From: Botryosphaeria dothidea
Taxonomy: Eukaryota; Ascomycota; Dothideomycetes; Botryosphaeriales; Botryosphaeriaceae
NCBI GenBank assembly: GCA_011503125.2
Contig: WWBZ02000010.1
Coordinates: 434,001-498,000, forward strand
Direction: 5' to 3'
Length of the DNA stretch: 64,000 nucleotides
Shown here: positions 1 to 64,000 of the stretch, one piece after another
Numbering within the stretch: the first letter of the stretch is position 1
Layout of the letters: the number at the start of each line of letters is the position of its first letter
Made by a program: the position numbers and the translations under genes
Notes under the pieces: model-generated
Seen by the model: the letters and a program-made list of their open reading frames with translations, nothing else
The model's database searches: none
Told to the model about the DNA's origin: nothing

Positions 1-55
1 GGTAGAGTTGTGCCTTTAGTACGTGCACCGGCGGCTATAGGCGTCGGAGCGCTAC

Positions 56-334
56 GTGCGTAGGGTCGACGCCGGCTGTAACGCCCGGCACGATGCGCGC
101 GACCGCGGGCTAGATGACCGGCTTGATAACTTCGACGCCGAGCTCGACCAGCGCATCGCCGACGTGTGTAAAGAGGGATTCGACGCTTTATTCGACCCGC
201 GCTTCGACTCGAAGCTGGAAGAGCGGTCGGACTGCATGCGCAGTGACCTAGAGGACTTCGTCAGGGACGAGGTGGAGAGGGTGGATGTGGGCATCAGGGA
301 GTCAATTAAGGAGTGTATCAATGCAGCGCTTTAG
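56..334 (+). CDS. Hypothetical acidic, helical C-terminal ORF (partial)
   Basis: The reading frame is charged and heptad-like, rich in D, E and R (for example DNFDAELDQRIADV and DLEDFVRDEVERVD), and predicts one long coiled coil of about 90 residues. No ATG starts it and an in-frame stop lies just upstream, so if real it is the last exon of a gene reaching in from the left. The style is loosely like the acidic helical protein at 19.7-20.7 kb, but I could not align the two. No function can be assigned. Confidence 0.3.
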   Translation: MRRVDAGCNARHDARDRGLDDRLDNFDAELDQRIADVCKEGFDALFDPRFDSKLEERSDCMRSDLEDFVRDEVERVDVGIRESIKECINAAL

Positions 335-1689
335 CATCGTCATCGCCATTTTCCCTCCTTATCTTCCTACCGTCCTTGTCTGGGTTCGTGATGCGCAGCT
401 CGCTCTGGGTGGGGGGAATTACCATTGCTTGGTTCACGTCCCTAAGCCGCCGCCGCCGTCGCCGCATACACCCTATGCCTACACGCGTAAACTCCCGATT
501 CGCTTTACGCTCCAGCGTGATATATCTTACTAAGCCATCTCCCTCAGCGCATCGCCATCACCAGCTTTCCGCCAAGCGCAAGGCGACATCACCGGTCACC
601 TTGCAACGCTATCTAAGCACCGCTCTTTTAGACCCTCTCGCTGCCAAGAATGCGACTTGGTCATGATCCCTCCGCCCTCCCTCTTCCACGTCCAAGCCAT
701 ATTATTAAGCATCCCAGCCGGCTCCCGCATTACCAATGGCGCTCTCACAGGCCCGGCTTTTCGAGCGTTACCGTGTGTACATAAACGTCCAACAGCTCGA
801 GGTCGCCCAGGCGTGGCCGTTTGCGAGGACGGTCATCGAATTCGTAGTCAGAGGGTTCGCTGGGTCAACTGCCAAGCCAGACGGTAACAGCAGATATGGC
901 GAGATGCTCCGGCGTTAGTAGTGGTGCTGTTGTATGTTGTAGGCCATGTTAGGGTCGAGCTGCGCGATGTGCAATAGCGCCGCCGAGGTTACGTTGAACT
1001 CCGCCGTATATGTAATGGGGGTCTCTAGTTGATGCGGTGTCGATCGCTACGCTATAAAGCCTAAGAATCTCCGTTCTACTTATTTAGTCCCTGCTTGTGC
1101 TAGCTAATTCTTTGAATTCTGCTGATTCAATGACGAGGCGCATTTTTTTAGATAAAGGGAGGAGGAGGGAGGGAGGGAGGATGGAGCGCTTCCCCCGGCC
1201 GAATGGACCCTTAGCCTTGTGGGCTCTACCTGGGCGTTTTGCACTCGAGTCCGCCCGAGCTATTATACATACTCTAAAATAAAGATGACAAATTGTAAAG
1301 AATTGAGCAGTCCAAAATATAGTATTATTCCCGTCCATGCTCCCAAAGGATTTCGCTTGCATCTGCGTGGTGACGCGGCCCTTCTTACGGCTGAGAACAA
1401 GAAAGCACAGCTACCCGCGTATCTTTTTCCAAGATGATTCGACACCAGATTTTGTGCCTCTTTTTCCTCCCATAGTAGTATTTTTACATTGCATTGGGCT
1501 GCAGCAAAGAGACAAAGCTATGTGTTCTACCAACGCTAGATGTTCCGCTCATGCTATTGGGTCGCTTTGCTCAATGGTTGCGATTCCCGCAGACTGTAAG
1601 CGAATATAAAAGGGCAGTACAACTAGCTCACCAACTACATCCAACAACAACCAACCTTTCATTTTATCACTTTAGAAGACCCGCATCCA
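335..1689. other. Non-coding stretch, no gene recognised
   Basis: Only short overlapping frames without domain signatures are present. A purine tract of GGAG repeats lies near 1160-1182. Nothing else is supported. Confidence 0.5.
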
Positions 1690-2160
1690 TGGCATATTCT
1701 ACGGGCACTTCAGAGACACCTTGCACCTACGGATCAAGGCAGACTAATTCAGCTTAAATACTAATATCGTCAACTTTGCAAGCACCCACGGAATCAGAAT
1801 ATCGAATTCTGGCTTCAGCAATGGGAGGAGCTTTACGCTGAGGTAAAGAAACACAATCTTGCCGAGGTATCAGACAATAGACCAATTCGAGACTTTCTCC
1901 TTGCACTCAAGCCAATCGAACCTCAATTTATCAGCACTCACCAAGTTAAGAATCTCGACGAGTCAACGCGTGTACGGACCTCTACGACATGGCCGAGAAA
2001 TTCCGCAAATACTATCGAGAGAACCAGTCAGATAAGCTTCAGAAGACTGAAGGGACCCATTCAGCATTCCCTGCCATCTTTCGAGGAGAATAAGCAATAA
2101 CCGCACCCCTTTGCCCCTGCGGTATGCGTCATTAGGCCTCAGCCTGCTGCTGTATTAATC
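1690..2160 (+). pseudogene. Ty1/copia-type gag relic
   Basis: Conceptual reading gives a copia gag-like pattern: HLAPTDQGRLIQLKY, then EFWLQQWEELYAEV, then RPIRDFLLALKPIEPQF, then DLYDMAEKFRKYYREN, and finally a zinc-knuckle-like PLCPCGMRH before SAC. Stops interrupt it near 1757 (TAA where CAA is plausible), 2091 and 2133, and the frame shifts near 1975. The remains are therefore dead. The pattern (tryptophan-rich helix, FLLAL, CxC knuckle) is that of gag from copia-type LTR elements; pol was not found downstream, where the BTB gene begins on the other strand. Confidence 0.65.
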
Positions 2161-2239
2161 TTCAAGCTAAAAACCGACCAAACAACCTCAAGCCAACCCT
2201 GAAATCCAAACTTTGACAATTTTATATATCGTGAAAGCT

Positions 2240-3439
2240 CTACGGAGAGTTGGAAGGAGTTTTAGGCCACGGAAAAGGTCCTGCGAACTGTACACAGGTG
2301 AAGTAGCCAGCGTTCCTATCCCCGACGAAGAGGGGCTTTATGACTTGCTTAACGTTTTGGAGCATGGTCCGCAACTCGCCCTCGATGCTTCGCCGGTTAA
2401 CACACTCGTCAAGTCCTCTATGGACTCTATAAAGGTGGGCGTAGTAATCATCGTCATCACCATAACGGTCTACGTCTTGCGCGACAATAAAATCCTGGCC
2501 AGCAACGAGGGCTTCATCGACGTCATCCACCCTAGCGAGAAGGCCGGCTTGCAGCAGCGGCTTAATGTTCTCCATGGTGTGCAGCGCGAATAGGACGCCG
2601 TACACCTCGGGCCGTAGCGGACTGACCAGCGTGCACGCGACGTGCTGGTCCACGTAGTTGCGCATCAGCACCGCCGCCAGAGCTCGCGGGATGCTGTCCG
2701 TCGTGCAGCAGCGCATGGCGGCCTGCCAGCACCCCTGGACCTTCGCTTCCAAGCCGGCGGTGTGCTTGTCCACCAGGTCCGCCACCGTGCTTGGCAGGAG
2801 CTCGTCGCTACAGCCCCGCCCAACGGCGTGTAGCAGGGCCTCAGAAAAGATGGACTCATCGCGTAGGTTGCAGGCTGCATTGAGGAGGGCGCAGGGGCCG
2901 TCTCGGAAGAGTGTGGTGCCGAGGCTGGCTTTCAAGATGGCCGTGACCAGCGTATCCTTGACTGCATCGACGCAGCCGTAGCACGTGGCGAGGGCAGCAA
3001 CGTCGCGAAAATCAGCAGGCTTGGTGCACGAGAGCGGCTGACGGTACAGGAGTCGGAAGATGGCCTCGTTGGCGGAGCGGGCGCGTTTAATGCGGGCATC
3101 GTCGCCGCCGTTGTTGCTGTCGGCGTCGGCGTCAGCGTCGGCGGGCGAAACGACGGCGAAGGCCAAAGTATGGTCGGCATCGGGGCCCAGCAACAAGCTG
3201 GCGGGCTTGAGCACAAAACGGTCGGGAAACTTGGTGCTAGTGCTGTCGAAGTTGGCAAAGTAGTCGCACGACTTGCGGAGCGTCTGGCTATGCAGCGTCA
3301 GTGCCAGGTCGCCGACGGAGATCGCGACGTCGCCATCGCTGAGAGCTGGGAAGCTGCCCAACGGTTTTGCGGGCTTGGGCTTTTTGGCTGGAGGAGCATC
3401 GCGAGAGCCGGGGGTTGCGCTGCGTTTCTTCGGCGGCAT
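2240..3439 (-). CDS. BTB/POZ-domain protein
   Basis: A single-exon ORF of 399 aa. It starts MPPKKRSATPGSR with a lysine-rich PAKKPKPAK stretch that may be a nuclear signal. A BTB-like core follows at about residues 38-75 (DVAISVGDLALTLHSQTL then SCDYFANF), matching the fungal BTB start where a short strand precedes H-x-x-x-L. An acidic insert (DADADADSNNGGDD) sits near residue 105. The C-terminal half is helical with no recognised domain. BTB proteins usually dimerise or recruit Cullin-3 ligases; which applies here is unknown. The last residues lie close to the copia relic, so the natural C-terminus may have been altered. The frame is open throughout. Confidence 0.75.
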   Translation of the reverse strand: MPPKKRSATPGSRDAPPAKKPKPAKPLGSFPALSDGDVAISVGDLALTLHSQTLRKSCDYFANFDSTSTKFPDRFVLKPASLLLGPDADHTLAFAVVSPADADADADSNNGGDDARIKRARSANEAIFRLLYRQPLSCTKPADFRDVAALATCYGCVDAVKDTLVTAILKASLGTTLFRDGPCALLNAACNLRDESIFSEALLHAVGRGCSDELLPSTVADLVDKHTAGLEAKVQGCWQAAMRCCTTDSIPRALAAVLMRNYVDQHVACTLVSPLRPEVYGVLFALHTMENIKPLLQAGLLARVDDVDEALVAGQDFIVAQDVDRYGDDDDYYAHLYRVHRGLDECVNRRSIEGELRTMLQNVKQVIKPLFVGDRNAGYFTCVQFAGPFPWPKTPSNSP

Positions 3440-5168
3440 GGCTGGTGCTGTGGGTGAGAAGTAGATAATAGCGTCCAGGCGACAACGAGATAATTCCAGT
3501 ACTGGGGTGTGTCAATAGCCTCCTATTGGATACCTGCTCCCTGAGTCACGGCGCCTTGTTGCCTAGCCAGCGCATGTGTCGCGCGACGCGTCTCTGCTCC
3601 GCCCTCACGTCGTTGTCCCACGCAGACAAGAACAATCGCGAGAATGTGACGGCAACGAAACGAAAGCTCGACTATGTGCTGCTAGACGGCCAAAACTAGA
3701 CTGCTGCACATTCTGACTCCTTAACGCCGCCGCTGACCTAAGGCCTATGACGTCACAAGCTGGATCGAAAGCGTCGCCGCAGCAGACTCGAGTCCCTTCG
3801 TGCCCTCTGGCTCCACCGTCGACTACGCCAATACCGTCTCGTCGCTCGTCCAGTTCGTCCGGGCGCTGACCCAGCCCCGCACTGTACCGCGCCCAGAACC
3901 TGCACGCTTTGAATATCCTACGCAGTGGTGAGCGGGCAGGCGAGCCAGCATCGGGCCATTGCCGGAATGCGAGAGAGCGTGGCTTGGTGGAGCATCAAGA
4001 CGCATCATATTTCGAACAATGACGTCACCACGCGCTCGCGAGTCATGCACCGTCTGCGCGACGGCAACCACGACCGCGACGGAAGCACGCATGTGAGTTG
4101 ACGCGTTCAGAGCGCGTAAGGAGGCCGAGGCATCATCAACGCATGAGAAACAGTGCCCACAGAAAAAAACTCCCCACGCATCGAGCCTTCGTCTGCTTGC
4201 CTTTCTGCCGCATCTGCAGAAGGAGCGCAGCGTGCGACATCATTGCGGTTCGCTAATGACGTTTGTTGAGGAATAAATCTCGGTTCAGCTCAGAAGGTCG
4301 GCCGGGCCATCTTCTGGCCCTTTCATCACCTTCGGACTCTTCCATCACCTCACCATCAGGCAGAACTCCTCCCGCCCTTGCGCAATCTCTATCCATTCAG
4401 AAACAGTACGTGGCTTTTTCTTCGCCTGCCGGACCCTCTTTCCCGTTTCTCCTAATTCACTTCTATTACAGGAATCGGCGCTCAACTCTTCCCCTCTCTC
4501 TACGCCGGTCGACTCTGCTCGCTACGTAGGTCCGAAGTATACTCGCCCGTATCAGCTATAAAGCTCTTCACTATATATAAACACCTCTTTAGTACACTAC
4601 CGGTAAGTTCATGTAGTAAAGCCGAAGTAACTTTGACCACCAGACCGCTACCTTACCAGGTAATCTCATTGCCGATTCTTCCTTAGTAATAGCCGCTTTA
4701 ATGCAATCCTAGAGGCATGCATCTATATGCGTCGTCTTTACATAGTCGATCTGGGAAAGTCTTCTTCTAAGTGGCTCGCAATCTTCTAACCATATATTAC
4801 CGTTCGTAGAACTAGAACACTCGGATGAACACTCTCTACGTACTATCGCCGACGTATCGCGCATAGCCTGTACGACATCGCCAACATGTTCCCTCCTAAT
4901 TAGTTTGAGGCAGTGGAATTATCGGCCGGAAGACATGACCGCCTCGGCGTTTCTTTATCGTGCGTCCAAGCGCCCCTCTAGAAAGAATGTAATACTCAAG
5001 CTAGTTGTTGGCAGAAATTCATGCGTAATCTGCATGAGAGTTCACATATGACATGAGAAATAAAATGCGAGTTGAATTTTGCCTTACATATGTAGGAAGA
5101 CATTTAGCCAGATTACTCTCGCTGCTGTCGCTACAGTACGCCCTGACCATGCATGTAGGAGAGTAATC
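3440..5168. other. Intergenic region, no gene recognised
   Basis: About 1.7 kb without a convincing frame. The 3' half is AT-rich with TATATATAA-like stretches near 4570 and looks like decayed repeat DNA. No domain signature was seen on either strand. Confidence 0.45.
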
Positions 5169-5699
5169 TTACCCGAATATCTGCTGCAGGAAGACGATCA
5201 TTTTATGACGACTATAAAGAGGTGAAAACCCTGGGATCAGAAGTTGTTCAGGTGCAGCGTTGCTGGAATAGAATTGTGTCAGCTCAGCTCTTGGCATATA
5301 TGCTCCGCCGGACGCTAGGTCAAAGGCGACTGTCTGCGCGCTAACATGCATAAGCGCCTGCGAAGCACATCCGCTTAGTCCCTTATTGACAGGCACAGAA
5401 ATGCTAACCGCTGTCCTGTGCCACCAAGATCTTCCGCTGATAGCAATGACCATTCTCGAGTGCCTGCACCTAGCCTGCCTTGCACTAAATTTAACGGCGC
5501 GGCCAGCATTTGGACGTTCGAGGGAACAAGCGGTAGGAGAGGAGTTGCTCTCGGGCGCTATAGCAAACTGTGGGCGCCTAGGAGCCTGCCCGGGGCCCTG
5601 GCGCTTAGGCCTAAACATCTCGCATCCGCTGTTATCGTTCCCTGCAAGACGGCCTAACACTACGGAACAGCGCGACGAGGCGGTTGTTAAATTAGAAAC

Positions 5700-6394
5700 T
5701 TTAGACGAGCTGCTTTGCTCTAGACAGATCACTTCTAGGTGCTGGTAATTGGGTATGCTCATGATGACAACTATTTTTGGGCACGGGATATGAAAAGTGG
5801 AAAAGGCGTCCTGCACGCATTTCGTCTTTTTGCAGACCGGCCGCTTTCGTTTCCGGTTCGGACTAATGGGCCCCAAAGGCAGCCGGGCGCACGCTTCGGC
5901 CCGCTCCAGGTCGGTCCACATCAAACAGCCAGTGCGATCGTCCCGCAGTATATTGCACAAAGCGGGATCCTTGTGCAGCAGTCCTAATCGGTGCAGTCCC
6001 TCTAGCATTTCTCTCGCCTCCTGGTGGAAAGCACATTTGTTGTCTTGATTAATGGTCCGGCATAAGGGACTCCCCGCCCAGCTGAGTAACAGCATATGCG
6101 TGTACACACCGCCGTCATAGAAGTATGGGACTTTCAAATCTGCCAGACCAAGGCACAAAGGGTTTCCAGCGGGTGAGGCGATACGACCGTGTTTCGCGCG
6201 TCATCTTGCGATGCGTTTCTGGGATCTTCTTTAGAATGTCCATGTACTCCACCGCCCATGTACCACTCTTGAAATCGTTGTTGGAGTTGCTTGAGTTCTT
6301 CCATAGCTATGAGATGGTGTAGTGGGGTTGTCCGATCTCCGCATGTTGGGTTGTTTACTCGAATGCGGGTGCACAGACCAGCTATCTCCAACAC
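5700..6394 (-). pseudogene. Fungal kinase-like gene relic
   Basis: The first third of a minus-strand ORF resembles the C-lobe of fungal kinase-like proteins. It reads KVPYFYDGG, then LLLSWAGSPL, then LHRLGLLHKDPALCNIL (an H-x-D-x5-N catalytic-loop pattern), then CLMWTDLERAE in place of the usual IDFERA, and finally a tail SPNRKRKR. The upstream 260 bases continue in another frame, so a frameshift near 6140-6160 breaks the N-lobe. After about 5730 the ORF runs into unrelated sequence. The metal-binding D of the DFG-like segment is retained as WTDLE. Best read as a broken gene. Confidence 0.5.
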
Positions 6395-7421
6395 TTGTTC
6401 GTCGGTTGCTTAGCCAACACGAGGTAGCGTTACCACCCGGGTGCTTCCGTGGCCCCAGGTCAATGCCGAAACCCGTCGACGCACCCGCCTTTCGTCTCCA
6501 CTACAAATAGCGACTAGTTCTGCCGGCATGCACCGCACCCAGCTCTCTTTAAAGCTCTCGAAGAGCCAACTCGCTGCCGTTAGTGATCACCCTAATCGTG
6601 TACTCCGTCTGCCATTCCGTAACACCCACTGGACACCCACTGTCTCTAAATCGAACAGCCTCGTATGCATAACCGAAACGAGGACAGAAGTCTATCTGTT
6701 ACTCGGGTTAGAGGCGAAGAGAACCTTAAAATCGTCCAACCCGGGTAAGGTCTTTGATACCTTTTTGGACGGGTCGCTATAGCGGCAGTCGTTTCCGAAG
6801 CATGTAAGGAGTATGTAACATCAATATACACTGAAGGCGCCGGCTGGACTGACTGGCGATCGGACTGTAAACTGGGCGAGATGCTAGGCTTCATCCGCCA
6901 CTACATCAATCAATTCCTGCTATTCACCAGCGGCTGGGGTTTCCAAACCTCATGACGTCGAGAGTCTATCGCTACACCGAAAGTCAATCTCTTAGACAGT
7001 TGGATAAGGAAAGGGATGGCTTCTTTATATATAGCGTGCTAGACCTCGAAGTAAATAACTTTCTTCTCCATTCTATGTAGTCACTTGTTTAAATACATCT
7101 GGATGCGTCACTGATGAGAGGCAATTACAAGTAGATCGGATTTAGAGCGGTGCGTACTAAAATTAATCTAAATGTCCAACTTTGTATCCTCCAGTGAGCT
7201 CTCCTGATAGCAGCGGATAGCATCATAAAAGTCCGGAAATAGCGCACGCATGTCATAGACTTGAGAAGCTTTCCAGCTTATAAGTCTGCCTAAGGCCTCA
7301 CGGTGTCGGCAATACAATACCCCGGCGCGGTTCCCCTACCCCGCCATCTGCAAACCCTGCGGACTAACAAGTCGACGCTCTTCAACACACACAGCTTTAA
7401 GATGACGCACCGCCCCGAGCT
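6395..7421. other. Intergenic region, no gene recognised
   Basis: Short frames only, with no domain signature. The stretch from 6960 to 7320 is stop-rich on both strands. Confidence 0.45.
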
Positions 7422-7891
7422 ATGACTGAGCCGCTTCTGCAACATCCGCAAGTTCACAAAGCTACAGTCTCGCCCGAGGCATGCGCGGTCTTAACACGAA
7501 TTGCACACGCGCTGAAGTCCAAATGGGTCTCCATCAACTCAGAGCTGGACTCGATTCTCGAACAAGATATACCTACGTTTCGGGCGCTGATTTTCGAATT
7601 AAGCGAATTTTCCCAGGTATCATACTATTGTGGAATATGACCTACGAATGCTAACCATCACGGCAGGTTCCTGAGCAGAGAAGATGGACCTTCCTCCGTT
7701 TCAAAACCAGCCAGAGATATCGCTCTCCCACGCCTATATTATTCTTTCCACTTACGATTCGGGAAGACACTGCTCCAACTATTTCGAACCAACCTCTCAC
7801 TTTTGGAGAAATGATCTACATACCTAATGGGGTTGTAGAAATCACTCCTGAGGTTGAGGCTCTGATAGTGATCAATAAAGAGGGCGCGTAA
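7422..7891 (+). CDS. Small spliced hypothetical protein
   Basis: Two exons are inferred, 7422-7616 and 7667-7891. The 50-nt intron begins GTATCA, has a textbook GCTAAC branch point and ends GGCAG, and both exons stay open in phase 0. The product is 139 aa. It has a helical N-terminal half (CAVLTRIAHALKSKWVSI) and a C-terminal half predicted to be strands (PTPILFFPLTI, then GEMIYIPNGVVEITPEVEAL). No family is recognised. It converges with the pseudogene whose stop lies at 7983, leaving only about 90 bases between the two 3' ends. The intron quality makes it more credible than its size suggests. Confidence 0.55.
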
Positions 7892-7982
7892 AGGAGATAC
7901 CCAAGGCAGATCAACATCGTACTCTTGGTCATTAGTCTATGGAATATGTGCGCATATTTGGAATTCTGGAATATGGCTGGTT

Positions 7983-9523
7983 CTAAGCCCGAATGCTCAT
8001 ATACTCGCTATCTTCGTGGACCCTCTTTTGGCTGAGTATAGATTGGTGCAACGGTACTCTGGCCAAAACACTCGATTTTCCCTGTTGCCTTGAAGTGCAA
8101 GTTGCTGTAAATCTTTAGCTTGGTAATTCAAAACACAATTCACCTTGTGCTCACCTGAGTAAAACGTTTGGCAATCCTTGAACCACTGGTACCTCATCAT
8201 TAATATCTCCCAAAGCTCCTTCTCATCTGTTTTTATCTTCTGGATCACGTTCAAGATGCAGTCCGGCGTCATCTGTTTGAACGACCAGAATGCGATGCTG
8301 TAAAGAACCCATACGGTAGGGCAGTCCATCTCTTTCTCAACCACTCGCATCTTGAGACCGTACCTGATGGCTTTACTGACGACGTTCGAATTCGTGAACG
8401 ATCTGCTTCTGCAAAAAGCTTTCGCGCTCAAATGTTGCGGTGTGCGCGCTTTTTTCTCGGCAAGCGCCTTCCAAGTGACATACTTCTCCAACGCTACTCC
8501 ACCCCATAGAACGTACTCGTCGGTTATGCTGCGGTAAGCTAGGCTTCTTCGGAACTTGGCCAGAAAATTGGGGTTGCTGTCACCTTCAACTGAGACGATA
8601 TCGATGATCCGGACGTCTTGCTCTCCCCAAGCGGGTGTACCGACAGCCTCAAGGATTTGCTTGCTAAGATGTTGTCTAATGGTGTGCCCGTTTCGTCTTA
8701 TTGTCGATGCTATTGAGGATTGTTTCCGTAGTGAGTCATCTCCGTGATTCTGATCAGCATCAGTCGTACTCGGATTGCCTTCAGATGCAGACGTAAGACT
8801 CAAGGTCGGACTATCATCGTTCGAATTTGACGTTGAGCTGTCATCGTGCACAGTTGTTGCATCGCCACTTGAAAGCGACGACGTCGTTTGGGGGGTGGAG
8901 CGTGCCTCATCACTATCGACCGTAGAATGGGTATCGATGCTAGTGGTAGAGCGTTCATGGTTGCTTGCAGACAGAACGCCTGCAACCGAAGGATCATCGC
9001 CCCATGGAACCCGATCGAGCTCAGTGAAGCAAGGAGCATTGCTGTCCGAGAACAACGGCGTCGATAGTACTGGATCATCACCCCAAGGAATTCTACTGAG
9101 CTGCGTGAGGTAGGGATTATTCTCGTCGGTGAAGAGAGAATATGGAAGAACTGGGTCATCACCCCAAGGGATTTGACGGAGCTCAGTGAAGTCGGGCTCG
9201 TTACCGCCGGTGGTGTGCAGTGCTGAAAGAGTCTCGAGCCCAGCGTTTGAATGGTTGACGTCGGTAGTATGGTCATGATGTTCAGCCGCCCTAAGCTCTT
9301 CACTATCAAAAGCTAAGTTGCTATCGGATTGTCGATAGGATATAGAAGTCGAAATTGCAGGCAGCTCGAGAGAAAGAACGGCTGGTAGCGTGCTGCCATC
9401 GAAAAGTTTTTGCTAGAGACTGCGAAGAAGTTCCAGAATCTCTTGATGATGAGGCCTAAGCTCTTCTCGTCGAGCTGACGAGAGAGTACGTAGTGCTTGT
9501 TTGACTGTCGTGGGTTCAGCCAT
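7983..9523 (-). pseudogene. Paralogue of the 39.8-41.3 kb gene, with one nonsense codon and WGDD repeats
   Basis: Two exons are inferred, 9523-8155 and 8104-7983, with a GTGAGC donor at 8154. The frame starts MAEPTTVKQALRTL and is open for 496 codons except for one TAG at 9415-9413 (codon 37), as a CAG-to-TAG change would give. Residues about 100-180 hold three tandem repeats of about 27 aa ending in IPWGDDP or VPWGDDP. The middle is serine/threonine-rich. The C-terminal domain (VRIIDIVSVEG, FRRSLAYRSI, RYQWFKDCQTFYS) aligns with the gene at 39755-41305, and the intron lies at the equivalent codon in the same phase. Function unknown. A read-through or unseen splice over codon 37 cannot be excluded. 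Confidence 0.6.
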
Positions 9524-10121
9524 TGAACGGAGGTGGTTTGTTGAGCGGAGGAGAGGTTACCTAGCCCACTCGAACACGACTGGTTCCATGATAAACACGT
9601 GCCAGATCATTAGTGGTGCGCAGGGATCTCGACGAATCAGGTTCGAGATTCTTGTCCCGCGGGATGCTGCCCTGGACCATGATTGGTATCCTCACTCCTG
9701 ACCGTTACGGCGCCACTAAGCGATACGAGCAGGGGATCACTCTAAGTTTGGCGTGGAGGATTCCCCGCTCGATCGCGAAGCATGGACCTAAATTCCAGAT
9801 ACAACAACCGTTTAATCGTTTTGCGAGATATTTAGTGTCTGGGTGCAATCCTACTGAGCCGTCACTCCAAGCGTGACACCTATGCATACCCCATTCTATC
9901 GCTGTACTTCTGGATACGTAGCGTGCCATCTCTGACGGCTGGGGTCCCAAAAGCTCGGTACTCAAAAATTACACACCTCGCAGATCTGCCCAAGATTGGT
10001 CTAGTGCTTGTTAGTGAACATTCATCGTATTGAAATTCATGAGGGTCAAATTCTACAGTTCATCCGCTTTATTATACAGGTCACTGCGCGAGGCTGAGAC
10101 CACACTCCACTCGTCTTCACC
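9524..10121. other. Intergenic region, no gene recognised
   Basis: Short frames without signatures. It probably holds the divergent promoters of the flanking genes. Confidence 0.4.
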
Positions 10122-11058
10122 ATGCCTGTACCTAATAGCTTCAGGATAGCATTCTCCTTCACCGCTCTTCTCTTCACCGGCTGCACGGTTGCGTACGCTG
10201 TCATTCGCAAACAGGGAAGAGCGTCCCGTGCTGGACACGCAATTATCACTCTGATTACCGCCGATCTCGCCGCTGTAAGCATATCCAGCGTGCAGTCGCA
10301 CGAACTTGTCTTCGACAGAGCCACCAACAGCTTGTTATGTGCAGCTATCACCGCAAGCCCCCTTATTCAAGTAACACCTTGCTTCTTGCTGTATCGCATG
10401 TTCGCTGACTCTTCGGAGTTTGAGACCTTGAATGAAGCCCTAGGGCCTCTGGGCCTCCTGCCGGCATACGGCTGGAGATGCATTATCTTTACTCGAGCAC
10501 TCGCTAGCTTCAAATTCGGCGTTATCATAACGCTCTTGTAAGTCAGATCTTCCTATCGGTGGTCAAATCTAACCCTCTACAGAATCAAACCACGCCTTAG
10601 CAACATTTTACTCTCCGTGTTTCTCTCTGGAGTGACGCTTGAGTATATCTTTCTCACTATGACTCGTTCAAGCTGTACAAGCATAGAGCGCAGCAAATTT
10701 TCCCTCCTTCAATGGCCTTAGCTTCCTTTGTATCATCAATTCTTGGGTTTCATTTTAAAAACATGGGCGTGTTAAGCTGGTCACTCTGGGTGAGTATTCT
10801 ACTAAGCAGAATAATTTCATGCTAATCTTTAGATAGGCCCTCCTTCTCTTGCCTTCATTATCTCAGAATTGTCTACTTCTAGCGCATGAGATAAAGAAAC
10901 GCCGCACTCATGCAAACAACATAACCGGACAATACCATGCCCCTAAAGAAATTCAACTTCATCCGAGCATGCCCCCTGCAGACAATAGCCATTCAACATC
11001 AACATCAGCGCAGCTTCTGGTTTATAAGGGCGAGCAGTGTTTCCACGAAGACGGTTAG
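10122..11058 (+). pseudogene. Multi-pass membrane protein with a single frame break
   Basis: Exon 1 (10122 to about 10537) encodes hydrophobic segments SFRIAFSFTALLFTGCTVAYAV, then HAIITLITADLAAV, then ASPLIQVTPCFLLYRMF. A GTAAGT intron ending CTACAG leads to LIKPRLSNILLSVFLSGVTLEYIFLTM. The frame then moves by one base between 10663 and 10718, continuing as PPSMALASFVSSILGF up to a GTGAGT intron (10793-10836). The last exon gives WALLLLPSLSQ and a cytoplasmic tail with KKRRTH. About five or six membrane spans are visible. No transporter or receptor motif is recognised. The break may be a mutation or a one-base sequence error. Confidence 0.5.
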
Positions 11059-11332
11059 AGTATGCTTCAAGATTCAGTAGGTATTTCTATTTCAGCTTTG
11101 GTCTAGTAACTTAATACGTTGTCTAAGCTGATAGTAGAGGTAGCGGAAAACCCAAGTGAGCGTTTCTCCAAAGTCAGCCTCGAGTACTCTTGTGGAGTTT
11201 CCATTGTGAGCCTCATTCACCGAATCGATGCTCATGTCCTTTCAGAGGTGAGCTCCTGCAGTAGCAAGGATCTCGGTCATTTAAACACGTGCGGCGATGA
11301 TACTTGGTACACTCTTAATAGTAGTCCTATAG

Positions 11333-11531
11333 ACAACGGAGAGCTAGAGCAAAGGGGGATATCAAGCTTGCTTTGCCGGATCTTCTCTCTCTATCAGACG
11401 TTGATACAAGTGCAAGGCCTATTGTGATTTACGAGACACGCTGGCGTAAGAACGCAGATGAGGATTGGGGATCCGAAGTACGTTGGAAAAGGACATTCAT
11501 AACGAAGAAAGAAGCCTATGAAGGATATTAG
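11333..11531 (+). CDS. Possible terminal exon of an unrecognised gene
   Basis: After a CCTATAG acceptor-like site the frame reads RQRRARAKGDIKLALPDLL, then RPIVIYETRWRKNADEDWG, then KKEAYEGY and a stop. Its composition is convincingly protein-like, unlike the overlapping frame. The upstream exon could not be placed, so it may belong to the membrane protein to the left or to an independent gene. No family is recognised. Confidence 0.3.
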
Positions 11532-12711
11532 TGGTAGGCACGATAGGGTTGGTCGATCCCGTTCATGCATGACGAGTCTTCTGCTCAATAGCTATAGAAA
11601 CGGATAAAGTAAAAAATAGGCCAATCAGATGTTAAGGGAACATTTTTTGCGGGTGTTGCATAAGTTCTCGCAAAAGCAGTCAGGAATGGGATCTGTGCGC
11701 ATTTGCTACGAGAAGGAGCTTCCTGATTAGTGGTAACGAAGGAGGTAGATAATGATCGGCGGAGCAGCATGTAAATTAATACAATATACTCGGCACAGAA
11801 TACGCATCATGTCAATAGCCCTAAATCATATCCTTATGCCTACGACGAAGAACTCAGCAACCAATTGATGCTTGACGAGCGCCTGCAATGCCTCACCCTA
11901 CGTGGCATCAACTGCAGCTACGTGCAGATTTCTGACCATATCGGATTTTCGCTACGTCACCTACACACAACCTGCGCTGCTGGGCATCCAATACCACAAC
12001 GTCGCAACGGCCGTCGCAGGCGCCTTACGGAGAAGTAGACCAATCGTAGAGGACTCCGTTTGCAGCTCGCTGCGCACTCGCTTCTAGAGGCTTCCGCCGC
12101 TACGTAGTAGACATCGTGGTTAAACTACCCCTGCAGATCAACACCTGGTGTTCGTGTACAGGGGTTGACGTGGCAGACCCTGGTAGGCGAAATGTCGGAA
12201 AATCAAGCTATGAGCGCCACAGCGATAGAAACCCGGTAGTTTAGCGTACAATGGCGCCAGCAGATCATCGCATACTGCAAAAGCTCGATAGAGCGTGCTG
12301 CGGTGGTACTTCAAACCCGTTACAGCTAGAGGGAGAAGTTGGTACGATCGTTACATTCATTCTCGACTAAGCTAGGTATTGATTGAGCGCTGTTTGCTGA
12401 GGTCCTCCGCATTTTGTGAGAGCTTCTGAAGTAAGGCCATGTTTAGAGGGCTGCAAGCTGCGCTAATAGTTCGTCATTCTTCTACAGTATTTCTGCTCGG
12501 CCAAATCCACGGGTCTTGGTGTATGCTTTTTCGGGGTCGATGTAACTTTGTGGTCTGACATAGGCGGACTTATTAGTACAAGGGAAGCTTGATTTAGAGT
12601 TGCACAAGCCGGCTGCGGGGTAGTCACATTACAAGGTTGCTCCGCCATATGAATTTAGAGTTCCCCCGACTTCGTGTCGGCGAAAACAATTCATGCCCCT
12701 TTCACCGCACC
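11532..12711. other. Intergenic region, no gene recognised
   Basis: About 1.2 kb with only short, stop-rich frames on both strands. No repeat or domain signature was recognised. Confidence 0.4.
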
Positions 12712-13616
12712 ATGGATTTATGGTCGCAACTTCCCAATGACCCGCAATTGTCCTATCTTTCTAAGACAATCGAATCAACCAATCTTAATGAATTCAAGAA
12801 GATGCTGAGCGTTCTCCTCTCTAAATATCAAGTTCCAGTTCTTTTGAACCTTAATTGGTGTATGGATCTCGCCTGCAAAAAGAATTTGCCAGCATTTGCT
12901 TCTGAACTTCTGCATCAGGGTGTCAAATTTTACATTCAATTTGCCCAGACAGCCGCGCAATGGAAGGCGACAGATGTTCTAGAGGTATTTATTCAGCTGG
13001 GATTGTGGGACATCAACGAAAATATTAGTCGCTGGGCTCCACCTCTGCTTGGGTAGGTTAGTGTAGTTTTTAATCCTACAAACAATCGCTGACATGTCGT
13101 AGATATATTGTTGATGATAAATCAATGGTTGAGTGGTTCATCTTCCATGGAGCGGACCCAAACAAGCGATGCGCAGTCGACGTTACTCCGCTGTCGAAAG
13201 CGGCTACAAAGGCCCCAGTGTCAACGATCAAATTTCTGCTGGACAACGGAGGAGATGTAAGCAAAGGCTGTCTCCTTCATTACGCAATTTACCGCGAAGA
13301 TGATTGCGTAGACACCCTTAAACTTCTTCTATCCTACAAGGCAGACATCAATTACGTCATGTACGACCCCGAAAAGGATGGAGCGTCGTTCGCCATGATG
13401 CCGTTCGTCGACACAGGTACTCCGCTTCATGCTGCAATTGACCAGGAGAATTCTAGGGCGGTAGAGTGTCTCCTTCAGCATGGGGCCGATGTAAACAAAC
13501 TTGATTTACAAAAACGTTCGTCCCTGGACTTGGCGAAGAGCAAGAATCATTTGGACATTCTTCGTTTGGTCGAAAACTATTCATTCAAATCTCCATCAGG
13601 TGGATTCTCTATGTAG
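12712..13616 (+). CDS. Ankyrin-repeat protein
   Basis: Two exons are inferred, 12712-13052 and 13103-13616. The donor is GTAGGT and the acceptor TCGTAG; the junction keeps the frame (PLLG then YIVDDKSMV). The start ATG at 12712 sits in ACCATGG; an in-frame ATG at 12649 is the alternative. The N-terminal third is helical. Ankyrin units are visible at MVEWFIFHGADPNKRC, then DVTPLSKAATKAPVSTIKFL, then GTPLHAAIDQENSRAVECLL and LQHGADVNKLD. The product is about 284 aa. Ankyrin repeats bind protein partners, and such proteins are strongly expanded in accessory regions of Pezizomycotina. The partner is unknown. The gene looks intact. Confidence 0.75.
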
Positions 13617-13676
13617 GGCACGGGTGCTTCATGTCGTGTACAATGGCCACGGACCAAGCATGAATAGCACCCATTC

Positions 13677-13990
13677 CTAGTTCGTAATGAGATTCTTGAA
13701 TTGAGCAGCATACTGAAACGACGAGTCCCCTAAAAAGTTTCGGAGTCGCAGGTTAGGTCGACTGTTTAAGTGGGTTTGCCCTGAAGCGAAGAAAGGGATG
13801 GCAACGATTGGACAAGGAGCTATATCACGTGAGACTGCGATGCGCCAAGGCCTATTACCTCCAATAGGTGTTGTATTGGAACTTTGAGTTAATTGCGAAG
13901 GCCAGAGTGCTATCCGATAATTTTGTCTATATACTGTATGAAAGCTATGACAATCTGACGTGTGAATGGGATCTTGGATCAAAGCCATGG
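13677..13990 (-). mobile_element. LTR retrotransposon remnant (LTR end and primer-binding region)
   Basis: Read on the minus strand this matches, base by base but with many transitions, the remnant at 47617-47880. Shared blocks are GGATAGCACTCTGGCCTTCG, TATTGGAGGTAATAGGCC, GCATCGCA and TCACGTGATA. The first block also matches the end of the LTR at 59.2 kb. The order resembles an LTR 3' end followed by a primer-binding site and leader. No intact gag-pol follows. Boundaries are approximate. Confidence 0.5.
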
Positions 13991-14819
13991 ATCAGAGTGT
14001 TACGAACACGCCTCTGTATATAGATTTGTTGGGGCAAACCAGCCACTAGACTGATTATTGCAGTGTCTTTTGCCAATCAACTGGCAGAGGGTTGGTCTTT
14101 TGGCCGTGTGGCACCGACTGAAACCCAACACTGTCGGGTCCCGCCATAACAAAGAGGTTTGGATTAGCTCTGATCCAAAGTGGGTTTTCGGGCGCTAAAG
14201 TCAGCCTCCTGCAAACCGACCTTTGTCTGAATGAGCGAACGGTATATCCGCTCCTCTCTGGTCCGCTTATCGTCTCCTTCTTTGGTTTCCTGGAATCCGA
14301 TTTTGTTACCTGCTAGGGGGGAATGATAATAGCCCCTTGCGCGCTTCCTTCCCCCGCGGGAGTCGCCCTTTCCAGCTTTCCTCATATTTTCCCGTGCATG
14401 TATCTCCGCCATGCGGTTTTGCTGCCCATTAGGGCTTCTAGCCCCTTTGGTGCTTCTTCCCATGCGAGTCTTCTGCCCGTGGCGTCATAGAGCTTTTTCT
14501 ACTGGGACTCGTAATGGAGAGGTCCTGGTGAGGCAAGATTGGCATTTAGATCATTTCCAGAGGCAAATAATGGACCAGGAAGAAGGATTATTTAGAGCAT
14601 AGCTGTATTTAGATCTGTCGATGAGATGGCGTGGCCTGTTTTAGGCAAGTCTGACAAGCCATTCCGTAATACACTACTACCTCGGCATTATTCTCATTAA
14701 TCTACACGGATGAGGTTTAATATTTAAGGTATAGTTTATCGCTCTTCTATTCTTTTCGTTCAGCAGGACTCCTCTTAGCCTTTTCAATTGTTAACCTTTC
14801 TCGGACCTTTATCATCGCG
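13991..14819. other. Repeat-like intergenic stretch
   Basis: A 99-codon minus frame (14164-14463) is basic and low in complexity (SRGGRKRARGYYH) and is more likely repeat-derived than a gene. The last 120 bases before 14820 are T-rich and may be the promoter of the next gene. Confidence 0.35.
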
Positions 14820-15612
14820 ATGGCCACTATTTGGCAGCAGTGGGTGCAATCCGGCCGCTTGAATCTTGTTCCTATGGGCCAAACTCATACCCATCCTCTT
14901 GGCATTTTTGCGGTTGGCACAGAAGAGCTAGGGTCTTGTTCTGCGGTGGTGATTGCGTCGCTTTCCCGAGTAATACTTTCACATATTCCACCAAGAACCG
15001 AACACGAAGATGGAGACACGACAGCACGGAGGATGATGACAGACGTGAAGGATTATTTCCAATCTTACCGGGGAGATTTCGATTTGAAAACTCGAGGCGT
15101 GGTGGTTTGCGCCATTTTTAAGGGTGCCCTTGCTCTTGAAAGCCAAGTCAAAATAATGTCGAGCAGCCTCACGGAACTCAGTCTGGATCCACAATATAGG
15201 CCATATGACGTCGACCCAAAAAATTTTGGCGCATTCCCCGGCCAAGGCACAGTCCTGATTGTCCAGGGCTCAAATGGCCCAGTCATTTACGTCGACAACG
15301 AGGTGGTCCCAGATCCAGATCCAGATCAGACCGTGTCGAGAAGGTACCCATAAACACCGCGATACGGCTCTTCAGCTAGTATTCCAAGCTAAATACTCTG
15401 ATAATAGGCCAGATGAATCAGCGAACACGCTTGAGAGCTGGGTACGATGGCAACTTATCGACGGACAGCTGTGGGAGTACGACGGAGTCAACCGAATGCA
15501 GAGAGAGCTATCTGAAAGTCCAGTGAATGAATGGATGACACATATAGAGAAAAATGTAAGAAAGGGATATATTATGTACGACGGAAAGGGCTGGAAAACA
15601 AGCACTGGCTAG
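14820..15612 (+). CDS. Small fungal protein with a CheD-like Thr/Cys/His signature
   Basis: Two exons are inferred, 14820-15332 and 15376-15612, giving 249 aa; the 43-nt intron has a weak GTGTCG donor and a CTTCAG acceptor. The start ATGGCC follows ATCGCG. Near the N-terminus the protein reads GTEELGSCSAVVIAS then VILSHIPPR, placing T34, C40 and H55. Bacterial chemoreceptor deamidase CheD has the same layout: a Thr six residues before the nucleophilic Cys in a G-S-C motif, and a His about 17 residues later. Here the His is 15 later. A strand-rich stretch follows (GVVVCAIFKGALAL, then TVLIVQG, then PVIYVDNE). Deamidase activity is inference only. Confidence 0.55.
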
Positions 15613-16044
15613 ATGTATTGCATGCTGCTATATGTGGAAGGTAAAGGCCGGTAGTTCTAGTCTATTTGGTCCTTTAACTATCACTTCTTAGTGGAGCAAG
15701 AGGATTAGGTGACGTGTTGATGGAACATCGGCCTAATCGTAGGCTGATCAATGCCTCAACGCCTGATTTAGTTGAGCTTACCTCGGCTATAGTGTAAACA
15801 TCTATAGCCAGCGCCACTCATTAGCAGAAGAACAATTAGAATTCCATCATCAGTTTCGCGAACTAGTTCCCATTTTGAGGCTCGCATGACCATTTACCAT
15901 CAGTACTCTTAGCACATCTAAATATCGCGCCCATCAGATCTTCGAGACCATCTCGTTGACGCACCGAAGAATGGGTATCACTTCACCATGGAAGCCTAGA
16001 ACAGCTTTCTATCCCGCAGATAGTATCTTCAAAATCTGAGCAAG
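15613..16044. other. Intergenic, no gene recognised
   Basis: Stop-rich in all frames. No signature seen. Confidence 0.4.
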
Positions 16045-16364
16045 CTAGCATACTGCAACACCGTCAGTGCCTGCACTGTCTACAGTTGCTTCCGCGCGCC
16101 AAAGTGTGCTTTTGGCAAGAGCGAATGTTCCTCCACCAGTGCTGAGATTCTCTCCACCACAACGGACTCGAGCGCTTTCCCCAAAGTTGACAAAAGCGAG
16201 ATCGGCCTGTAGGCTCCCGCTGACGCGTGGTATCGCTTGTCTGTCTTGCGCATGGGCACGATCTTCGCCGTCCGCCAATGGCTAGGTAGTCGTGACTCGC
16301 TGATAGATTCGCTAAAAAGTCGATGGATGTGGCGCTTCAACACTGGCCAGAGCAAGATAAGCAA
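16045..16364 (-). mobile_element. Tad-like LINE reverse transcriptase fragment
   Basis: The minus-strand frame gives SESRLPSHWRTAKIVPMRK, then YRPISLLSTLGKALESVV and ISALVEEHSLLPKAHFGARK. This is the N-terminal part of a non-LTR reverse transcriptase (the W-R-x-A, Y-R-P-I-S-L-L and L-L-P-x-x-x-F-G-A-R-K segments of Tad/I-clade elements). A stop follows, then ALTVLQYAS in frame, and the fragment ends. About 100 residues of roughly 1,000 remain. Confidence 0.75.
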
Positions 16365-16442
16365 TCAAGTCATTCATTCATCAATTCCGACCGATTAAGC
16401 GCAAATTCCATCAAGTTATAACAGTGCATTAAATGCGATACC

Positions 16443-17398
16443 TTACTTAGTATCTAATACTTCCTTTTGACAGGTACGAGAGTCATGCCCAGTCTTGCCA
16501 CAGCGCCCACAACGGCGTTGTTGCGTCGCGCCGCTCTCTGCCCGCAACCTCTTCGCAGGCTTCTCACCCTTCTCCTGCCTACCAGCACCCTCTACAGCAA
16601 TTAATTCAGTGCCCTCCTCCTTTGTTAGGATCCCCTGATTCTGGATATACTTGCGCTTCCATGATGTCCGCTTGCTTGCCGCCTTATTTGCCTTCCGAAG
16701 ACTCGCAATCTCACCGCGCATTAGCACCATCGAATGCACCATCATCCCAGCGCCCTTCGTGAGCCGATCGAGCGAATCAATGATGGGAGAAGGCGAGGAA
16801 CCTTGGTGCCTCTGGATCCGATCGCGAATTAACGTTGATTGGGACCCAAACTCAAAAGCGTTTCTTGGTGTTTTAGATTCCCATGGGCTGTCCTCTGGTG
16901 CGGGTGGTGACGGTGTACGAAGCTGTACATCAAGCTTGGACAACACTACCTCCGGGTTAAATGGGACTAGCCTAGCGCCTCGAAAGCTTAAGTAGATATT
17001 TCTCTTCATAAATATCTGCTCAAAGGCCGCCTTAAACGTAGGGAGGAATTCCAGCTTAGTGATGTGATTGATGCGGTTGCGCGCTAAGCCACAGATCTGG
17101 TCCCGATACGCGCGCTTCAACGGCGAGAAGCAGCCCACATTAAGCGGCTGTAGTAGGTGCGGCGAGTGCGCAGGCATGCAAAGAGTAATAATATTACTCT
17201 CCTTGCAGACTTCCTGGAAATCGAGCGATTTGTGGCTGCTGTGGCCGTCGATAATTAGCAGCCGATGCGTGCCTACGGTACGCGTCATCGTATGCGCGTC
17301 GAAGTGCTTTAACCACGCGACTATGATAATGATTGTTCTGATCTCTCTTGCGCGGAGGTGGAAGAGCGAGCAAGCCGGCGCACGTGGCATGGCAAAGC
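16443..17398 (-). pseudogene. Fot1/pogo-type DDE transposase, 5'-truncated
   Basis: The ORF keeps the central and C-terminal part of a pogo-superfamily transposase: WLKHFDAHT, then HRLLIIDGHSSHKS with the second catalytic Asp, then MPAHSPHLLQPLNVGCFSPL. The third catalytic position in LQPL-D-VGC of the family is Asn here. The C-terminal region holds SLRKANKAASKR and a CCHC knuckle CGRCGKTGHDSRTC. The HTH DNA-binding half and the first catalytic Asp are absent; upstream of about 17,398 the sequence is unrelated. Missing one acidic residue by truncation and another by substitution, it should be inactive. Confidence 0.8.
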
Positions 17399-17771
17399 TG
17401 ACGTATGCGAAAGCACTGGCCTTCCAGCCACCATGTTTCCGCGTGCGCCCGCGACGCCAACTCCACAGCTCTACGTCCACTCCCGCGTCCAAGCTCTAAC
17501 AACAACCGTCATCGCTCGTGCCTGTTTCGGCATCGCCCGCGCCTTCAATAACCTCGTTCGCCGACCCTGTCGCCCGCCGTCTTCAAGCGCCCGAACAACA
17601 TTCACACACGCTTTCCTGGTCGCGTCGGCGGCTGGGCGTGTTCTTATCGCAACGATCCCCACCCGGTTTCGCAGTGGTCCACAGTTCGCAAGAACAGTCT
17701 TCGAGTGCCGCTTGTGTGTGGTGGTCCCTTGTTGCGATAACCACCGCGTTACGGCTGCCTTGTTTCGGAGC

Positions 17772-17804
17772 CAGGGCTGCTCCATCCACAAAGCCTGGGC
17801 GGGT
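17772..17804 (+). promoter_or_regulatory. Shared upstream block, copy 1
   Basis: CAGGGCTGCTC is followed seven bases later by AAAGCCTGGGCGGGT, about 120 bases before the ATG at 17923. The same paired words precede the related genes at 45941 and 48448. A promoter or leader role is inference. Confidence 0.45.
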
Positions 17805-17922
17805 GGGATTCTACATATTCGCATGTAGGGCCTGGTTTGCTGCTTTTTGACTTCACTGCCATCTTTCGAACCGGCTGTTAACGTTTTACTAGACGCGTTA
17901 GTATCCCATTGCTCCCAGGACC

Positions 17923-19447
17923 ATGGCTGCCTCCGTCGAACACCTTCCCTCTTACTTCAATGAGCGTATACTCGCCGAATGGGATGACTCGGATACCGGT
18001 CTGCCATCCACTCTCGGTTCCTGCTCACGCTACAACAAGCAGGCTGTCGCCTTGAATGCGCGCCTCGACTTCGACAAGATGTGTCTGGAAATTTCTCTGC
18101 CCGTCACCATTCACGTTGGCAATCGCGCCCGCAAATTCCCCTTCTCGTTGATCATATCGCCCCAACACTTCGACAAGCTGAACGCCATATCCCATCAAAG
18201 CGTATCAGTTGGTTCACCTCTGGTGTCTCAGGCAGCTCGTGATGCTATAGTTGGAAACTCGGATCAGCTCGTTCGCGTTCACTTGCGCTTATCGACCAGG
18301 CCCATCGTCGCTATGCCTGTCATTCGCTCCAGCATCGTGAAGCCGACCACTGCTCCTGCTTACGATCTTCTCCTGGGTCTTAGATCTCTGTCCCGCGCAT
18401 CCTGCTTCACCATGTACATAAGGAAGAATGATTTCGCCTTGAAGGGACTGCAACTTATCAGTAACCGCCTTTCTGATGCTACTAAAGATGGCTCCGGCTC
18501 CAGCACCACTCTTCTAAAAGGCCTATTTCCCGGTGCGGACGGTCTTGATGACGGTATTGAAGTGGATTAGAGCACTGTCCGGTTCAATCGCGGCCCACCG
18601 CCCTACGATAATAATGTAACACAATCGACCAAAGTCCATGTACCTGACGCCCAGCCTTTGGCTACCACCAAGCCGACCAGTAACGAGCAGCAGCCTACGG
18701 GTCCCACCAAGCCGACCGATGACGAGCAGGTGGTCGCTGGCCCGACTACTCACATTAGCCCTTCACCCTGGCCTTCCTTGCATGACCTCCTACTCCCGAG
18801 AGCAATCAGCCGAGATACCTGATGACGTCTTATTTGCAGCTCACAATGTTGGTGGCGCCGTCAATGACCACCCCGAGACATGCTCAGACGAGGAAGAGGG
18901 TGCCATGATGCACGCTCGGCAGGACAATCCAATCGTCGCTCGCTCGTCCGACTCTACACGCCAGACCAATCCCGTCGTCGCGCCCTCGTCCGACTCTTCA
19001 AGTCTCAGCGACGATCTCGCCAACTGGCTCTACACGGCCACCGAGCTTGGCTGCGACGTGTTTCAACACCAGGGCCTGCAGCGCAAGCTTGCCTCGCTCG
19101 GCCAGTATGTACGGACCGACAACAAAGCTGCCTTTGACTCCACTCTTGCCTGGTGCTCCGCACTTGTCTTCTTCGACGCACCCGGCACCTCGACCTTGAA
19201 CAGCGCAGCCACTCGAGTCATGGTGGCGGAAGTGGCCCGTCTCATCCGCTGGGCAAACGGCTTCCATCGGGGCGCCGAGATGTGCGCAACGCTCCGTCAG
19301 TCATTCCTGCAGTTGTGCGTCGCTGCACGAGCTGCCACTATACCTGCCCGACACGTGGGTGCCGACGAGGCGTACAAACGGCAGAAATTTGCGTGTGTTG
19401 CTGAAGTGCTTGCGGCATTCGGCAAAGCTGCGCTACCCGGACACTGA
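17923..19447 (+). pseudogene. PPxY-family protein, member 1 (broken)
   Basis: The first frame (MAASVEHLPSYFNERILAEW) is open for 215 codons to a TAG near 18568. The same frame then continues through GPPPYDN, a PPxY motif at 18595-18606, and a TKPT repeat. After a frame change near 18790-18830 the reading goes on from EQSAEIPDDVLF to KAALPGH. The N-terminal domain shares LRSLSRA and F-x-x-Y-I with the intact gene at 45941, followed there too by a proline/PPxY linker and a helical C-terminal domain (LANWLYTATELGCDVFQ versus FRDAVAWLKAAWYVQSD). Alternatively, the two halves could be separate genes. Function unknown. Confidence 0.6.
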
Positions 19448-19713
19448 TAGTCTCATTTCATGCAAAGCGTGCAGTTCTCTGCGATAAGCCTCTATGAGAC
19501 GGCTGTTGTTGCTATCCTCCTGGGTCGGGGTGCAGTTGGTTTCCATTCGATCTCCCTGGTCGGTCGTGTCTGAGTGCACGGATGATGTCGACCATGGCAG
19601 TGCAGCTGCGGTCTCGCGTCCCGGTCCGCCAGCGGGGTTTGAATGAGCTCATGCGTCCGTTTCAGTCATGTTGCAGTCCTGGCTCATCACCAGCGTGCGT
19701 GGTTGGACCGAAG

Positions 19714-20679
19714 TCATCGTGTCCTGCCTTGGCTTCGTCTTCTCATGCGCTCCGCACGCCGGCCCGGACTCTCGTCCTGTTCCTGCTCGTCCTCCTCGTC
19801 GGACGTGAAGCCGCGGACCTCGTCGCCGTCCCAGGACACGGCCTTCAGCCGCTCCCACGTGTCCGCCTCGGCCGCCGCGATCTCCCGGAGACACTCGTCC
19901 CTGGCGTCCTTGATGTCGAGGGTGGCGGCGTCGCCGACTTCGGCGAGCTTCCTCTCGGCCGAGTCGACGACGTCGTCCATGTCGACCTGCTCGTCCATGT
20001 AGTTTTGGACGAGGACCGGCATGTGGGTCAAGACGAGCGGCTGGACGTAGTTGGCGATGAGTGGTGGCGGGAGTCTGTTGTTGTCGTCGTCGCCGTCCTC
20101 GTGCGAGCCTTCACTTTCTGGGTCTTGACCGTGTAGCGCGGTCGAGAGGTGGACGCGCAGGAGTTCGGGCAGCATTCCCGGTAGCAGTTTCCGCATCATA
20201 TCTGGCAGCTGCGTCGCCAGCTCGATGGCGACCATGGCCCGCAGGGCGACGATCATCCTGTTGAAATCGCTGGCGTCGTTTTCACGTTGCTGTTTCTTCC
20301 TCGACCCGGGCAATGCGTGGGTCAGGGGCTCGGATCCGGATCCGGAGTCGATATCGAAGCCTGCCCTGTTCGAGACGTGAGTGCGGCCTCTCGGGCTGGG
20401 CACTGGCCCGTCACCGCTGGCGGCCCTCTTTGCGGCGGCGGCGCTGGCACTAGATGGAGAGGCTGCAAGCAATCGTTAGGCTAGTCACAAAAGGGCAGCG
20501 CAGCGTGTTTCACCTTGTCGAGCCCGCTTACCCGTCGACGTTCCCGTCTGCGGAAGTATATAGGGAGGCGGGGCTTCCGGTGTATTAAAAACCTCCCAAG
20601 TAGCTTCCCAGCCGCGGCGTCCACCTTGGAGGGATGCTAGATTAATATTACTCGGAGCCAATTGATTTGCTGTAGTCAT
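19714..20679 (-). CDS. Acidic helical protein with PPxY motif
   Basis: Two exons are inferred, 20679-20532 and 20462-19714. The intron starts GTAAGC, has a CCTAACG branch point and ends TTGCAG; the joined frame is 298 aa. Exon 1 begins MTTANQLAPSNINLASLQ and ends with EAPPPYILPQ, a PPxY motif. The middle is disordered (SASAAAAKRAASGDG), followed by helices (MIVALRAMVAIELATQLPDM), an acidic stretch EDGDDDNN, a heptad-like segment and a terminal DEEDEQEQDE plus RRAERMRRRS. No family is recognised. It is convergent with the PPxY-family pseudogene, their 3' ends about 270 bases apart. The gene looks intact. Confidence 0.6.
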
Positions 20680-20769
20680 CCGGACGAACTCCTCAAGCGC
20701 TTCCCGGCGGGATGGTGTAAGGTTAGGGACAGGCAGGTAGAATAGGATTTCAGTGGTTCGGCAAATGTC

Positions 20770-21120
20770 TTGAAAGCACCGTACGCTAGGATGAAACGCA
20801 GTAACAGGCGTCAGAGTCGCAGCCGCCTAAGGGCAAATCACACATCCAGGAGCGCTGGTCGAAACTATGAGAACTATTACACCCTCGAGAGAGTTGATGG
20901 TAGCGTGCTAGCGAATACATTCTGCGATACGCGGAGAGATCCGCACCGTAGCAAAGGAAGCGTCCATCCGGTGGATATTGTGGGGCGCCAAGTAAAGACT
21001 GACATATTGAGCGCCGTTAAACCCCTCGTATTCCGCAGTAAAGCGGATAGAAAGTATTCTACGAGAACGTACTCGTTCGAGCCGAAGAGTAATAGAGCAT
21101 TAGGCCCATGCCGTGTCTGA
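20770..21120 (+). other. Possible retroelement pol C-terminal relic
   Basis: The frame contains YENYYTLERVDGSVLANTF, which recalls the Y-x-L-x-x-x-DG-x-x-x-x-x-TF end of gypsy-type integrases, followed by basic sequence. No other pol motif is nearby, so the assignment is weak. Confidence 0.25.
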
Positions 21121-21382
21121 GACTTGGGCGACGACATGGTTCTTGAGAACGTACGAAGATAATTAGCTATTACCCCTTCCAGACATGATTTCTTGACACT
21201 AACTGGAGAGGACAAGATCAGGAGCTGGCATGATACAATCGATTCGTAGTAGCAAGTATAAAAAACGATGCCCCGCTGAAAGCGGTGTTCCCACGCACCC
21301 GGGCTTTAATCAATGCGGGCAGCCCTGACTCGCAGTAACGGACATGCGGACCAACGTCCAGTGTTCCCAACCATCCATCCGT

Positions 21383-21420
21383 TAGCCATCCATCTGCCAT
21401 CGGATGGCTACGGATGGCTA
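21383..21420. repeat. Short inverted/direct repeat
   Basis: TAGCCATCC at 21383-21391 is followed by two copies of GGATGGCTA (21402-21410 and 21412-21420), its reverse complement. A small hairpin could form with either copy. Significance unknown. Confidence 0.6.
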
Positions 21421-21861
21421 GTCGGTCAATCATCGATGATGTTAGGTTGCCAAAGGGTATGGGCATCTGCCGTTCTTGCCGTTCTTATATGCTTGTTGCA
21501 ATCACAGATTCATGCCCTTGAGAATCATCCCATCACTGCACCCTGAGACACGTTGTTGGCCCTTCTGATACTAAGACCGTTCGAGACGCGTATGCATCAT
21601 CCTAGGTCTAGTAAGCCATGAACTATCGAATTGGCTATCTGTGGTTATTGATGAAGATAATTCTCCTACCACGTCCTTCGATCCATGAGTGTCCCTGCTA
21701 AGACAGCATCGAATAGTTTCATGCCGTCGAAGCAAATGTGTAAGGTCAGCCATATGTACAGGCGACCGCCTCCTGCTTTGAGTACCCTCTTGCTGATACA
21801 GTTAATTTTTTTAGCTGTTTCCTGCCGCTGCTTTCTGTCTTTCTAGCCAAAACAGGAATGC

Positions 21862-22787
21862 ATGGCCGTTCTCCGACGTTCTCCACATTCTCTGGCCAAT
21901 CTTGCCAAGAAACCAAGAGCTAAAAAATCACGAATTATTCCGGGCTCAAAGCATCCGGTATATGAGCTTCTCAGCATCTGGCTGACTACTATGGACCGCT
22001 TCATCCGCCGTAGTATGCTAGAACCTTCGCCCGCCACCTTGAAAATGCCATCCAGTACGCCAGAAGAGTTAGCAGAATCATCTAAGCCTGACCTCCCCGT
22101 CAGATCCACGGAGCACTCAGAGTGCGGCAGCCCATACACAAGCCATTGTATTTTCACAATTCGGTGGGACAAGATTCGCCTTCATGGCAAAGCTTTGCAT
22201 GTTCTAAGCTACCGGCCACGTCACAAGTGCCAGATCGGTACCAATAGGAAGCTCTGGTGGATATTTGACCATGAAGCGGACCTGGTCAATGACCAGGGCT
22301 ACCGCTTATGGGTCTGCAAGCTCTGACACTTAGTAAAGGACTACCACGAAGGCGTGTACTGTGGGGAAGGGACAACACACCAGGCAAACCATTTGTGGAG
22401 GAAGCATAAGATTGTTTCAATTCAACGAAGCCCCCGTTGGTAGCTTCATCATCAGGGAGCTCAGCAAGATCCACGCCAGGCACACCGTCGACTTACTTTG
22501 TTGCTGCTCCATTCATCGATATCCTGTTCAAGCAGGACTACATTGATTTGATCGTCACAACAGACCTTTCCTACCTCCAGGCAACTCACCCACGGTTCCG
22601 CTCTCTTGACATCGCAGGTGGAGATGGAGCTCGGCCAGTACTGCCTCAAAGCGACAGTACGCTGAGCTCATGGATCAGATCTACCTTCCAAAAGAGGCGT
22701 ACCATTGTCAAAGACATGCTCGCTAATGCCCGGAGCAAGATCAACATTATTATTCTTGTAGACAGCAGTGGCAATGCATTTCCGTGA
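21862..22787 (+). pseudogene. hAT-family transposase relic
   Basis: The reading shows a BED-type zinc finger: WWIFDHEADLVNDQGYRLWVCKL, a stop, then YHEGVYCGEGTTHQANHLWRKHKI with the C-x-H spacing of hAT elements. After a frame change it continues FIDILFKQDYIDLIVTTDLSYL, then FRSLDI, then LPQSDSTLSSWIRSTFQKR and LANARSKINIIILVDSSGN, the usual start of the hAT catalytic part (DLWTS-like). A stop ends it at 22787 and the RNase H-like core and C-terminal dimerisation domain are missing. It is dead, with at least one stop and one frameshift. Confidence 0.7.
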
Positions 22788-23213
22788 ACGCACCGGATGC
22801 GAGCCCTCACACTCACGGCTTAGCGTGGACCTGGACGCATCATTCCTCGCACACGCAGTCCACGTTCCGGTCCCTGGAGCGCCAATGAGACTTTCGTGCT
22901 GAGGCGGATTCCAGTGAGCGGGAAGGATGATTCGATACCGGCAATGACTTCCATACAAGTCAGGGTACTCAGAGTGAAGGAAGCATCTCTATGACGAGCA
23001 ATTGTGGGCTCCGTAGCGGCTTCGCTAGAGCAATGCAAAAGACAGGGGCCACGGGCACTGAAGAAAAATCGCCAAAAGCGCCGCCAATCGCTCTGTCCTA
23101 CGAAGCCGTTCGGCCTGCGTTCGCACAATGAGCCAGAAACACAGTCAAAAATAATGAATAAGTGTCTTGATTGTCCTATACCCACTCAAGGGAAACCCCA
23201 ACACGGCTTTCCA
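22788..23213. other. Intergenic, no gene recognised
   Basis: No convincing frame; likely the region downstream of the UCH gene and the decayed hAT end. Confidence 0.4.
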
Positions 23214-23979
23214 CTACTCCTTTGTGTTTGGATCCTTCGATGCGGACGCTCGTTGTTGAACTAATGCCATGAGGCTTAGCTGGTTACATTTTTCGCCTAA
23301 GCGGCTGATGAATTCTTTGATCACTCCAAGCCCTGGTTCTGAAAGAACGCCTTGGCCATGCTCGAGTACCACACCTGTATCTACAGGGCCGCCACTGTCG
23401 CCGTCAAGTTCATACATATGACCACTCTGTCTCGACTTCACCCAACACGTAAAATGATAGTCGACCTCATCTTCCAAACTATCAGGAGTATCGGTTTGAC
23501 CCTGCCAAGCAGCCTTTTCATAGATGGAAGCAAGTTCCTCAGAGTTATTCAGAAGCGCTGAGCGATTCTTCGGTTCCAGATCCAGAAGCTGCGCCAGGAT
23601 ACTTCCATTGACTTTCGTCACTCAGTTAGCAAACACATGCAGCAAAATCTCGCTCGAATTAATGCCCACCGATTGAGTTCTTGTCGAGGCCGTTAAGAAC
23701 GGCATGAAGGACAGCGTAGAGACCGCATGCATTGTCGATCGTTTGCTCAAGCCATATAACGTTCTCGTCAAATCCCTCTCTCGCATCATGGGATATGTAG
23801 GTCTCCAGCGTTCGAAAAGTCAGAATGGCGGCAACCGCTGAATCATCGGGCGTATCGATATCGACCACGTCGTTAACGATAAGTGAAGGCGGAGCTCCGA
23901 GCTCTCGAATTAACGATGTGAATATCTCAGGGTCGGACTCGAGTGGGAGAAATCGTGTGGCGTACTGTTTCGTACTCAT
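23214..23979 (-). CDS. Ubiquitin C-terminal hydrolase (UCH, peptidase C12)
   Basis: Two exons are inferred, 23979-23670 and 23620-23214; the 49-nt intron (GTGGGC to ACTGAG) restores one frame of 238 aa, close to the 220-240 aa of Yuh1/UCH-L3 proteins. It starts MSTKQYATRFLPLESDPEIF. All active-site positions are visible: Q79 in EQTIDNACG (oxyanion), nucleophile C85, H159 in VDYHFTCWV and D176 in YELDG. A variable acidic loop lies near residues 36-50. The enzyme class removes small adducts from the ubiquitin C-terminus in cytosol or nucleus. The start is the ATG beside the conserved first strand; an upstream ATG at 24045 is less likely. It looks intact, unlike most neighbours. Confidence 0.85.
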
Positions 23980-24045
23980 CTTTGTCTCTGCTGAAAGAGG
24001 GGTTCGGGCGGGGCTAGATGCTTCATATAGCCGGTAGCTCGACAA

Positions 24046-24499
24046 TCACGTGATAAAAATCATCATCTGACTGGTAATACCTAAGTAGGTACAGCAGGAT
24101 ATTAGATTGAATGGAGATCAATTAAGAAATCTTCTGTACTTCTTAGGTTTACCATGTCCGCAGACGAAGATGATGGTTGCATATTTGCAATTGTTGGCAT
24201 TCCGCGGCGCGCTGCGTGCGCACACTGTATATCTGCTTGACCTTTTGTTTCTAGCCACCTTTGCAGCGAGCGCTTCGTTGCGCTCAGTAATATCGCCCCA
24301 CTGCGCAGCAGCGACGTCCAGCGAGCCGCACACGCAACATAAGAGGCAACGCAAGCAAGGTGTTTAGAAAAAAAGGCAAGCTAGGGCGTCTGGCGGACGC
24401 GCCCGCGCGTAGCCTTGGACGGCTGGGACGGACTACAAATTATTACATCAAACTCAATAATATATCTATAAGACCAGAAAGAGTATTCTCCGCACTATT
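24046..24499. other. Intergenic, no gene recognised
   Basis: Short frames only. Contains the 3' flank of the ankyrin gene and the upstream region of the UCH gene. Confidence 0.4.
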
Positions 24500-26822
24500 T
24501 CATGATGTCCTTGCACATTGCTGCAAGTGATCAACTGTCAACTCATCAGCGCCACCATCTATAGCAAGATCAATCACAGACTTTCCTAGGTTTGTCAGAC
24601 TATCCCAGTAAAGCCGAGGACCAGCCCGTAGATAGAGCTCATGAATGACCCCGACAAGATTCCAGGACGCCGCAACGTGCAATGCAGTCCACCCCTCGTC
24701 GTCTGTTGCATTAACATCCACACCCGAACCGAGCAGAAGCTTGATGGTGTTCATCTGATCTGAGTTGGGAATATCGGGAGAAGGGCCGGCAATTGCCAGA
24801 TGTAACAGCGGTGAGCGCCTCAAGCCAGTCGTCCTGACCTGGTGCACGTTGGATCCATAGGAAATGAGAAGCTCGGCTGCCGAATCCCAACCATACTCCA
24901 CACACCAAGCTAGAGCAGATCGACCGCGCGAGTCAGGGTTGTCAATGACGTCGGCTATCGTTCGGAAATGATGTGACTCCTCAAGTACGTTGCGCACTGC
25001 TTCCAATCTGTTTTCCGAGTACAGTAGTGCCGAATGAAGCCTGGTGAATCCAGACGAAGAAGTTTGTTGCCACCAAGTATGTTCAAAAGAGTCACCAAAT
25101 AGTAGTGCAACTTGACTCAAATGAGTAGGATCAAATGGACCAGAGCGAGGCTGCATCGCATGAGTTACGATGGTGTTGTCAATCATCGTTTGTTTTGGCG
25201 TACTGCACATAGATCAGTATATAGGCCTATTGAGTATAGAAAGCCGCGGATCGGTACTCACTTTCCAATTTCATCCGTCCAGTCTTGGCTTGCACCCAGG
25301 TCGAGTAAAGCTTTACACATATCGTAAGCCGCTACCGGTCCTGAGCCTCGCCAACAGTAGTAACTTGCGTACTGGGCAATTCAATTAGCTGCACGTCCCA
25401 ACTGCGAAGAAACATACCCACATAGAGAAGCGAAAGACCATATGGGTCTACGGCATCCAACAAAGCAGGCTGAGATTGAAGAATTACTCTCAGCTGGTCG
25501 ATTTGTCCTTCTTGAACAACAATGAAGACCGGAGAGTCATATGTCATTTCCATGGGGATCCTACAATAAAGTATTTGCGACGGATAATGAAATATATCAC
25601 TGCACATTTGGTCCACAGAGCTCGTTAGTGAGTCGGAATATAGAGCATCTATGATACAAGTGAAAAAAATGGGGGGGGGATGAACTGTGAAGACCAGATG
25701 GATGATATTTACCTGCATCGTTGAGGTATGGACCGCCACTAAAGGCCGGTATCTGCCATTGTACATTTCGAAAAGGCTTGAGAAGGCTGCTGAGAACAGC
25801 ATCCCCAATGTCGTTTGCGCCGAACTTATTCACGTTTGCCGTCAACCCCAGTTTCATAAGATGGTCCGCCACATCACGAAAGCAATTTCCTTTTAGAGGT
25901 ATAACCTCTTGCCACCTACTTGCTTAGTTTTACTCTGCCTATTATTGGAGTTTACTCACATTCTGTCATTGATAGACTCTGGAAGGAAAAACAAGCATCC
26001 GCATCCGTTCAACAAGTTGGCCAACTTTTGGTATCTCTGGCCGTAGCCAATCCAATGAGAGATATTGCGAGACAGTTCTGTACTGTCGAAGTGACCACGT
26101 TTCGATATGACATCGACCAAGATCGAATCCTTGCGAATAATTTGGTGTAGCTCGTAGAAGAAGAGCATTAGTATCCTCCAACGGATTCGATCAAGAACTC
26201 GGCGCGATTTAACAGTCAGTGTGTTGGTGTACCTTTCCGTTAAAAAGGCTTCAGGATCGTTGTAGTTGCATGCACTGAAGTTGATCTCTCTGCTCTCAAA
26301 AAAAGAGGCCCAGTTCTTCTTCCAGTTCTGAATGTCACCAAGAACCTCGCAAGGTAGTTGGACATCCTCTACTCGAAGCGTTTCGAAGTTCTTGAGAATG
26401 CCAATAGACTTGGAAGTTGAAACAGTCTGGAGAGAATTTCCAGCAGCTTCCTGACTGGTAATAGATGTCGAAGGCGTGGAATGCACTTCGAGTGCGCTTG
26501 TGGGCGAATAAAATCGTCCGAAAGGAGACTGGATAGCGTTAGGTGTCGCACAGTCATTTGAGGTCCTGGATTGCCGCGAAATCCACTGCAAATTGCGATG
26601 TGATTTTGAGGAGAGAAAAGGCAGCGATGATAAAATCAGGGTGACGAACTGCCTATCGTTAGCGTTTTGCATTTTCAAAGGACGTTGCTTTACTTCATCG
26701 CTTTCCAAAATATCGTTTATAAGAGCGGAATGTCCCGTTTCTGACAGTCTACTGTTAAAAGCCCCCATTTTCATTTGCTTAAACAGCAGGAAACTGAGTC
26801 GTGAGGGGTTTTGAAGAATCAT
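24500..26822 (-). CDS. Multi-exon ankyrin-repeat protein
   Basis: Five exons are inferred: 26822-25960, 25915-25713, 25560-25418, 25331-25262 and 25202-24500. Most junctions have good donors (GTGAGT, GTAAAT, GTATGT, GTGAGT) and keep the frame. The second-to-third junction does not, so a one-base error, a mutation or a missed site lies there. The N-terminal half is unassigned (NISHWIGYGQRYQKLANLL, then FRDVADHLMKLGL, then PAFSGGPYLNDA). Ankyrin-like units start at DPYGLSLLYVAAYDMCKALL and include SRGRSALAWCVEYGWDSAAE and EGWTALHVAASWNLVGVIHE. It resembles fungal accessory ankyrin proteins; partner unknown. The start is uncertain (26927, 26822 or 26771). Confidence 0.6.
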
Positions 26823-27660
26823 GGCGCCAAGGCGCTTATTATGTCGCCAGCAGGTAGCGTCTTGGTAGCTGCTAAAAGACCAAAAGAAGAGATTACGGCA
26901 TATTACACTGTGCAGCTGTGGTCGCACAGCAACATCGACGTAGGTGGCGCCGGCGAGCGTCTAGTGAAAGTGAGGCACCTAAATCGGAAGTGCAGGGGCT
27001 ATGATAGGACGGGGCCGCAGTGTGATAGGGTCATGATGGAATCTGTGCTTGATCAGTCGGGATAATAATGAATGTGACTCGATTACTTGATTCTGTCGGC
27101 GCTTGTGGCGTTGGATCCCAAGGAGCGCGCCAAGGCACTAATTTCGAGTTCTCAGAATTAGCCGCTTGGCGGTGTTTGAACCCTGCCACCGTTCACATGA
27201 CAACCACTGTCAAAGCCGCTACAGGCCATGATGGAGGGAGGTGGGAAAGATAATTATTGAATAAGGCTGGCAAACGAATGGGTATGATGCTCTTGCCAAG
27301 CCTTGCTTGTTAAGCCAGTCTTTGCCTTAGTAGTAAAAAAGTCTACATATGCACGCAAACGGAGGTGTCCGTTAGTGCTCATGGCCTCTAAAAACACCTC
27401 TCTCCATCAGGATACTTCAGATCCATCGCCAAGACGAAATTCTAAGCATGAGCCGCTTTTGGATATTGGGTCAATGCATCGTCTGGATTCTGCGGTTATG
27501 TTCTATCTGAACTTATTGCCAAGGGAAGCCTTGCTTTTATATCACACCATTTGCGGCCAAGTATCTTCGTAGTATGACCGAGGAATCAAAGCATTTAAGA
27601 GTGAACACCTCTTCACCTCGTGAGACTGTGTAAATCAAACTCATCTCGAATCGCATCAGT
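26823..27660. other. Intergenic, no gene recognised
   Basis: Divergent promoter region between the ankyrin and nuclease-like genes. A frame at 27379-27572 (MASKNTSLHQDTSDPS) is possible but has no supporting signature. Confidence 0.4.
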
Positions 27661-28557
27661 ATGAGTGTGATCACGACCCCCCAGCTCCGCTCGCTTTATT
27701 CCAAAGCCAAGAGAACGGATCTTCCCGAATCATACAGCACTGAATTCTTCACTTATATCCTCGGCATATATTTCTCAGATCGTGCTGTATGGAATATCGC
27801 TCCGGAAGTCCCTCCCACTGACGACCCCAAGGAAAGGAAGAGAGTCGACCTGGCCGTAAAGTTCTTCGAGAATGAAACGTACAACACGAAAATCCTTTGC
27901 TTTGTAGAAGCAAAAAGGGCTTCCGCAGCGCCTGGATACCTCATCGAAGGAGAGGAGCAGATGTTTACCTACTGCCATCGCCATTGCCACTGGAATAAAG
28001 TCCCATATGTTTACATCATGATGACAAAGGGCGCCATGGCGAGGTTCCTTATATACCATCGTGACGAAGATCAATTCAGAGGGATGTTTGAGGCTGATGA
28101 CCCCACCAGTGGCCCGAATTCCGATCAATTCCATGACCCAGACACTGATGCGGGAGGGAGCTACTGGGATGCTGCATTGAGAACGATGAAGACAAACCCG
28201 AATGCCGTTCCCGTCAATCAGGCACACGAGAAGCAACATTACATGGGGAAGACCCAGCTGCCCAAGGGAATCATCCGATCTAAGGAAGACCCAAGCTGTC
28301 TTGTAGCGACTGTAGGGAAAAAGTGAGTCAGTTACGGTAAAGACTAAAGGAATCATGTAAGGCTAATTACTTATAGGCAGCTGAAGATTGTGCCGGCCAA
28401 GTACTTTTGCTGGCAGAGATCTTACTTTTTGTGGGATGGCGAATCACTCGTGTCTGTAGAGAGAGATTACCTTCCGCATGAGACCGCTATCTCATTTCCA
28501 GAGGAGAATTTGCGAAGACGGATTACTGCTAGGGGATGGGAGGAAGTTCCTAAGTAA
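27661..28557 (+). CDS. PD-(D/E)XK nuclease-like protein
   Basis: Two exons are inferred, 27661-28322 and 28377-28557; the 54-nt intron runs GTGAGT to TTATAG and the joined frame is 280 aa. The core reads RKRVDLAVKFFENETYNTK then ILCFVEAKRAS, giving D63 and the E83-x-K85 pair of the PD-(D/E)XK fold on adjacent strands, followed by a helix with EGEEQMFTYCHRH and a strand VPYVYIMMTKGAMARFLIY. This matches small fungal PD-(D/E)XK proteins found in accessory DNA and in some spore-killer proteins. No kinase domain is fused, so it is not a Spok-type protein. DNA or RNA cleavage is inferred from motif only. Looks intact. Confidence 0.65.
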
Positions 28558-29136
28558 ACTCTTAACCACTACGCCGACCATCTCTTCTGTCATTGTTTCG
28601 TTGGGGACCACGCTGAGACACTTATTACTTCCTCATTCACTCTCGAAGCTTTGATATTCCACTCTCGTTCGGATCCGCTACTTCCTCAAGCAGCATATAT
28701 CGCGCATTTGATGGAATGTATGGATTGTAGTTGAGGCTATAGGCCTGGAGTGACTCTCCCCTTATTTAATTTATTCACATATTCTTTTAAAACCATTGAC
28801 AGATTAGCTCTGATAGCTCACTTAATGAGAAGAGCTTGATAATTGGGTGTATGAGTTCCTTAATCGGACATTCTTTTGCACGCACTACCTCTATTGGTAT
28901 TGCTTACAAAGGTAACTATTTAATAATTTTAAATAAATAAAGTACGAAGACCCTTTTCACTGGCTTAACTTGTTTATGAGCTTTAAAATCAAGATTTTAA
29001 CTGCGCTCTTGATTAGTGATAAGCCTGAAATCAGCTTCTAGTATTCTTTTTAAGTAGGGTTCTCGCCTCGAGAACCGTATCTCTGGCCTTTTTTAAAAAA
29101 ATTTATCATCGAGCTGGAACTTTGAAATTGAAATGC
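28558..29136. other. AT-rich intergenic stretch
   Basis: Strongly AT-rich (for example TTTAATAATTTTAAATAAATAAAG near 28920) and stop-rich in all frames, as expected for decayed repeat or 3' flanks. No gene seen. Confidence 0.5.
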
Positions 29137-31156
29137 CTAAAAGACCTCGTGATGTAGTACTGATGCCGAAGAGGAAAACCACCAAAATAGTCGCCCGCTC
29201 ATAGTTATACAAACCGAACTTGCGTCATCAGGGCAGTTATTATCGCAAATGAAAAGCTCCTTGACATGACTTAGAGCGTTATAAGATGCCATCGTCCAGT
29301 GCAAATGCTCGTTCTCGCTCACGGCGTACCTTGGAGAGTTTGAAGCTTTATCAACTCGCCACTGCCCCAGCACCTTAGTCGTCCCATCCTGGTATGATAC
29401 CAGAACGCCGATAACAGGACATTCTGGATGACCGTTGTCTGTACACGTTCGGAGCGAACAAGCACCAACGAGCTCGGCCTCTGAGTAGTACCATTCGTAT
29501 CCGGGAGCTCCAGCTGGGCCATTTAGATCAGAGGGCCACGGTGGGTCAGGACAGGTTCGCCTTCTTGGAGCCATGGGGCACTCCACTGCCACTACCAGAT
29601 CTCGAACTGGCGAGGCTACGCCTAGATCGTTGAAGCAGAGGGCAGATATGTGTCCATCATCCGGGTCTTGGAGAGAGTGAAACAAATACGCGGAACGATG
29701 AGACGGCGGTACGTATGGCCCGAGCGTGTGGTATTTTCCGGAACTCATTTGGATCTGCCTTAGTCAGTTACTGATAGATCGAAACGAAGATAGTCTGACT
29801 CAACTGAAAGAATTGGGCGTCGTAAGATCCTGTCTCGTGTATCGCGTACCCAGACTCGAGAGACTTTCTCTCGTTCTTGGAACGGTAAAAAGATATAGAC
29901 CAGCCCAGGGAAATCCTCCGGTTGCGGCAAAAAGCCATTTTCAGTCCATGGAGTACACGAAACCATACCACCAAAACGACAGCAAACAGTAATTCCAGCT
30001 ACGTTATTCCTAAGATCGACGTATTTCATACGCACTCCACTTTTAGCGCTCGGGCTGAGATGACAAAACATTCGATCTACGGACATATTTGGAGGGTTCG
30101 GCGTATCCCACGTGGAAAATGCTTGATCCAGCCCACGTGGTATAATGTCTTCTACAAGAAGTGGCTATGTTGTATTAGCCTGGTACGTCTCAGGCTTGGC
30201 GGAAATTTACCTTGAGTCGAATCTGAAGCGGGTCTACAAAATGGCGGTACACCTTGTACCAGGAGAGGCCTTTGCATGGAGCGGCGTTCTGGCCGTCCTT
30301 AAGGAATTGAATTTCCGTGATACCACGCTCTCCTTTGTAAACAATCAGTGTTTCCGGGGGCGTTCCTTTCCGAGGCGCATCAGATATTTGGTGGATCCCG
30401 GATATGTAACGAACACCCCTAATTTCAATGTACGTGTACTCGATGGCATCTCCAGGATTGAATTCCGTCAGGCGGCGTTGAAATCTGAGCTCGGTGCTGC
30501 GAAGAAGCGATACTAATGGCTTCACTTGAGACAGGATTAGTGCGGGATATTGATGTAGACAAGGCCACGCGTCATCAGCGATACGCAAGCGCAATTCGGC
30601 CGGCAGCTTGGAGACCCCTTCTAGTAAGTACGGATGTGTCGGATCCTTGTATGGAGCCCCGTCTTTGTCAAAAAAGACACCGTCCATGGCAAAGGACTCC
30701 CGGAACCAGATTTTAGCTTCCTCTTCCTTCCTTCGTTTGCTAAGTTGCATGTCAGAAGCCAAAGAGACCCCGAGATCCCAGATGGTTCTATCGAAAAGGA
30801 CTGCTCTGTCGAACAGCCTCACAAGTAGAAGGACACAATGCTCGTGGACTTGAAAGACTTTTCCTGATGTGCTCTGTACCGAACAACCCTTCCGAAAGCA
30901 TATTCGGGCGTCTAGAGTCTTGATCGTAGCATGTCCATCCACGACATCAATGCGATGAGTCCCATCTAAATATACTTCTTAAATTAGATCCAAGAGTTGT
31001 CTCATTGCCAGGAGATAGATTACCTGCCCGGAGCTTGTCGTCACGTTCGCTTGAACGGTAGCATAGGAAACACTCGGACGGATTAATGACTTTGAGATGT
31101 TGCATACGGCCGACAAAGTTACAACTTCGCAGCAGTGTAAATGCGGTGGAGATCAA
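29137..31156 (-). CDS. F-box-like hypothetical protein
   Basis: Four exons are inferred: 31156-31024, 30965-30211, 30164-29805 and 29754-29137, all in phase, giving about 621 aa; the last donor (GTTGAG) is weak. The order is a Cys-rich start (SECFLCYRSS, then RICFRKGCSV), then FQVHEHCVLLLVRLFDRAVL, then an F-box-like helix (GVSKLPAELRLRIADDAW near residue 165), a strand-rich middle and an end TMSGRLFWWFSSSASVLHH. Many uncharacterised Pezizomycotina proteins share this order. F-box proteins recruit substrates to SCF ubiquitin ligases, but only the short LPAEL segment supports that here. Start could also be the ATG at 31105. Confidence 0.55.
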
Positions 31157-32214
31157 AAGAGTAAGATAAGTTGTGATTACAACTACCGGAGAAGGATGAC
31201 GGGGCTCGCTTAACGTTTTAAGCCACCGACGGTAGAATGATTAACCTGAGTGACACTGAACAGCCACTGGTCTGCTATGGATCCTGGGATGCAAAATAGC
31301 TCACGCCAAAACTAACCGCAAGGGAAAGTGGCCCGCGCAGGACTAGCCTCCAGCACTGCTGTTGTAGGTTACACATGCATTTTAGTATTTTACGCGTCGA
31401 TCATCTGCGACGTGCTTTTAAATTCTCTCGCTATAGATTGCATTGGGACTGTAAACTACACGTCGCTTTAACTTGGCGGCTGTGGTCCTCGGGCCCTCCA
31501 CCCTCTATTACGTAACATAGTCGGATGCGCGACGTCGAGGTTTTCTATTATCCCGCCCTTCTTTTCAATATTCTTCCACTGCATGAATTTCGTGCGACCG
31601 AGGCTGAGCACATGGCGCCCCCGTCCGCAACTGTATTTTCCTCCGTGTGGCGACATTGCAGCCTCTCTCGGCATTGGTGTTACACTTGGGCTGCCATGAC
31701 GACTCGAATAGGGTCATCGGCCTCCCATGCGATTGGTATTAGTCTCGTCGAGAATGTCGCGGGCGGCGTACCAGGCAGACGACAGCGCGGCTAGGCAGCG
31801 GCTAGGCTTCGAGGTTTAGATAGGAGGCGGAACGGCCCGGCCGGGCCATAGCGGTCGGATGATGGCGCGAAGGAGGGAGTTCTGGGTGACGTGTCGCGCG
31901 TCGGCCCTAAGCAACTGCGGCCGAGATCGGGGCAGCGGCAGGCGCTCGAGCGGGGGAAGCGGCGGATTCTAGTTGGGTGGCGGCGCTGTAGATCTCCCGC
32001 GCCATCCCTCGCGTCCATGTCCCCAACCTCCTCCATTATCTCAACCTCGCTCCCCAGCTCTCTCCATCTGGCCTTCTCCTCTCCACCTCCGCCCATCAGC
32101 ATCCATCGGGGTTTCTCCATCATTTGACTAACTAGCGTAGTTGAGCGCCGTCAGCCATCGTCCTGTCGCTTCCTCCCCCTCGATCGATAACATGTCAGTC
32201 CTCTTCCTACAATC
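31157..32214. other. GC-rich intergenic region, no gene recognised
   Basis: Frames near 31525 and 31790-32127 lack signatures. A possible first exon with ATG at 32191 (MSVLFLQSS) overlaps the shared upstream block that follows. Confidence 0.35.
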
Positions 32215-32248
32215 GAGTCAAGGCTGCTCGACCGAAAGCCTAGAGGGT
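32215..32248 (+). promoter_or_regulatory. Shared upstream block, copy 4
   Basis: GAGTCAAGGCTGCTC (32215-32229) is followed by AAAGCCTAGAGGGT, the same pair seen upstream of the PPxY-family genes. Here it lies upstream of the RING-patatin gene. The first word recurs at 32521-32535 without the second. Confidence 0.4.
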
Positions 32249-32303
32249 AGCAGGGTAGGTTGCGGCATTATTGCGCCTCGACGAGACAAATGGCTGGAGG
32301 TCT

Positions 32304-32490
32304 ATAGGGGCCTGAAAGGGTCGCCGTTACGCGGATCGCCACACATTCTCGCAGTATGTAGAGAGATACCACGAGCAGGTTGGTAGTACCTGGCGTGTAG
32401 GGGCCTGAAAAGGTCGCCGTTGCGCGGATTGCCACATGTTTTCGGGCACGTAGAGAGATAATGTAAGCAGGCCATGCTTCGTATACCTGG
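32304..32490. repeat. Two tandem units of about 93 bp
   Basis: GGGGCCTGAAA begins at 32307 and again 93 bases later; the units share GGTCGCCGTT, GCGGAT-GCCACA and GTAGAGAGATA. Differences are mainly transitions. The pair lies between the two copies of GAGTCAAGGCTGCTC. Confidence 0.7.
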
Positions 32491-35276
32491 CACAAGTATT
32501 TTCTTCTTTCGGAGAGCGCGGAGTCAAGGCTGCTCGGAATTTATCAACCGCCCGCATACCAAGATATTACGCGTACTTCTAAGCCCTCGACCACGCAGCC
32601 CGAGACGGATTCGAGTCTGGCGCCGTCAAAGGCGGATATCCGTAAGTACAAGCCGACCGATGAGCGGCGTGGACTCTTAACTAAATTTTCCCTACTTTTC
32701 TATCAGCGCCCTTCGACGCTAGCGTCGCGGAAGCGAGGTTACTAGGCGATGTCGGTGCAGCTCTTCATGAGTTAGCGCGCGACCCCAGGGACCTATGGCC
32801 GACCTTGCTGACTCGCTTCCGCGAACTCCGCGTCCTCGGCCTCCAGAAGCACGACAGCCCCGAAGTTCGATCAAAGATCCTTCGGAGGCGAATAGTCGCC
32901 ATATCCGGCTCCACACACGCTGACCGGCGTGCATCGCGCACACTACTGTCTGCCGGTCACTCAATCGCCTTTTTTGACTGTTCGATCGAGAACTTCTGCG
33001 CCGGAGATGAGCTGTTTGACTTCATTAAGTCGTCTCGACCCGTCGGCTTCTCGTTGAAGGAGTTTCCAATGCACCTTGGGGAACTCCTTAACGTGATGCC
33101 ATCTCAGGCCTGGCTATGGCATACCATCGCGCCGCTTGTTGCATCAACACTATTCCTTGCTACGTACCCACCGGAATCGCATTGTGAGCAATCCCTCCTC
33201 CCCCCCCCCCCCCCCCCCCCCGCTGCCCATTCGTCCCAGAGCTGACTCATCGCTCGTAGACTTTGACCCTGCCACCGTCTTCTCCCGCTTCTACCGCAGC
33301 CGATGCGAAACGGCCATGATAGAATATATAATTCACCAAGACGTGCGGAAGAAGTTCGTCGCTGCTGTAAGAAGTGATTTTATTGCTATGTTCCGCACTC
33401 TTGTCTCCGGGGAAGGGAGCACGGCTGCGCGCTTGCATGTAGACAGACTAAGGACGCTTCCTTCCTTGTGCGAGCTGAAGAGCCATCGGGCTTGCTTCTG
33501 TTGCTTGATGCGAATGCCAGAGAGAGTCCTTACCTGCGGTCACACATTCTGCGACACCTGCGTACAAACCTTCGGAACTCCATCTAGGTCCGAGAAATAC
33601 ACCTTCATGCTCGACTCCTGCTTGCTTTGCGGAGAGTCCGATAGCAGCGCCCTATTCAGCTTCGTGCCTCCTACAGCTGGCATCAGGATCCTCAGCCTGG
33701 ACGGCGGGGGCATCCGCGGAGTGATAAAGTTGGCCATCCTCAAAAAAATCCATAGTGAGTTCTTACGCTTTCGTCTCCCGTTTGCAAACTACTTCGATTA
33801 CGTCTGCGGTACCTCTGCTGGTAGGTCATTCTTCCCCCGCGTTGGCTGCGCTGTTGAAACTAATTATCGCAGGCGGTCTAATCGTTCTCGGGCTGTTTCT
33901 CATGCAATGGACGCCGGAGCAATGTCTGGACAAGTTCGAAAAGCTGGCGGCCCAGACCTTCAGACGCCCTGAAAGACCAAGCTCCTTCTCGCGGCTTCGG
34001 CAGACATTGTTGTCGTACGTAAAGGATTGTAAATACGAGTCGACCACGATAGAGGATACATTCCGCACTCTAGCCAACAACGCTCCAACCCAGATGTTTA
34101 ACCCACTCAGGTCCGAGACAAAGGTAGCAGTGACCACCACCACCGCAAGAGAAGTTCTTCCGTGCCTGTTTGCAAACTACAATGGACCCTGTCGGCCTCA
34201 GGGAATCGGCTACCAGATCGTTCGTGCAAAGAGCCCTAAGGACGACGTCCTCGTTCATGAAGCGTAGGTCTTCCCCACCAGATCTCGATATCTTGCTAAC
34301 AAAGCATGAAGGGCTTCGTGTACCTCTGCTGCACCATGGTAATAGAGCCAGGCACTTGCTAAGACGCATGCTAAAAATCAGCAGGTTCTTCAAGCCGAAG
34401 GTGCTCGAAAATCTAGGCACGTTCCAAGACGGCGGGCTACAGCACAATAACCCTTTAGGAATCGCCCTCTGCGAGTATCGATACATCTGGCCGGACAAAG
34501 GTGAACCTGATTTCGCTCTGTCGGTAGGATCTGGCACCAACTTCAATGACGCGCGTGCAGTCTTCGAGCCTCAATCGCCCGTTCAAGATGGAACACTGCG
34601 CCGCCTGTTCCAATCGTTCATGCGGAATACTGACGGGGAAAAGGCGTGGAGAAATTTCATCAATTCGCTCCCGGAGAATCTCAGACACCGATATCATCGT
34701 CTGAACATTAATATAGAAGGCCAAGAACCAGACATTGACGATGTCTCCTCTATGGAGCGTTTAAAGAGCCAAGCAGAGCAGTATATTGGCTCCTCGCTTA
34801 TTATAAACCCGGTGCGGGAAGCCATGTTTGCTTCAATGTTCTACTTTGAGCTGGAGGACATCCCGCTATATCGTGATGGCTCGTATCAGTGCACTGGGGT
34901 AATATTCTGCCGGATGAACCTTTGTAAGGAAGCAAGAAAGGCCTTCTACGAGGACCTGATATCATCCTCATCTTATTTCCTTGTAGATGGCCGGCCGGTG
35001 CGCTGCGCTGAAACTATCCCAAGGGGGCTACCATTGTTCAGGAAACGTATAGAGTTCAAAGCCCCGGATATGGACTACCAAGTGTCAATCACAGTCGGGG
35101 GCATGCAAACCTCACACTACATCAGCGGCTTGCCAAAAACGCTCAAGCAACTCATTTCTTGCCAAAAACTCGATGCTCCTTTCGGACGAGTGAACCACCA
35201 GTGTTTTGGGAGGCGTCTGCCTGCGCTACCGCTGAAGCGTGGGCGAGGAAGGCCAAAGAGCGGTGAATTCTTTTAG
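32466..35276 (+). CDS. RING-type zinc finger / patatin-like phospholipase fusion
   Basis: Five exons are inferred: about 32466-32641, 32707-33183, 33260-33820, 33873-34263 and 34352-35276. All junctions are in phase; the first intron has GTAAGT and a CTTAACTAAA branch point. A zinc cluster CFCCLMRMPERVL-TCGHTFCDTCV precedes the patatin domain, which shows LSLDGGGIRG near 33700 (oxyanion loop), CGTSAGG across an exon junction near 33815 (G-x-S-x-G nucleophile) and FQDGGLQHNNPL near 34430 (catalytic Asp). Patatins hydrolyse membrane phospholipids and are recurrent effector domains of fungal NLR-type systems. The true start is unresolved: no in-frame ATG lies in exon 1. Otherwise it looks intact. 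Confidence 0.7.
33200..33221. repeat. Homopolymer tract of 22 C
   Basis: A run of 22 cytosines lies inside the second intron of the RING-patatin gene (33184-33259). Its length is likely variable and could be mis-called. Confidence 0.85.
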
Positions 35277-35792
35277 ACTATGTAGCAATCCCGGAATTCT
35301 TGTCTATTCGCATTCAGATTGACCTGATCTCCCATTCTGGAATACACATACAGGCTAGCTTTCGAGCAGACGAGACTCGAAATGGCTACGTCCCCAATCC
35401 GATCCTACCTGATAGGTCAACCCTCTCATAATAGCACTAACTCTTGGCCAACTTCGGTCCCGATGGGCCTTAAAGGTCTCGTTTTGGTGAGAATTCGCAT
35501 AATCCGCTATCTCATCAAAAGAACTATTGTTGTTGAAGACACTGGGGCGTATACAGTCCTTGAAATGGAGTCGGATCACAGCGATGTTTTCTGGAGAGGA
35601 GAACTGCATTACTCCAGGTTGAGACTATGATCGAGTCAGATAAGAGATAAAACATTGCTCCAGATTGGACTTACCAGTATAGAGTTGAAGAGTTCGGTAT
35701 AACTCCCAGACGAAGATTTCCTGAGATCGAAGGCCATGACGACCTGCAAGCATGCTCTTGTCTACTTCAAGTTAAGACTTGGTCATGCGCTA

Positions 35793-36548
35793 CTATGGAA
35801 GGACGAATACCAGAAGTACGTCACCTGTAGGTTTGGGTCTTGGGAGCCCTAAGCTCTTTTCCAACAGCATGCTGATGATGATGGACCGCAGGAACCGGTG
35901 CATGGTGCTCTCGGGATTTCCTCCGTCCGCATCGGGAAGTACAAGACGTGCGGCCAAAGGGAGCCTGTTGAGCTGTTCCCTAACGAGATTTACGCTCGTG
36001 AGGACACGCTCAAGCTCGTTGTAGTCAATCACATCAACTTTGCTATTCAACATTCTGTTTCCATCTGGGAGCTTGTCGGTGTTGTTTCTGATGATCTCTG
36101 GAAGAACACCTGCAATGCGGAGTCGCAAGTCGTAGTCGGATGTGAACCGTTCGTTGATCCTAAATGTATCGATGACCTCGATGATGTGTACGACGTCGAT
36201 CATATCAATGAGGTGGCCGTTTCCATTGTTCTTGTTCTGTTGGAGCAGAAGTTCCATTCTTTGCGCGAATGGTCGATCATCGAAGAGGGTCTCCGGGAGC
36301 CGGCTCGCGTTGTAGAAGGGCAGCTGAATGTTTAGTGGGACCCGTTTCCAGGATTCCCTGACCATCTGAACAACTTCGATAATCGGAATGGTGATGTCGA
36401 TCTCCTCTATCCGCCTTTCAATCTCCTCCATCCGCTTGTGTAGATCGATCTTCTCGCTGCCAAGCTGATGAAGTAAATCCTGGAACTGTTCTTTGTTATG
36501 AAAGTCCCGACATGCTTCGCGGACCCACGAAAATTCTTCGGTCGACAT
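35793..36548 (-). CDS. Hypothetical protein with N-terminal coiled coil
   Basis: An open frame of about 250 aa starting MSTEEFSWVREACRDF; the frame is open further upstream to 36632. Residues 20-60 form a charged coiled coil (DLHKRMEEIERRIEEIDI). The rest is mixed helix and strand with isoleucine-rich segments (DMIDVVHIIEVIDTF) and LPLAARLVLPD. No family is recognised. It lies between the RING-patatin gene and the second RING gene. An upstream exon is possible, since the frame 36496-36726 is also protein-like. Confidence 0.45.
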   Translation of the reverse strand: MSTEEFSWVREACRDFHNKEQFQDLLHQLGSEKIDLHKRMEEIERRIEEIDITIPIIEVVQMVRESWKRVPLNIQLPFYNASRLPETLFDDRPFAQRMELLLQQNKNNGNGHLIDMIDVVHIIEVIDTFRINERFTSDYDLRLRIAGVLPEIIRNNTDKLPDGNRMLNSKVDVIDYNELERVLTSVNLVREQLNRLPLAARLVLPDADGGNPESTMHRFLRSIIISMLLEKSLGLPRPKPTGDVLLVFVLP

Positions 36549-36948
36549 TTTTTCTCGCAGGTATGTACAGAGTCGTAGAGGTACTCTCATTGTATTTATA
36601 TATTTCGACGCCGCCATGGCCCACTCGCGCATAGTCTCCCGTTAATTCCGCGTAGCCGCTTTTATGACTCTCCACGATCTTTCGAACGCATCGTTGAAAC
36701 GGCTGTGCTTCCATCTTTAACCCCATCTGGAAGAACTCCCTCGCGCATATTCAAGGGTCAGTATCGTAGGGCTTATTATCGGAGCTTTGCATGATCCACA
36801 TGTGCATATGGCAGGATTGCCAACCTGCAGCTATGTCATAGCTTCTGGCTGCATGTTGTGATAAAATTTCCTCTAATTGCGTACGCGGTAGGAGCAGGCA
36901 TATGCATGACTCGGAAGTTCGAAATTTTCTATTACGCATACTACAGAA

Positions 36949-39127
36949 CTATCGACTCAGACTAACACTTCTTGCATCGACCAGACCAAGCAGGAGCCTT
37001 TCAACCCAGCGTGCCCATCTCTGTTCAACAACTTCCAGGATTTCTACATAATAAAGCTCTCCTACAATGTCGCACACCGGGAAGCTGGAAGAAAGTTCGC
37101 CTATGCGGGAAGACTTATCTGCCTCCCAACCATTCGAAGGTTCTGGGACGATCAATATCTTGTAGAGAGCATGGTGCCACAGCGACGTAGTGTGGACTTT
37201 TCCAGCAGCATCAATTATTGTGAACGGTTCGTTAGAACTTGAATGAGCAAAGCGGATGCCAGGAAGAAGAATAGAATCCTTACAGTGCAAGCGGCGGTCC
37301 AGATTTCTCTGCAACCTGGTGATTCTTGCGACTGTTTCGCCACGATCTGCGCCAGGTCCAAGTTCAAACGCCATCTTCTCTCCATCTGCGACAGCCACTG
37401 CGTTGATTAGGACCCCCCTGCTATACCTAAAAGTTGCGAGAGCCAGTAATTGACCGCGCACTACAGATCCATCCCCGGAGAAATATTCCGAAAGAAGTCT
37501 TCATAAAGACCTCGGGTCTCCTTGTGGACGAAAGGCGTCATGAATTGCTGATTTGAGTCCACCATGAGCGCCTTGATTTGCGCAATCTCCCCATCTTCCA
37601 AATGTCTTGCAGGGTCATCGGTAGCTTCTCCCAGCATTCTAGTGCCAGCAATGATCGCGGTGGAAGAGAAAAAGTCACGCGCATCTTCGCGTGCCTACAT
37701 TGTGAGTGAGTCTCATTGCAGATGGGTGATTTGCGCCATACCTGCCCAAACTTTCTGATTAAAGCCTCCAGGTCACCGTAGACAGAGCAAATGTAAGAGA
37801 ACTCATAGGCCATATCAGACCATACGCTCAGTGCACGTGTTCCGTCGGCCCTGACGGCATCATGCAGGTAGATCATAATCCAATGCGTCCACTTTCTCTG
37901 CACGTTATCCCAAGCATGCCTGTCAGACAACTCCCGCAATATGTCGTATACGTAGAATCGTGAAGCCAGCCGATCTTTGCGAGTGAGTCTTCGCGAGAGT
38001 AGCAGAAGGCGTTCCAGGAACTCTTCTTGCTGGTAAAAGTCCTGCATGGCGCGGATTGGAGCAAGAGTGTGCTCGTAAACCGGGTTATTATCAGGTTCGT
38101 TTAGATTCCAATGAGACAGGATGTCTGGGGTGAAAATTGCCTTGCGAATCGCATGGTATAGCAACGCAGCATTTTTTCTTGAGGCGTACTGTAATGTGGT
38201 GAGCGGTTTGTGAGAAATTGACCAAAAGTAAGAAGACAACTGATGAGGAAGAAAGCCCTTACAACGCAAACGGCAAGCCAAAATATTTTGCGGTTTTCTG
38301 ATGTCGATATCTGGCTTGCCACAATTCTTGCAAGGCTAAGATGGGAATAATTGAAGGCCTGGAAGCCAAGTGCGTCCTTTCTCAGCGCATACGCGACAAT
38401 GTTCTCGAAACCAATCCGCGCAAAGGCATCGATGGACGCTTGAACGATCGTCTCAACGGAGTCCTTGAACTCGTCTGAATGGATCGCTAGTTCTTGGTAG
38501 GAGTAGACGATTCCCGGCCATTGCACCCCTTGGTCTTCGCGGTTTTCGGGCGTATATGTGAGAATTGTCCACAGCCGATCGAAATCCGGTCCACATGGCA
38601 GACAGTATGGGGTCTCTATCCACATCAGTAACGGGGTTGTATCGCCTTCTGATTGACTTACCGCTGCATGCTTTACAGAACTGGTGGCCACACGAGAAAG
38701 CAAAGGACTTTGTGAAGATTAGGCTTTGTCCGCATCCCTCACAGCGGCTCATGAAGCCAGATTTCCAGCCGACCTTCACCAGCTCCTCCTTGTATCCGAC
38801 CCTTCGGCAGTCATCATCGTGCCAAAGTCCATTTCTCACCCTTTCCTGCAAGTGTGGGCGGACTGGGTAGCCCATTCGAGCCATGAGTCGGATCAAATCA
38901 GCATTACAGGATAGTACAAGATTTCGTAACGGGGCTTTCGGGTCGTTAGGACGGTCTGCCATCATAATGGTACAGAAAACGCGCGTGTGTTCGACTTTGA
39001 AGAGGGTTCCTATGAGCACTTGAGAACAACATTGAAACCGTGCCGTGACGAGAAAGACACAAGATTCGTGTAAATCAACGGCCTTCGACGAAGGCTCGTC
39101 CATTCCCTCTAAGCTAAGCGGGATCAA
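36949..39127 (-). CDS. RING-finger protein with long uncharacterised C-terminus
   Basis: Exons inferred: 39127-38662, 38615-38263, 38188-37742, then 37694-37465 joined to 37426-36949. The RING cross-brace is complete only after splicing: CEGCGQSL, FSCGHQFCKACSG, then ETPYCLPCG from the next exon. The middle is helical (SVETIVQASIDAFARIGFE, RKNAALLYHAIRKAIF, EEFLERLLLLSRRLTRK). If the last short intron (GTAGTG to TTTTAG) is not removed, translation stops at 37461 and gives 499 aa; with it removed the product is about 657 aa ending LVDARSVSLSR. RING fingers usually act as ubiquitin E3 ligases; substrate unknown. It neighbours another RING-bearing gene at 32-35 kb. Confidence 0.6.
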
Positions 39128-39754
39128 GTCCTATTGCTAAGCTTCATCTGGCGCCTGTACCCACGTTCACGCGCAAGCGGGCCATATCTTGGATGCCACT
39201 AGGTCTGAATACCTTGCAGTCACTGGACAAGAAAGCGCAACCCCGAGCCGGATCGGCTGGGTAGATGATGTGTACGTCCATTGTCCCATACTCGGGCCTG
39301 CATGTCGTTGACTTGGGGTGGCTGGGGGGCGAGTGCCACATATTCATTGACCAAGGTGCGGTCTCGATTTCGTATCCGCAGATGTGGAAACCTGGTGACG
39401 AGGGCAGACATAAACCACAGTAAGGTGATAAGAAGGGGTTTGTCTTTGCGAGACAGGGCCTGAACGCCGGTCACAGCTGCATGCATCACACAAGGATGGG
39501 AAGTAAAAAAGAGCGGCTTCATATTACACCGCGATCGTTGATTGCGACGAGGATCCTTCCTTTTTGAGGGGGCTTAGTTGCGCGCGCAATTGAAGGTCCT
39601 CAAAAGGGTATAGTTGTCGCGGGGATCTGTGGACACGCCACTAGTCCCCAGCGCTTATGCACGAGAATGGACGTGCCCTCGCTTCCCACAGGTGACCAGA
39701 CTTGCTGCTCACATCCATTCTATCTCCTCTCGAACATCAACTCATCCTTCAAAG

Positions 39755-41305
39755 ATGCCAGATCATTCGAATATCACGGCTGCGCTCTCAATTCTCAACG
39801 AGGCTGCAAATGAGGACCTGCAACCTCATGCGGAAGCGCTTGGCCGCCTTTATTGCAGATTAAAAGGAGTCCCAGCGGTAATCCCCAAAAGTTATTACGT
39901 CGAGCCCTTTCTATCACTCTTCAAAGTTGCCGTCAAGATTATCAATACGTGTTTCGGTCTGACTTCGAGATACTATAGGTAGAGTCTGGGCCACTTGCAC
40001 CGGGATCGACCTCGTCGGGATCCACTGATCGCACCAGCGGCTCGAGCGACCGTGGGGCCATCCCAAACGCTGGGAATGGCCGAGTCAAACCACCGAAAAA
40101 GGACATTGCGGCCAAAAATGAAGCAGCATTGAGAAGATTGATCGAGTCCGTGGAGGAGAACGAACTGGCCATTCGCAGTCTATTCGACCACTCAGTCGAT
40201 GAAGCCGTCCAAATGAAGCAGACGGATGAAGATGTACGTATCACCGACATCGAGGCTGCCAACGACCGTTCCGTCGGAACAAAGTTCCGAAAGGTCTTGG
40301 CATCCCGAAGCCTGGTGATCGAATATCGTGAATGGTTGCGATCCCGCGGATACTCCCGCAAGGACTCGACATCAAAGGTGTATATGGAAGACATGGGCAT
40401 GAAGTACGTGAAGTACAAGTATCATTACGCAAGAGCGGAGAAGATCCTCAAATACGAACATTTGGCCGTGCCGACTATTTCCATTATTTTCGTCTTTTGT
40501 TGGGGCAAGGCTATACAGAACAAGTGCATCGATGACTTCGTTCATGCTCTCAAGAATGATTATAAACCCTTATACACCCTGCTTGAAGAGAGGGTCGATT
40601 GGTTCAAGAGATGTCAAAACATTTACGATAGTAAGTTCGCACTAAGTTTCCATTGCAACCTGCTCACCGAACTAGTGCAATGCGAAGTACGAAACAAGAA
40701 CACTTCTGTCGATAGGATATTCGTCCCGTACTTTCACAATGGGGTGGACCAAGCGCCTGGCTGTGACAAGCGAAAGCTACCGGCAGAGAATGGAGAGAAG
40801 CGAAACTGTCGCAGCCGAGGAATTGGTGGCCGCGAGGACCAGACAACGGAAGCTGCGATTGAGCAGGCAGCGCGCTCTTCAACAATTCAAGGTCTGCGAA
40901 TAATCCCTTGTACAATTTGCACTCTACTTACGCGGAGCAGAAGATCCAGGAGCCGGATCGCAGCTTGAAGACAGCCAAATCCACAACGAGCAGGCGGGAT
41001 TAACACAGGACTCTACCCACCTGGCCGGTGATAGCCATCAAACGGAAGCCTTGGGGAGAGACCTTCAGACACAGTATAATCTCTCTGCTGCGCCAGAACC
41101 AGAGAGAACTGAAGGTGGCTCCATACAATACGTCGCTGAACATCCAGATTCACAATACCTCCCATTCACGTACGATCTCGCGCACGGTCAGGCACTCGAT
41201 CCAAACGGTTCATACATGGTTTCTAACGGCCAGTATACATTTGCGACCGCACACGGAGATCCTCTCTTACTCCCAAACAATATCTGGTGGGCCGAAAGCC
41301 ACTGA
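39755..41305 (+). CDS. Uncharacterised fungal protein, intact paralogue of the 8-9.5 kb pseudogene
   Basis: Four exons are inferred: 39755-39877, 39979-40630, 40716-40891 and 40964-41305, in phase, giving 430 aa. It starts MPDHSNITAALSILNEA. The conserved domain has VRITDIEAAN, KFRKVLASRSLVIEYREW, a basic KYVKYKYHYARAEKILKYE and LEERVDWFKRCQNIYD. The third exon is a charged helix (RQRMERSETVAAEELVAA, then RQRKLRLSRQRALQQF), and the tail is acidic and Gln/Ser-rich, ending LPNNIWWAESH. Relative to 7983-9523 it shares the N-terminal helix, the core domain and the intron after the YD/YS position, but lacks the WGDD repeats. No known function or family name. Confidence 0.6.
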
Positions 41306-41581
41306 AGATGACAATCAGCAGTCTGCATAGTGCTATTAATGCTACTAGCATGTTTCAACTAGCTTTTCACCTCTAACAGAAGGGCGTCCAGAGGCGAGGC
41401 GACCCTCACACTACTCGTAATATAGATGACCTTTCCAACTTCAAGCGGGACGTCCGATATGGAAGAAACACCGGGTTCAATTTTCAGGGGGACAAAATAG
41501 GTGGGCGTTGAGGTTGGGTATATCATATTGGTTTTGAATCGAACGAGGCCGAGCCGTTTCCCTTCGAAGACCTACTGCAGC

Positions 41582-41803
41582 TTAGCCGTCATCCTTTCCA
41601 GAATAGACTTTGTGAGATACTTTGTGATGCTCCCCCAACTCCGATATCCGCTGTCGCACCACATCGTCAACCTTTGCGAACTCGGTGCCCTCCGTGCCGC
41701 CGAAAGTCCACTTTTCCTCCAAACCGTCCGCTAATTCCGATAAAACTGCTGCTGCATCGGGCCCGAGATCCTGCGGCTGCAGGTGCGGCTGAGTGTCAGA
41801 CAT
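41582..41803 (-). CDS. Short hypothetical protein
   Basis: A 73-codon frame from ATG at 41803: MSDTQPHLQPQDLGPDAAAV, then SELADGLEEKW, ending VYSGKDDG. The amphipathic helix and acidic composition look protein-like. The frame is open far upstream (to 42097) without signatures. No family recognised. Confidence 0.3.
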   Translation of the reverse strand: MSDTQPHLQPQDLGPDAAAVLSELADGLEEKWTFGGTEGTEFAKVDDVVRQRISELGEHHKVSHKVYSGKDDG

Positions 41804-42535
41804 GGGGCGGGCTGTCGTGCCGATTATCACTGCGTTGGCCTGGTGAGGACTCGACGTAGTCCTGGCGGGGCGGGACGACACGCACGCGGGGCAGACGTGT
41901 TCGGAGTCTTGGAAAATCCGGCGCCGTGACGGCGATGCCCGTTCAGGCTCGGCTGTCCATCCGCTAAACCCACCTCCAAGTCTGGCGCTTGATGCGTATC
42001 CAGCTGTGGCAACGAAGGCCTGGCCATCGTCGTCTGTGTGTACTCTCATGCAATGTCCGCTTCCGCCGAAAAGGAATGCTTGGGTCACTGGGAGCAATGC
42101 CAGGTTCGAGTCCGAATGTGATGGTTCAAAGATGGATGCACGCCCGCAGTGGGCTGCGCCGCTTCTTGTAACTGTCGTCTACCTTCACCGGTTCTGCACC
42201 CAGACCTTGTACGACCATTGTTGCCTGAACGAGCTGCAGGACTGATTGGGCCATGCAAAATTTCCCAAAATGGGCATGCCGTTGCTCCTCGTCCTTTAAA
42301 TTCAGGCCGCCGGTCTCTCGAATCACGGCCATTAGCAAAATGGAAGAGCCCGATGTTGAGTGGCGAGGCTGGTCTGTGGTATATTTACCCTTAATTCCTC
42401 AGCGGAACAATGCTTGACCCACCACGTAGACAGATGCCTTGATTCAGTTTGGCCTTCTAAAAATGCCAATGTCAAAGGTAATGGGATTCCGCCTCCCCGC
42501 TGCGGTTGACGGCAGATGCTGACAGATTCAAGAGC

Positions 42536-42996
42536 GATGGCTGGGATCCAATCGAGGCGTTGAGGAAGGTACGCTGCGCGTCTGGCTGTTTAGATTTACG
42601 CTGGTGTTCTAATGGAACTAGGATAAGGAGTTGAAGAAGAAATTGGCGGAGGAGTCGGAAATGTCAGAGAAAAAGTGGGAGGGAGAGCTGGAGCCGGAGT
42701 TTGGCATCGATTTGTTCAACGCTTGCATGGTCAGCCGCATTCATTTTGCTTCGAACAGAGCTAACACATCGTAGGCTGGTGCCAAGGCCGCGCTGGCGCG
42801 CATCGAAAAGAAAGACGGCAGAACGTACTCGAGGTTCGAGGAGATCCCGGAGGATTCGCTTTATTATGATGAAGCGTTTAATCTTTACAGGGGATATGGC
42901 AGATTGGCGAATATGGTGCTGGCGCGGACCTGGTACTTGGAAGGTGGATGCAACAAAAACTACGGTGCAAGATGGTTGCTCCGGTATCATATGCAG
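42536..42996 (+). pseudogene. Orphan three-exon gene fragment
   Basis: Three phase-0 exons stand out: 42536-42568 (SDGWDPIEALRK), 42622-42729 (DKELKKKLAEESEMSEKKW, ending FGIDLFNACM) and 42775-42996 (AGAKAALARIEKKDGRTYS, then LYYDEAFNLYRGYGRLANM, ending RYHMQ). The introns have GTACGC/ACTAG and GTCAGC/CGTAG ends, the second with a GCTAAC branch point. After 42996 a GTGAGA donor leads into the inverted F-box-like fragment, so the rest of the gene is missing. No in-frame start is seen upstream. It looks like a once-normal gene cut by rearrangement. Confidence 0.45.
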
Positions 42997-43009
42997 GTGA
43001 GAAGTATAA

Positions 43010-43632
43010 GCACGTGAGATTAGGATGCTCTGCTTGAACCAGCGATCCTCCCGCCGCTGCGCGTGGACTTTAAAGACGACCCCTGACAGTTGCTTCAGTT
43101 CCTGCAAAGCTTCGTAATTCTCCCAACCGTCATCGATATCATTTCGGACTATAATATCGACCGACCTCAAAAAACGGCATTGTCTCCGGAGCTTCTTCAG
43201 TCCATTAAGCTGGCCGATGCGTGCAGTACGACTTACAGACAGATAGAGGACGAGGGTGACACGCCTAAGGTGTCTTCCAAGATTGAGGCCGAGAAAGTCT
43301 TCAATCCAGATGGCCTCTAAGATAATGTTGTTGCGTTCCGCGAGCAATGAAAGGACTTCCTGGCGTGTCTCGCGGTTGACTCCAAGTAATCCGTGTCCAT
43401 CTATCAAGCGCCGCGGGGAGCTGGGGTTACGCCCGGCTCGCAGAAATTTACCGCAGGACCACTGGACGTATTCTTCGTACACGAAAAGATACTCATAGAC
43501 TCTGTTCCTTAATTCGGCAGGCAAGTCGAGAAAACGGAAGGTGCCCGCCCCGGTAGAGTGATTGGTGTCGATTTTAAGAAATTTGCGTATCTCTTCGAGT
43601 GCGTATTCGTCCGCCTTGTTGTCTACTTTCTA
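43010..43632 (-). pseudogene. F-box-like protein fragment
   Basis: Reading from 43632 gives DNKADEYALEEIRKFLKI, then FRFLDLPAELRNRVYEYLF (the common N-terminus of fungal F-box-like or DUF proteins), then GLLGVNRETRQEVLSLL, IEDFLGLNLGRHLRRVTLVL and ELKQLSGVVFKVHAQ. Past about 43010 the frame runs into the antisense of the fragment at 42.5-43.0 kb, so the C-terminus is lost. Upstream, the same frame continues through a TAG into the kinase-like ORF. Confidence 0.5.
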
Positions 43633-44859
43633 GGACCAGGTCCTACTTAGGAAGTCTGCACGACTCGGCCCCCCGTGCAATACGTAAGTGCCTAAGTGAA
43701 GTGTTCTCAGGTACGCCTCCCCCGCTGCGCTGATGAGGATGTTGCCGGCGACACTGGATAACCTCCGACCCAACCAGTCCGCATTGGCGTCGTGAAGAGC
43801 ACGGATCGAGGATCGGATCTGGGCTAGCCAAATCCTCCTCTGTTGCATAGAGACATGGCCGACATTCACTTGCGCCAAGGTCGGGTTTGCTTTGCTAGGT
43901 TCGATCCAGTCGTAGAGTACTCCTTGCACTAGTTCTCCGGCACGCACGAGGCCTCTTACGAAAGGCGCGCGAATCCGGATTGCCTCCTCTGAGAACGTTA
44001 TCCTCTCCCACTCATCCAGCATCTTAAAGAAGCTCGTTTCGCTAGGTCCGAAGAAGCGTCCATCAGGCACGTAGCACCCGAAACATCCGCCGTTTAGCAT
44101 GACTCGGTAGTGGACACCCGAAATCTTCTCCAGGACCTCGATGGCATTCCAGTTGTAGGACGGGATCCTCCAGCTTCTATAATCAAGCCCTTGAAAGAGG
44201 TCTCTGATAATCCGCTGGCCACAGGTCGGCCGTCCGAATGAGAGGTGCCCGTTGGCCTTATGAAATGAGATGGTCCAGGAATGGAGGAAAGACATTAAGC
44301 TCCTCTCGTCGTTACAGAAGTCGTTAATCAGGTGGCGTGCCTCGCTTGCAAAGAATTTCGCAAGCTCTGCATGAATGTCGTAAACGTAGGGGCTGGGGGC
44401 AACATTCTTAAGGGTAGTTACAACGGTGGGGAAGAGGAACCCGCGACAGCGGATTTGAAAAACCCTTCCGCCACGTGCAAACCCTACGATAAGTTCGTCC
44501 GTTTCTTTATAATATTCGATATCGGTCGTCTCAAGTTGCTCGGGGTATGTGAATGACCACTCCTCGGCAGCATCGGTTATGAAGCACTCGCCAGGCATAG
44601 TATCGGAAAGATTAAAGATTGGAAGAACTGTGATTGATGAAAGTAAAGCTCCCGTAGAAGGCATTCCAAAATAAATATTCCGAATTCGGATGCGGCGGCG
44701 TCGGCCAACTGTCGAGACGATGTTTTTCACCAACAGTCGTAGATGATCGATCATCTGTCCCATGTCTAGTTCATCAGTGTTAATGGTAACCGCTAGGCCG
44801 CGCTTGCGGCGCAGAGTAGGGCTCTCCCACGGAGTATGACTAGGCGCTGAGAGGGTCAC
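43630..44859 (-). CDS. Fungal kinase-like protein with degenerate catalytic loop
   Basis: A 409-aa ORF. The C-terminal part has the layout of fungal kinase-like proteins: FVRGLVRAGELVQGVLYDWI, then RRIWLAQIRSSIRALHDANA, then a segment aligning with the catalytic loop and following strand (DWLGRRLSSVAGNILIS then AAGEAYLRTL). The usual H-G-D is absent and no IDFGG follows, so catalysis is unlikely. The N-terminal 200 residues are unassigned (LRLLVKNIVSTVGRRRRIRI). The frame is uninterrupted, so it may still be expressed as a pseudokinase. It ends at a TAG directly abutting the F-box-like fragment. Confidence 0.5.
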   Translation of the reverse strand: MTLSAPSHTPWESPTLRRKRGLAVTINTDELDMGQMIDHLRLLVKNIVSTVGRRRRIRIRNIYFGMPSTGALLSSITVLPIFNLSDTMPGECFITDAAEEWSFTYPEQLETTDIEYYKETDELIVGFARGGRVFQIRCRGFLFPTVVTTLKNVAPSPYVYDIHAELAKFFASEARHLINDFCNDERSLMSFLHSWTISFHKANGHLSFGRPTCGQRIIRDLFQGLDYRSWRIPSYNWNAIEVLEKISGVHYRVMLNGGCFGCYVPDGRFFGPSETSFFKMLDEWERITFSEEAIRIRAPFVRGLVRAGELVQGVLYDWIEPSKANPTLAQVNVGHVSMQQRRIWLAQIRSSIRALHDANADWLGRRLSSVAGNILISAAGEAYLRTLHLGTYVLHGGPSRADFLSRTWS

Positions 44860-45751
44860 TCGCTTCTAGCCGCTACAGCACAGAGGGTTCTCTAGGTTTG
44901 TCCTGGGGCCAGTGGTGCTACATTTATCTCATCTTGTCCATTGATGGCAAGTACATTCCCCTTCCCGCATTCGACGGGTTGTTGGAAACCTCTCGATGTG
45001 ACGGAGCCCTGTCGACGGCCAAGGAGGGGAAACCGGAACAAAGCCGCCTTATCAGTCAGTCCCTGTTCGAAGGCCGCGTATGCGAGACCGTCCCTACCCA
45101 CCCCCGGGCTACGTGTGGGATTTGTCTAAGCGCCGAGTGACCTGCGCACTCGGAAGCGAGGGCGGCAAAACCACCACCAATGAAATCCGACGCGGCAGTG
45201 AAACCCGGCTCCGGGCGCGCTAAGACCACCTGCACGACGAAGCACGGGTTGCACGAATCATAATAATGTCTCGGCTTGTCGGCACGCCCCCGGGACGCAG
45301 CCGATATCGCCTGATGCCTTCCCGCACGCTGAGTGTCATTTAAGTTGTCCGACGCGCCAGATCATCGATGTGTTGTCGCCTTCCACAACGCAACATTCAC
45401 GCGTGCACCACAGACCTTGTCTTGTTACCATTATCTATTTGTATATGAGCACTCCTATCTCGTTAATTTTTAACTTGTAAATAGATTTTTTTCCTTCTCA
45501 GCGCGATCTGCGTTTCTTCGTTTTGGAATCCTCTTCGATCGTTGGAAATCTGGCTCGAACTCGCACCATTGTCCCTTCCTTGAGGGTGTTACCGTGGCTT
45601 CGCCGATGCCCCCTTAATTGCGGGCAGCCGCGTTTCGCGCTATAATCCTCTTGGCTAGGGGCAATCGTCGATTATGTCACATTCTTTCGCAAGTTGTGAT
45701 TTTTCGACTAATGTGCGAGGTCGACTGGACTACCGATGATCCGGAGTGAAC
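44860..45751. other. Intergenic region, no gene recognised
   Basis: No signature in the frames seen. It becomes T-rich after 45420 and leads into the shared upstream block. Confidence 0.4.
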
Positions 45752-45800
45752 GAGTCAAGGCTGCTCTCACGTCGCGATGCTGGTAAAAGCCTGGGCGGGT
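45752..45800 (+). promoter_or_regulatory. Shared upstream block, copy 2
   Basis: GAGTCAAGGCTGCTC (45752-45766) and AAAGCCTGGGCGGGT (45786-45800), followed by GGGATTCCCACATTC, about 140 bases before the ATG at 45941. Best-preserved copy; copy 1 shares the run into GGGATTCTACAT. Confidence 0.5.
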
Positions 45801-45940
45801 TGGGATTCCCACATTCTTCGGAGGGTGAGGGCACATCTTTCGAATAAAATTTTAATAAAATTTAATTATTGATCCTTGCAATCTTAGTTGTCGTTAGTCT
45901 CAGCACGCCGCTCCTTCATCGGTGATCACCCGAATCGACC

Positions 45941-47533
45941 ATGGACTCGCAAGTCGAGGAGGGTTGCACCCATCAGTTCTTGGTGAAGTGGCGCGATAAT
46001 CAGACAGGCGGTGTCCGATTCCTGGGGCAGCTCTCCGGGTCTCCGCCTGAGATGGGAAGTTTGTTCCTGTATTTTGGATACGACAGAGCTGGAAAGAGAT
46101 TCCTAATGAATTTTCATCTTCAGCTTAAGATCAATGCTGCATCCAAAGGAGTGAGGAATTTCTTAGTCCCCCCGGTGAAGGATTTGGAGATGGAAGTTGC
46201 GAACCCCCTGTCTGAGGTGAATACCGCCGAGTATGATCCCCAGGCGGCTCGAGAATTCCAAAAGGCGGGAATGGACAGCTCCTCCAAGACTTTTCGCCTT
46301 CTGTTTTCACTGAAAGAGCCAGGCTACGTCACGATGCCTCTACAGGGGTTTTCGAAAGCCATAAGCACGAAAAGCAAAGGGTTGCTGCTGAGCCTCAGGT
46401 CGCTGTCGCGCGCAATGGACTTCGAAATCTACCTTCCCTACTCTGGAGAGGAGCATTTGAAACCCTTTCGCGACTGCTCGGAGATGTTGCGCCAGGAAGA
46501 ACTGGAAATGCCGAGCGTCGACTACAACGCGGCGTACCACGGACGTGCGTGGGGAAGAAACGAATGGAGCGTCTATCATCTGGAAGCCGAAGAGACGCTA
46601 CAGGCCATGTGGAACCCGATTGTCGACGACAGTCCACCCTCCTACGAAGAAGCCGTTCAGTCCAGCTCACCGTCCAGCCCTGGGGCGCTTCGGTCGAAAT
46701 CGGATCGACGCGGCATCCAGGTGGAGGGCCAAAGCAAAGCAGTGATTCCAGAGAAGCATGTAACCTCGCCAGCTTTGCCAGATTCAGGAACCTGCGTGTT
46801 CACCGCTGCTGGAGAACAACGCGGTCGTGGGGGTCGCAAGCGCAAGGCCGAGGCGGTTCCCTTGGGTGACCGCTGCAGCGAGCACGTAGTGCATCCCAGG
46901 ACGCAATGGGACGGGGAAAAACCAACCCAGAGCTCCGTCGGGCAGCCAACTGCACCTGTGTCTCAGAGAGCTCCCTCAGGTTTCCAGTCTGCGTCCATTC
47001 CTCAGAATTCAGTTATCAACGGAGGCCCCAACCGCCGGTTCTTCGACGATGTCCAGTACAATTGTTTCCGCGACGCTGTTGCCTGGCTGAAAGCCGCCTG
47101 GTATGTTCAGTCGGATGCTCATGAGGCCTTCCTGCCAGAGTTGGGTATGCTCGCGCAGGCTGCGCGGGAGCATGACCTTGTGCGATATGAGCATACCAGG
47201 GTCGACTGCATGTACATGCTGTGTCAGCGGGAGCGGAACTCGGGATCTTCAACGCCTGTTCATGGCAAACTCTCGGTCGACGATCGGGTCTGGCACATTA
47301 TCGATTTTGTCAACCGAGAAGTTGGTGCTGGGAGCGATATTGTAATACTGGATGAGTTGATCGCCCTTAGTGACGTGGCGCGGGCTTGGAAACAGGTTGA
47401 CCGATTTAGCAGGAATGACGAGTGGCAGCACTGGCAGCTTATGTTCACTACACAGATGGCTGTTTGTATATTAGTGGCCCTCTATAGGGATGAGCGAGAA
47501 TGGCTTGATCCGATCACGACACAGACAATATAA
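45941..47533 (+). CDS. PPxY-family protein, member 2 (intact)
   Basis: A single-exon ORF of 530 aa starting in ACCATGG. Domain 1 (residues 1-200) is strand-rich: CTHQFLVKWRDNQTGGVRFL, then SLFLYFGYDRAGKRFLMNF, ending LLLSLRSLSRAMDFEIYLP. A linker carries the PPxY motif DDSPPSYEEAV at residues 232-235, low-complexity serine, and a likely nuclear signal GRGGRKRKAE. Domain 2 (about residue 365 to the end) is helical: FFDDVQYNCFRDAVAWLKAA and EWQHWQLMFTTQMAVCIL. Broken relatives lie at 17923 and 48448 with the same motif order. PPxY motifs bind WW domains such as those of Rsp5/Nedd4 ubiquitin ligases; the actual role is unknown. Confidence 0.7.
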   Translation: MDSQVEEGCTHQFLVKWRDNQTGGVRFLGQLSGSPPEMGSLFLYFGYDRAGKRFLMNFHLQLKINAASKGVRNFLVPPVKDLEMEVANPLSEVNTAEYDPQAAREFQKAGMDSSSKTFRLLFSLKEPGYVTMPLQGFSKAISTKSKGLLLSLRSLSRAMDFEIYLPYSGEEHLKPFRDCSEMLRQEELEMPSVDYNAAYHGRAWGRNEWSVYHLEAEETLQAMWNPIVDDSPPSYEEAVQSSSPSSPGALRSKSDRRGIQVEGQSKAVIPEKHVTSPALPDSGTCVFTAAGEQRGRGGRKRKAEAVPLGDRCSEHVVHPRTQWDGEKPTQSSVGQPTAPVSQRAPSGFQSASIPQNSVINGGPNRRFFDDVQYNCFRDAVAWLKAAWYVQSDAHEAFLPELGMLAQAAREHDLVRYEHTRVDCMYMLCQRERNSGSSTPVHGKLSVDDRVWHIIDFVNREVGAGSDIVILDELIALSDVARAWKQVDRFSRNDEWQHWQLMFTTQMAVCILVALYRDEREWLDPITTQTI

Positions 47534-47616
47534 GTTAACCGTTACAGATTTTCAACGCCACATGCTCGCCAACTTGTGCTCTACTTGACGAGGTCACGCT
47601 ATTACGATGAAGTTAA

Positions 47617-47880
47617 TTAAATTGTTTCCGTAATATCATTCCTTGGGCGTGGATCGGCATCTACCTGTGACGGCGGGCCTCTTCCAGGCTTCGGCGTCGC
47701 CGAATTTACCTTAAAGCGAAGAGCGAAGATGGCAATAATTGAAGAAGGAGCACTATCACGTGAGCGTGCGATGCATAAAGGTCTGTTACCTCCAATAGTT
47801 GTGCATTGGAACTTTAAGCCGACTACAAAGACCAAAGCACTATCGAACGAGTTGTGGTAATATGAAGTAGAGAAGCTGAT
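47617..47880 (-). mobile_element. LTR retrotransposon remnant (LTR end and primer-binding region)
   Basis: On the minus strand: CTCGTTCGATAGTGCTTTGG, then CTATTGGAGGTAACAGACC, GCATCGCACGCTCACGTGAT. This is the same series of blocks as 13677-13990, and its start matches the R/U5-like part of the LTR at 59.2 kb. Transitions separate the copies. Probably a sol-LTR-to-leader scrap of one family; no coding region remains. Confidence 0.5.
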
Positions 47881-48337
47881 TGCCTGAAGAGGCAAAGCGT
47901 CTACGACTTAACTTATGCCTGACACCAAAGCAAGCCTTAAAAGGAACGGGCCGTCGGCTGAGCGGAGGTCCTCCACCCGAAAAGGCTTTTCTTTTTTCCG
48001 TCAGTCTCAGCTGCTTCCATCCGCCGCATCACCATTACGCCTCGCCCGTCACCACCTTCTACATCTCATTCATATCCATCCATCACCATTGCGCCCTACG
48101 ATCTATCTTTAGAACGCTTCGAAGCGTCTTCGCTTGCTCATGACTTCGCCCCTCTGTTAAGCGCTCCTTCAAACCCTTCCGAGCTATCCTCAACCCACCT
48201 CTCCATCACCAGCGTCGTGCGGGCTCTCCGGCCGTCCGTCTGCCCCGTGTGTTGTGCCGGCGCTCCTGCTACGCGCACGTCCGCCAGCCCGCCGTTGTGC
48301 AGACGCTCCTGCTCGTCAGCCTGCCCCGCTGGTTCTC

Positions 48338-48376
48338 GAGTTAAGGCTGCTCGTCCCGAAGCCTGGGTGGGCGGGT
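48338..48376 (+). promoter_or_regulatory. Shared upstream block, copy 3
   Basis: GAGTTAAGGCTGCTC (48338-48352) then GAAGCCTGGGTGGGCGGGT (48358-48376), 72 bases before the ATG at 48448. Confidence 0.45.
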
Positions 48377-48447
48377 AACCGACACGGCTACACGCTACGC
48401 TGTGTCGGGGCTTTATTTTGATCGCTATCAAGAATTAGGTTTTGACC

Positions 48448-49310
48448 ATGGCCGATATTCCCGTTCAGGGTGTAGCGCTGCGGCAGCTCTTTGCTCATCA
48501 GGCTCTAATTGGATGGCAGGACAAGCAGAGCGGCCTCTACTAGCACCTCGGGTGTCTCTCCACCGCCGAAAGCAGCAGTGCCAAGCTGATGTTCTGCATC
48601 GACTCCTCCGCTGATCACATCCTAATCCATTTTTATCTCCCCATAAAGGCACGGCCCTCCAACCCGAAGAGCGTAAAACATATACATCTTATCATTCCTG
48701 TCGAAGATCTCCGCCTCGCTGTCGATCTCGTCGCCGTCCGCGATACGCCGATTCATACAAGGAGACAATTGGAGAGGGATGGCATGTCGTTGGATTCTCT
48801 GGTCGTGTATACCAGCTTTGAAGTGGGGAGGCCTGCGTACACCGTAATGCCGCTGGGGTCAAGGCCTGCTCAGACGAGGGTCGTTGGTCCGCCCGGCCAG
48901 CTGCTGCGTCACCTTCGGTCATTGACGGAGAGTCAAGCCCTCGACGCTTTTTTAAGCTTCGGAACCGTCTCAAGCCAGTTGGAGGCGGTCAGCAATGACC
49001 TAAGGCAGGGCATTATAAAGACTCCCTTAGTGGACCTGGACGCCATGTACGCAAGAGGTATTCGAGGTAGTATCAATGCGTGGGCGCACTATGTCTGCGA
49101 TGAAGCAGATCTCCCTGCCGCTGCGTGGAATCCCTTCATCGATATCGACCCTCCACCACACGATGACGTCGTTTCCCATGGCCAAAAGGATGGTGAACCC
49201 AACAATACCCATCAAGCAATTCCCCATATCAGTGACGACTATGAGAAGCTCGAATGGAGGGTAGCCCCCCTTCCCATTCGCCAGTCGTATTTCAAGACTG
49301 AGGGCCAAGC
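48448..49310 (+). pseudogene. PPxY-family protein, member 3 (broken, truncated)
   Basis: The frame starts ATGGCCGATATTCCC and reads LFAHQALIGWQDKQSGLY, then TAG at 48541-48543 (codon 32), then continues open: HLGCLSTAESSSAKLMF, HILIHFYLPIKARPSNPK, LLRHLRSLTESQALDAFL. It aligns with domain 1 of the 45941 protein (W-x-D-x-Q-x-G, LRSL). The linker has AAWNPFIDIDPPPHDDVV, so the PPxY tyrosine is His here. Domain 2 is absent: from about 49310 the DNA belongs to an antisense gene remnant. One nonsense codon plus loss of domain 2 mark it as a pseudogene. Confidence 0.6.
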
Positions 49311-49329
49311 GCGGCCATCTGCTGTTCCA

Positions 49330-49790
49330 TCTTTCCTATGCATTCCTCCATCTTGGCCTACGTCTCCTCAGACATCTCAAGCGCGCTGGACAGCCGTTTG
49401 ATACCCTCATTCTTGGCACCCTGCTCCATCAGGGCCTCGCTTTGTTTGGTAAGCGCTTTGTTCTGCCCGGCGAGACCGCTAAGTAGGTCGACAGTGTTAT
49501 CCGGAGTTAGTGCCTTCGGTAGCTTAGTAGCAATTGACGCGCGAGCCCGGCGCGCAACGGTTGGTTTGACTCGGTGGAGGGCGCAGTAGTCTATACAGTC
49601 GCGTTGGAGGCGCGCTGCGCGTCGCGACGTGCCGACGGTCGTGTATCCGCCCCCTCATCTTCGTCCGCTGACGCTGTAGGACAGAAGTCCAAATTCGCGT
49701 TCAGCAGAGTCCGTAGGAGTATGTCAGGCTTGTCTGCGGAAAGATCCCGATCGAATATGCAGTCCCGTTGGGTGAGTGGTTTTCTAGCGA
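49330..49790 (-). pseudogene. Coiled-coil gene remnant
   Basis: The minus strand gives RDLSADKPDILLRTLLNANL, then DEDEGADTRPSARRDAQ, and after a frame change KPTVARRARASIATKLPKAL, TVDLLSGLAGQNKALTKQSE, ALMEQGAKNEGIKRLSSALE, a TAG, and AKMEECIGKME. The second part is a clear coiled coil. No start or acceptor is seen at its 5' end. Family not recognised. It abuts the third PPxY-family copy. Confidence 0.4.
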
Positions 49791-50406
49791 AGCCTTAATG
49801 GCCAGTAAAGGACTGCATCATAGGCGTGTGCCTCGGGCCACGTGTTTTCTGAATAGTGGTGGCCTGAGCGGCTTCAAACGATTCCAATGACGGCCGGGCG
49901 GGGCGGCCCGCGTGGGCCAGGCGCTGCCTTCAGCTCTAGGTATACGCATTAAAATAACGTAAGCGCCGTGCAGTCTTACCGACGGGTCGGTTTTGCAATG
50001 TTGAACGCTGCACGTGGTATGTCTTTGCCGCACCTCTAACGCTCATACTTTTATCTTCTCAGAGAGTTTCGAGGGCTAAACTGATCCTGGCTTCGTATTA
50101 AGTGGATTCCATTTTTCGTGGCGGAGGAATTAGTGTTGTAGGTAGAAGAGTCGCGCCGGAATAGGTCAAGAGCAGGTCGGCCTCCACCGCCTCGCTTAGG
50201 CCTGGGACGATCTATGATCCATCATCAGCATCAGCATCAGCCCCGCACAAAATTAAAGTCGCAACACTCTAGTGATTTGCATACTCGAACCTTATTATTC
50301 GTTATAGCGCAACGATCCGATCTAATGCAATTCCGCTAATGTCTCTAGGCTGCCGTCACTGAGCCTCTCCGTACTGCTCGTGCCTTCTACAACCCTACGC
50401 GAAACG
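49791..50406. other. Promoter region of the HET-NACHT-WD40 gene
   Basis: No gene. A CATCAGCATCAGCATCAGC microrepeat lies near 50223-50241. The leader contains the ATG at 50380, in frame with the preferred start. Confidence 0.4.
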
Positions 50407-53400
50407 ATGCGCCTTTTGCAGCACAATAACGATGGCAAATTTCACCTCACAAACGATTTGGGCGTAGATGCGATCCCCCGTTATGCTATACTTTCTCATA
50501 CATGGGGCCCGGATGCCGAGGAGGTCACCTTCGAAGATATGAAAAACAGTAGCGGTGAGAACAAGCCTGGCTACAAGAAGCTCCAGTTTTGTGGGGAGCA
50601 GGCAAGGCGGGACGGCTTGCAACACTTTTGGATCGACACTTGCTGCATCAACAAGGCAGACAAATATGAGCTATCGCAGGCTATCAACTCTATGTACCAC
50701 TGGTACCGCAATGCTGCTCGATGCTACATCTATCTGTCAGATGTCTCTACTGCTGAGACTGATAAAGAACTCGAACTGTGGCGGTGGGAATCAGATCTCC
50801 GGAAAAGCAGATGGTTTACCCGGGGTTGGACGCTCCAAGAACTCCTGGCCCCGGGTTCAGCTGAGTTCTTCTCTCAGAAGTGGAAGAATCTCGGTGATAG
50901 GGTATCGCTGCGACAATATATCCGCGAAATAACAGGTATTCCTGATGAAGCCCTTCAGGGCGGCCCTTTGACTCAGTTCAGCATCGAGGAGCGACTTTCG
51001 TGGAACAAAGACCGACACACCAAGCTCGAAGAAGACAAAGCGTACTCATTGCTAGGCATCTTCGGTGTCTATATTTCCCCAAACTATGGCGAAGGTGCGG
51101 CCAAAGCGCGCGAACGGCTGGAAAAGGAAATCAACAAGTCGAATGAATGTATCAAAGACTTATGCGTCACCGACCCTCGTAAAGATAAGAAACGTATCGA
51201 GGAAACTAAGGGCGGCCTACTGGAGGGCTCGTGCCGCTGGATCTTCGACAACGCTGACTTCCGGCAATGGCAAGACGGTGAGCACAGCCGGCTACTTTGG
51301 ATAAAGGGCGATCCTGGCAAAGGCAAGACAATGCTCCTTTGCGGCATTGTCGATGAACTAAAGTCGAAGGCCAGAACTGATCTTCTTTCCTTCTTCTTCT
51401 GCCAGGCCACAGACTCGCGCATCAACAGCGCCACGGCTGTACTACGAGGTCTGTTGTACTTGCTGGCCAAGCAGCATCCATCACTAATCTCGTATGTGCG
51501 GAAGGAGTACGACAGCACTGGCGAAAAGCTTTTCACGGATACAAATGCGTGGATCGCCATGTCGGATATCTTTACAAACATTCTGAACGATGCAAAGCTG
51601 GAAAAAAACGTGCTTTATCATCGATGCACTAGATGAGTGTACGACAGACTTGGACGCTCTACTGGGCTTCATCGCTCAGAACTCCTCGGTGTCTTCACGC
51701 GTCAAGTGGATCGTCTCGAGCCGCAACTGGCCGAGCATCGAGGAAAGTCTACAGCAGGCCGGTCACAAGATGAAGCTGAGCCTCGAGCTCAACGCAGAGT
51801 CAGTCTCGGCAGCCGTTGAAACCTTTATCAAACACAAGGTGTCTAGGCTAGAGAAGCAGAAGAAGTACAAGAAGGAAATTCGAGATACTGTGCTACACCA
51901 TCTAACATCGAATGCAAACGATACCTTCCTCTGGGTAGCGTTGGTGTGTCAGCGCCTGGAAAAAGTTTTAAACTTCCAAGTCATGCGGGAGTTAAAGGCC
52001 TTTCCACCTGGACTTGACTCTCTATATGACCGGATGATGCAGCAGATTCGTGAATCGCCGGCTCCTGATGTCTGTAAGCAGATACTTGCATCGGTCGCGA
52101 CCGTATACCGACCGATCACGACGAAAGAACTAGCTACTCTTGTTGAGCAGCTCGATAACGACCAAGAGTCAATGCAAGAGATCATAGGCCTCTGTGGTTC
52201 ATTTCTTACATTGAGAGAGGAGACTGTCTACTTTGTGCATCAGTCGGCAAAGGACTTTCTCTTGAGAAGACCATCGGAGGAGACATCTAAGGGCGCTTTC
52301 GACGAGATATTCCCGTCCGGAACGTCAGACATCCATTACGATATTTTTCGAGCGTCCCTCCAAACCATGTCTGAAACATTACAGCGAGACATGTATAACC
52401 TGAAAGAGTTGGGGTATCCTGCTAACAATGTCGATAAGCCGGATCCAGACCCGCTAGAAGCGTCGCGCTACGCATGTTCCTACTGGATCGATCATCTCCA
52501 CGAATCGCACCCCAAATCTTCATCAGACCATGCAACAGCTCTCCAGGACGGAGGCCCTGTTGACATATTTCTAACGCAGAAGTATCTCTACTGGCTGGAA
52601 AGTCTTGGTCTTTGTAAGGAAATGTCCAAGGGAGTTGACTCTATGGCGAAGCTGGAGATGTTAGTCCAGGTATGCTCTGAACCGGCCATGCACTTACATG
52701 ATGACAGGCTAAGAAACATTAGAAGACGCTAAATGCTGTCGAGTTAAGTCACTTTGTCAAAGATGCTCGTCGGTTCATCATGTATCACAAGGGTGTAATC
52801 GAGCACAGTCCACTACAGGCATATGCGTCGGCACTCCTATTTAGCCCAACGGGCAGCTTGGTCAGAAGACTTTTTAAGAAAGAAGAGCCAAAGTGGGCAA
52901 TGATAAGACCGGGTGTTGGAGATGCATGGAGTGCTTGCCTGCAGACGCTCGAGGGCCACAGCAGTTACGTCTGGTCCGTGGCCTTCTCTCACGACTCGAC
53001 CCGGCTGGCGTCGGCGTCGGTCGACAATACCGTCAAGATCTGGGACACCGGCAGCGGCGCGTGCCTACAGACGCTCGAGGGCCACAGCAATTACGTCCAG
53101 TCCGTGGCCTTCTCTCACGACTCGACCCGGTTGGCATCCGCGTCGTGGGACAATACCGTCAAGATCTGGGATGCCGGCAGCGGCGCCTGCCTACAGACGC
53201 TCGAGGGCCACAGCGATGAGGTCCGGTCCGTAGCCTTCTCCCCCGACTCGACCCGGCTGGCGTCGGCGTCGGACGACAATACTATTAAGATCTGGGACGC
53301 CAGCGGCGCCAGCAGCGGCGCGTGCCTGCAGGCGCTTGAAATTGGCAAACCCCTTGAAAGAATTTCGTTTGATACTACGGGTTCATATCTCCACACTGAG

Positions 53401-53631
53401 ATTGGTGCCATCACTATTACTACACCACCACTTTCTCAAACAGCAGATGATACGAAGCCTCAATATCAAGGCGCGGGCGTTAGTACGGATGGGGCATGGA
53501 TCACGTATAAAGGCGAGCACGTACTCTGGCTACCGTCTGAGTATCGACCCTCTTGCTCAATCGTGTCGGAGAATAGCGTTGGTATTGGTGTTGGATCTGG
53601 AAAAGTATGGATATGCAGCTTCCTATCTTGA
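50407..53631 (+). pseudogene. HET-NACHT-WD40 (HNWD-type) receptor gene, frame broken twice
   Basis: The HET domain starts MRLLQHNNDGKFHL and shows YAILSHTWG, FWIDTCCINKAD and SRWFTRGWTLQELLAPG (start chosen at 50407; ATG 50380 is in frame). NACHT follows: LLWIKGDPGKGKTMLL (P-loop, near 51300) and FIIDALDECTTD (Walker B). The frame shifts at a seven-A tract (51602-51608) between them. The reading stops at 52732 and resumes in another frame before ARRFIMYHKGVIEHSPLQ. Three WD40 repeats end it. In Podospora, HET-E/HET-D/HET-R of this layout trigger cell death after non-self contact. Two breaks suggest a dead allele, unless they are base-call errors or a missed intron. Confidence 0.8.
52933..53325 (+). 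repeat. Three near-identical WD40 repeats (126-bp units)
   Basis: Units start at 52933, 53059 and 53185, each beginning ACLQTLEGHS. The first two are 126 bp. The third is longer at its end (DASGASSG). Protein differences cluster: SYVW / NYVQ / DEVR after the GHS, and SVDNTV / SWDNTV / SDDNTI near the end. Confidence 0.9.
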
Positions 53632-53639
53632 CTAGTCTA

Positions 53640-55073
53640 GATCCGTAGGAACCTTCGTGAAGAACATATCATTTGTCATTAGTTATATTAATTTATTTAA
53701 TCTCTATTTAGGAGCGAGGAGCGGAGGTAGGCTCTAATATATACCTGATATTTTTGCCACAACGAAGGCTCGAGACCTATTATCAGGCCTTTACTCCACT
53801 AGCGCCAGGTAAAAAACGGTCGACTTGCAAAAGGACGACGCTACACTGTTACTAGTGCGTGCCACTAAGTGTGACAGGTTGGAGCCTAGACGTGATTTCG
53901 AGAAGGATCTCTGTCAGGCCCACACCTGAGCAAGAGACCCCTCGCCGGGTGCTGACCCAGCGGTCTAAAGTATAGGACGGGAAGTTCCATAACCTCGGTT
54001 ATCCAAGGCTTTGTTAATAAGCACTTTATAGTTCTCTCTTCTTCTCTTTCTCTTCGTTTTCTCTTTAGTTCACTTTATCGGCAACGGGTCAAGACTAATT
54101 AAACTACATTCCTTCCCATTTTTGTTCTCTCTCCGATTTCAAGATCCTTATACATAATGCAATCAACCTTTTAGTGTCCAGTCTGGGGTTGAGTAGCTAC
54201 TACTATCAGTCGCTAGAGTACCTAAGGTCCTAAAGCATCCTAGGCTCTGCTGCTTGCGCATTTCCACGAGAAGAGAGTGTCTACGACAGGGTATATGTTA
54301 AGAGACGATCGTCTTCGGTAGTGCTCGGATGAGAATTTGTACTTTGGCTCTTTACGTCGCTTCCTGACAGTCATGATGGCCGCTTCTCCTTCTATTCTTA
54401 TTTCCCTCTTAGTTCAAGAACCTCGAGAGAAAGGAAGGAAGGAAGAGAAATACTGACCGGAGTCACGGTCGAGAGTTATTCCTGTGCGTGGTGAACAGAG
54501 GTACGTGCAGCACTGGCGTACTGGCTAGAGATGAGATTCGAAATGCGAGAGGAGTGGAAAGACCTGGGTATCGAAGACGGTGGATTGGAAGCTAGATGCA
54601 AAGGATGGTGCTTGGTGGAGTCGAGATGAAGCTGCTTCGAAGGGCTCGGTGGTCTACTTATAGCGAAGTCTACAGCTCTGGCTGAACGTAATTGGTCGTG
54701 AGCGCGCCCGTTTTGGGGGGCGCGCGACTGCACGCGCCAAGGATAGATCGGCATGGGTCCTGGTTCGCGAAGGATGGCGCCCCCGGCGCCGTAATCGACC
54801 AATCGCGAGGAGCAGCGCCGGGGACAACCGTTGCAGAAAATGGCAACAAAATGGTCCGAAACCGGAAACCATTGTCTCAGGACATATACTTATATTGGTA
54901 ATGTTACTTGACGAGAATGCTCTCTTCGAGAAGGGGCTTCGCATTATATAGCTAACCTTAGGGCTTCCTGCAATTCCAATGCGTGACAATAACTACGATC
55001 AGGATGGCTCCTAGCATCGGAATGACGTAACTTCTCTATGAATCAGCCGTTGTATACGCACTCGTTGCTAAGC
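53640..55073. other. Intergenic region, possible LTR scrap
   Basis: No gene. The stretch from about 53870 (TGTGACAGG) to 54110, with CT-rich tracts, resembles LTR DNA but lacks a partner copy in the window. A GC-rich part near 54700-54840 has no coding signature. Confidence 0.3.
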
Positions 55074-55874
55074 TTACCTTAATGGCTCTTGCTTGGCCTT
55101 ATTCCTTTCGTTTAGTTCTCCCCAGATTTTCTTAAGATCGTCGACTGCTTCGCTGACTGACTGATATTCCACATTCCAGCATTTCCTTATTACTACCTCA
55201 AGTAATAAAGAATGAGTATCCGGGAAACTTTTCGCGCGGAAAAGTTGTTTAATTTCTTTCGTAGAGCGGTCATAGTACGGTTGGAGTGTTGTCTCGATCT
55301 CGTATAAGGTAGAACCCAGGGCAAACACTTCAGATTGCAATGTCGCCACCGGGATATCTGGATGTTCCGCGTGCTCGCTTGCATATACTAGAGGCTCGCA
55401 TCCATCGATCGACGAACCGGCGAAGTCGGCAAGCTGGGCGTTCTCGTTACGATCCAGTAGGATGTTATGTGGACCAATGTCGACCTGTCGCACATTGTGG
55501 GCGTGTACATGCTGAAGAGCTTGCGCTACCTGAAGGGCCCAGCGTATTACATCTTCCGGTAAGGGCATCTGGCCGGCATCGCGGAGTTCCCAGAGCCGGC
55601 GACGAAGTGGGTATTGGTGGCGTTCGAGGACAAGAAGGTTGTTCTGAGTAGAGAGCACTCTGGTGATATGTGGGTGGGGTCCTAGTCTCTCGTAGATGAC
55701 ACGTTCTTTGTCTAATGCTGCTTGAGGGTCTAATGCGGTTTGAGTCGAAGGGCGAGGAGCTTTTACAACAGCTTCGTCAGAGACGGCGTAGACGAAACCA
55801 GAGGCACCCGTGGAAATAAGAGGCAGGCCGCGCAAGCTGCCAGACCAACTGTCAGACCACGATGTCGATTGCAT
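55074..55874 (-). CDS. Small protein kinase-like protein
   Basis: A single-exon ORF of 266 aa, the size of a bare kinase domain. Visible elements: a Gly-loop ISTGASGFVYAV, K38 in EAVVKAP (VAIK lysine), an Arg/Glu helix DKERVIYERLG, a hinge LLVLERHQYPL, a catalytic loop NVRQVDIGPHNILL with D132 and N137, and a DFG-like LADFAGSS with D150, then EVFALGSTLYEI. All three catalytic residues (K, D, D) are present, so activity is possible, although HRD is replaced by RQVD and DFG by DFA. Fungal accessory genomes carry many such small kinase-like genes. The start ATG at 55874 is the first in frame. Confidence 0.7.
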   Translation of the reverse strand: MQSTSWSDSWSGSLRGLPLISTGASGFVYAVSDEAVVKAPRPSTQTALDPQAALDKERVIYERLGPHPHITRVLSTQNNLLVLERHQYPLRRRLWELRDAGQMPLPEDVIRWALQVAQALQHVHAHNVRQVDIGPHNILLDRNENAQLADFAGSSIDGCEPLVYASEHAEHPDIPVATLQSEVFALGSTLYEIETTLQPYYDRSTKEIKQLFRAKSFPDTHSLLLEVVIRKCWNVEYQSVSEAVDDLKKIWGELNERNKAKQEPLR

Positions 55875-58865
55875 CAGGCGATGTGATTTCCCGTGGACGA
55901 GCCGATGAAGGCGTTGGATTTGACGTGGTGTGAATGCGTCGGATGACGGGTGAAGCCCGTCCTTGGTTTAACGCTAACTCACATCTCGGGGCCTTTCGGA
56001 GTTATCTCTTCCCCGCGCTCCGTTGCCGCGTCCTGAACCTTGTCGGTGCCAGACACGGACACATTAAAAAAACTCGCTACAGAAATGCTGCGCCTTGACG
56101 GCTACATCGATGCTCTAAAAGAATCCAAGTACGTGTAATATTGACGCTCGATAATAAGACGAAGTACCCATTCACCAAACTATACAACGATTCCTTAATG
56201 CCGTCGCTATTCACCGTTCAATGCACTTAATTCCGCTTCGGTGTATGACCGCCCGCCGTCCGCATATTCCTGCATTTACGCAGGGGTATGAGTATTGCAT
56301 GGATTCATTAAAAGCAAACGGTGTGACATACCTCAACGTAGGTTCTTGAAGGTGTTTGGCACGCTGGACATTCCCCGCCAACCCTCGAAGATCCGAAGGT
56401 GGCGCCACGTAGAGGCTTTGCGTGATCGTCGTCGCAATGGCGGTAAGAGCCAACATTTTGTGGGGTTTCGCACAGATAGTATGTTTTGTAGGTTACGACA
56501 TGTTGTGGATCGATTTCACATCGTCTGTAAGAAAGCGGAAACCTGGTATAGAGGCACATGTTGAATATGAGCCGCTGTATTATGTTTGAAGGCCTTCTAG
56601 AGTAAGGTATGTGCAAGAATGACTGAATTGGACGCCCATTTATAGCTAGTGGGTAGCAGACAGAAATTGGAGGTGCGGTAATGTAGTTCTCTTTTGTTTC
56701 CTTCCTTAGATGGTTCCATAAGAAGCGGTATTTCTTTTAACACCTTCCTAGTTTAGCTTCACGTGCGATATATATCGTCATGCAGCGAGAATTCTATTGG
56801 TGTAGGGCTGGGTCGCGCCAGGTCGAGACCTATATGACTGCGTCTCCGCTTACTACATGCATGCTTCCTAACCAACCAAGTAGTCCGCCAATAACGTGGA
56901 GATAAGACAATCAGGACGATCTCTGCGGGGTACCCGATAACCGGCCGCTGACGTCGTATGGGGCATACAGGTAGTAGGAACGCTATTTCTTCGTGGGCCT
57001 AGAAGCGTGCATTCAATGAAAACCCTACCCCCTTGCATTGTTGGATGACGACGAACGATGTGAAAGAGCTTCGTATAGGCCATAATCGGCATCCTCTACC
57101 TCTGTAGTGGCCTCGGATATGGTGTCGGAGACGGACTCAGGCATAAGTTCCTCAGCGCGGAGGTCCGGATGGCTGTTTGGCGAATATAGCGGCGGAATGT
57201 CCGCGGTCGAGAAATTGAGGAAGACGGGGTAATAAACTATCTGCGTCTCGCGAGCGTTCATCTACTCGACGTACGACCTCTCTGGGCGCCGGCCAAAGAT
57301 CCGGTGACGGACCCGCGACAAGCAATTCTGCCATTTCTCGAGAAGTGATAAGCAACTACGCCGACTTTCGCAAATAGCGTTTAGGATGGTAGCCCCGTCG
57401 ATGGAGACCAGAAAGAAAAAACACATTTTTAAGGGAACGCTGAAGAAGAGATAGCTGCTGCGCTTCCGGCGCCACTTATAAGCAAATCTACCACACCAGA
57501 ACTGAAGGCAGACAGTGGAAGACAGCAAGCCGTTGTCCCAGCGGGCGGAAAAATCAGCGATGAGCAAGCACCCCGGTGCAACTATCTGGATCTTGATGTG
57601 AGGATGTTAAGATCCTGGGTCGGTGGTGCTGCTATGCGGTAGACAACTTTCGGCCCGTCGGCGGCTGAGACAAGGAATGAGCACTGCACGCGCGCTGTCT
57701 ATTCTGTGAATCGAAGCAGATGGTCAGTTGCGCGATTGACGGCAGGCGCCTTGTATGTGGCAAGGTCTGGAAGGCAGCTTGCGGCTTTGACGACGGAGTG
57801 TGACTGTCTGGCAATCGGTTTTTGAGAAAGCTGTCTTTCTCAACGGCCGGATGCCTAAAAGTTGGCCGGTAGTCAATAAAGACTGCCATCGAGCGTATCG
57901 CTGATATGGGGTAATACCCACACGAGGAGCGTTTCGCCGTTGTGGGTCGGGATCGTCGGAATCTTGAAATAGAAACGTGGGGCCAGCGCTGGGCGTTTCG
58001 CCATCTCGAGGCCGAGGCTTGCACACAGTGCTTACGCGAGGTCACAATGCTAAGGTCTGTTGAACGTCTAATCGGCTGACGGGTTGCCCATTCTGCTGGC
58101 TCTGACCGCTGGACGCAGTCGCTTGCGAAAGAGGCTTTACCCGTCGCACTCAACACAACAGTTTCAACTATGCCCGTCTGCGTGGCCGCCAGCTCGTCAG
58201 TCGGCAGTAGGTCGGCAGTGGTGTTTATGGCAGGTGTGTATTGATCTAAAGATAGGAATGTGTCTTAATGCTTGCCGACTTCTTGCTCGAGTTCTATGCG
58301 GTAAAGCTGGCTCGCAGCTATCTGGCATGCGTATGTCGCGCCCTGATAATCTGCATGGCAGAGTTCGTACTGACGCAAAACAACGGCGGGCCGGCGCGTA
58401 AATTCCCTACTATCGCGTTTCTGCCTGCATAACTTGCGAGATCAACCAGAATTAGTACCTTGATAAGATATGCTTCTCGGCGGCTAATTATGAAAGCTGT
58501 CTGATTGCATTGACCAACATGGGTGTGAAAAATCTGACGTGGCCTCCCAGGCGCTGACGTGGCTTCAAGAGACGGGACGAGTTCCTATTGGAGGGAAATT
58601 GCGCGATTCCGCGTGACAGTGGCGTCACCGACATTCTGCCTTTCGTTTCTCATATTCCCAGCGCATAAGTAAGCCAGCGGGTAACCCGAAATCAGCACTG
58701 GGCGTATCACAGTTGGCGGTAACCTGTCGCCTCTTTTCGGAAACACCCAGGCTGGCCTTCCGCAAATCTAACGCCAATTGACCGCTAATTGACTACTAAT
58801 TAACTCCAGGCATATTTCCAGATCTCGGAAGCTAGCTAAATCAGTTGCTAGCGCAGAACTCTAAT
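55875..58865. other. Gene-poor region, no gene recognised
   Basis: About 3 kb. Frames at 57025-57261, 57262-57567 and 57632-58156 on the minus strand are open but carry no domain signature; the second has a hydrophobic stretch LFFSVPLKMCFFFLVSI. They may be decayed gene pieces. No repeat partner was identified within the window. Confidence 0.35.
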
Positions 58866-59754
58866 TAGTGGTAGAATACACGCCTGCCAAGGGAAAAAGG
58901 CAGGTTCCGGGAAACCGGCAAAGGGCGCAGGGAACGATCAAGAGAAAGGTGGTTATCGCGTCCGCTCGCCAGGTTAGAAAACGGGATCCGGAAAAGAAGG
59001 CATAAGCGCCCAGGTCACGTGGGGCTCACATGTGCTCTCAGCCGACGGCACGCCAAGGCGTGCCCTCAGTAAACGGCATCACCAAAGTGTGCCCTCAAGT
59101 AAAGGCACACTCTAGATTATTACACATTTCCTACTATATATAAACCACACTCATTAGATAGTACTTTGGGTTGACCACGAAGGCCAAAGTGCTATCTAAT
59201 GAGTGTGGTTTATATATAGTAGGAGAGTTTGTCTGCAATCTAAGGTGCTCTACTGAGCCCGGCTCTGAAGGGCTCATGTAGGAGCTGTTGCGAGCCCGGC
59301 TCTTGGGGGCTCGCTGTGGGGCGCACGTGACGCGGGCGCTTATGCCTGTTTTCCGAAAACCGCTTTCTGTCCTGTCGAGCGGACGTGATAACCACCTTTC
59401 TCTTGACCGCTCCCTGCGCCTCTTGTCGGTTTCCTGGAACCCGCTTCTGTCTTCTGTGGGAGTATTCTACCGCCTGACAACAGTCCCCTGCAGGCGTTGT
59501 TCCCCTGCGGGTTTCCTGACTCAGCGGTACTTCGCCGGTTTCCTGGTGCCTTGCGGGCTTGCTTCCCGTGCGGGCCTTGGTCTTGGTGACTAATCCCTTA
59601 GGCGCTGGCTCCCTTGGGGCCAACCTTCCCGTGCGGGATCTCTGGTGGTGCGGCTCTGCTGGCCGCGTGGGAACTTGGTCCCTGCGGTGGTTCTTCCCGT
59701 GCGGGCATCCTGCCCTTGGGGTACTAAAGTCCGTGTGGCCTGGGGTTCGTAACA
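58866..59754. mobile_element. Two LTR copies in head-to-head inverted orientation
   Basis: The right copy, read on the minus strand, begins TGTTACGAACCCC at 59754 and runs through a TATATATAAACC box to the centre. The left copy (about 58866-59169) is its reverse complement with substitutions; matching blocks include GGTGGTTATC, GCATAAGCGCCC and CGCAGGGA. The arms meet at a 41-bp near-perfect palindrome. The 3' part of the LTR (ATAGCACTTTGG) matches the scraps at 13.9 and 47.8 kb. No gag-pol lies between the copies. Confidence 0.65.
59129..59224. repeat. 41-bp near-perfect inverted repeat
   Basis: Arms 59129-59169 and 59184-59224 are reverse complements with one mismatch, separated by 14 bases. 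Each arm carries the TATATATA box and the CTCATTAGATAG block of the LTR. Confidence 0.9.
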
Positions 59755-60569
59755 CCTGTGTACTTCTCGAACAAACTCTCTATCAATATACGATCAGAAT
59801 CAACCAGCGGACGATTAACCTTGTCGCTAAAACACCTTGAATACATAGCAGCAGCCCCAAGCAGATCAGAAAAAGTCATTTCTTCTATACCCCATGCTTC
59901 TTTTAGTTCTTGGTCAAAATTTCCAGAGGCAAGGCTGGGCGTTAATGGTGCATATTTTCTAGCGAGATCAACCTTATCGTATCCCAGGAGTTTGAGGTAG
60001 ACTTTGTGCGCAATGCTCCATTTTCGATTACGCTTGCGCTCTTCCTCCGTGTAGAAAATATTATTGTTTACATGCCGTACAAGAAAGTCTTCACCGAATA
60101 GGATTTGGTGATACCTTTTCCCTTTCTGTAAGTTGTTCGTTATTTTCATATCTTCAACCTTGCGACGTACATCATAAGCTTCTCGGTAGAAATCTTGATA
60201 CCAACTGGCTATGGGACCTTTGAATAGCCCGGTACTGGAAATGAGGTTGTCCAATTGCACTAGGATAGCCGCGTTCCAGAACAAATGGTTCGGGAATTCC
60301 GAGATCAGCTTCTCAATGTCGTTGAATGCCTCCTCGACCTTGTCATTCTTCCCCATCTCGGAGTTCCATTCGGATTCGGAAATGTCTTTAGGATGAGGTG
60401 AAGCATTCATACGTAGTATCTTGGAATCTTCCGCTGGATCAGTTCTGAGAGTCATTTCGCCGTTATACCGAGGGATTGACTGCCTTGGAGTAATACTCAA
60501 CGGATATCCTAAACGGCGCGATACTGTCATTGCACAAAGTGAAAATAGCTCTCGGACTTCATCAGCCAA
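59755..60569 (-). CDS. Unrecognised protein, C-terminus cut by the LTR
   Basis: The ORF starts MADEVRELFSLCAMTVSRRL and is open to the LTR start; the last codons before the stop (VTNPRPHGL) are LTR sequence. About 270 native residues remain. The protein is largely helical and hydrophilic: AFNDIEKLISEFPNHLFWNA, ASWYQDFYREAYDVRRKVED, FYTEEERKRNRKWSIAHKVY, FSDLLGAAAMYSRCF. No catalytic motif or family is recognised. The frame shows no internal stops in an AT-rich neighbourhood, suggesting recent function. Confidence 0.45.
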
Positions 60570-62739
60570 ATAACGAAGCTTTTATAGCATGGAAGCTTTA
60601 CTTTAGCTTACATCATGCATTATCTAATAAATTTCAGCTGATTATATTTCGTATCTATAAAGCGGATGATAAAGCAGGAGCGATGATTACATCTAAGTTA
60701 AGATCTGCTAACAGGGATTGCTCCTGCTTTTAGTAAGCTTAAATATAGACACTTACGCAGCTGCCTTACTACCGTATTATTTATATTCGAGGATTAGTAT
60801 AGCCTGAAGACTACGCCCCTTTAGAACCTTAGGGCAAAAATAGAGAACATCAATCCGAACGGAGTTAGTCATGCCACTTATAATTCAAGTGGACTGTATC
60901 AAACTTAATAATTGGATACGATACATTGCATGATAGTGTCTTAAATAGATATGTATATATTATAGGTGTGCCATCCTGCTTCTACACTCCATCAGATCCA
61001 CTTCTAGAAGCCATGAGACAAGCCTTCGCTCAACCGAAATCGAAGAAACAATCTTACCAGAATCTCACTAGTCTCTTTAACTCTGACCATTAGTTAAAAG
61101 ATTTATTGCTAGAAGATATCCCTGGTGCCAACACGGCGCATAAAGCGTAAAAATCCTTTCCAAATTCTAGCTTTGCCGTAATACTAACATCCGCTAGGCT
61201 TGGCATCATTTACAGGGCTTATCTAGATCTACTCTTAGATAGAAAGCTGGAAGAAGTGTACAGAAAGATCATTGAATTGTTTGAAAGATTGAGTCTGGAC
61301 GTCCGTGAGCAAGTAACATCTTGTCAGACTATTTTGCCTTATTGTATCAGGCATCACATTCTTTCGGGCATCAAGATCAGTAGCCACTCTTTGCCACCTC
61401 CTCACTACTCCTCAGATTCACAAGCTTCGGATATCAACATCGGCTTCTATTCTCCTCGGTTATTCAAACTCTCATTTATGTATATAAGCAAGCCTAACGA
61501 CCTCCCTTTTAGGAGACAGGCAGAATCTACTCTCTTTTCTGACCTCACAACTCTTCACTCTAAAATCCAACACATCTCTACTTGTATTAACAGCTGATTC
61601 TATGCGAAGCTACTGCGTGGTTGATATTCCTAGAGACTATTATCCTAAGATTGAAGACGGAAATGGTATTTTATACTTTGATGACGGATATATTCAAGTC
61701 TATCGGCCGTTCAAGGAGTTTATTGCTAAGAACTTTCTTAAGGCTTATACCGTCACTACTATTGCGACCGAGTGGCTTCGATGTCTTGCCAAGGTTCGCG
61801 AGGTAGGCTTTCGGCGCATGCGAATGGCCGGGCAACACTTTTTCGCGTCGCACACTATGACCGAGATTACGGGTGAGAGAATCAAAAAAAGCACCGGAGA
61901 GGAATACAGCGTATTTATATAGGCATCGCAGGAGTTTGTAGATATGTACCGCGATGCGCCCGATGCTCGGTTGGATGCTCGTATAAGCGACATAATTGGG
62001 GAGGTGGTTAGTATTCTAGAGCCAATTCTAGGGGTGCTATGGATTGACTGTCCGTCGTGCGGCTGTCCAATATATGTTCCTTGATGATGGCTAACAAGAT
62101 AGCATTAGCCAGACCTAAAGTACAGCTAAACCTTCTTTTTAGACACTTAGTAATAGATAATAAGCTGTGGATAGATAAATTTGTTACGATTTGATCCCTG
62201 AGGGTGCCTTGGATGGATCCTGCGGCGAGATCTTGGGTCGAGAGGACCCTGAAGCTCAACAAGAAAACTCTGCAACTCGTTACCAGTAAAAGGAACCCTG
62301 GAGAGATATATAAGCAGCGCTATCTTGCTTATAACCTTGCTTCCTTTTCTCTTTAGCTTAGTCTTCTCGTAGATAGAATGCTACTGTATTTCCGCGAGTG
62401 CACCGGATACAAGCCATCACAAAATTCATTTCTTCCCGATATAGCTCCCTTGCGGGTCCATACGGGGCTGGCTACCTATAGTTATTTTACACGAGGGGGA
62501 AAACCTTTTCGCCTGGCAAAAAACCCCTCCTCTCTATCTAGGCCTGTTTGTCCCTACTGGTTCTGTTTTTCCTTCTTACCGGTAGCGGCTGCTGTGGCAG
62601 CCCTACATTCACCTACTAGACCTATCCCTTTAGTCCTTATCCTCGTAGTTGTCCGGGTCCTGGTGGTCCTGGTGGTCCTGATGGTCCTCCTGGTTCCTCG
62701 TCCTGGTTGTCTTCCTGGATTAGTTCCCTTGCCAGGCTG
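60570..62739. other. AT-rich degraded DNA, no gene recognised
   Basis: Stop-rich and AT-rich; two open frames (61256-61597 and 61602-61922) look partly protein-like (KSTGEEYSVFI) but lack signatures. A CCTGGTGGT microrepeat lies near 62659-62690. Probably mutated repeat sequence. Confidence 0.4.
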
Positions 62740-64000
62740 AATTGCTTAAGCAGCCCTAGGCGCAAGAACTAGTCTGTTGCTGCTTTGACCCCCTTCTTTG
62801 TTGAGAGGAGGGAGTGGTAGTCCGTGGTCCCTGCCCTTTGAAGCATCTGTGCCCTGCCCTGTTGGAAGTGGGGGCAGAAGAGGAGGATGTGCTTTGGGGT
62901 TTGTCTATGCCAGCCGTATGGGCAGGCAGAGGTGGGGAGGTAGTAGTTAAGGAGGGAGTTTGCCTTTTTCCTAAGCAGGGTTCTTCTAGCTGGGCTGGCT
63001 GTGCCCTGGGCACTTAGAGTGGCTCGGGCTATCTGCCTGATGCTCTGGCAAGTTTCCTCTACTACTGCCGCTACTGGGCCATCCTTACACCTAATAGTAT
63101 AGGCTAGTGCTAGTTCGTCTAGGTGTAGTGAGAGTGGGGGAATCTCCGTCTCATGCTCTAAGGTTTGTGTGCTGGTTGACCTGTACGCCCCTGAGATGGG
63201 TGAGGACTGGCCTTACCACGGCCGTATAGATATGGCGGGCTTTAGTAAATGAGGCTCCCCAGGTAGACGCTGCGAGTCTAGAGAGAGATGTACACTGTCT
63301 AATTGCTTTAGCTCCTGTTTCCCTAATATGGGGTCCCTATCTGAGCTTGTTATCGACGTGGACTCCTAGAATCTTGATTATAGGCTCTAGGTGTCCAGTA
63401 AATCCAGGGATGCGGATTTCTGCTACCATATTGAATCTCCTTGGTTTTCTTGTAAAGTGAATAAGATAGTACTTATCAGGCGAGAACGCTGACCCGTGGG
63501 TAGCTGCCTAGTGCTCGCAGACTTGGTGTGCTCCCTCTAGTATCCTATAGTTTTATTCTGTAGATCTACTAAAGGTAAGGATGTTGGTATCATCGACAAA
63601 TCTAAGAGGGAAAGTATTGCCCCTGCGTAGTTGTATAAGTAGATTAGAGGCAAAGAATAAGTAGAGGATCGGAGATAGTGAAGATCCTTAGGGAATCCCA
63701 ATTGAGGTCTGAATTGATAGGCTGGTAAAGTCCCCAAAGGATAACTAAGTATTGCGGCCCTGTAGGAAGGAGTAAGTGAATCTTTCTACCTATTCCGGGA
63801 GCCTTACCATCTTTATATTATAGAGAAGCCTCCTATGAGATACATGGTCGTATGCTCCTGAGATGTCTAGGCTAAGGACTGAAGCCACTAGTCCAGGATC
63901 TTGTGCCCAGACAGTATAAATCTGTTCTATGAGCAGGTCGAGAGCTGCTACTGCGGACCTATTTCTCCTAGCTCCCATCTATATATTAGGGAGCAGGCCG
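62740..64000 (-). mobile_element. Tad-like LINE, C-terminal part, extends past the window
   Basis: From the right edge the minus strand reads MGARRNRSAVAALDLLIEQI then VASVLSLDISGAYDHVSHRR, reverse transcriptase motif A. Further on, with frame changes: SPDKYYLIHFTRKPRRFN, then KILGVHVDNKLR, then SLSRLAASTWGASFTKAR, and near the end HRQTPKHILLFCPHF, the H-x-x-C tail of Tad-like ORF2. Stops and shifts make it inactive. The 5' part lies beyond the window. Confidence 0.75.

Follow-up and report, generated by a model that had tools for sequence, protein, structure and literature searches.

A Botryosphaeriaceae PPxY protein family and a conserved RNA element upstream of its genes with a predicted role in 5'UTR-intron splicing

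To our knowledge, few structured cis-regulatory RNAs have been described in eukaryotes. Among fungi, PMC5640933 presents 15 motifs as intronic or 5'UTR cis-regulatory RNAs, which stand under the headings HDV ribozymes, SDC, amd, ies6, hexA, SART-1, AU-rich hairpin, snoRNA, group I and ribosomal-protein motifs, and reports that the hexA motif is found before hypothetical proteins too; PMC8216456 gives 17 structures. Among adaptor proteins, ARTs are reported to direct transporters to Rsp5. Here a structured and probably cis-regulatory RNA accompanies a large family of paralogues, whose copies can be compared directly, so that RNA structure, gene and splice site each serve as a check on the others.

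By sequence comparison, the genes starting at positions 17923, 45941 and 48448 of the window (the whole 64-kb stretch of Botryosphaeria dothidea DNA that was analysed) all belong to one protein family, undescribed and present in many copies in Botryosphaeria-type fungi, which is best read as specific to the Botryosphaeriaceae lineage. A fourth copy, strongly decayed, lies on the minus strand of the same window. The features are as follows, with element scores from covariance model R1.

17765..17848, plus strand: type A RNA element of the 17923 copy (57.3 bits)
17878..17892, plus strand: predicted branch point (TTAAC) and 3' splice site (TAG) upstream of the 17923 start codon
17923..18570, plus strand: N domain of the 17923 copy, terminated by TAG at 18568-18570 (profile, tblastn)
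18595..18606, plus strand: PPPY codons of the 17923 copy, past the TAG, in the original frame
18638..19447, plus strand: ORF, displaced from the first frame, that encodes the helical second domain belonging to the 17923 copy (tblastn)
20560..20871, minus strand: decayed N-domain remnant of the fourth copy (tblastn with P0015, E 6.6e-4; profile, E 1.9e-5)
21252..21334, minus strand: type A RNA element of the fourth copy (39.8 bits)
32212..32278, plus strand: weaker copy of a type B element, hairpin part different (26.2 bits)
45749..45848, plus strand: type A RNA element of the 45941 gene (58.8 bits)
45869..45887, plus strand: predicted branch point (TTGAT) and 3' splice site (TAG) upstream of the 45941 start codon
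45941..47533, plus strand: intact family gene, 530 aa
46634..46645, plus strand: PPSY codons of the 45941 gene
48335..48429, plus strand: type A RNA element of the 48448 copy (59.6 bits)
48418..48438, plus strand: predicted branch point (TTGAT) and 3' splice site (TAG) upstream of the 48448 start codon
48448..49401, plus strand: broken copy, N domain with TAG at 48541-48543, PPPH at 49150-49161

A sequence-only reading of this DNA had proposed a three-member family, one copy intact and two each broken by a single stop. The 45941 gene is indeed an unbroken frame, whose protein consists of an N domain (about residues 2-189), PPSY (232-235), a basic RKRK stretch and a helical C domain (about 365-517). 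The isolated TAG of the 48448 copy is present as described, and so are the linker motifs PPPY, PPSY and, at 48448, PPPH, which is not a PPxY motif. For the 17923 copy the TAG itself was borne out, but not the claim that it is the only lesion: the second domain lies in a different frame (tblastn frame 2), so that the copy has one or more additional breaks, or else an intron that escaped detection. The helical second domain was correctly assigned to the 17923 copy (19022-19423 matches another family locus, L025, at E 2e-10) and to the 45941 gene, and was not found at 48448 by profile or tblastn. The proposed homology of the three first domains stands, because an attempt to refute it by a lack of homology failed, with matches in both profile and tblastn searches. 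The family profile, which includes both copies, recovers the N domains at E 8e-55 (17923) and 4e-67 (48543); with self-matches excluded, tblastn of paralogues gives E 4e-15 and 4e-41, respectively, and the 45941 protein used alone reaches the 17923 copy only at E 0.088.

Three members proved too few, as the 45941 protein matches 19 places in the genome at E up to 1 (one doubtful), 15 of them at E<1e-5, and a second subfamily matches ten further places. The earlier statement that the proteins belong to no named family agrees with searches of Pfam and PDB sequences, which as far as they went recovered none; a precomputed PF26095 annotation is attached to one database relative, P0012. Among the matches listed in literature searches on fungal regulatory RNA, PPxY and Rsp5, PPxY on accessory chromosomes, and Botryosphaeria, neither the family nor the element was described, and no listed paper (the first 20 of 308, in an order that would put such papers on top) contained two of the four motif strings. 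The PPxY motif looks selected, because it is present at 20 of 23 distinct loci (longest frame inspected) and, as PPSYDE, in 18 of the 19 database relatives of subfamily 2. The proteins would most likely be adaptors, nuclear or cytosolic, in which a putative docking site, PPxY, recruits a WW-domain (Rsp5/Nedd4-type) ubiquitin ligase and the N domain, by prediction probably PH-like, selects the partners.

The conserved element in front of the family copies had been overlooked in the sequence-only reading. It measures 65-105 nt and has the form GAG-UCAAGGCUG-CUC...AAAGCCUGGGYGGGYGGG-hairpin-GGG, seen in the 17765..17848 copy as stem GAG/CTC, loop, AAAGCCTGGGCGGGTGGG, hairpin and GGG. The predicted fold is an H-type pseudoknot (GAG/CUC stem; AGGCU loop with AGCCU) followed by three G-tracts, a hairpin and a fourth G-run. 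Compensatory changes occur across copies in the pseudoknot, of which the outer pair at 21252..21334 is G-C, not A-U. The sequence of the hairpin varies between copies while pairing is kept, with 91.6% of cells paired, a value equalled by 0 of 500 shuffles (n=36; L081, which has no fourth G-run, was left out). Four G3 runs, the pattern of a G-quadruplex, are present in 30 of 37 elements, and a quadruplex appears in none of the 37 minimum structures from ViennaRNA, whose quadruplex model restricts linker length. The 37 rows contain neither L018, which is RIP-mutated, nor the 21252 copy, which is nearly the same as L084, but include L017 (30.5 bits), whose element is located behind its gene.

Comparison of the copies shows that most are preceded by this same element. 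Family coding sequence follows on the same strand for 30 of 38 element copies and on the opposite strand for none, and the sequence behind the 32212..32278 element gave no family match by tblastn at E 1e-3. In all-against-all blastn no other part of the family genes is as often alignable at the DNA level as the element, in a genome that mutates duplicates. With its covarying structure and its constant position ahead of a single type of gene, the element bears the hallmark of a cis-regulatory structured RNA. The alignments A1/A2 comprise 22 loci and omit L053 (a motif match without the element) and L049 (a duplicate of L037). At those A1/A2 loci with an assignable start codon (16 of the 22; L035, L037, L038, L039, L045 and L046 omitted), the stretch from element to start codon contains a predicted branch point and 3' splice site in all 16 genes; an upstream donor site is present in 6 of the 16, against 30% in shuffles. 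Very probably the element forms the 3'-terminal part of a 5'UTR intron and is followed directly by its branch point and acceptor; with moderate confidence, it would control splicing of that intron and hence gene output. The simplest trigger would be one trans-factor that treats every copy in the same way; a family protein might itself be this factor, which would give auto- and cross-regulation. On balance we consider the combined reading probable, namely a Botryosphaeriaceae PPxY family with an RNA element controlling splicing of a 5'UTR intron and with proteins acting as WW-ligase adaptors, in which the functions of RNA and protein are inferred. If true, shared splicing control of a gene family becomes directly testable, and an undescribed PPxY protein family gains a handle in the form of a regulator and a docking partner.

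A more ambitious form of this reading, which we hold only tentatively and regard as unlikely, treats the element as a new class of intronic RNA switch in eukaryotes, in which about 35 paralogous loci share one RNA code and one factor senses the pooled product and sets splicing everywhere as a dosage-sensing circuit. The loci include intact and broken copies, and the sensing factor would perhaps be the family's own proteins. Such a circuit could persist despite active RIP, since the DNA that stays alike between copies is no more than a short stretch.

That the element is instead a DNA-level promoter or transcription-factor site, its apparent structure being secondary, we think distinctly unlikely. 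Its position upstream of genes, its invariant sequence blocks and its being known here from genomic DNA alone would suit such a site, whereas a varying hairpin with kept pairing, the compensatory pseudoknot changes and the fixed position before an acceptor are unexpected for a duplex binding site. Less likely still, the element would act within the 5' leader as a riboswitch for a small molecule or as a self-cleaving ribozyme. The compact pseudoknot with its near-invariant core would fit, and fungal TPP riboswitches are also located in introns; against it, the Rfam 15 covariance models gave no match up to E 1 at the 10 of 24 motif loci examined and none at gathering score across the window, and the genes found behind the element form a single paralogous family in which no metabolic theme is apparent.

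The sequence-only reading had also raised a mobile or conflict-related gene family, and a mobile or selfish cassette of element and gene, with the element as recombination or priming structure, now appears improbable. Multiple, partly broken copies and a RIP-mutated duplicate would agree with it, as would the location of 13 of 22 exact 17-mer matches on contigs C4 and C6, which form 4.3% of the genome (binomial p 6e-13, contigs picked post hoc); this enrichment is quoted from exact matches only, because 2-mismatch matches were fetched in part, on C4 and C6. However, blastn of 21 element loci (L046, L049 and L053 left out; same strand, up to 1.5 kb each side) revealed no shared terminal or flanking repeats, and the acceptor is retained between element and start codon. 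Diplodia, Macrophomina and Neofusicoccum carry orthologues of some family members, and the 63-71% identity between three lineages of subfamily 2 and their orthologues in other genera speaks for vertical inheritance. The C4/C6 enrichment and the mutated duplicate are compatible with a fast-evolving family. Functional TAG codons (stop-codon RNA editing, as A-to-I editing known from other ascomycetes, or read-through) would explain a single TAG inside a long frame but are highly improbable, as the 17923 copy is also frame-changed, the 48448 copy also lacks second domain and PPxY, and the clear RIP in the genome is able to create such stops.

Compared with known systems, the Botryosphaeriaceae family resembles alpha-arrestins, the ART adaptors of Rsp5, in that a PPxY which could recruit a WW-domain ligase comes after a beta-rich N part, and it carries the PPxY motifs characteristic of them. 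Arrestin Pfam models were absent up to E 1 among the matches listed (in one search, the best 25 of 32 families), and unlike alpha-arrestins the family has a predicted PH-like N domain, then a basic stretch, and a C part that is helical or coiled. Proteins of the PH superfold (PH, RanBD, GLUE and others) are among the closest known systems. The element is set apart from the motifs of PMC5640933 by that paper's headings, not by alignments, and may yet coincide with one of them in sequence. With the fungal TPP riboswitch, the motifs of PMC5640933 and the structures of PMC8216456, it shares a conserved structure linked to one type of gene and, by prediction, placed in a 5'UTR or intron.

Upstream of all three PPxY family genes in the window, which begin at 17923, 45941 and 48448, lies AAGCCTGGGYGGGY (at 17791, 45787 and 48359). 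Comparison of the surrounding DNA revealed a longer element, a structured RNA of 65-105 nt, with this motif as its core. The sequence-only reading had described one intact gene and two broken by single stops, and translation bears out this outline except that the 17923 copy is broken more than once. The 45941 frame is open over 530 aa. The 17923 gene has a TAG at 18568 with PPPY retained behind it in the same frame, and its helical domain lies in a different frame (ORF 18638-19447; tblastn frame 2). The 48448 gene has a TAG at 48541 and the linker motif PPPH, and a second domain was sought there and not found. Neighboring genes, judged by eye from their motifs, probably include a DDE-transposase-like frame (16443-17492, minus strand), a RING and patatin-like gene (33136-35276, plus strand) and a HET and NACHT-like gene (50380-52732, plus strand).

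The family extends beyond the window into the rest of its source genome (51.7 Mb, 78 contigs). Searched with the 45941 protein, this genome has 24 matches in 19 places at E values up to 1, of which 19, in 15 places, have E <1e-5; a query from another family branch matched 19 times, 10 of these at new places. Protein comparison separates two subfamilies. Both have an N domain and a basic stretch with the PPxY motif between them. Subfamily 1 (13 rows, some partial) continues with a C domain that is helical; in subfamily 2 (9 rows) the motif lies in an invariant SPPSYDEL and the C part is coiled. The N domains of both co-align (22 rows), and a search with the subfamily-2 profile recovers members of subfamily 1 such as locus L071 (E 1e-15). 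PPxY is present in 21 of 24 rows inspected, corresponding to 20 of 23 distinct loci; for the misses (L017, L066 and L067) the longest frame displayed is one other than the N-terminal family frame. No Pfam model matched the family proteins convincingly in a model set without PF26095. The B. dothidea protein P0012 (SLS57_009063) carries a precomputed PF26095, and this may be a name for part of the family.

Against the protein database, the subfamily-2 profile identified 19 proteins, 18 of which contain PPSYDE (P0017 does not). One B. dothidea entry, P0005, aligns with L030 at 99% across 62% of the query; the other named sources are Diplodia corticola, D. seriata, D. intermedia, Macrophomina phaseolina and Neofusicoccum ribis. 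Relatives in other genera stand well above the next paralogue for L030 (Diplodia, 65-67%), L027 (Macrophomina, 71%; Neofusicoccum, 68%) and L065 (one in Macrophomina, 63%). As judged from these comparisons, the family predates the genera concerned.

The AAGCCTGGGYGGGY motif occurs at 24 exact places genome-wide and its reversed pattern at none; lengthened by three bases and allowing up to two mismatches, it occurs at 111 places versus 31 for the control. The element is ordered as GAG-UCAAGGCUG-CUC, a spacer, AAAGCCUGGGYGGGYGGG, a few bases, a hairpin of variable sequence and a G run. Genome-wide, the spacer between the conserved blocks of the main form (type A) falls into two length classes; an extra small hairpin is often present in the longer one. 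A covariance model trained on 22 copies gave five matches in the window at E <1e-4:

Ahead of the 17923, 45941 and 48448 genes: elements, three of the five matches
21334-21252, minus strand: element ahead of a decayed fourth family copy
32212-32278: weaker element of type B, a form with a differing hairpin part

Adjoining the type-B element, the 32310-32540 region contains a further lone GGAGTCAAGGCTGCTC arm, together with a GGGGCCTGAAA..GGTCGCCG stretch repeated twice. Type-B copies at other loci are:

L045:1826-1890, minus strand
L047:1738-1818, minus strand
L027:2567-2630, minus strand
L039:1693-1763, minus strand
L094 and L091: further copies

In the first four loci the type-B copy lies upstream of a type-A copy in the same orientation, and in 4 of 7 type-B copies GTAGGT occupies the position of the type-A hairpin.

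The element is closely linked to family genes. For 38 elements of at least 35.7 bits, a family coding match (E <0.01 within 1000 nt, or within a shorter stretch where the available sequence ended sooner) lies downstream on the same strand in 30 and on the opposite strand in none; two have an upstream match, from a neighboring copy. No downstream match at this threshold was found for L045 (E 0.069), L081 (E 0.034), L046, L035, L037, L077, L084 and L093. Conversely, among the family loci examined, the intact L019 lacks an element in the 1.4 kb searched, L023 has no more than a weak type-B match, and no element lies upstream of L017, L024 and L067, which are partial or broken.

Evidence for structure comes from 56 aligned matches in 49 distinct rows, counting type-B copies and the duplicates that overlapping loci produce. 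Of their cells, 91.6% are paired, a count biased towards the covariance model to which the alignment was fitted; none of 500 shuffles was as high. Sliding the partners by 1-3 columns reduces pairing to 28-57%. Four of five structure measures exceed all 500 shuffles; the fifth, pairs changed on both sides, does not (7 versus 5.6; 49/500). Such changes occur in all five hairpin pairs, and the outer pseudoknot pair is A-U in 37 rows, G-C in 6, G-U in 3 and other in 2. In a test that does not use this alignment, hairpin arms from 36 copies form 7.1 bp with their own partners versus 5.0 bp when swapped among copies (permutation p 2e-4). Weaker evidence extends the first stem to a fourth pair (26 of 44 standard pairs versus 18.8 expected, p 0.013), and pairs further outward show no signal. 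A fourth run of at least three Gs is present in 36 of 37 copies; a G-quadruplex is possible, and folding did not support one.

All 16 genes compared have a branch-point-like site and YAG acceptor between hairpin and start codon, a pattern seen in 18.6% of equally long upstream windows and 4 of 16 reverse complements. The acceptor abuts the ATG in three genes. Over all genes, 44 ATGs in total precede the acceptor (from -250) versus one after it. By this arrangement, with ATGs scarce after the acceptor, the element sits at the end of a predicted 5'UTR intron. Consensus donors occur in 6 of 16 upstream regions versus 30% of shuffles. Several subfamily-2 loci have a type-B copy farther upstream, directly after GTAAGT in L047, and a third conserved stretch occurs in 7 of 22 leaders searched:

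L033, L035, L045, L051, L052, L054 and L056 (subfamily-2 type leaders): a hairpin, then CTGGGG and TCTG or a similar sequence, lying about 110-255 nt ahead of the core motif

Given these upstream parts, structure may extend through much of the predicted intron.

Apart from the element itself, short stretches upstream and some coding segments, little DNA is common to the 21 loci; as no shared flanks were seen among them in a same-strand comparison reaching at most 1.5 kb to either side, we do not call the family a transposon. Contigs C4 and C6, together 4.3% of the genome, hold 13 of 22 exact 17-mer matches (p 6e-13, the contigs having been picked after the counts were seen). L037 (G000:C4:811632) and L049 (C11:258697) are identical over more than 1 kb surrounding the element, and no family coding match was detected behind L037; this is a recent duplication of a decayed copy. 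L018 and L012 form a 3.7-kb duplicate, 86% identical, in which 476 of 496 substitutions are C-to-T or G-to-A, 404 of the 476 in CpA context. This shows that the genome is affected by RIP, and the TAG and TAA stops of the broken copies are consistent with it. The footprint between L018 (G000:C6:988771-989463) and L012 (C6:414488) is a textbook one and spans the whole duplicate, element included.

None of the titles and abstract openings listed by literature searches described the element or the PPxY family, and the portions of PMC5640933 and PMC8216456 compared, by description rather than alignment, tie no motif to such a family. As the element is placed alike before many diverged members, a single factor could act on all copies, and its position ahead of a branch point suggests control of splicing. 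Putative autoregulation by the family's own proteins would be the simplest closed circuit. The PPxY, with an acidic residue before it and DEL behind, fits the WW-domain ligand consensus, and the motif would likely recruit an Rsp5-type ligase.
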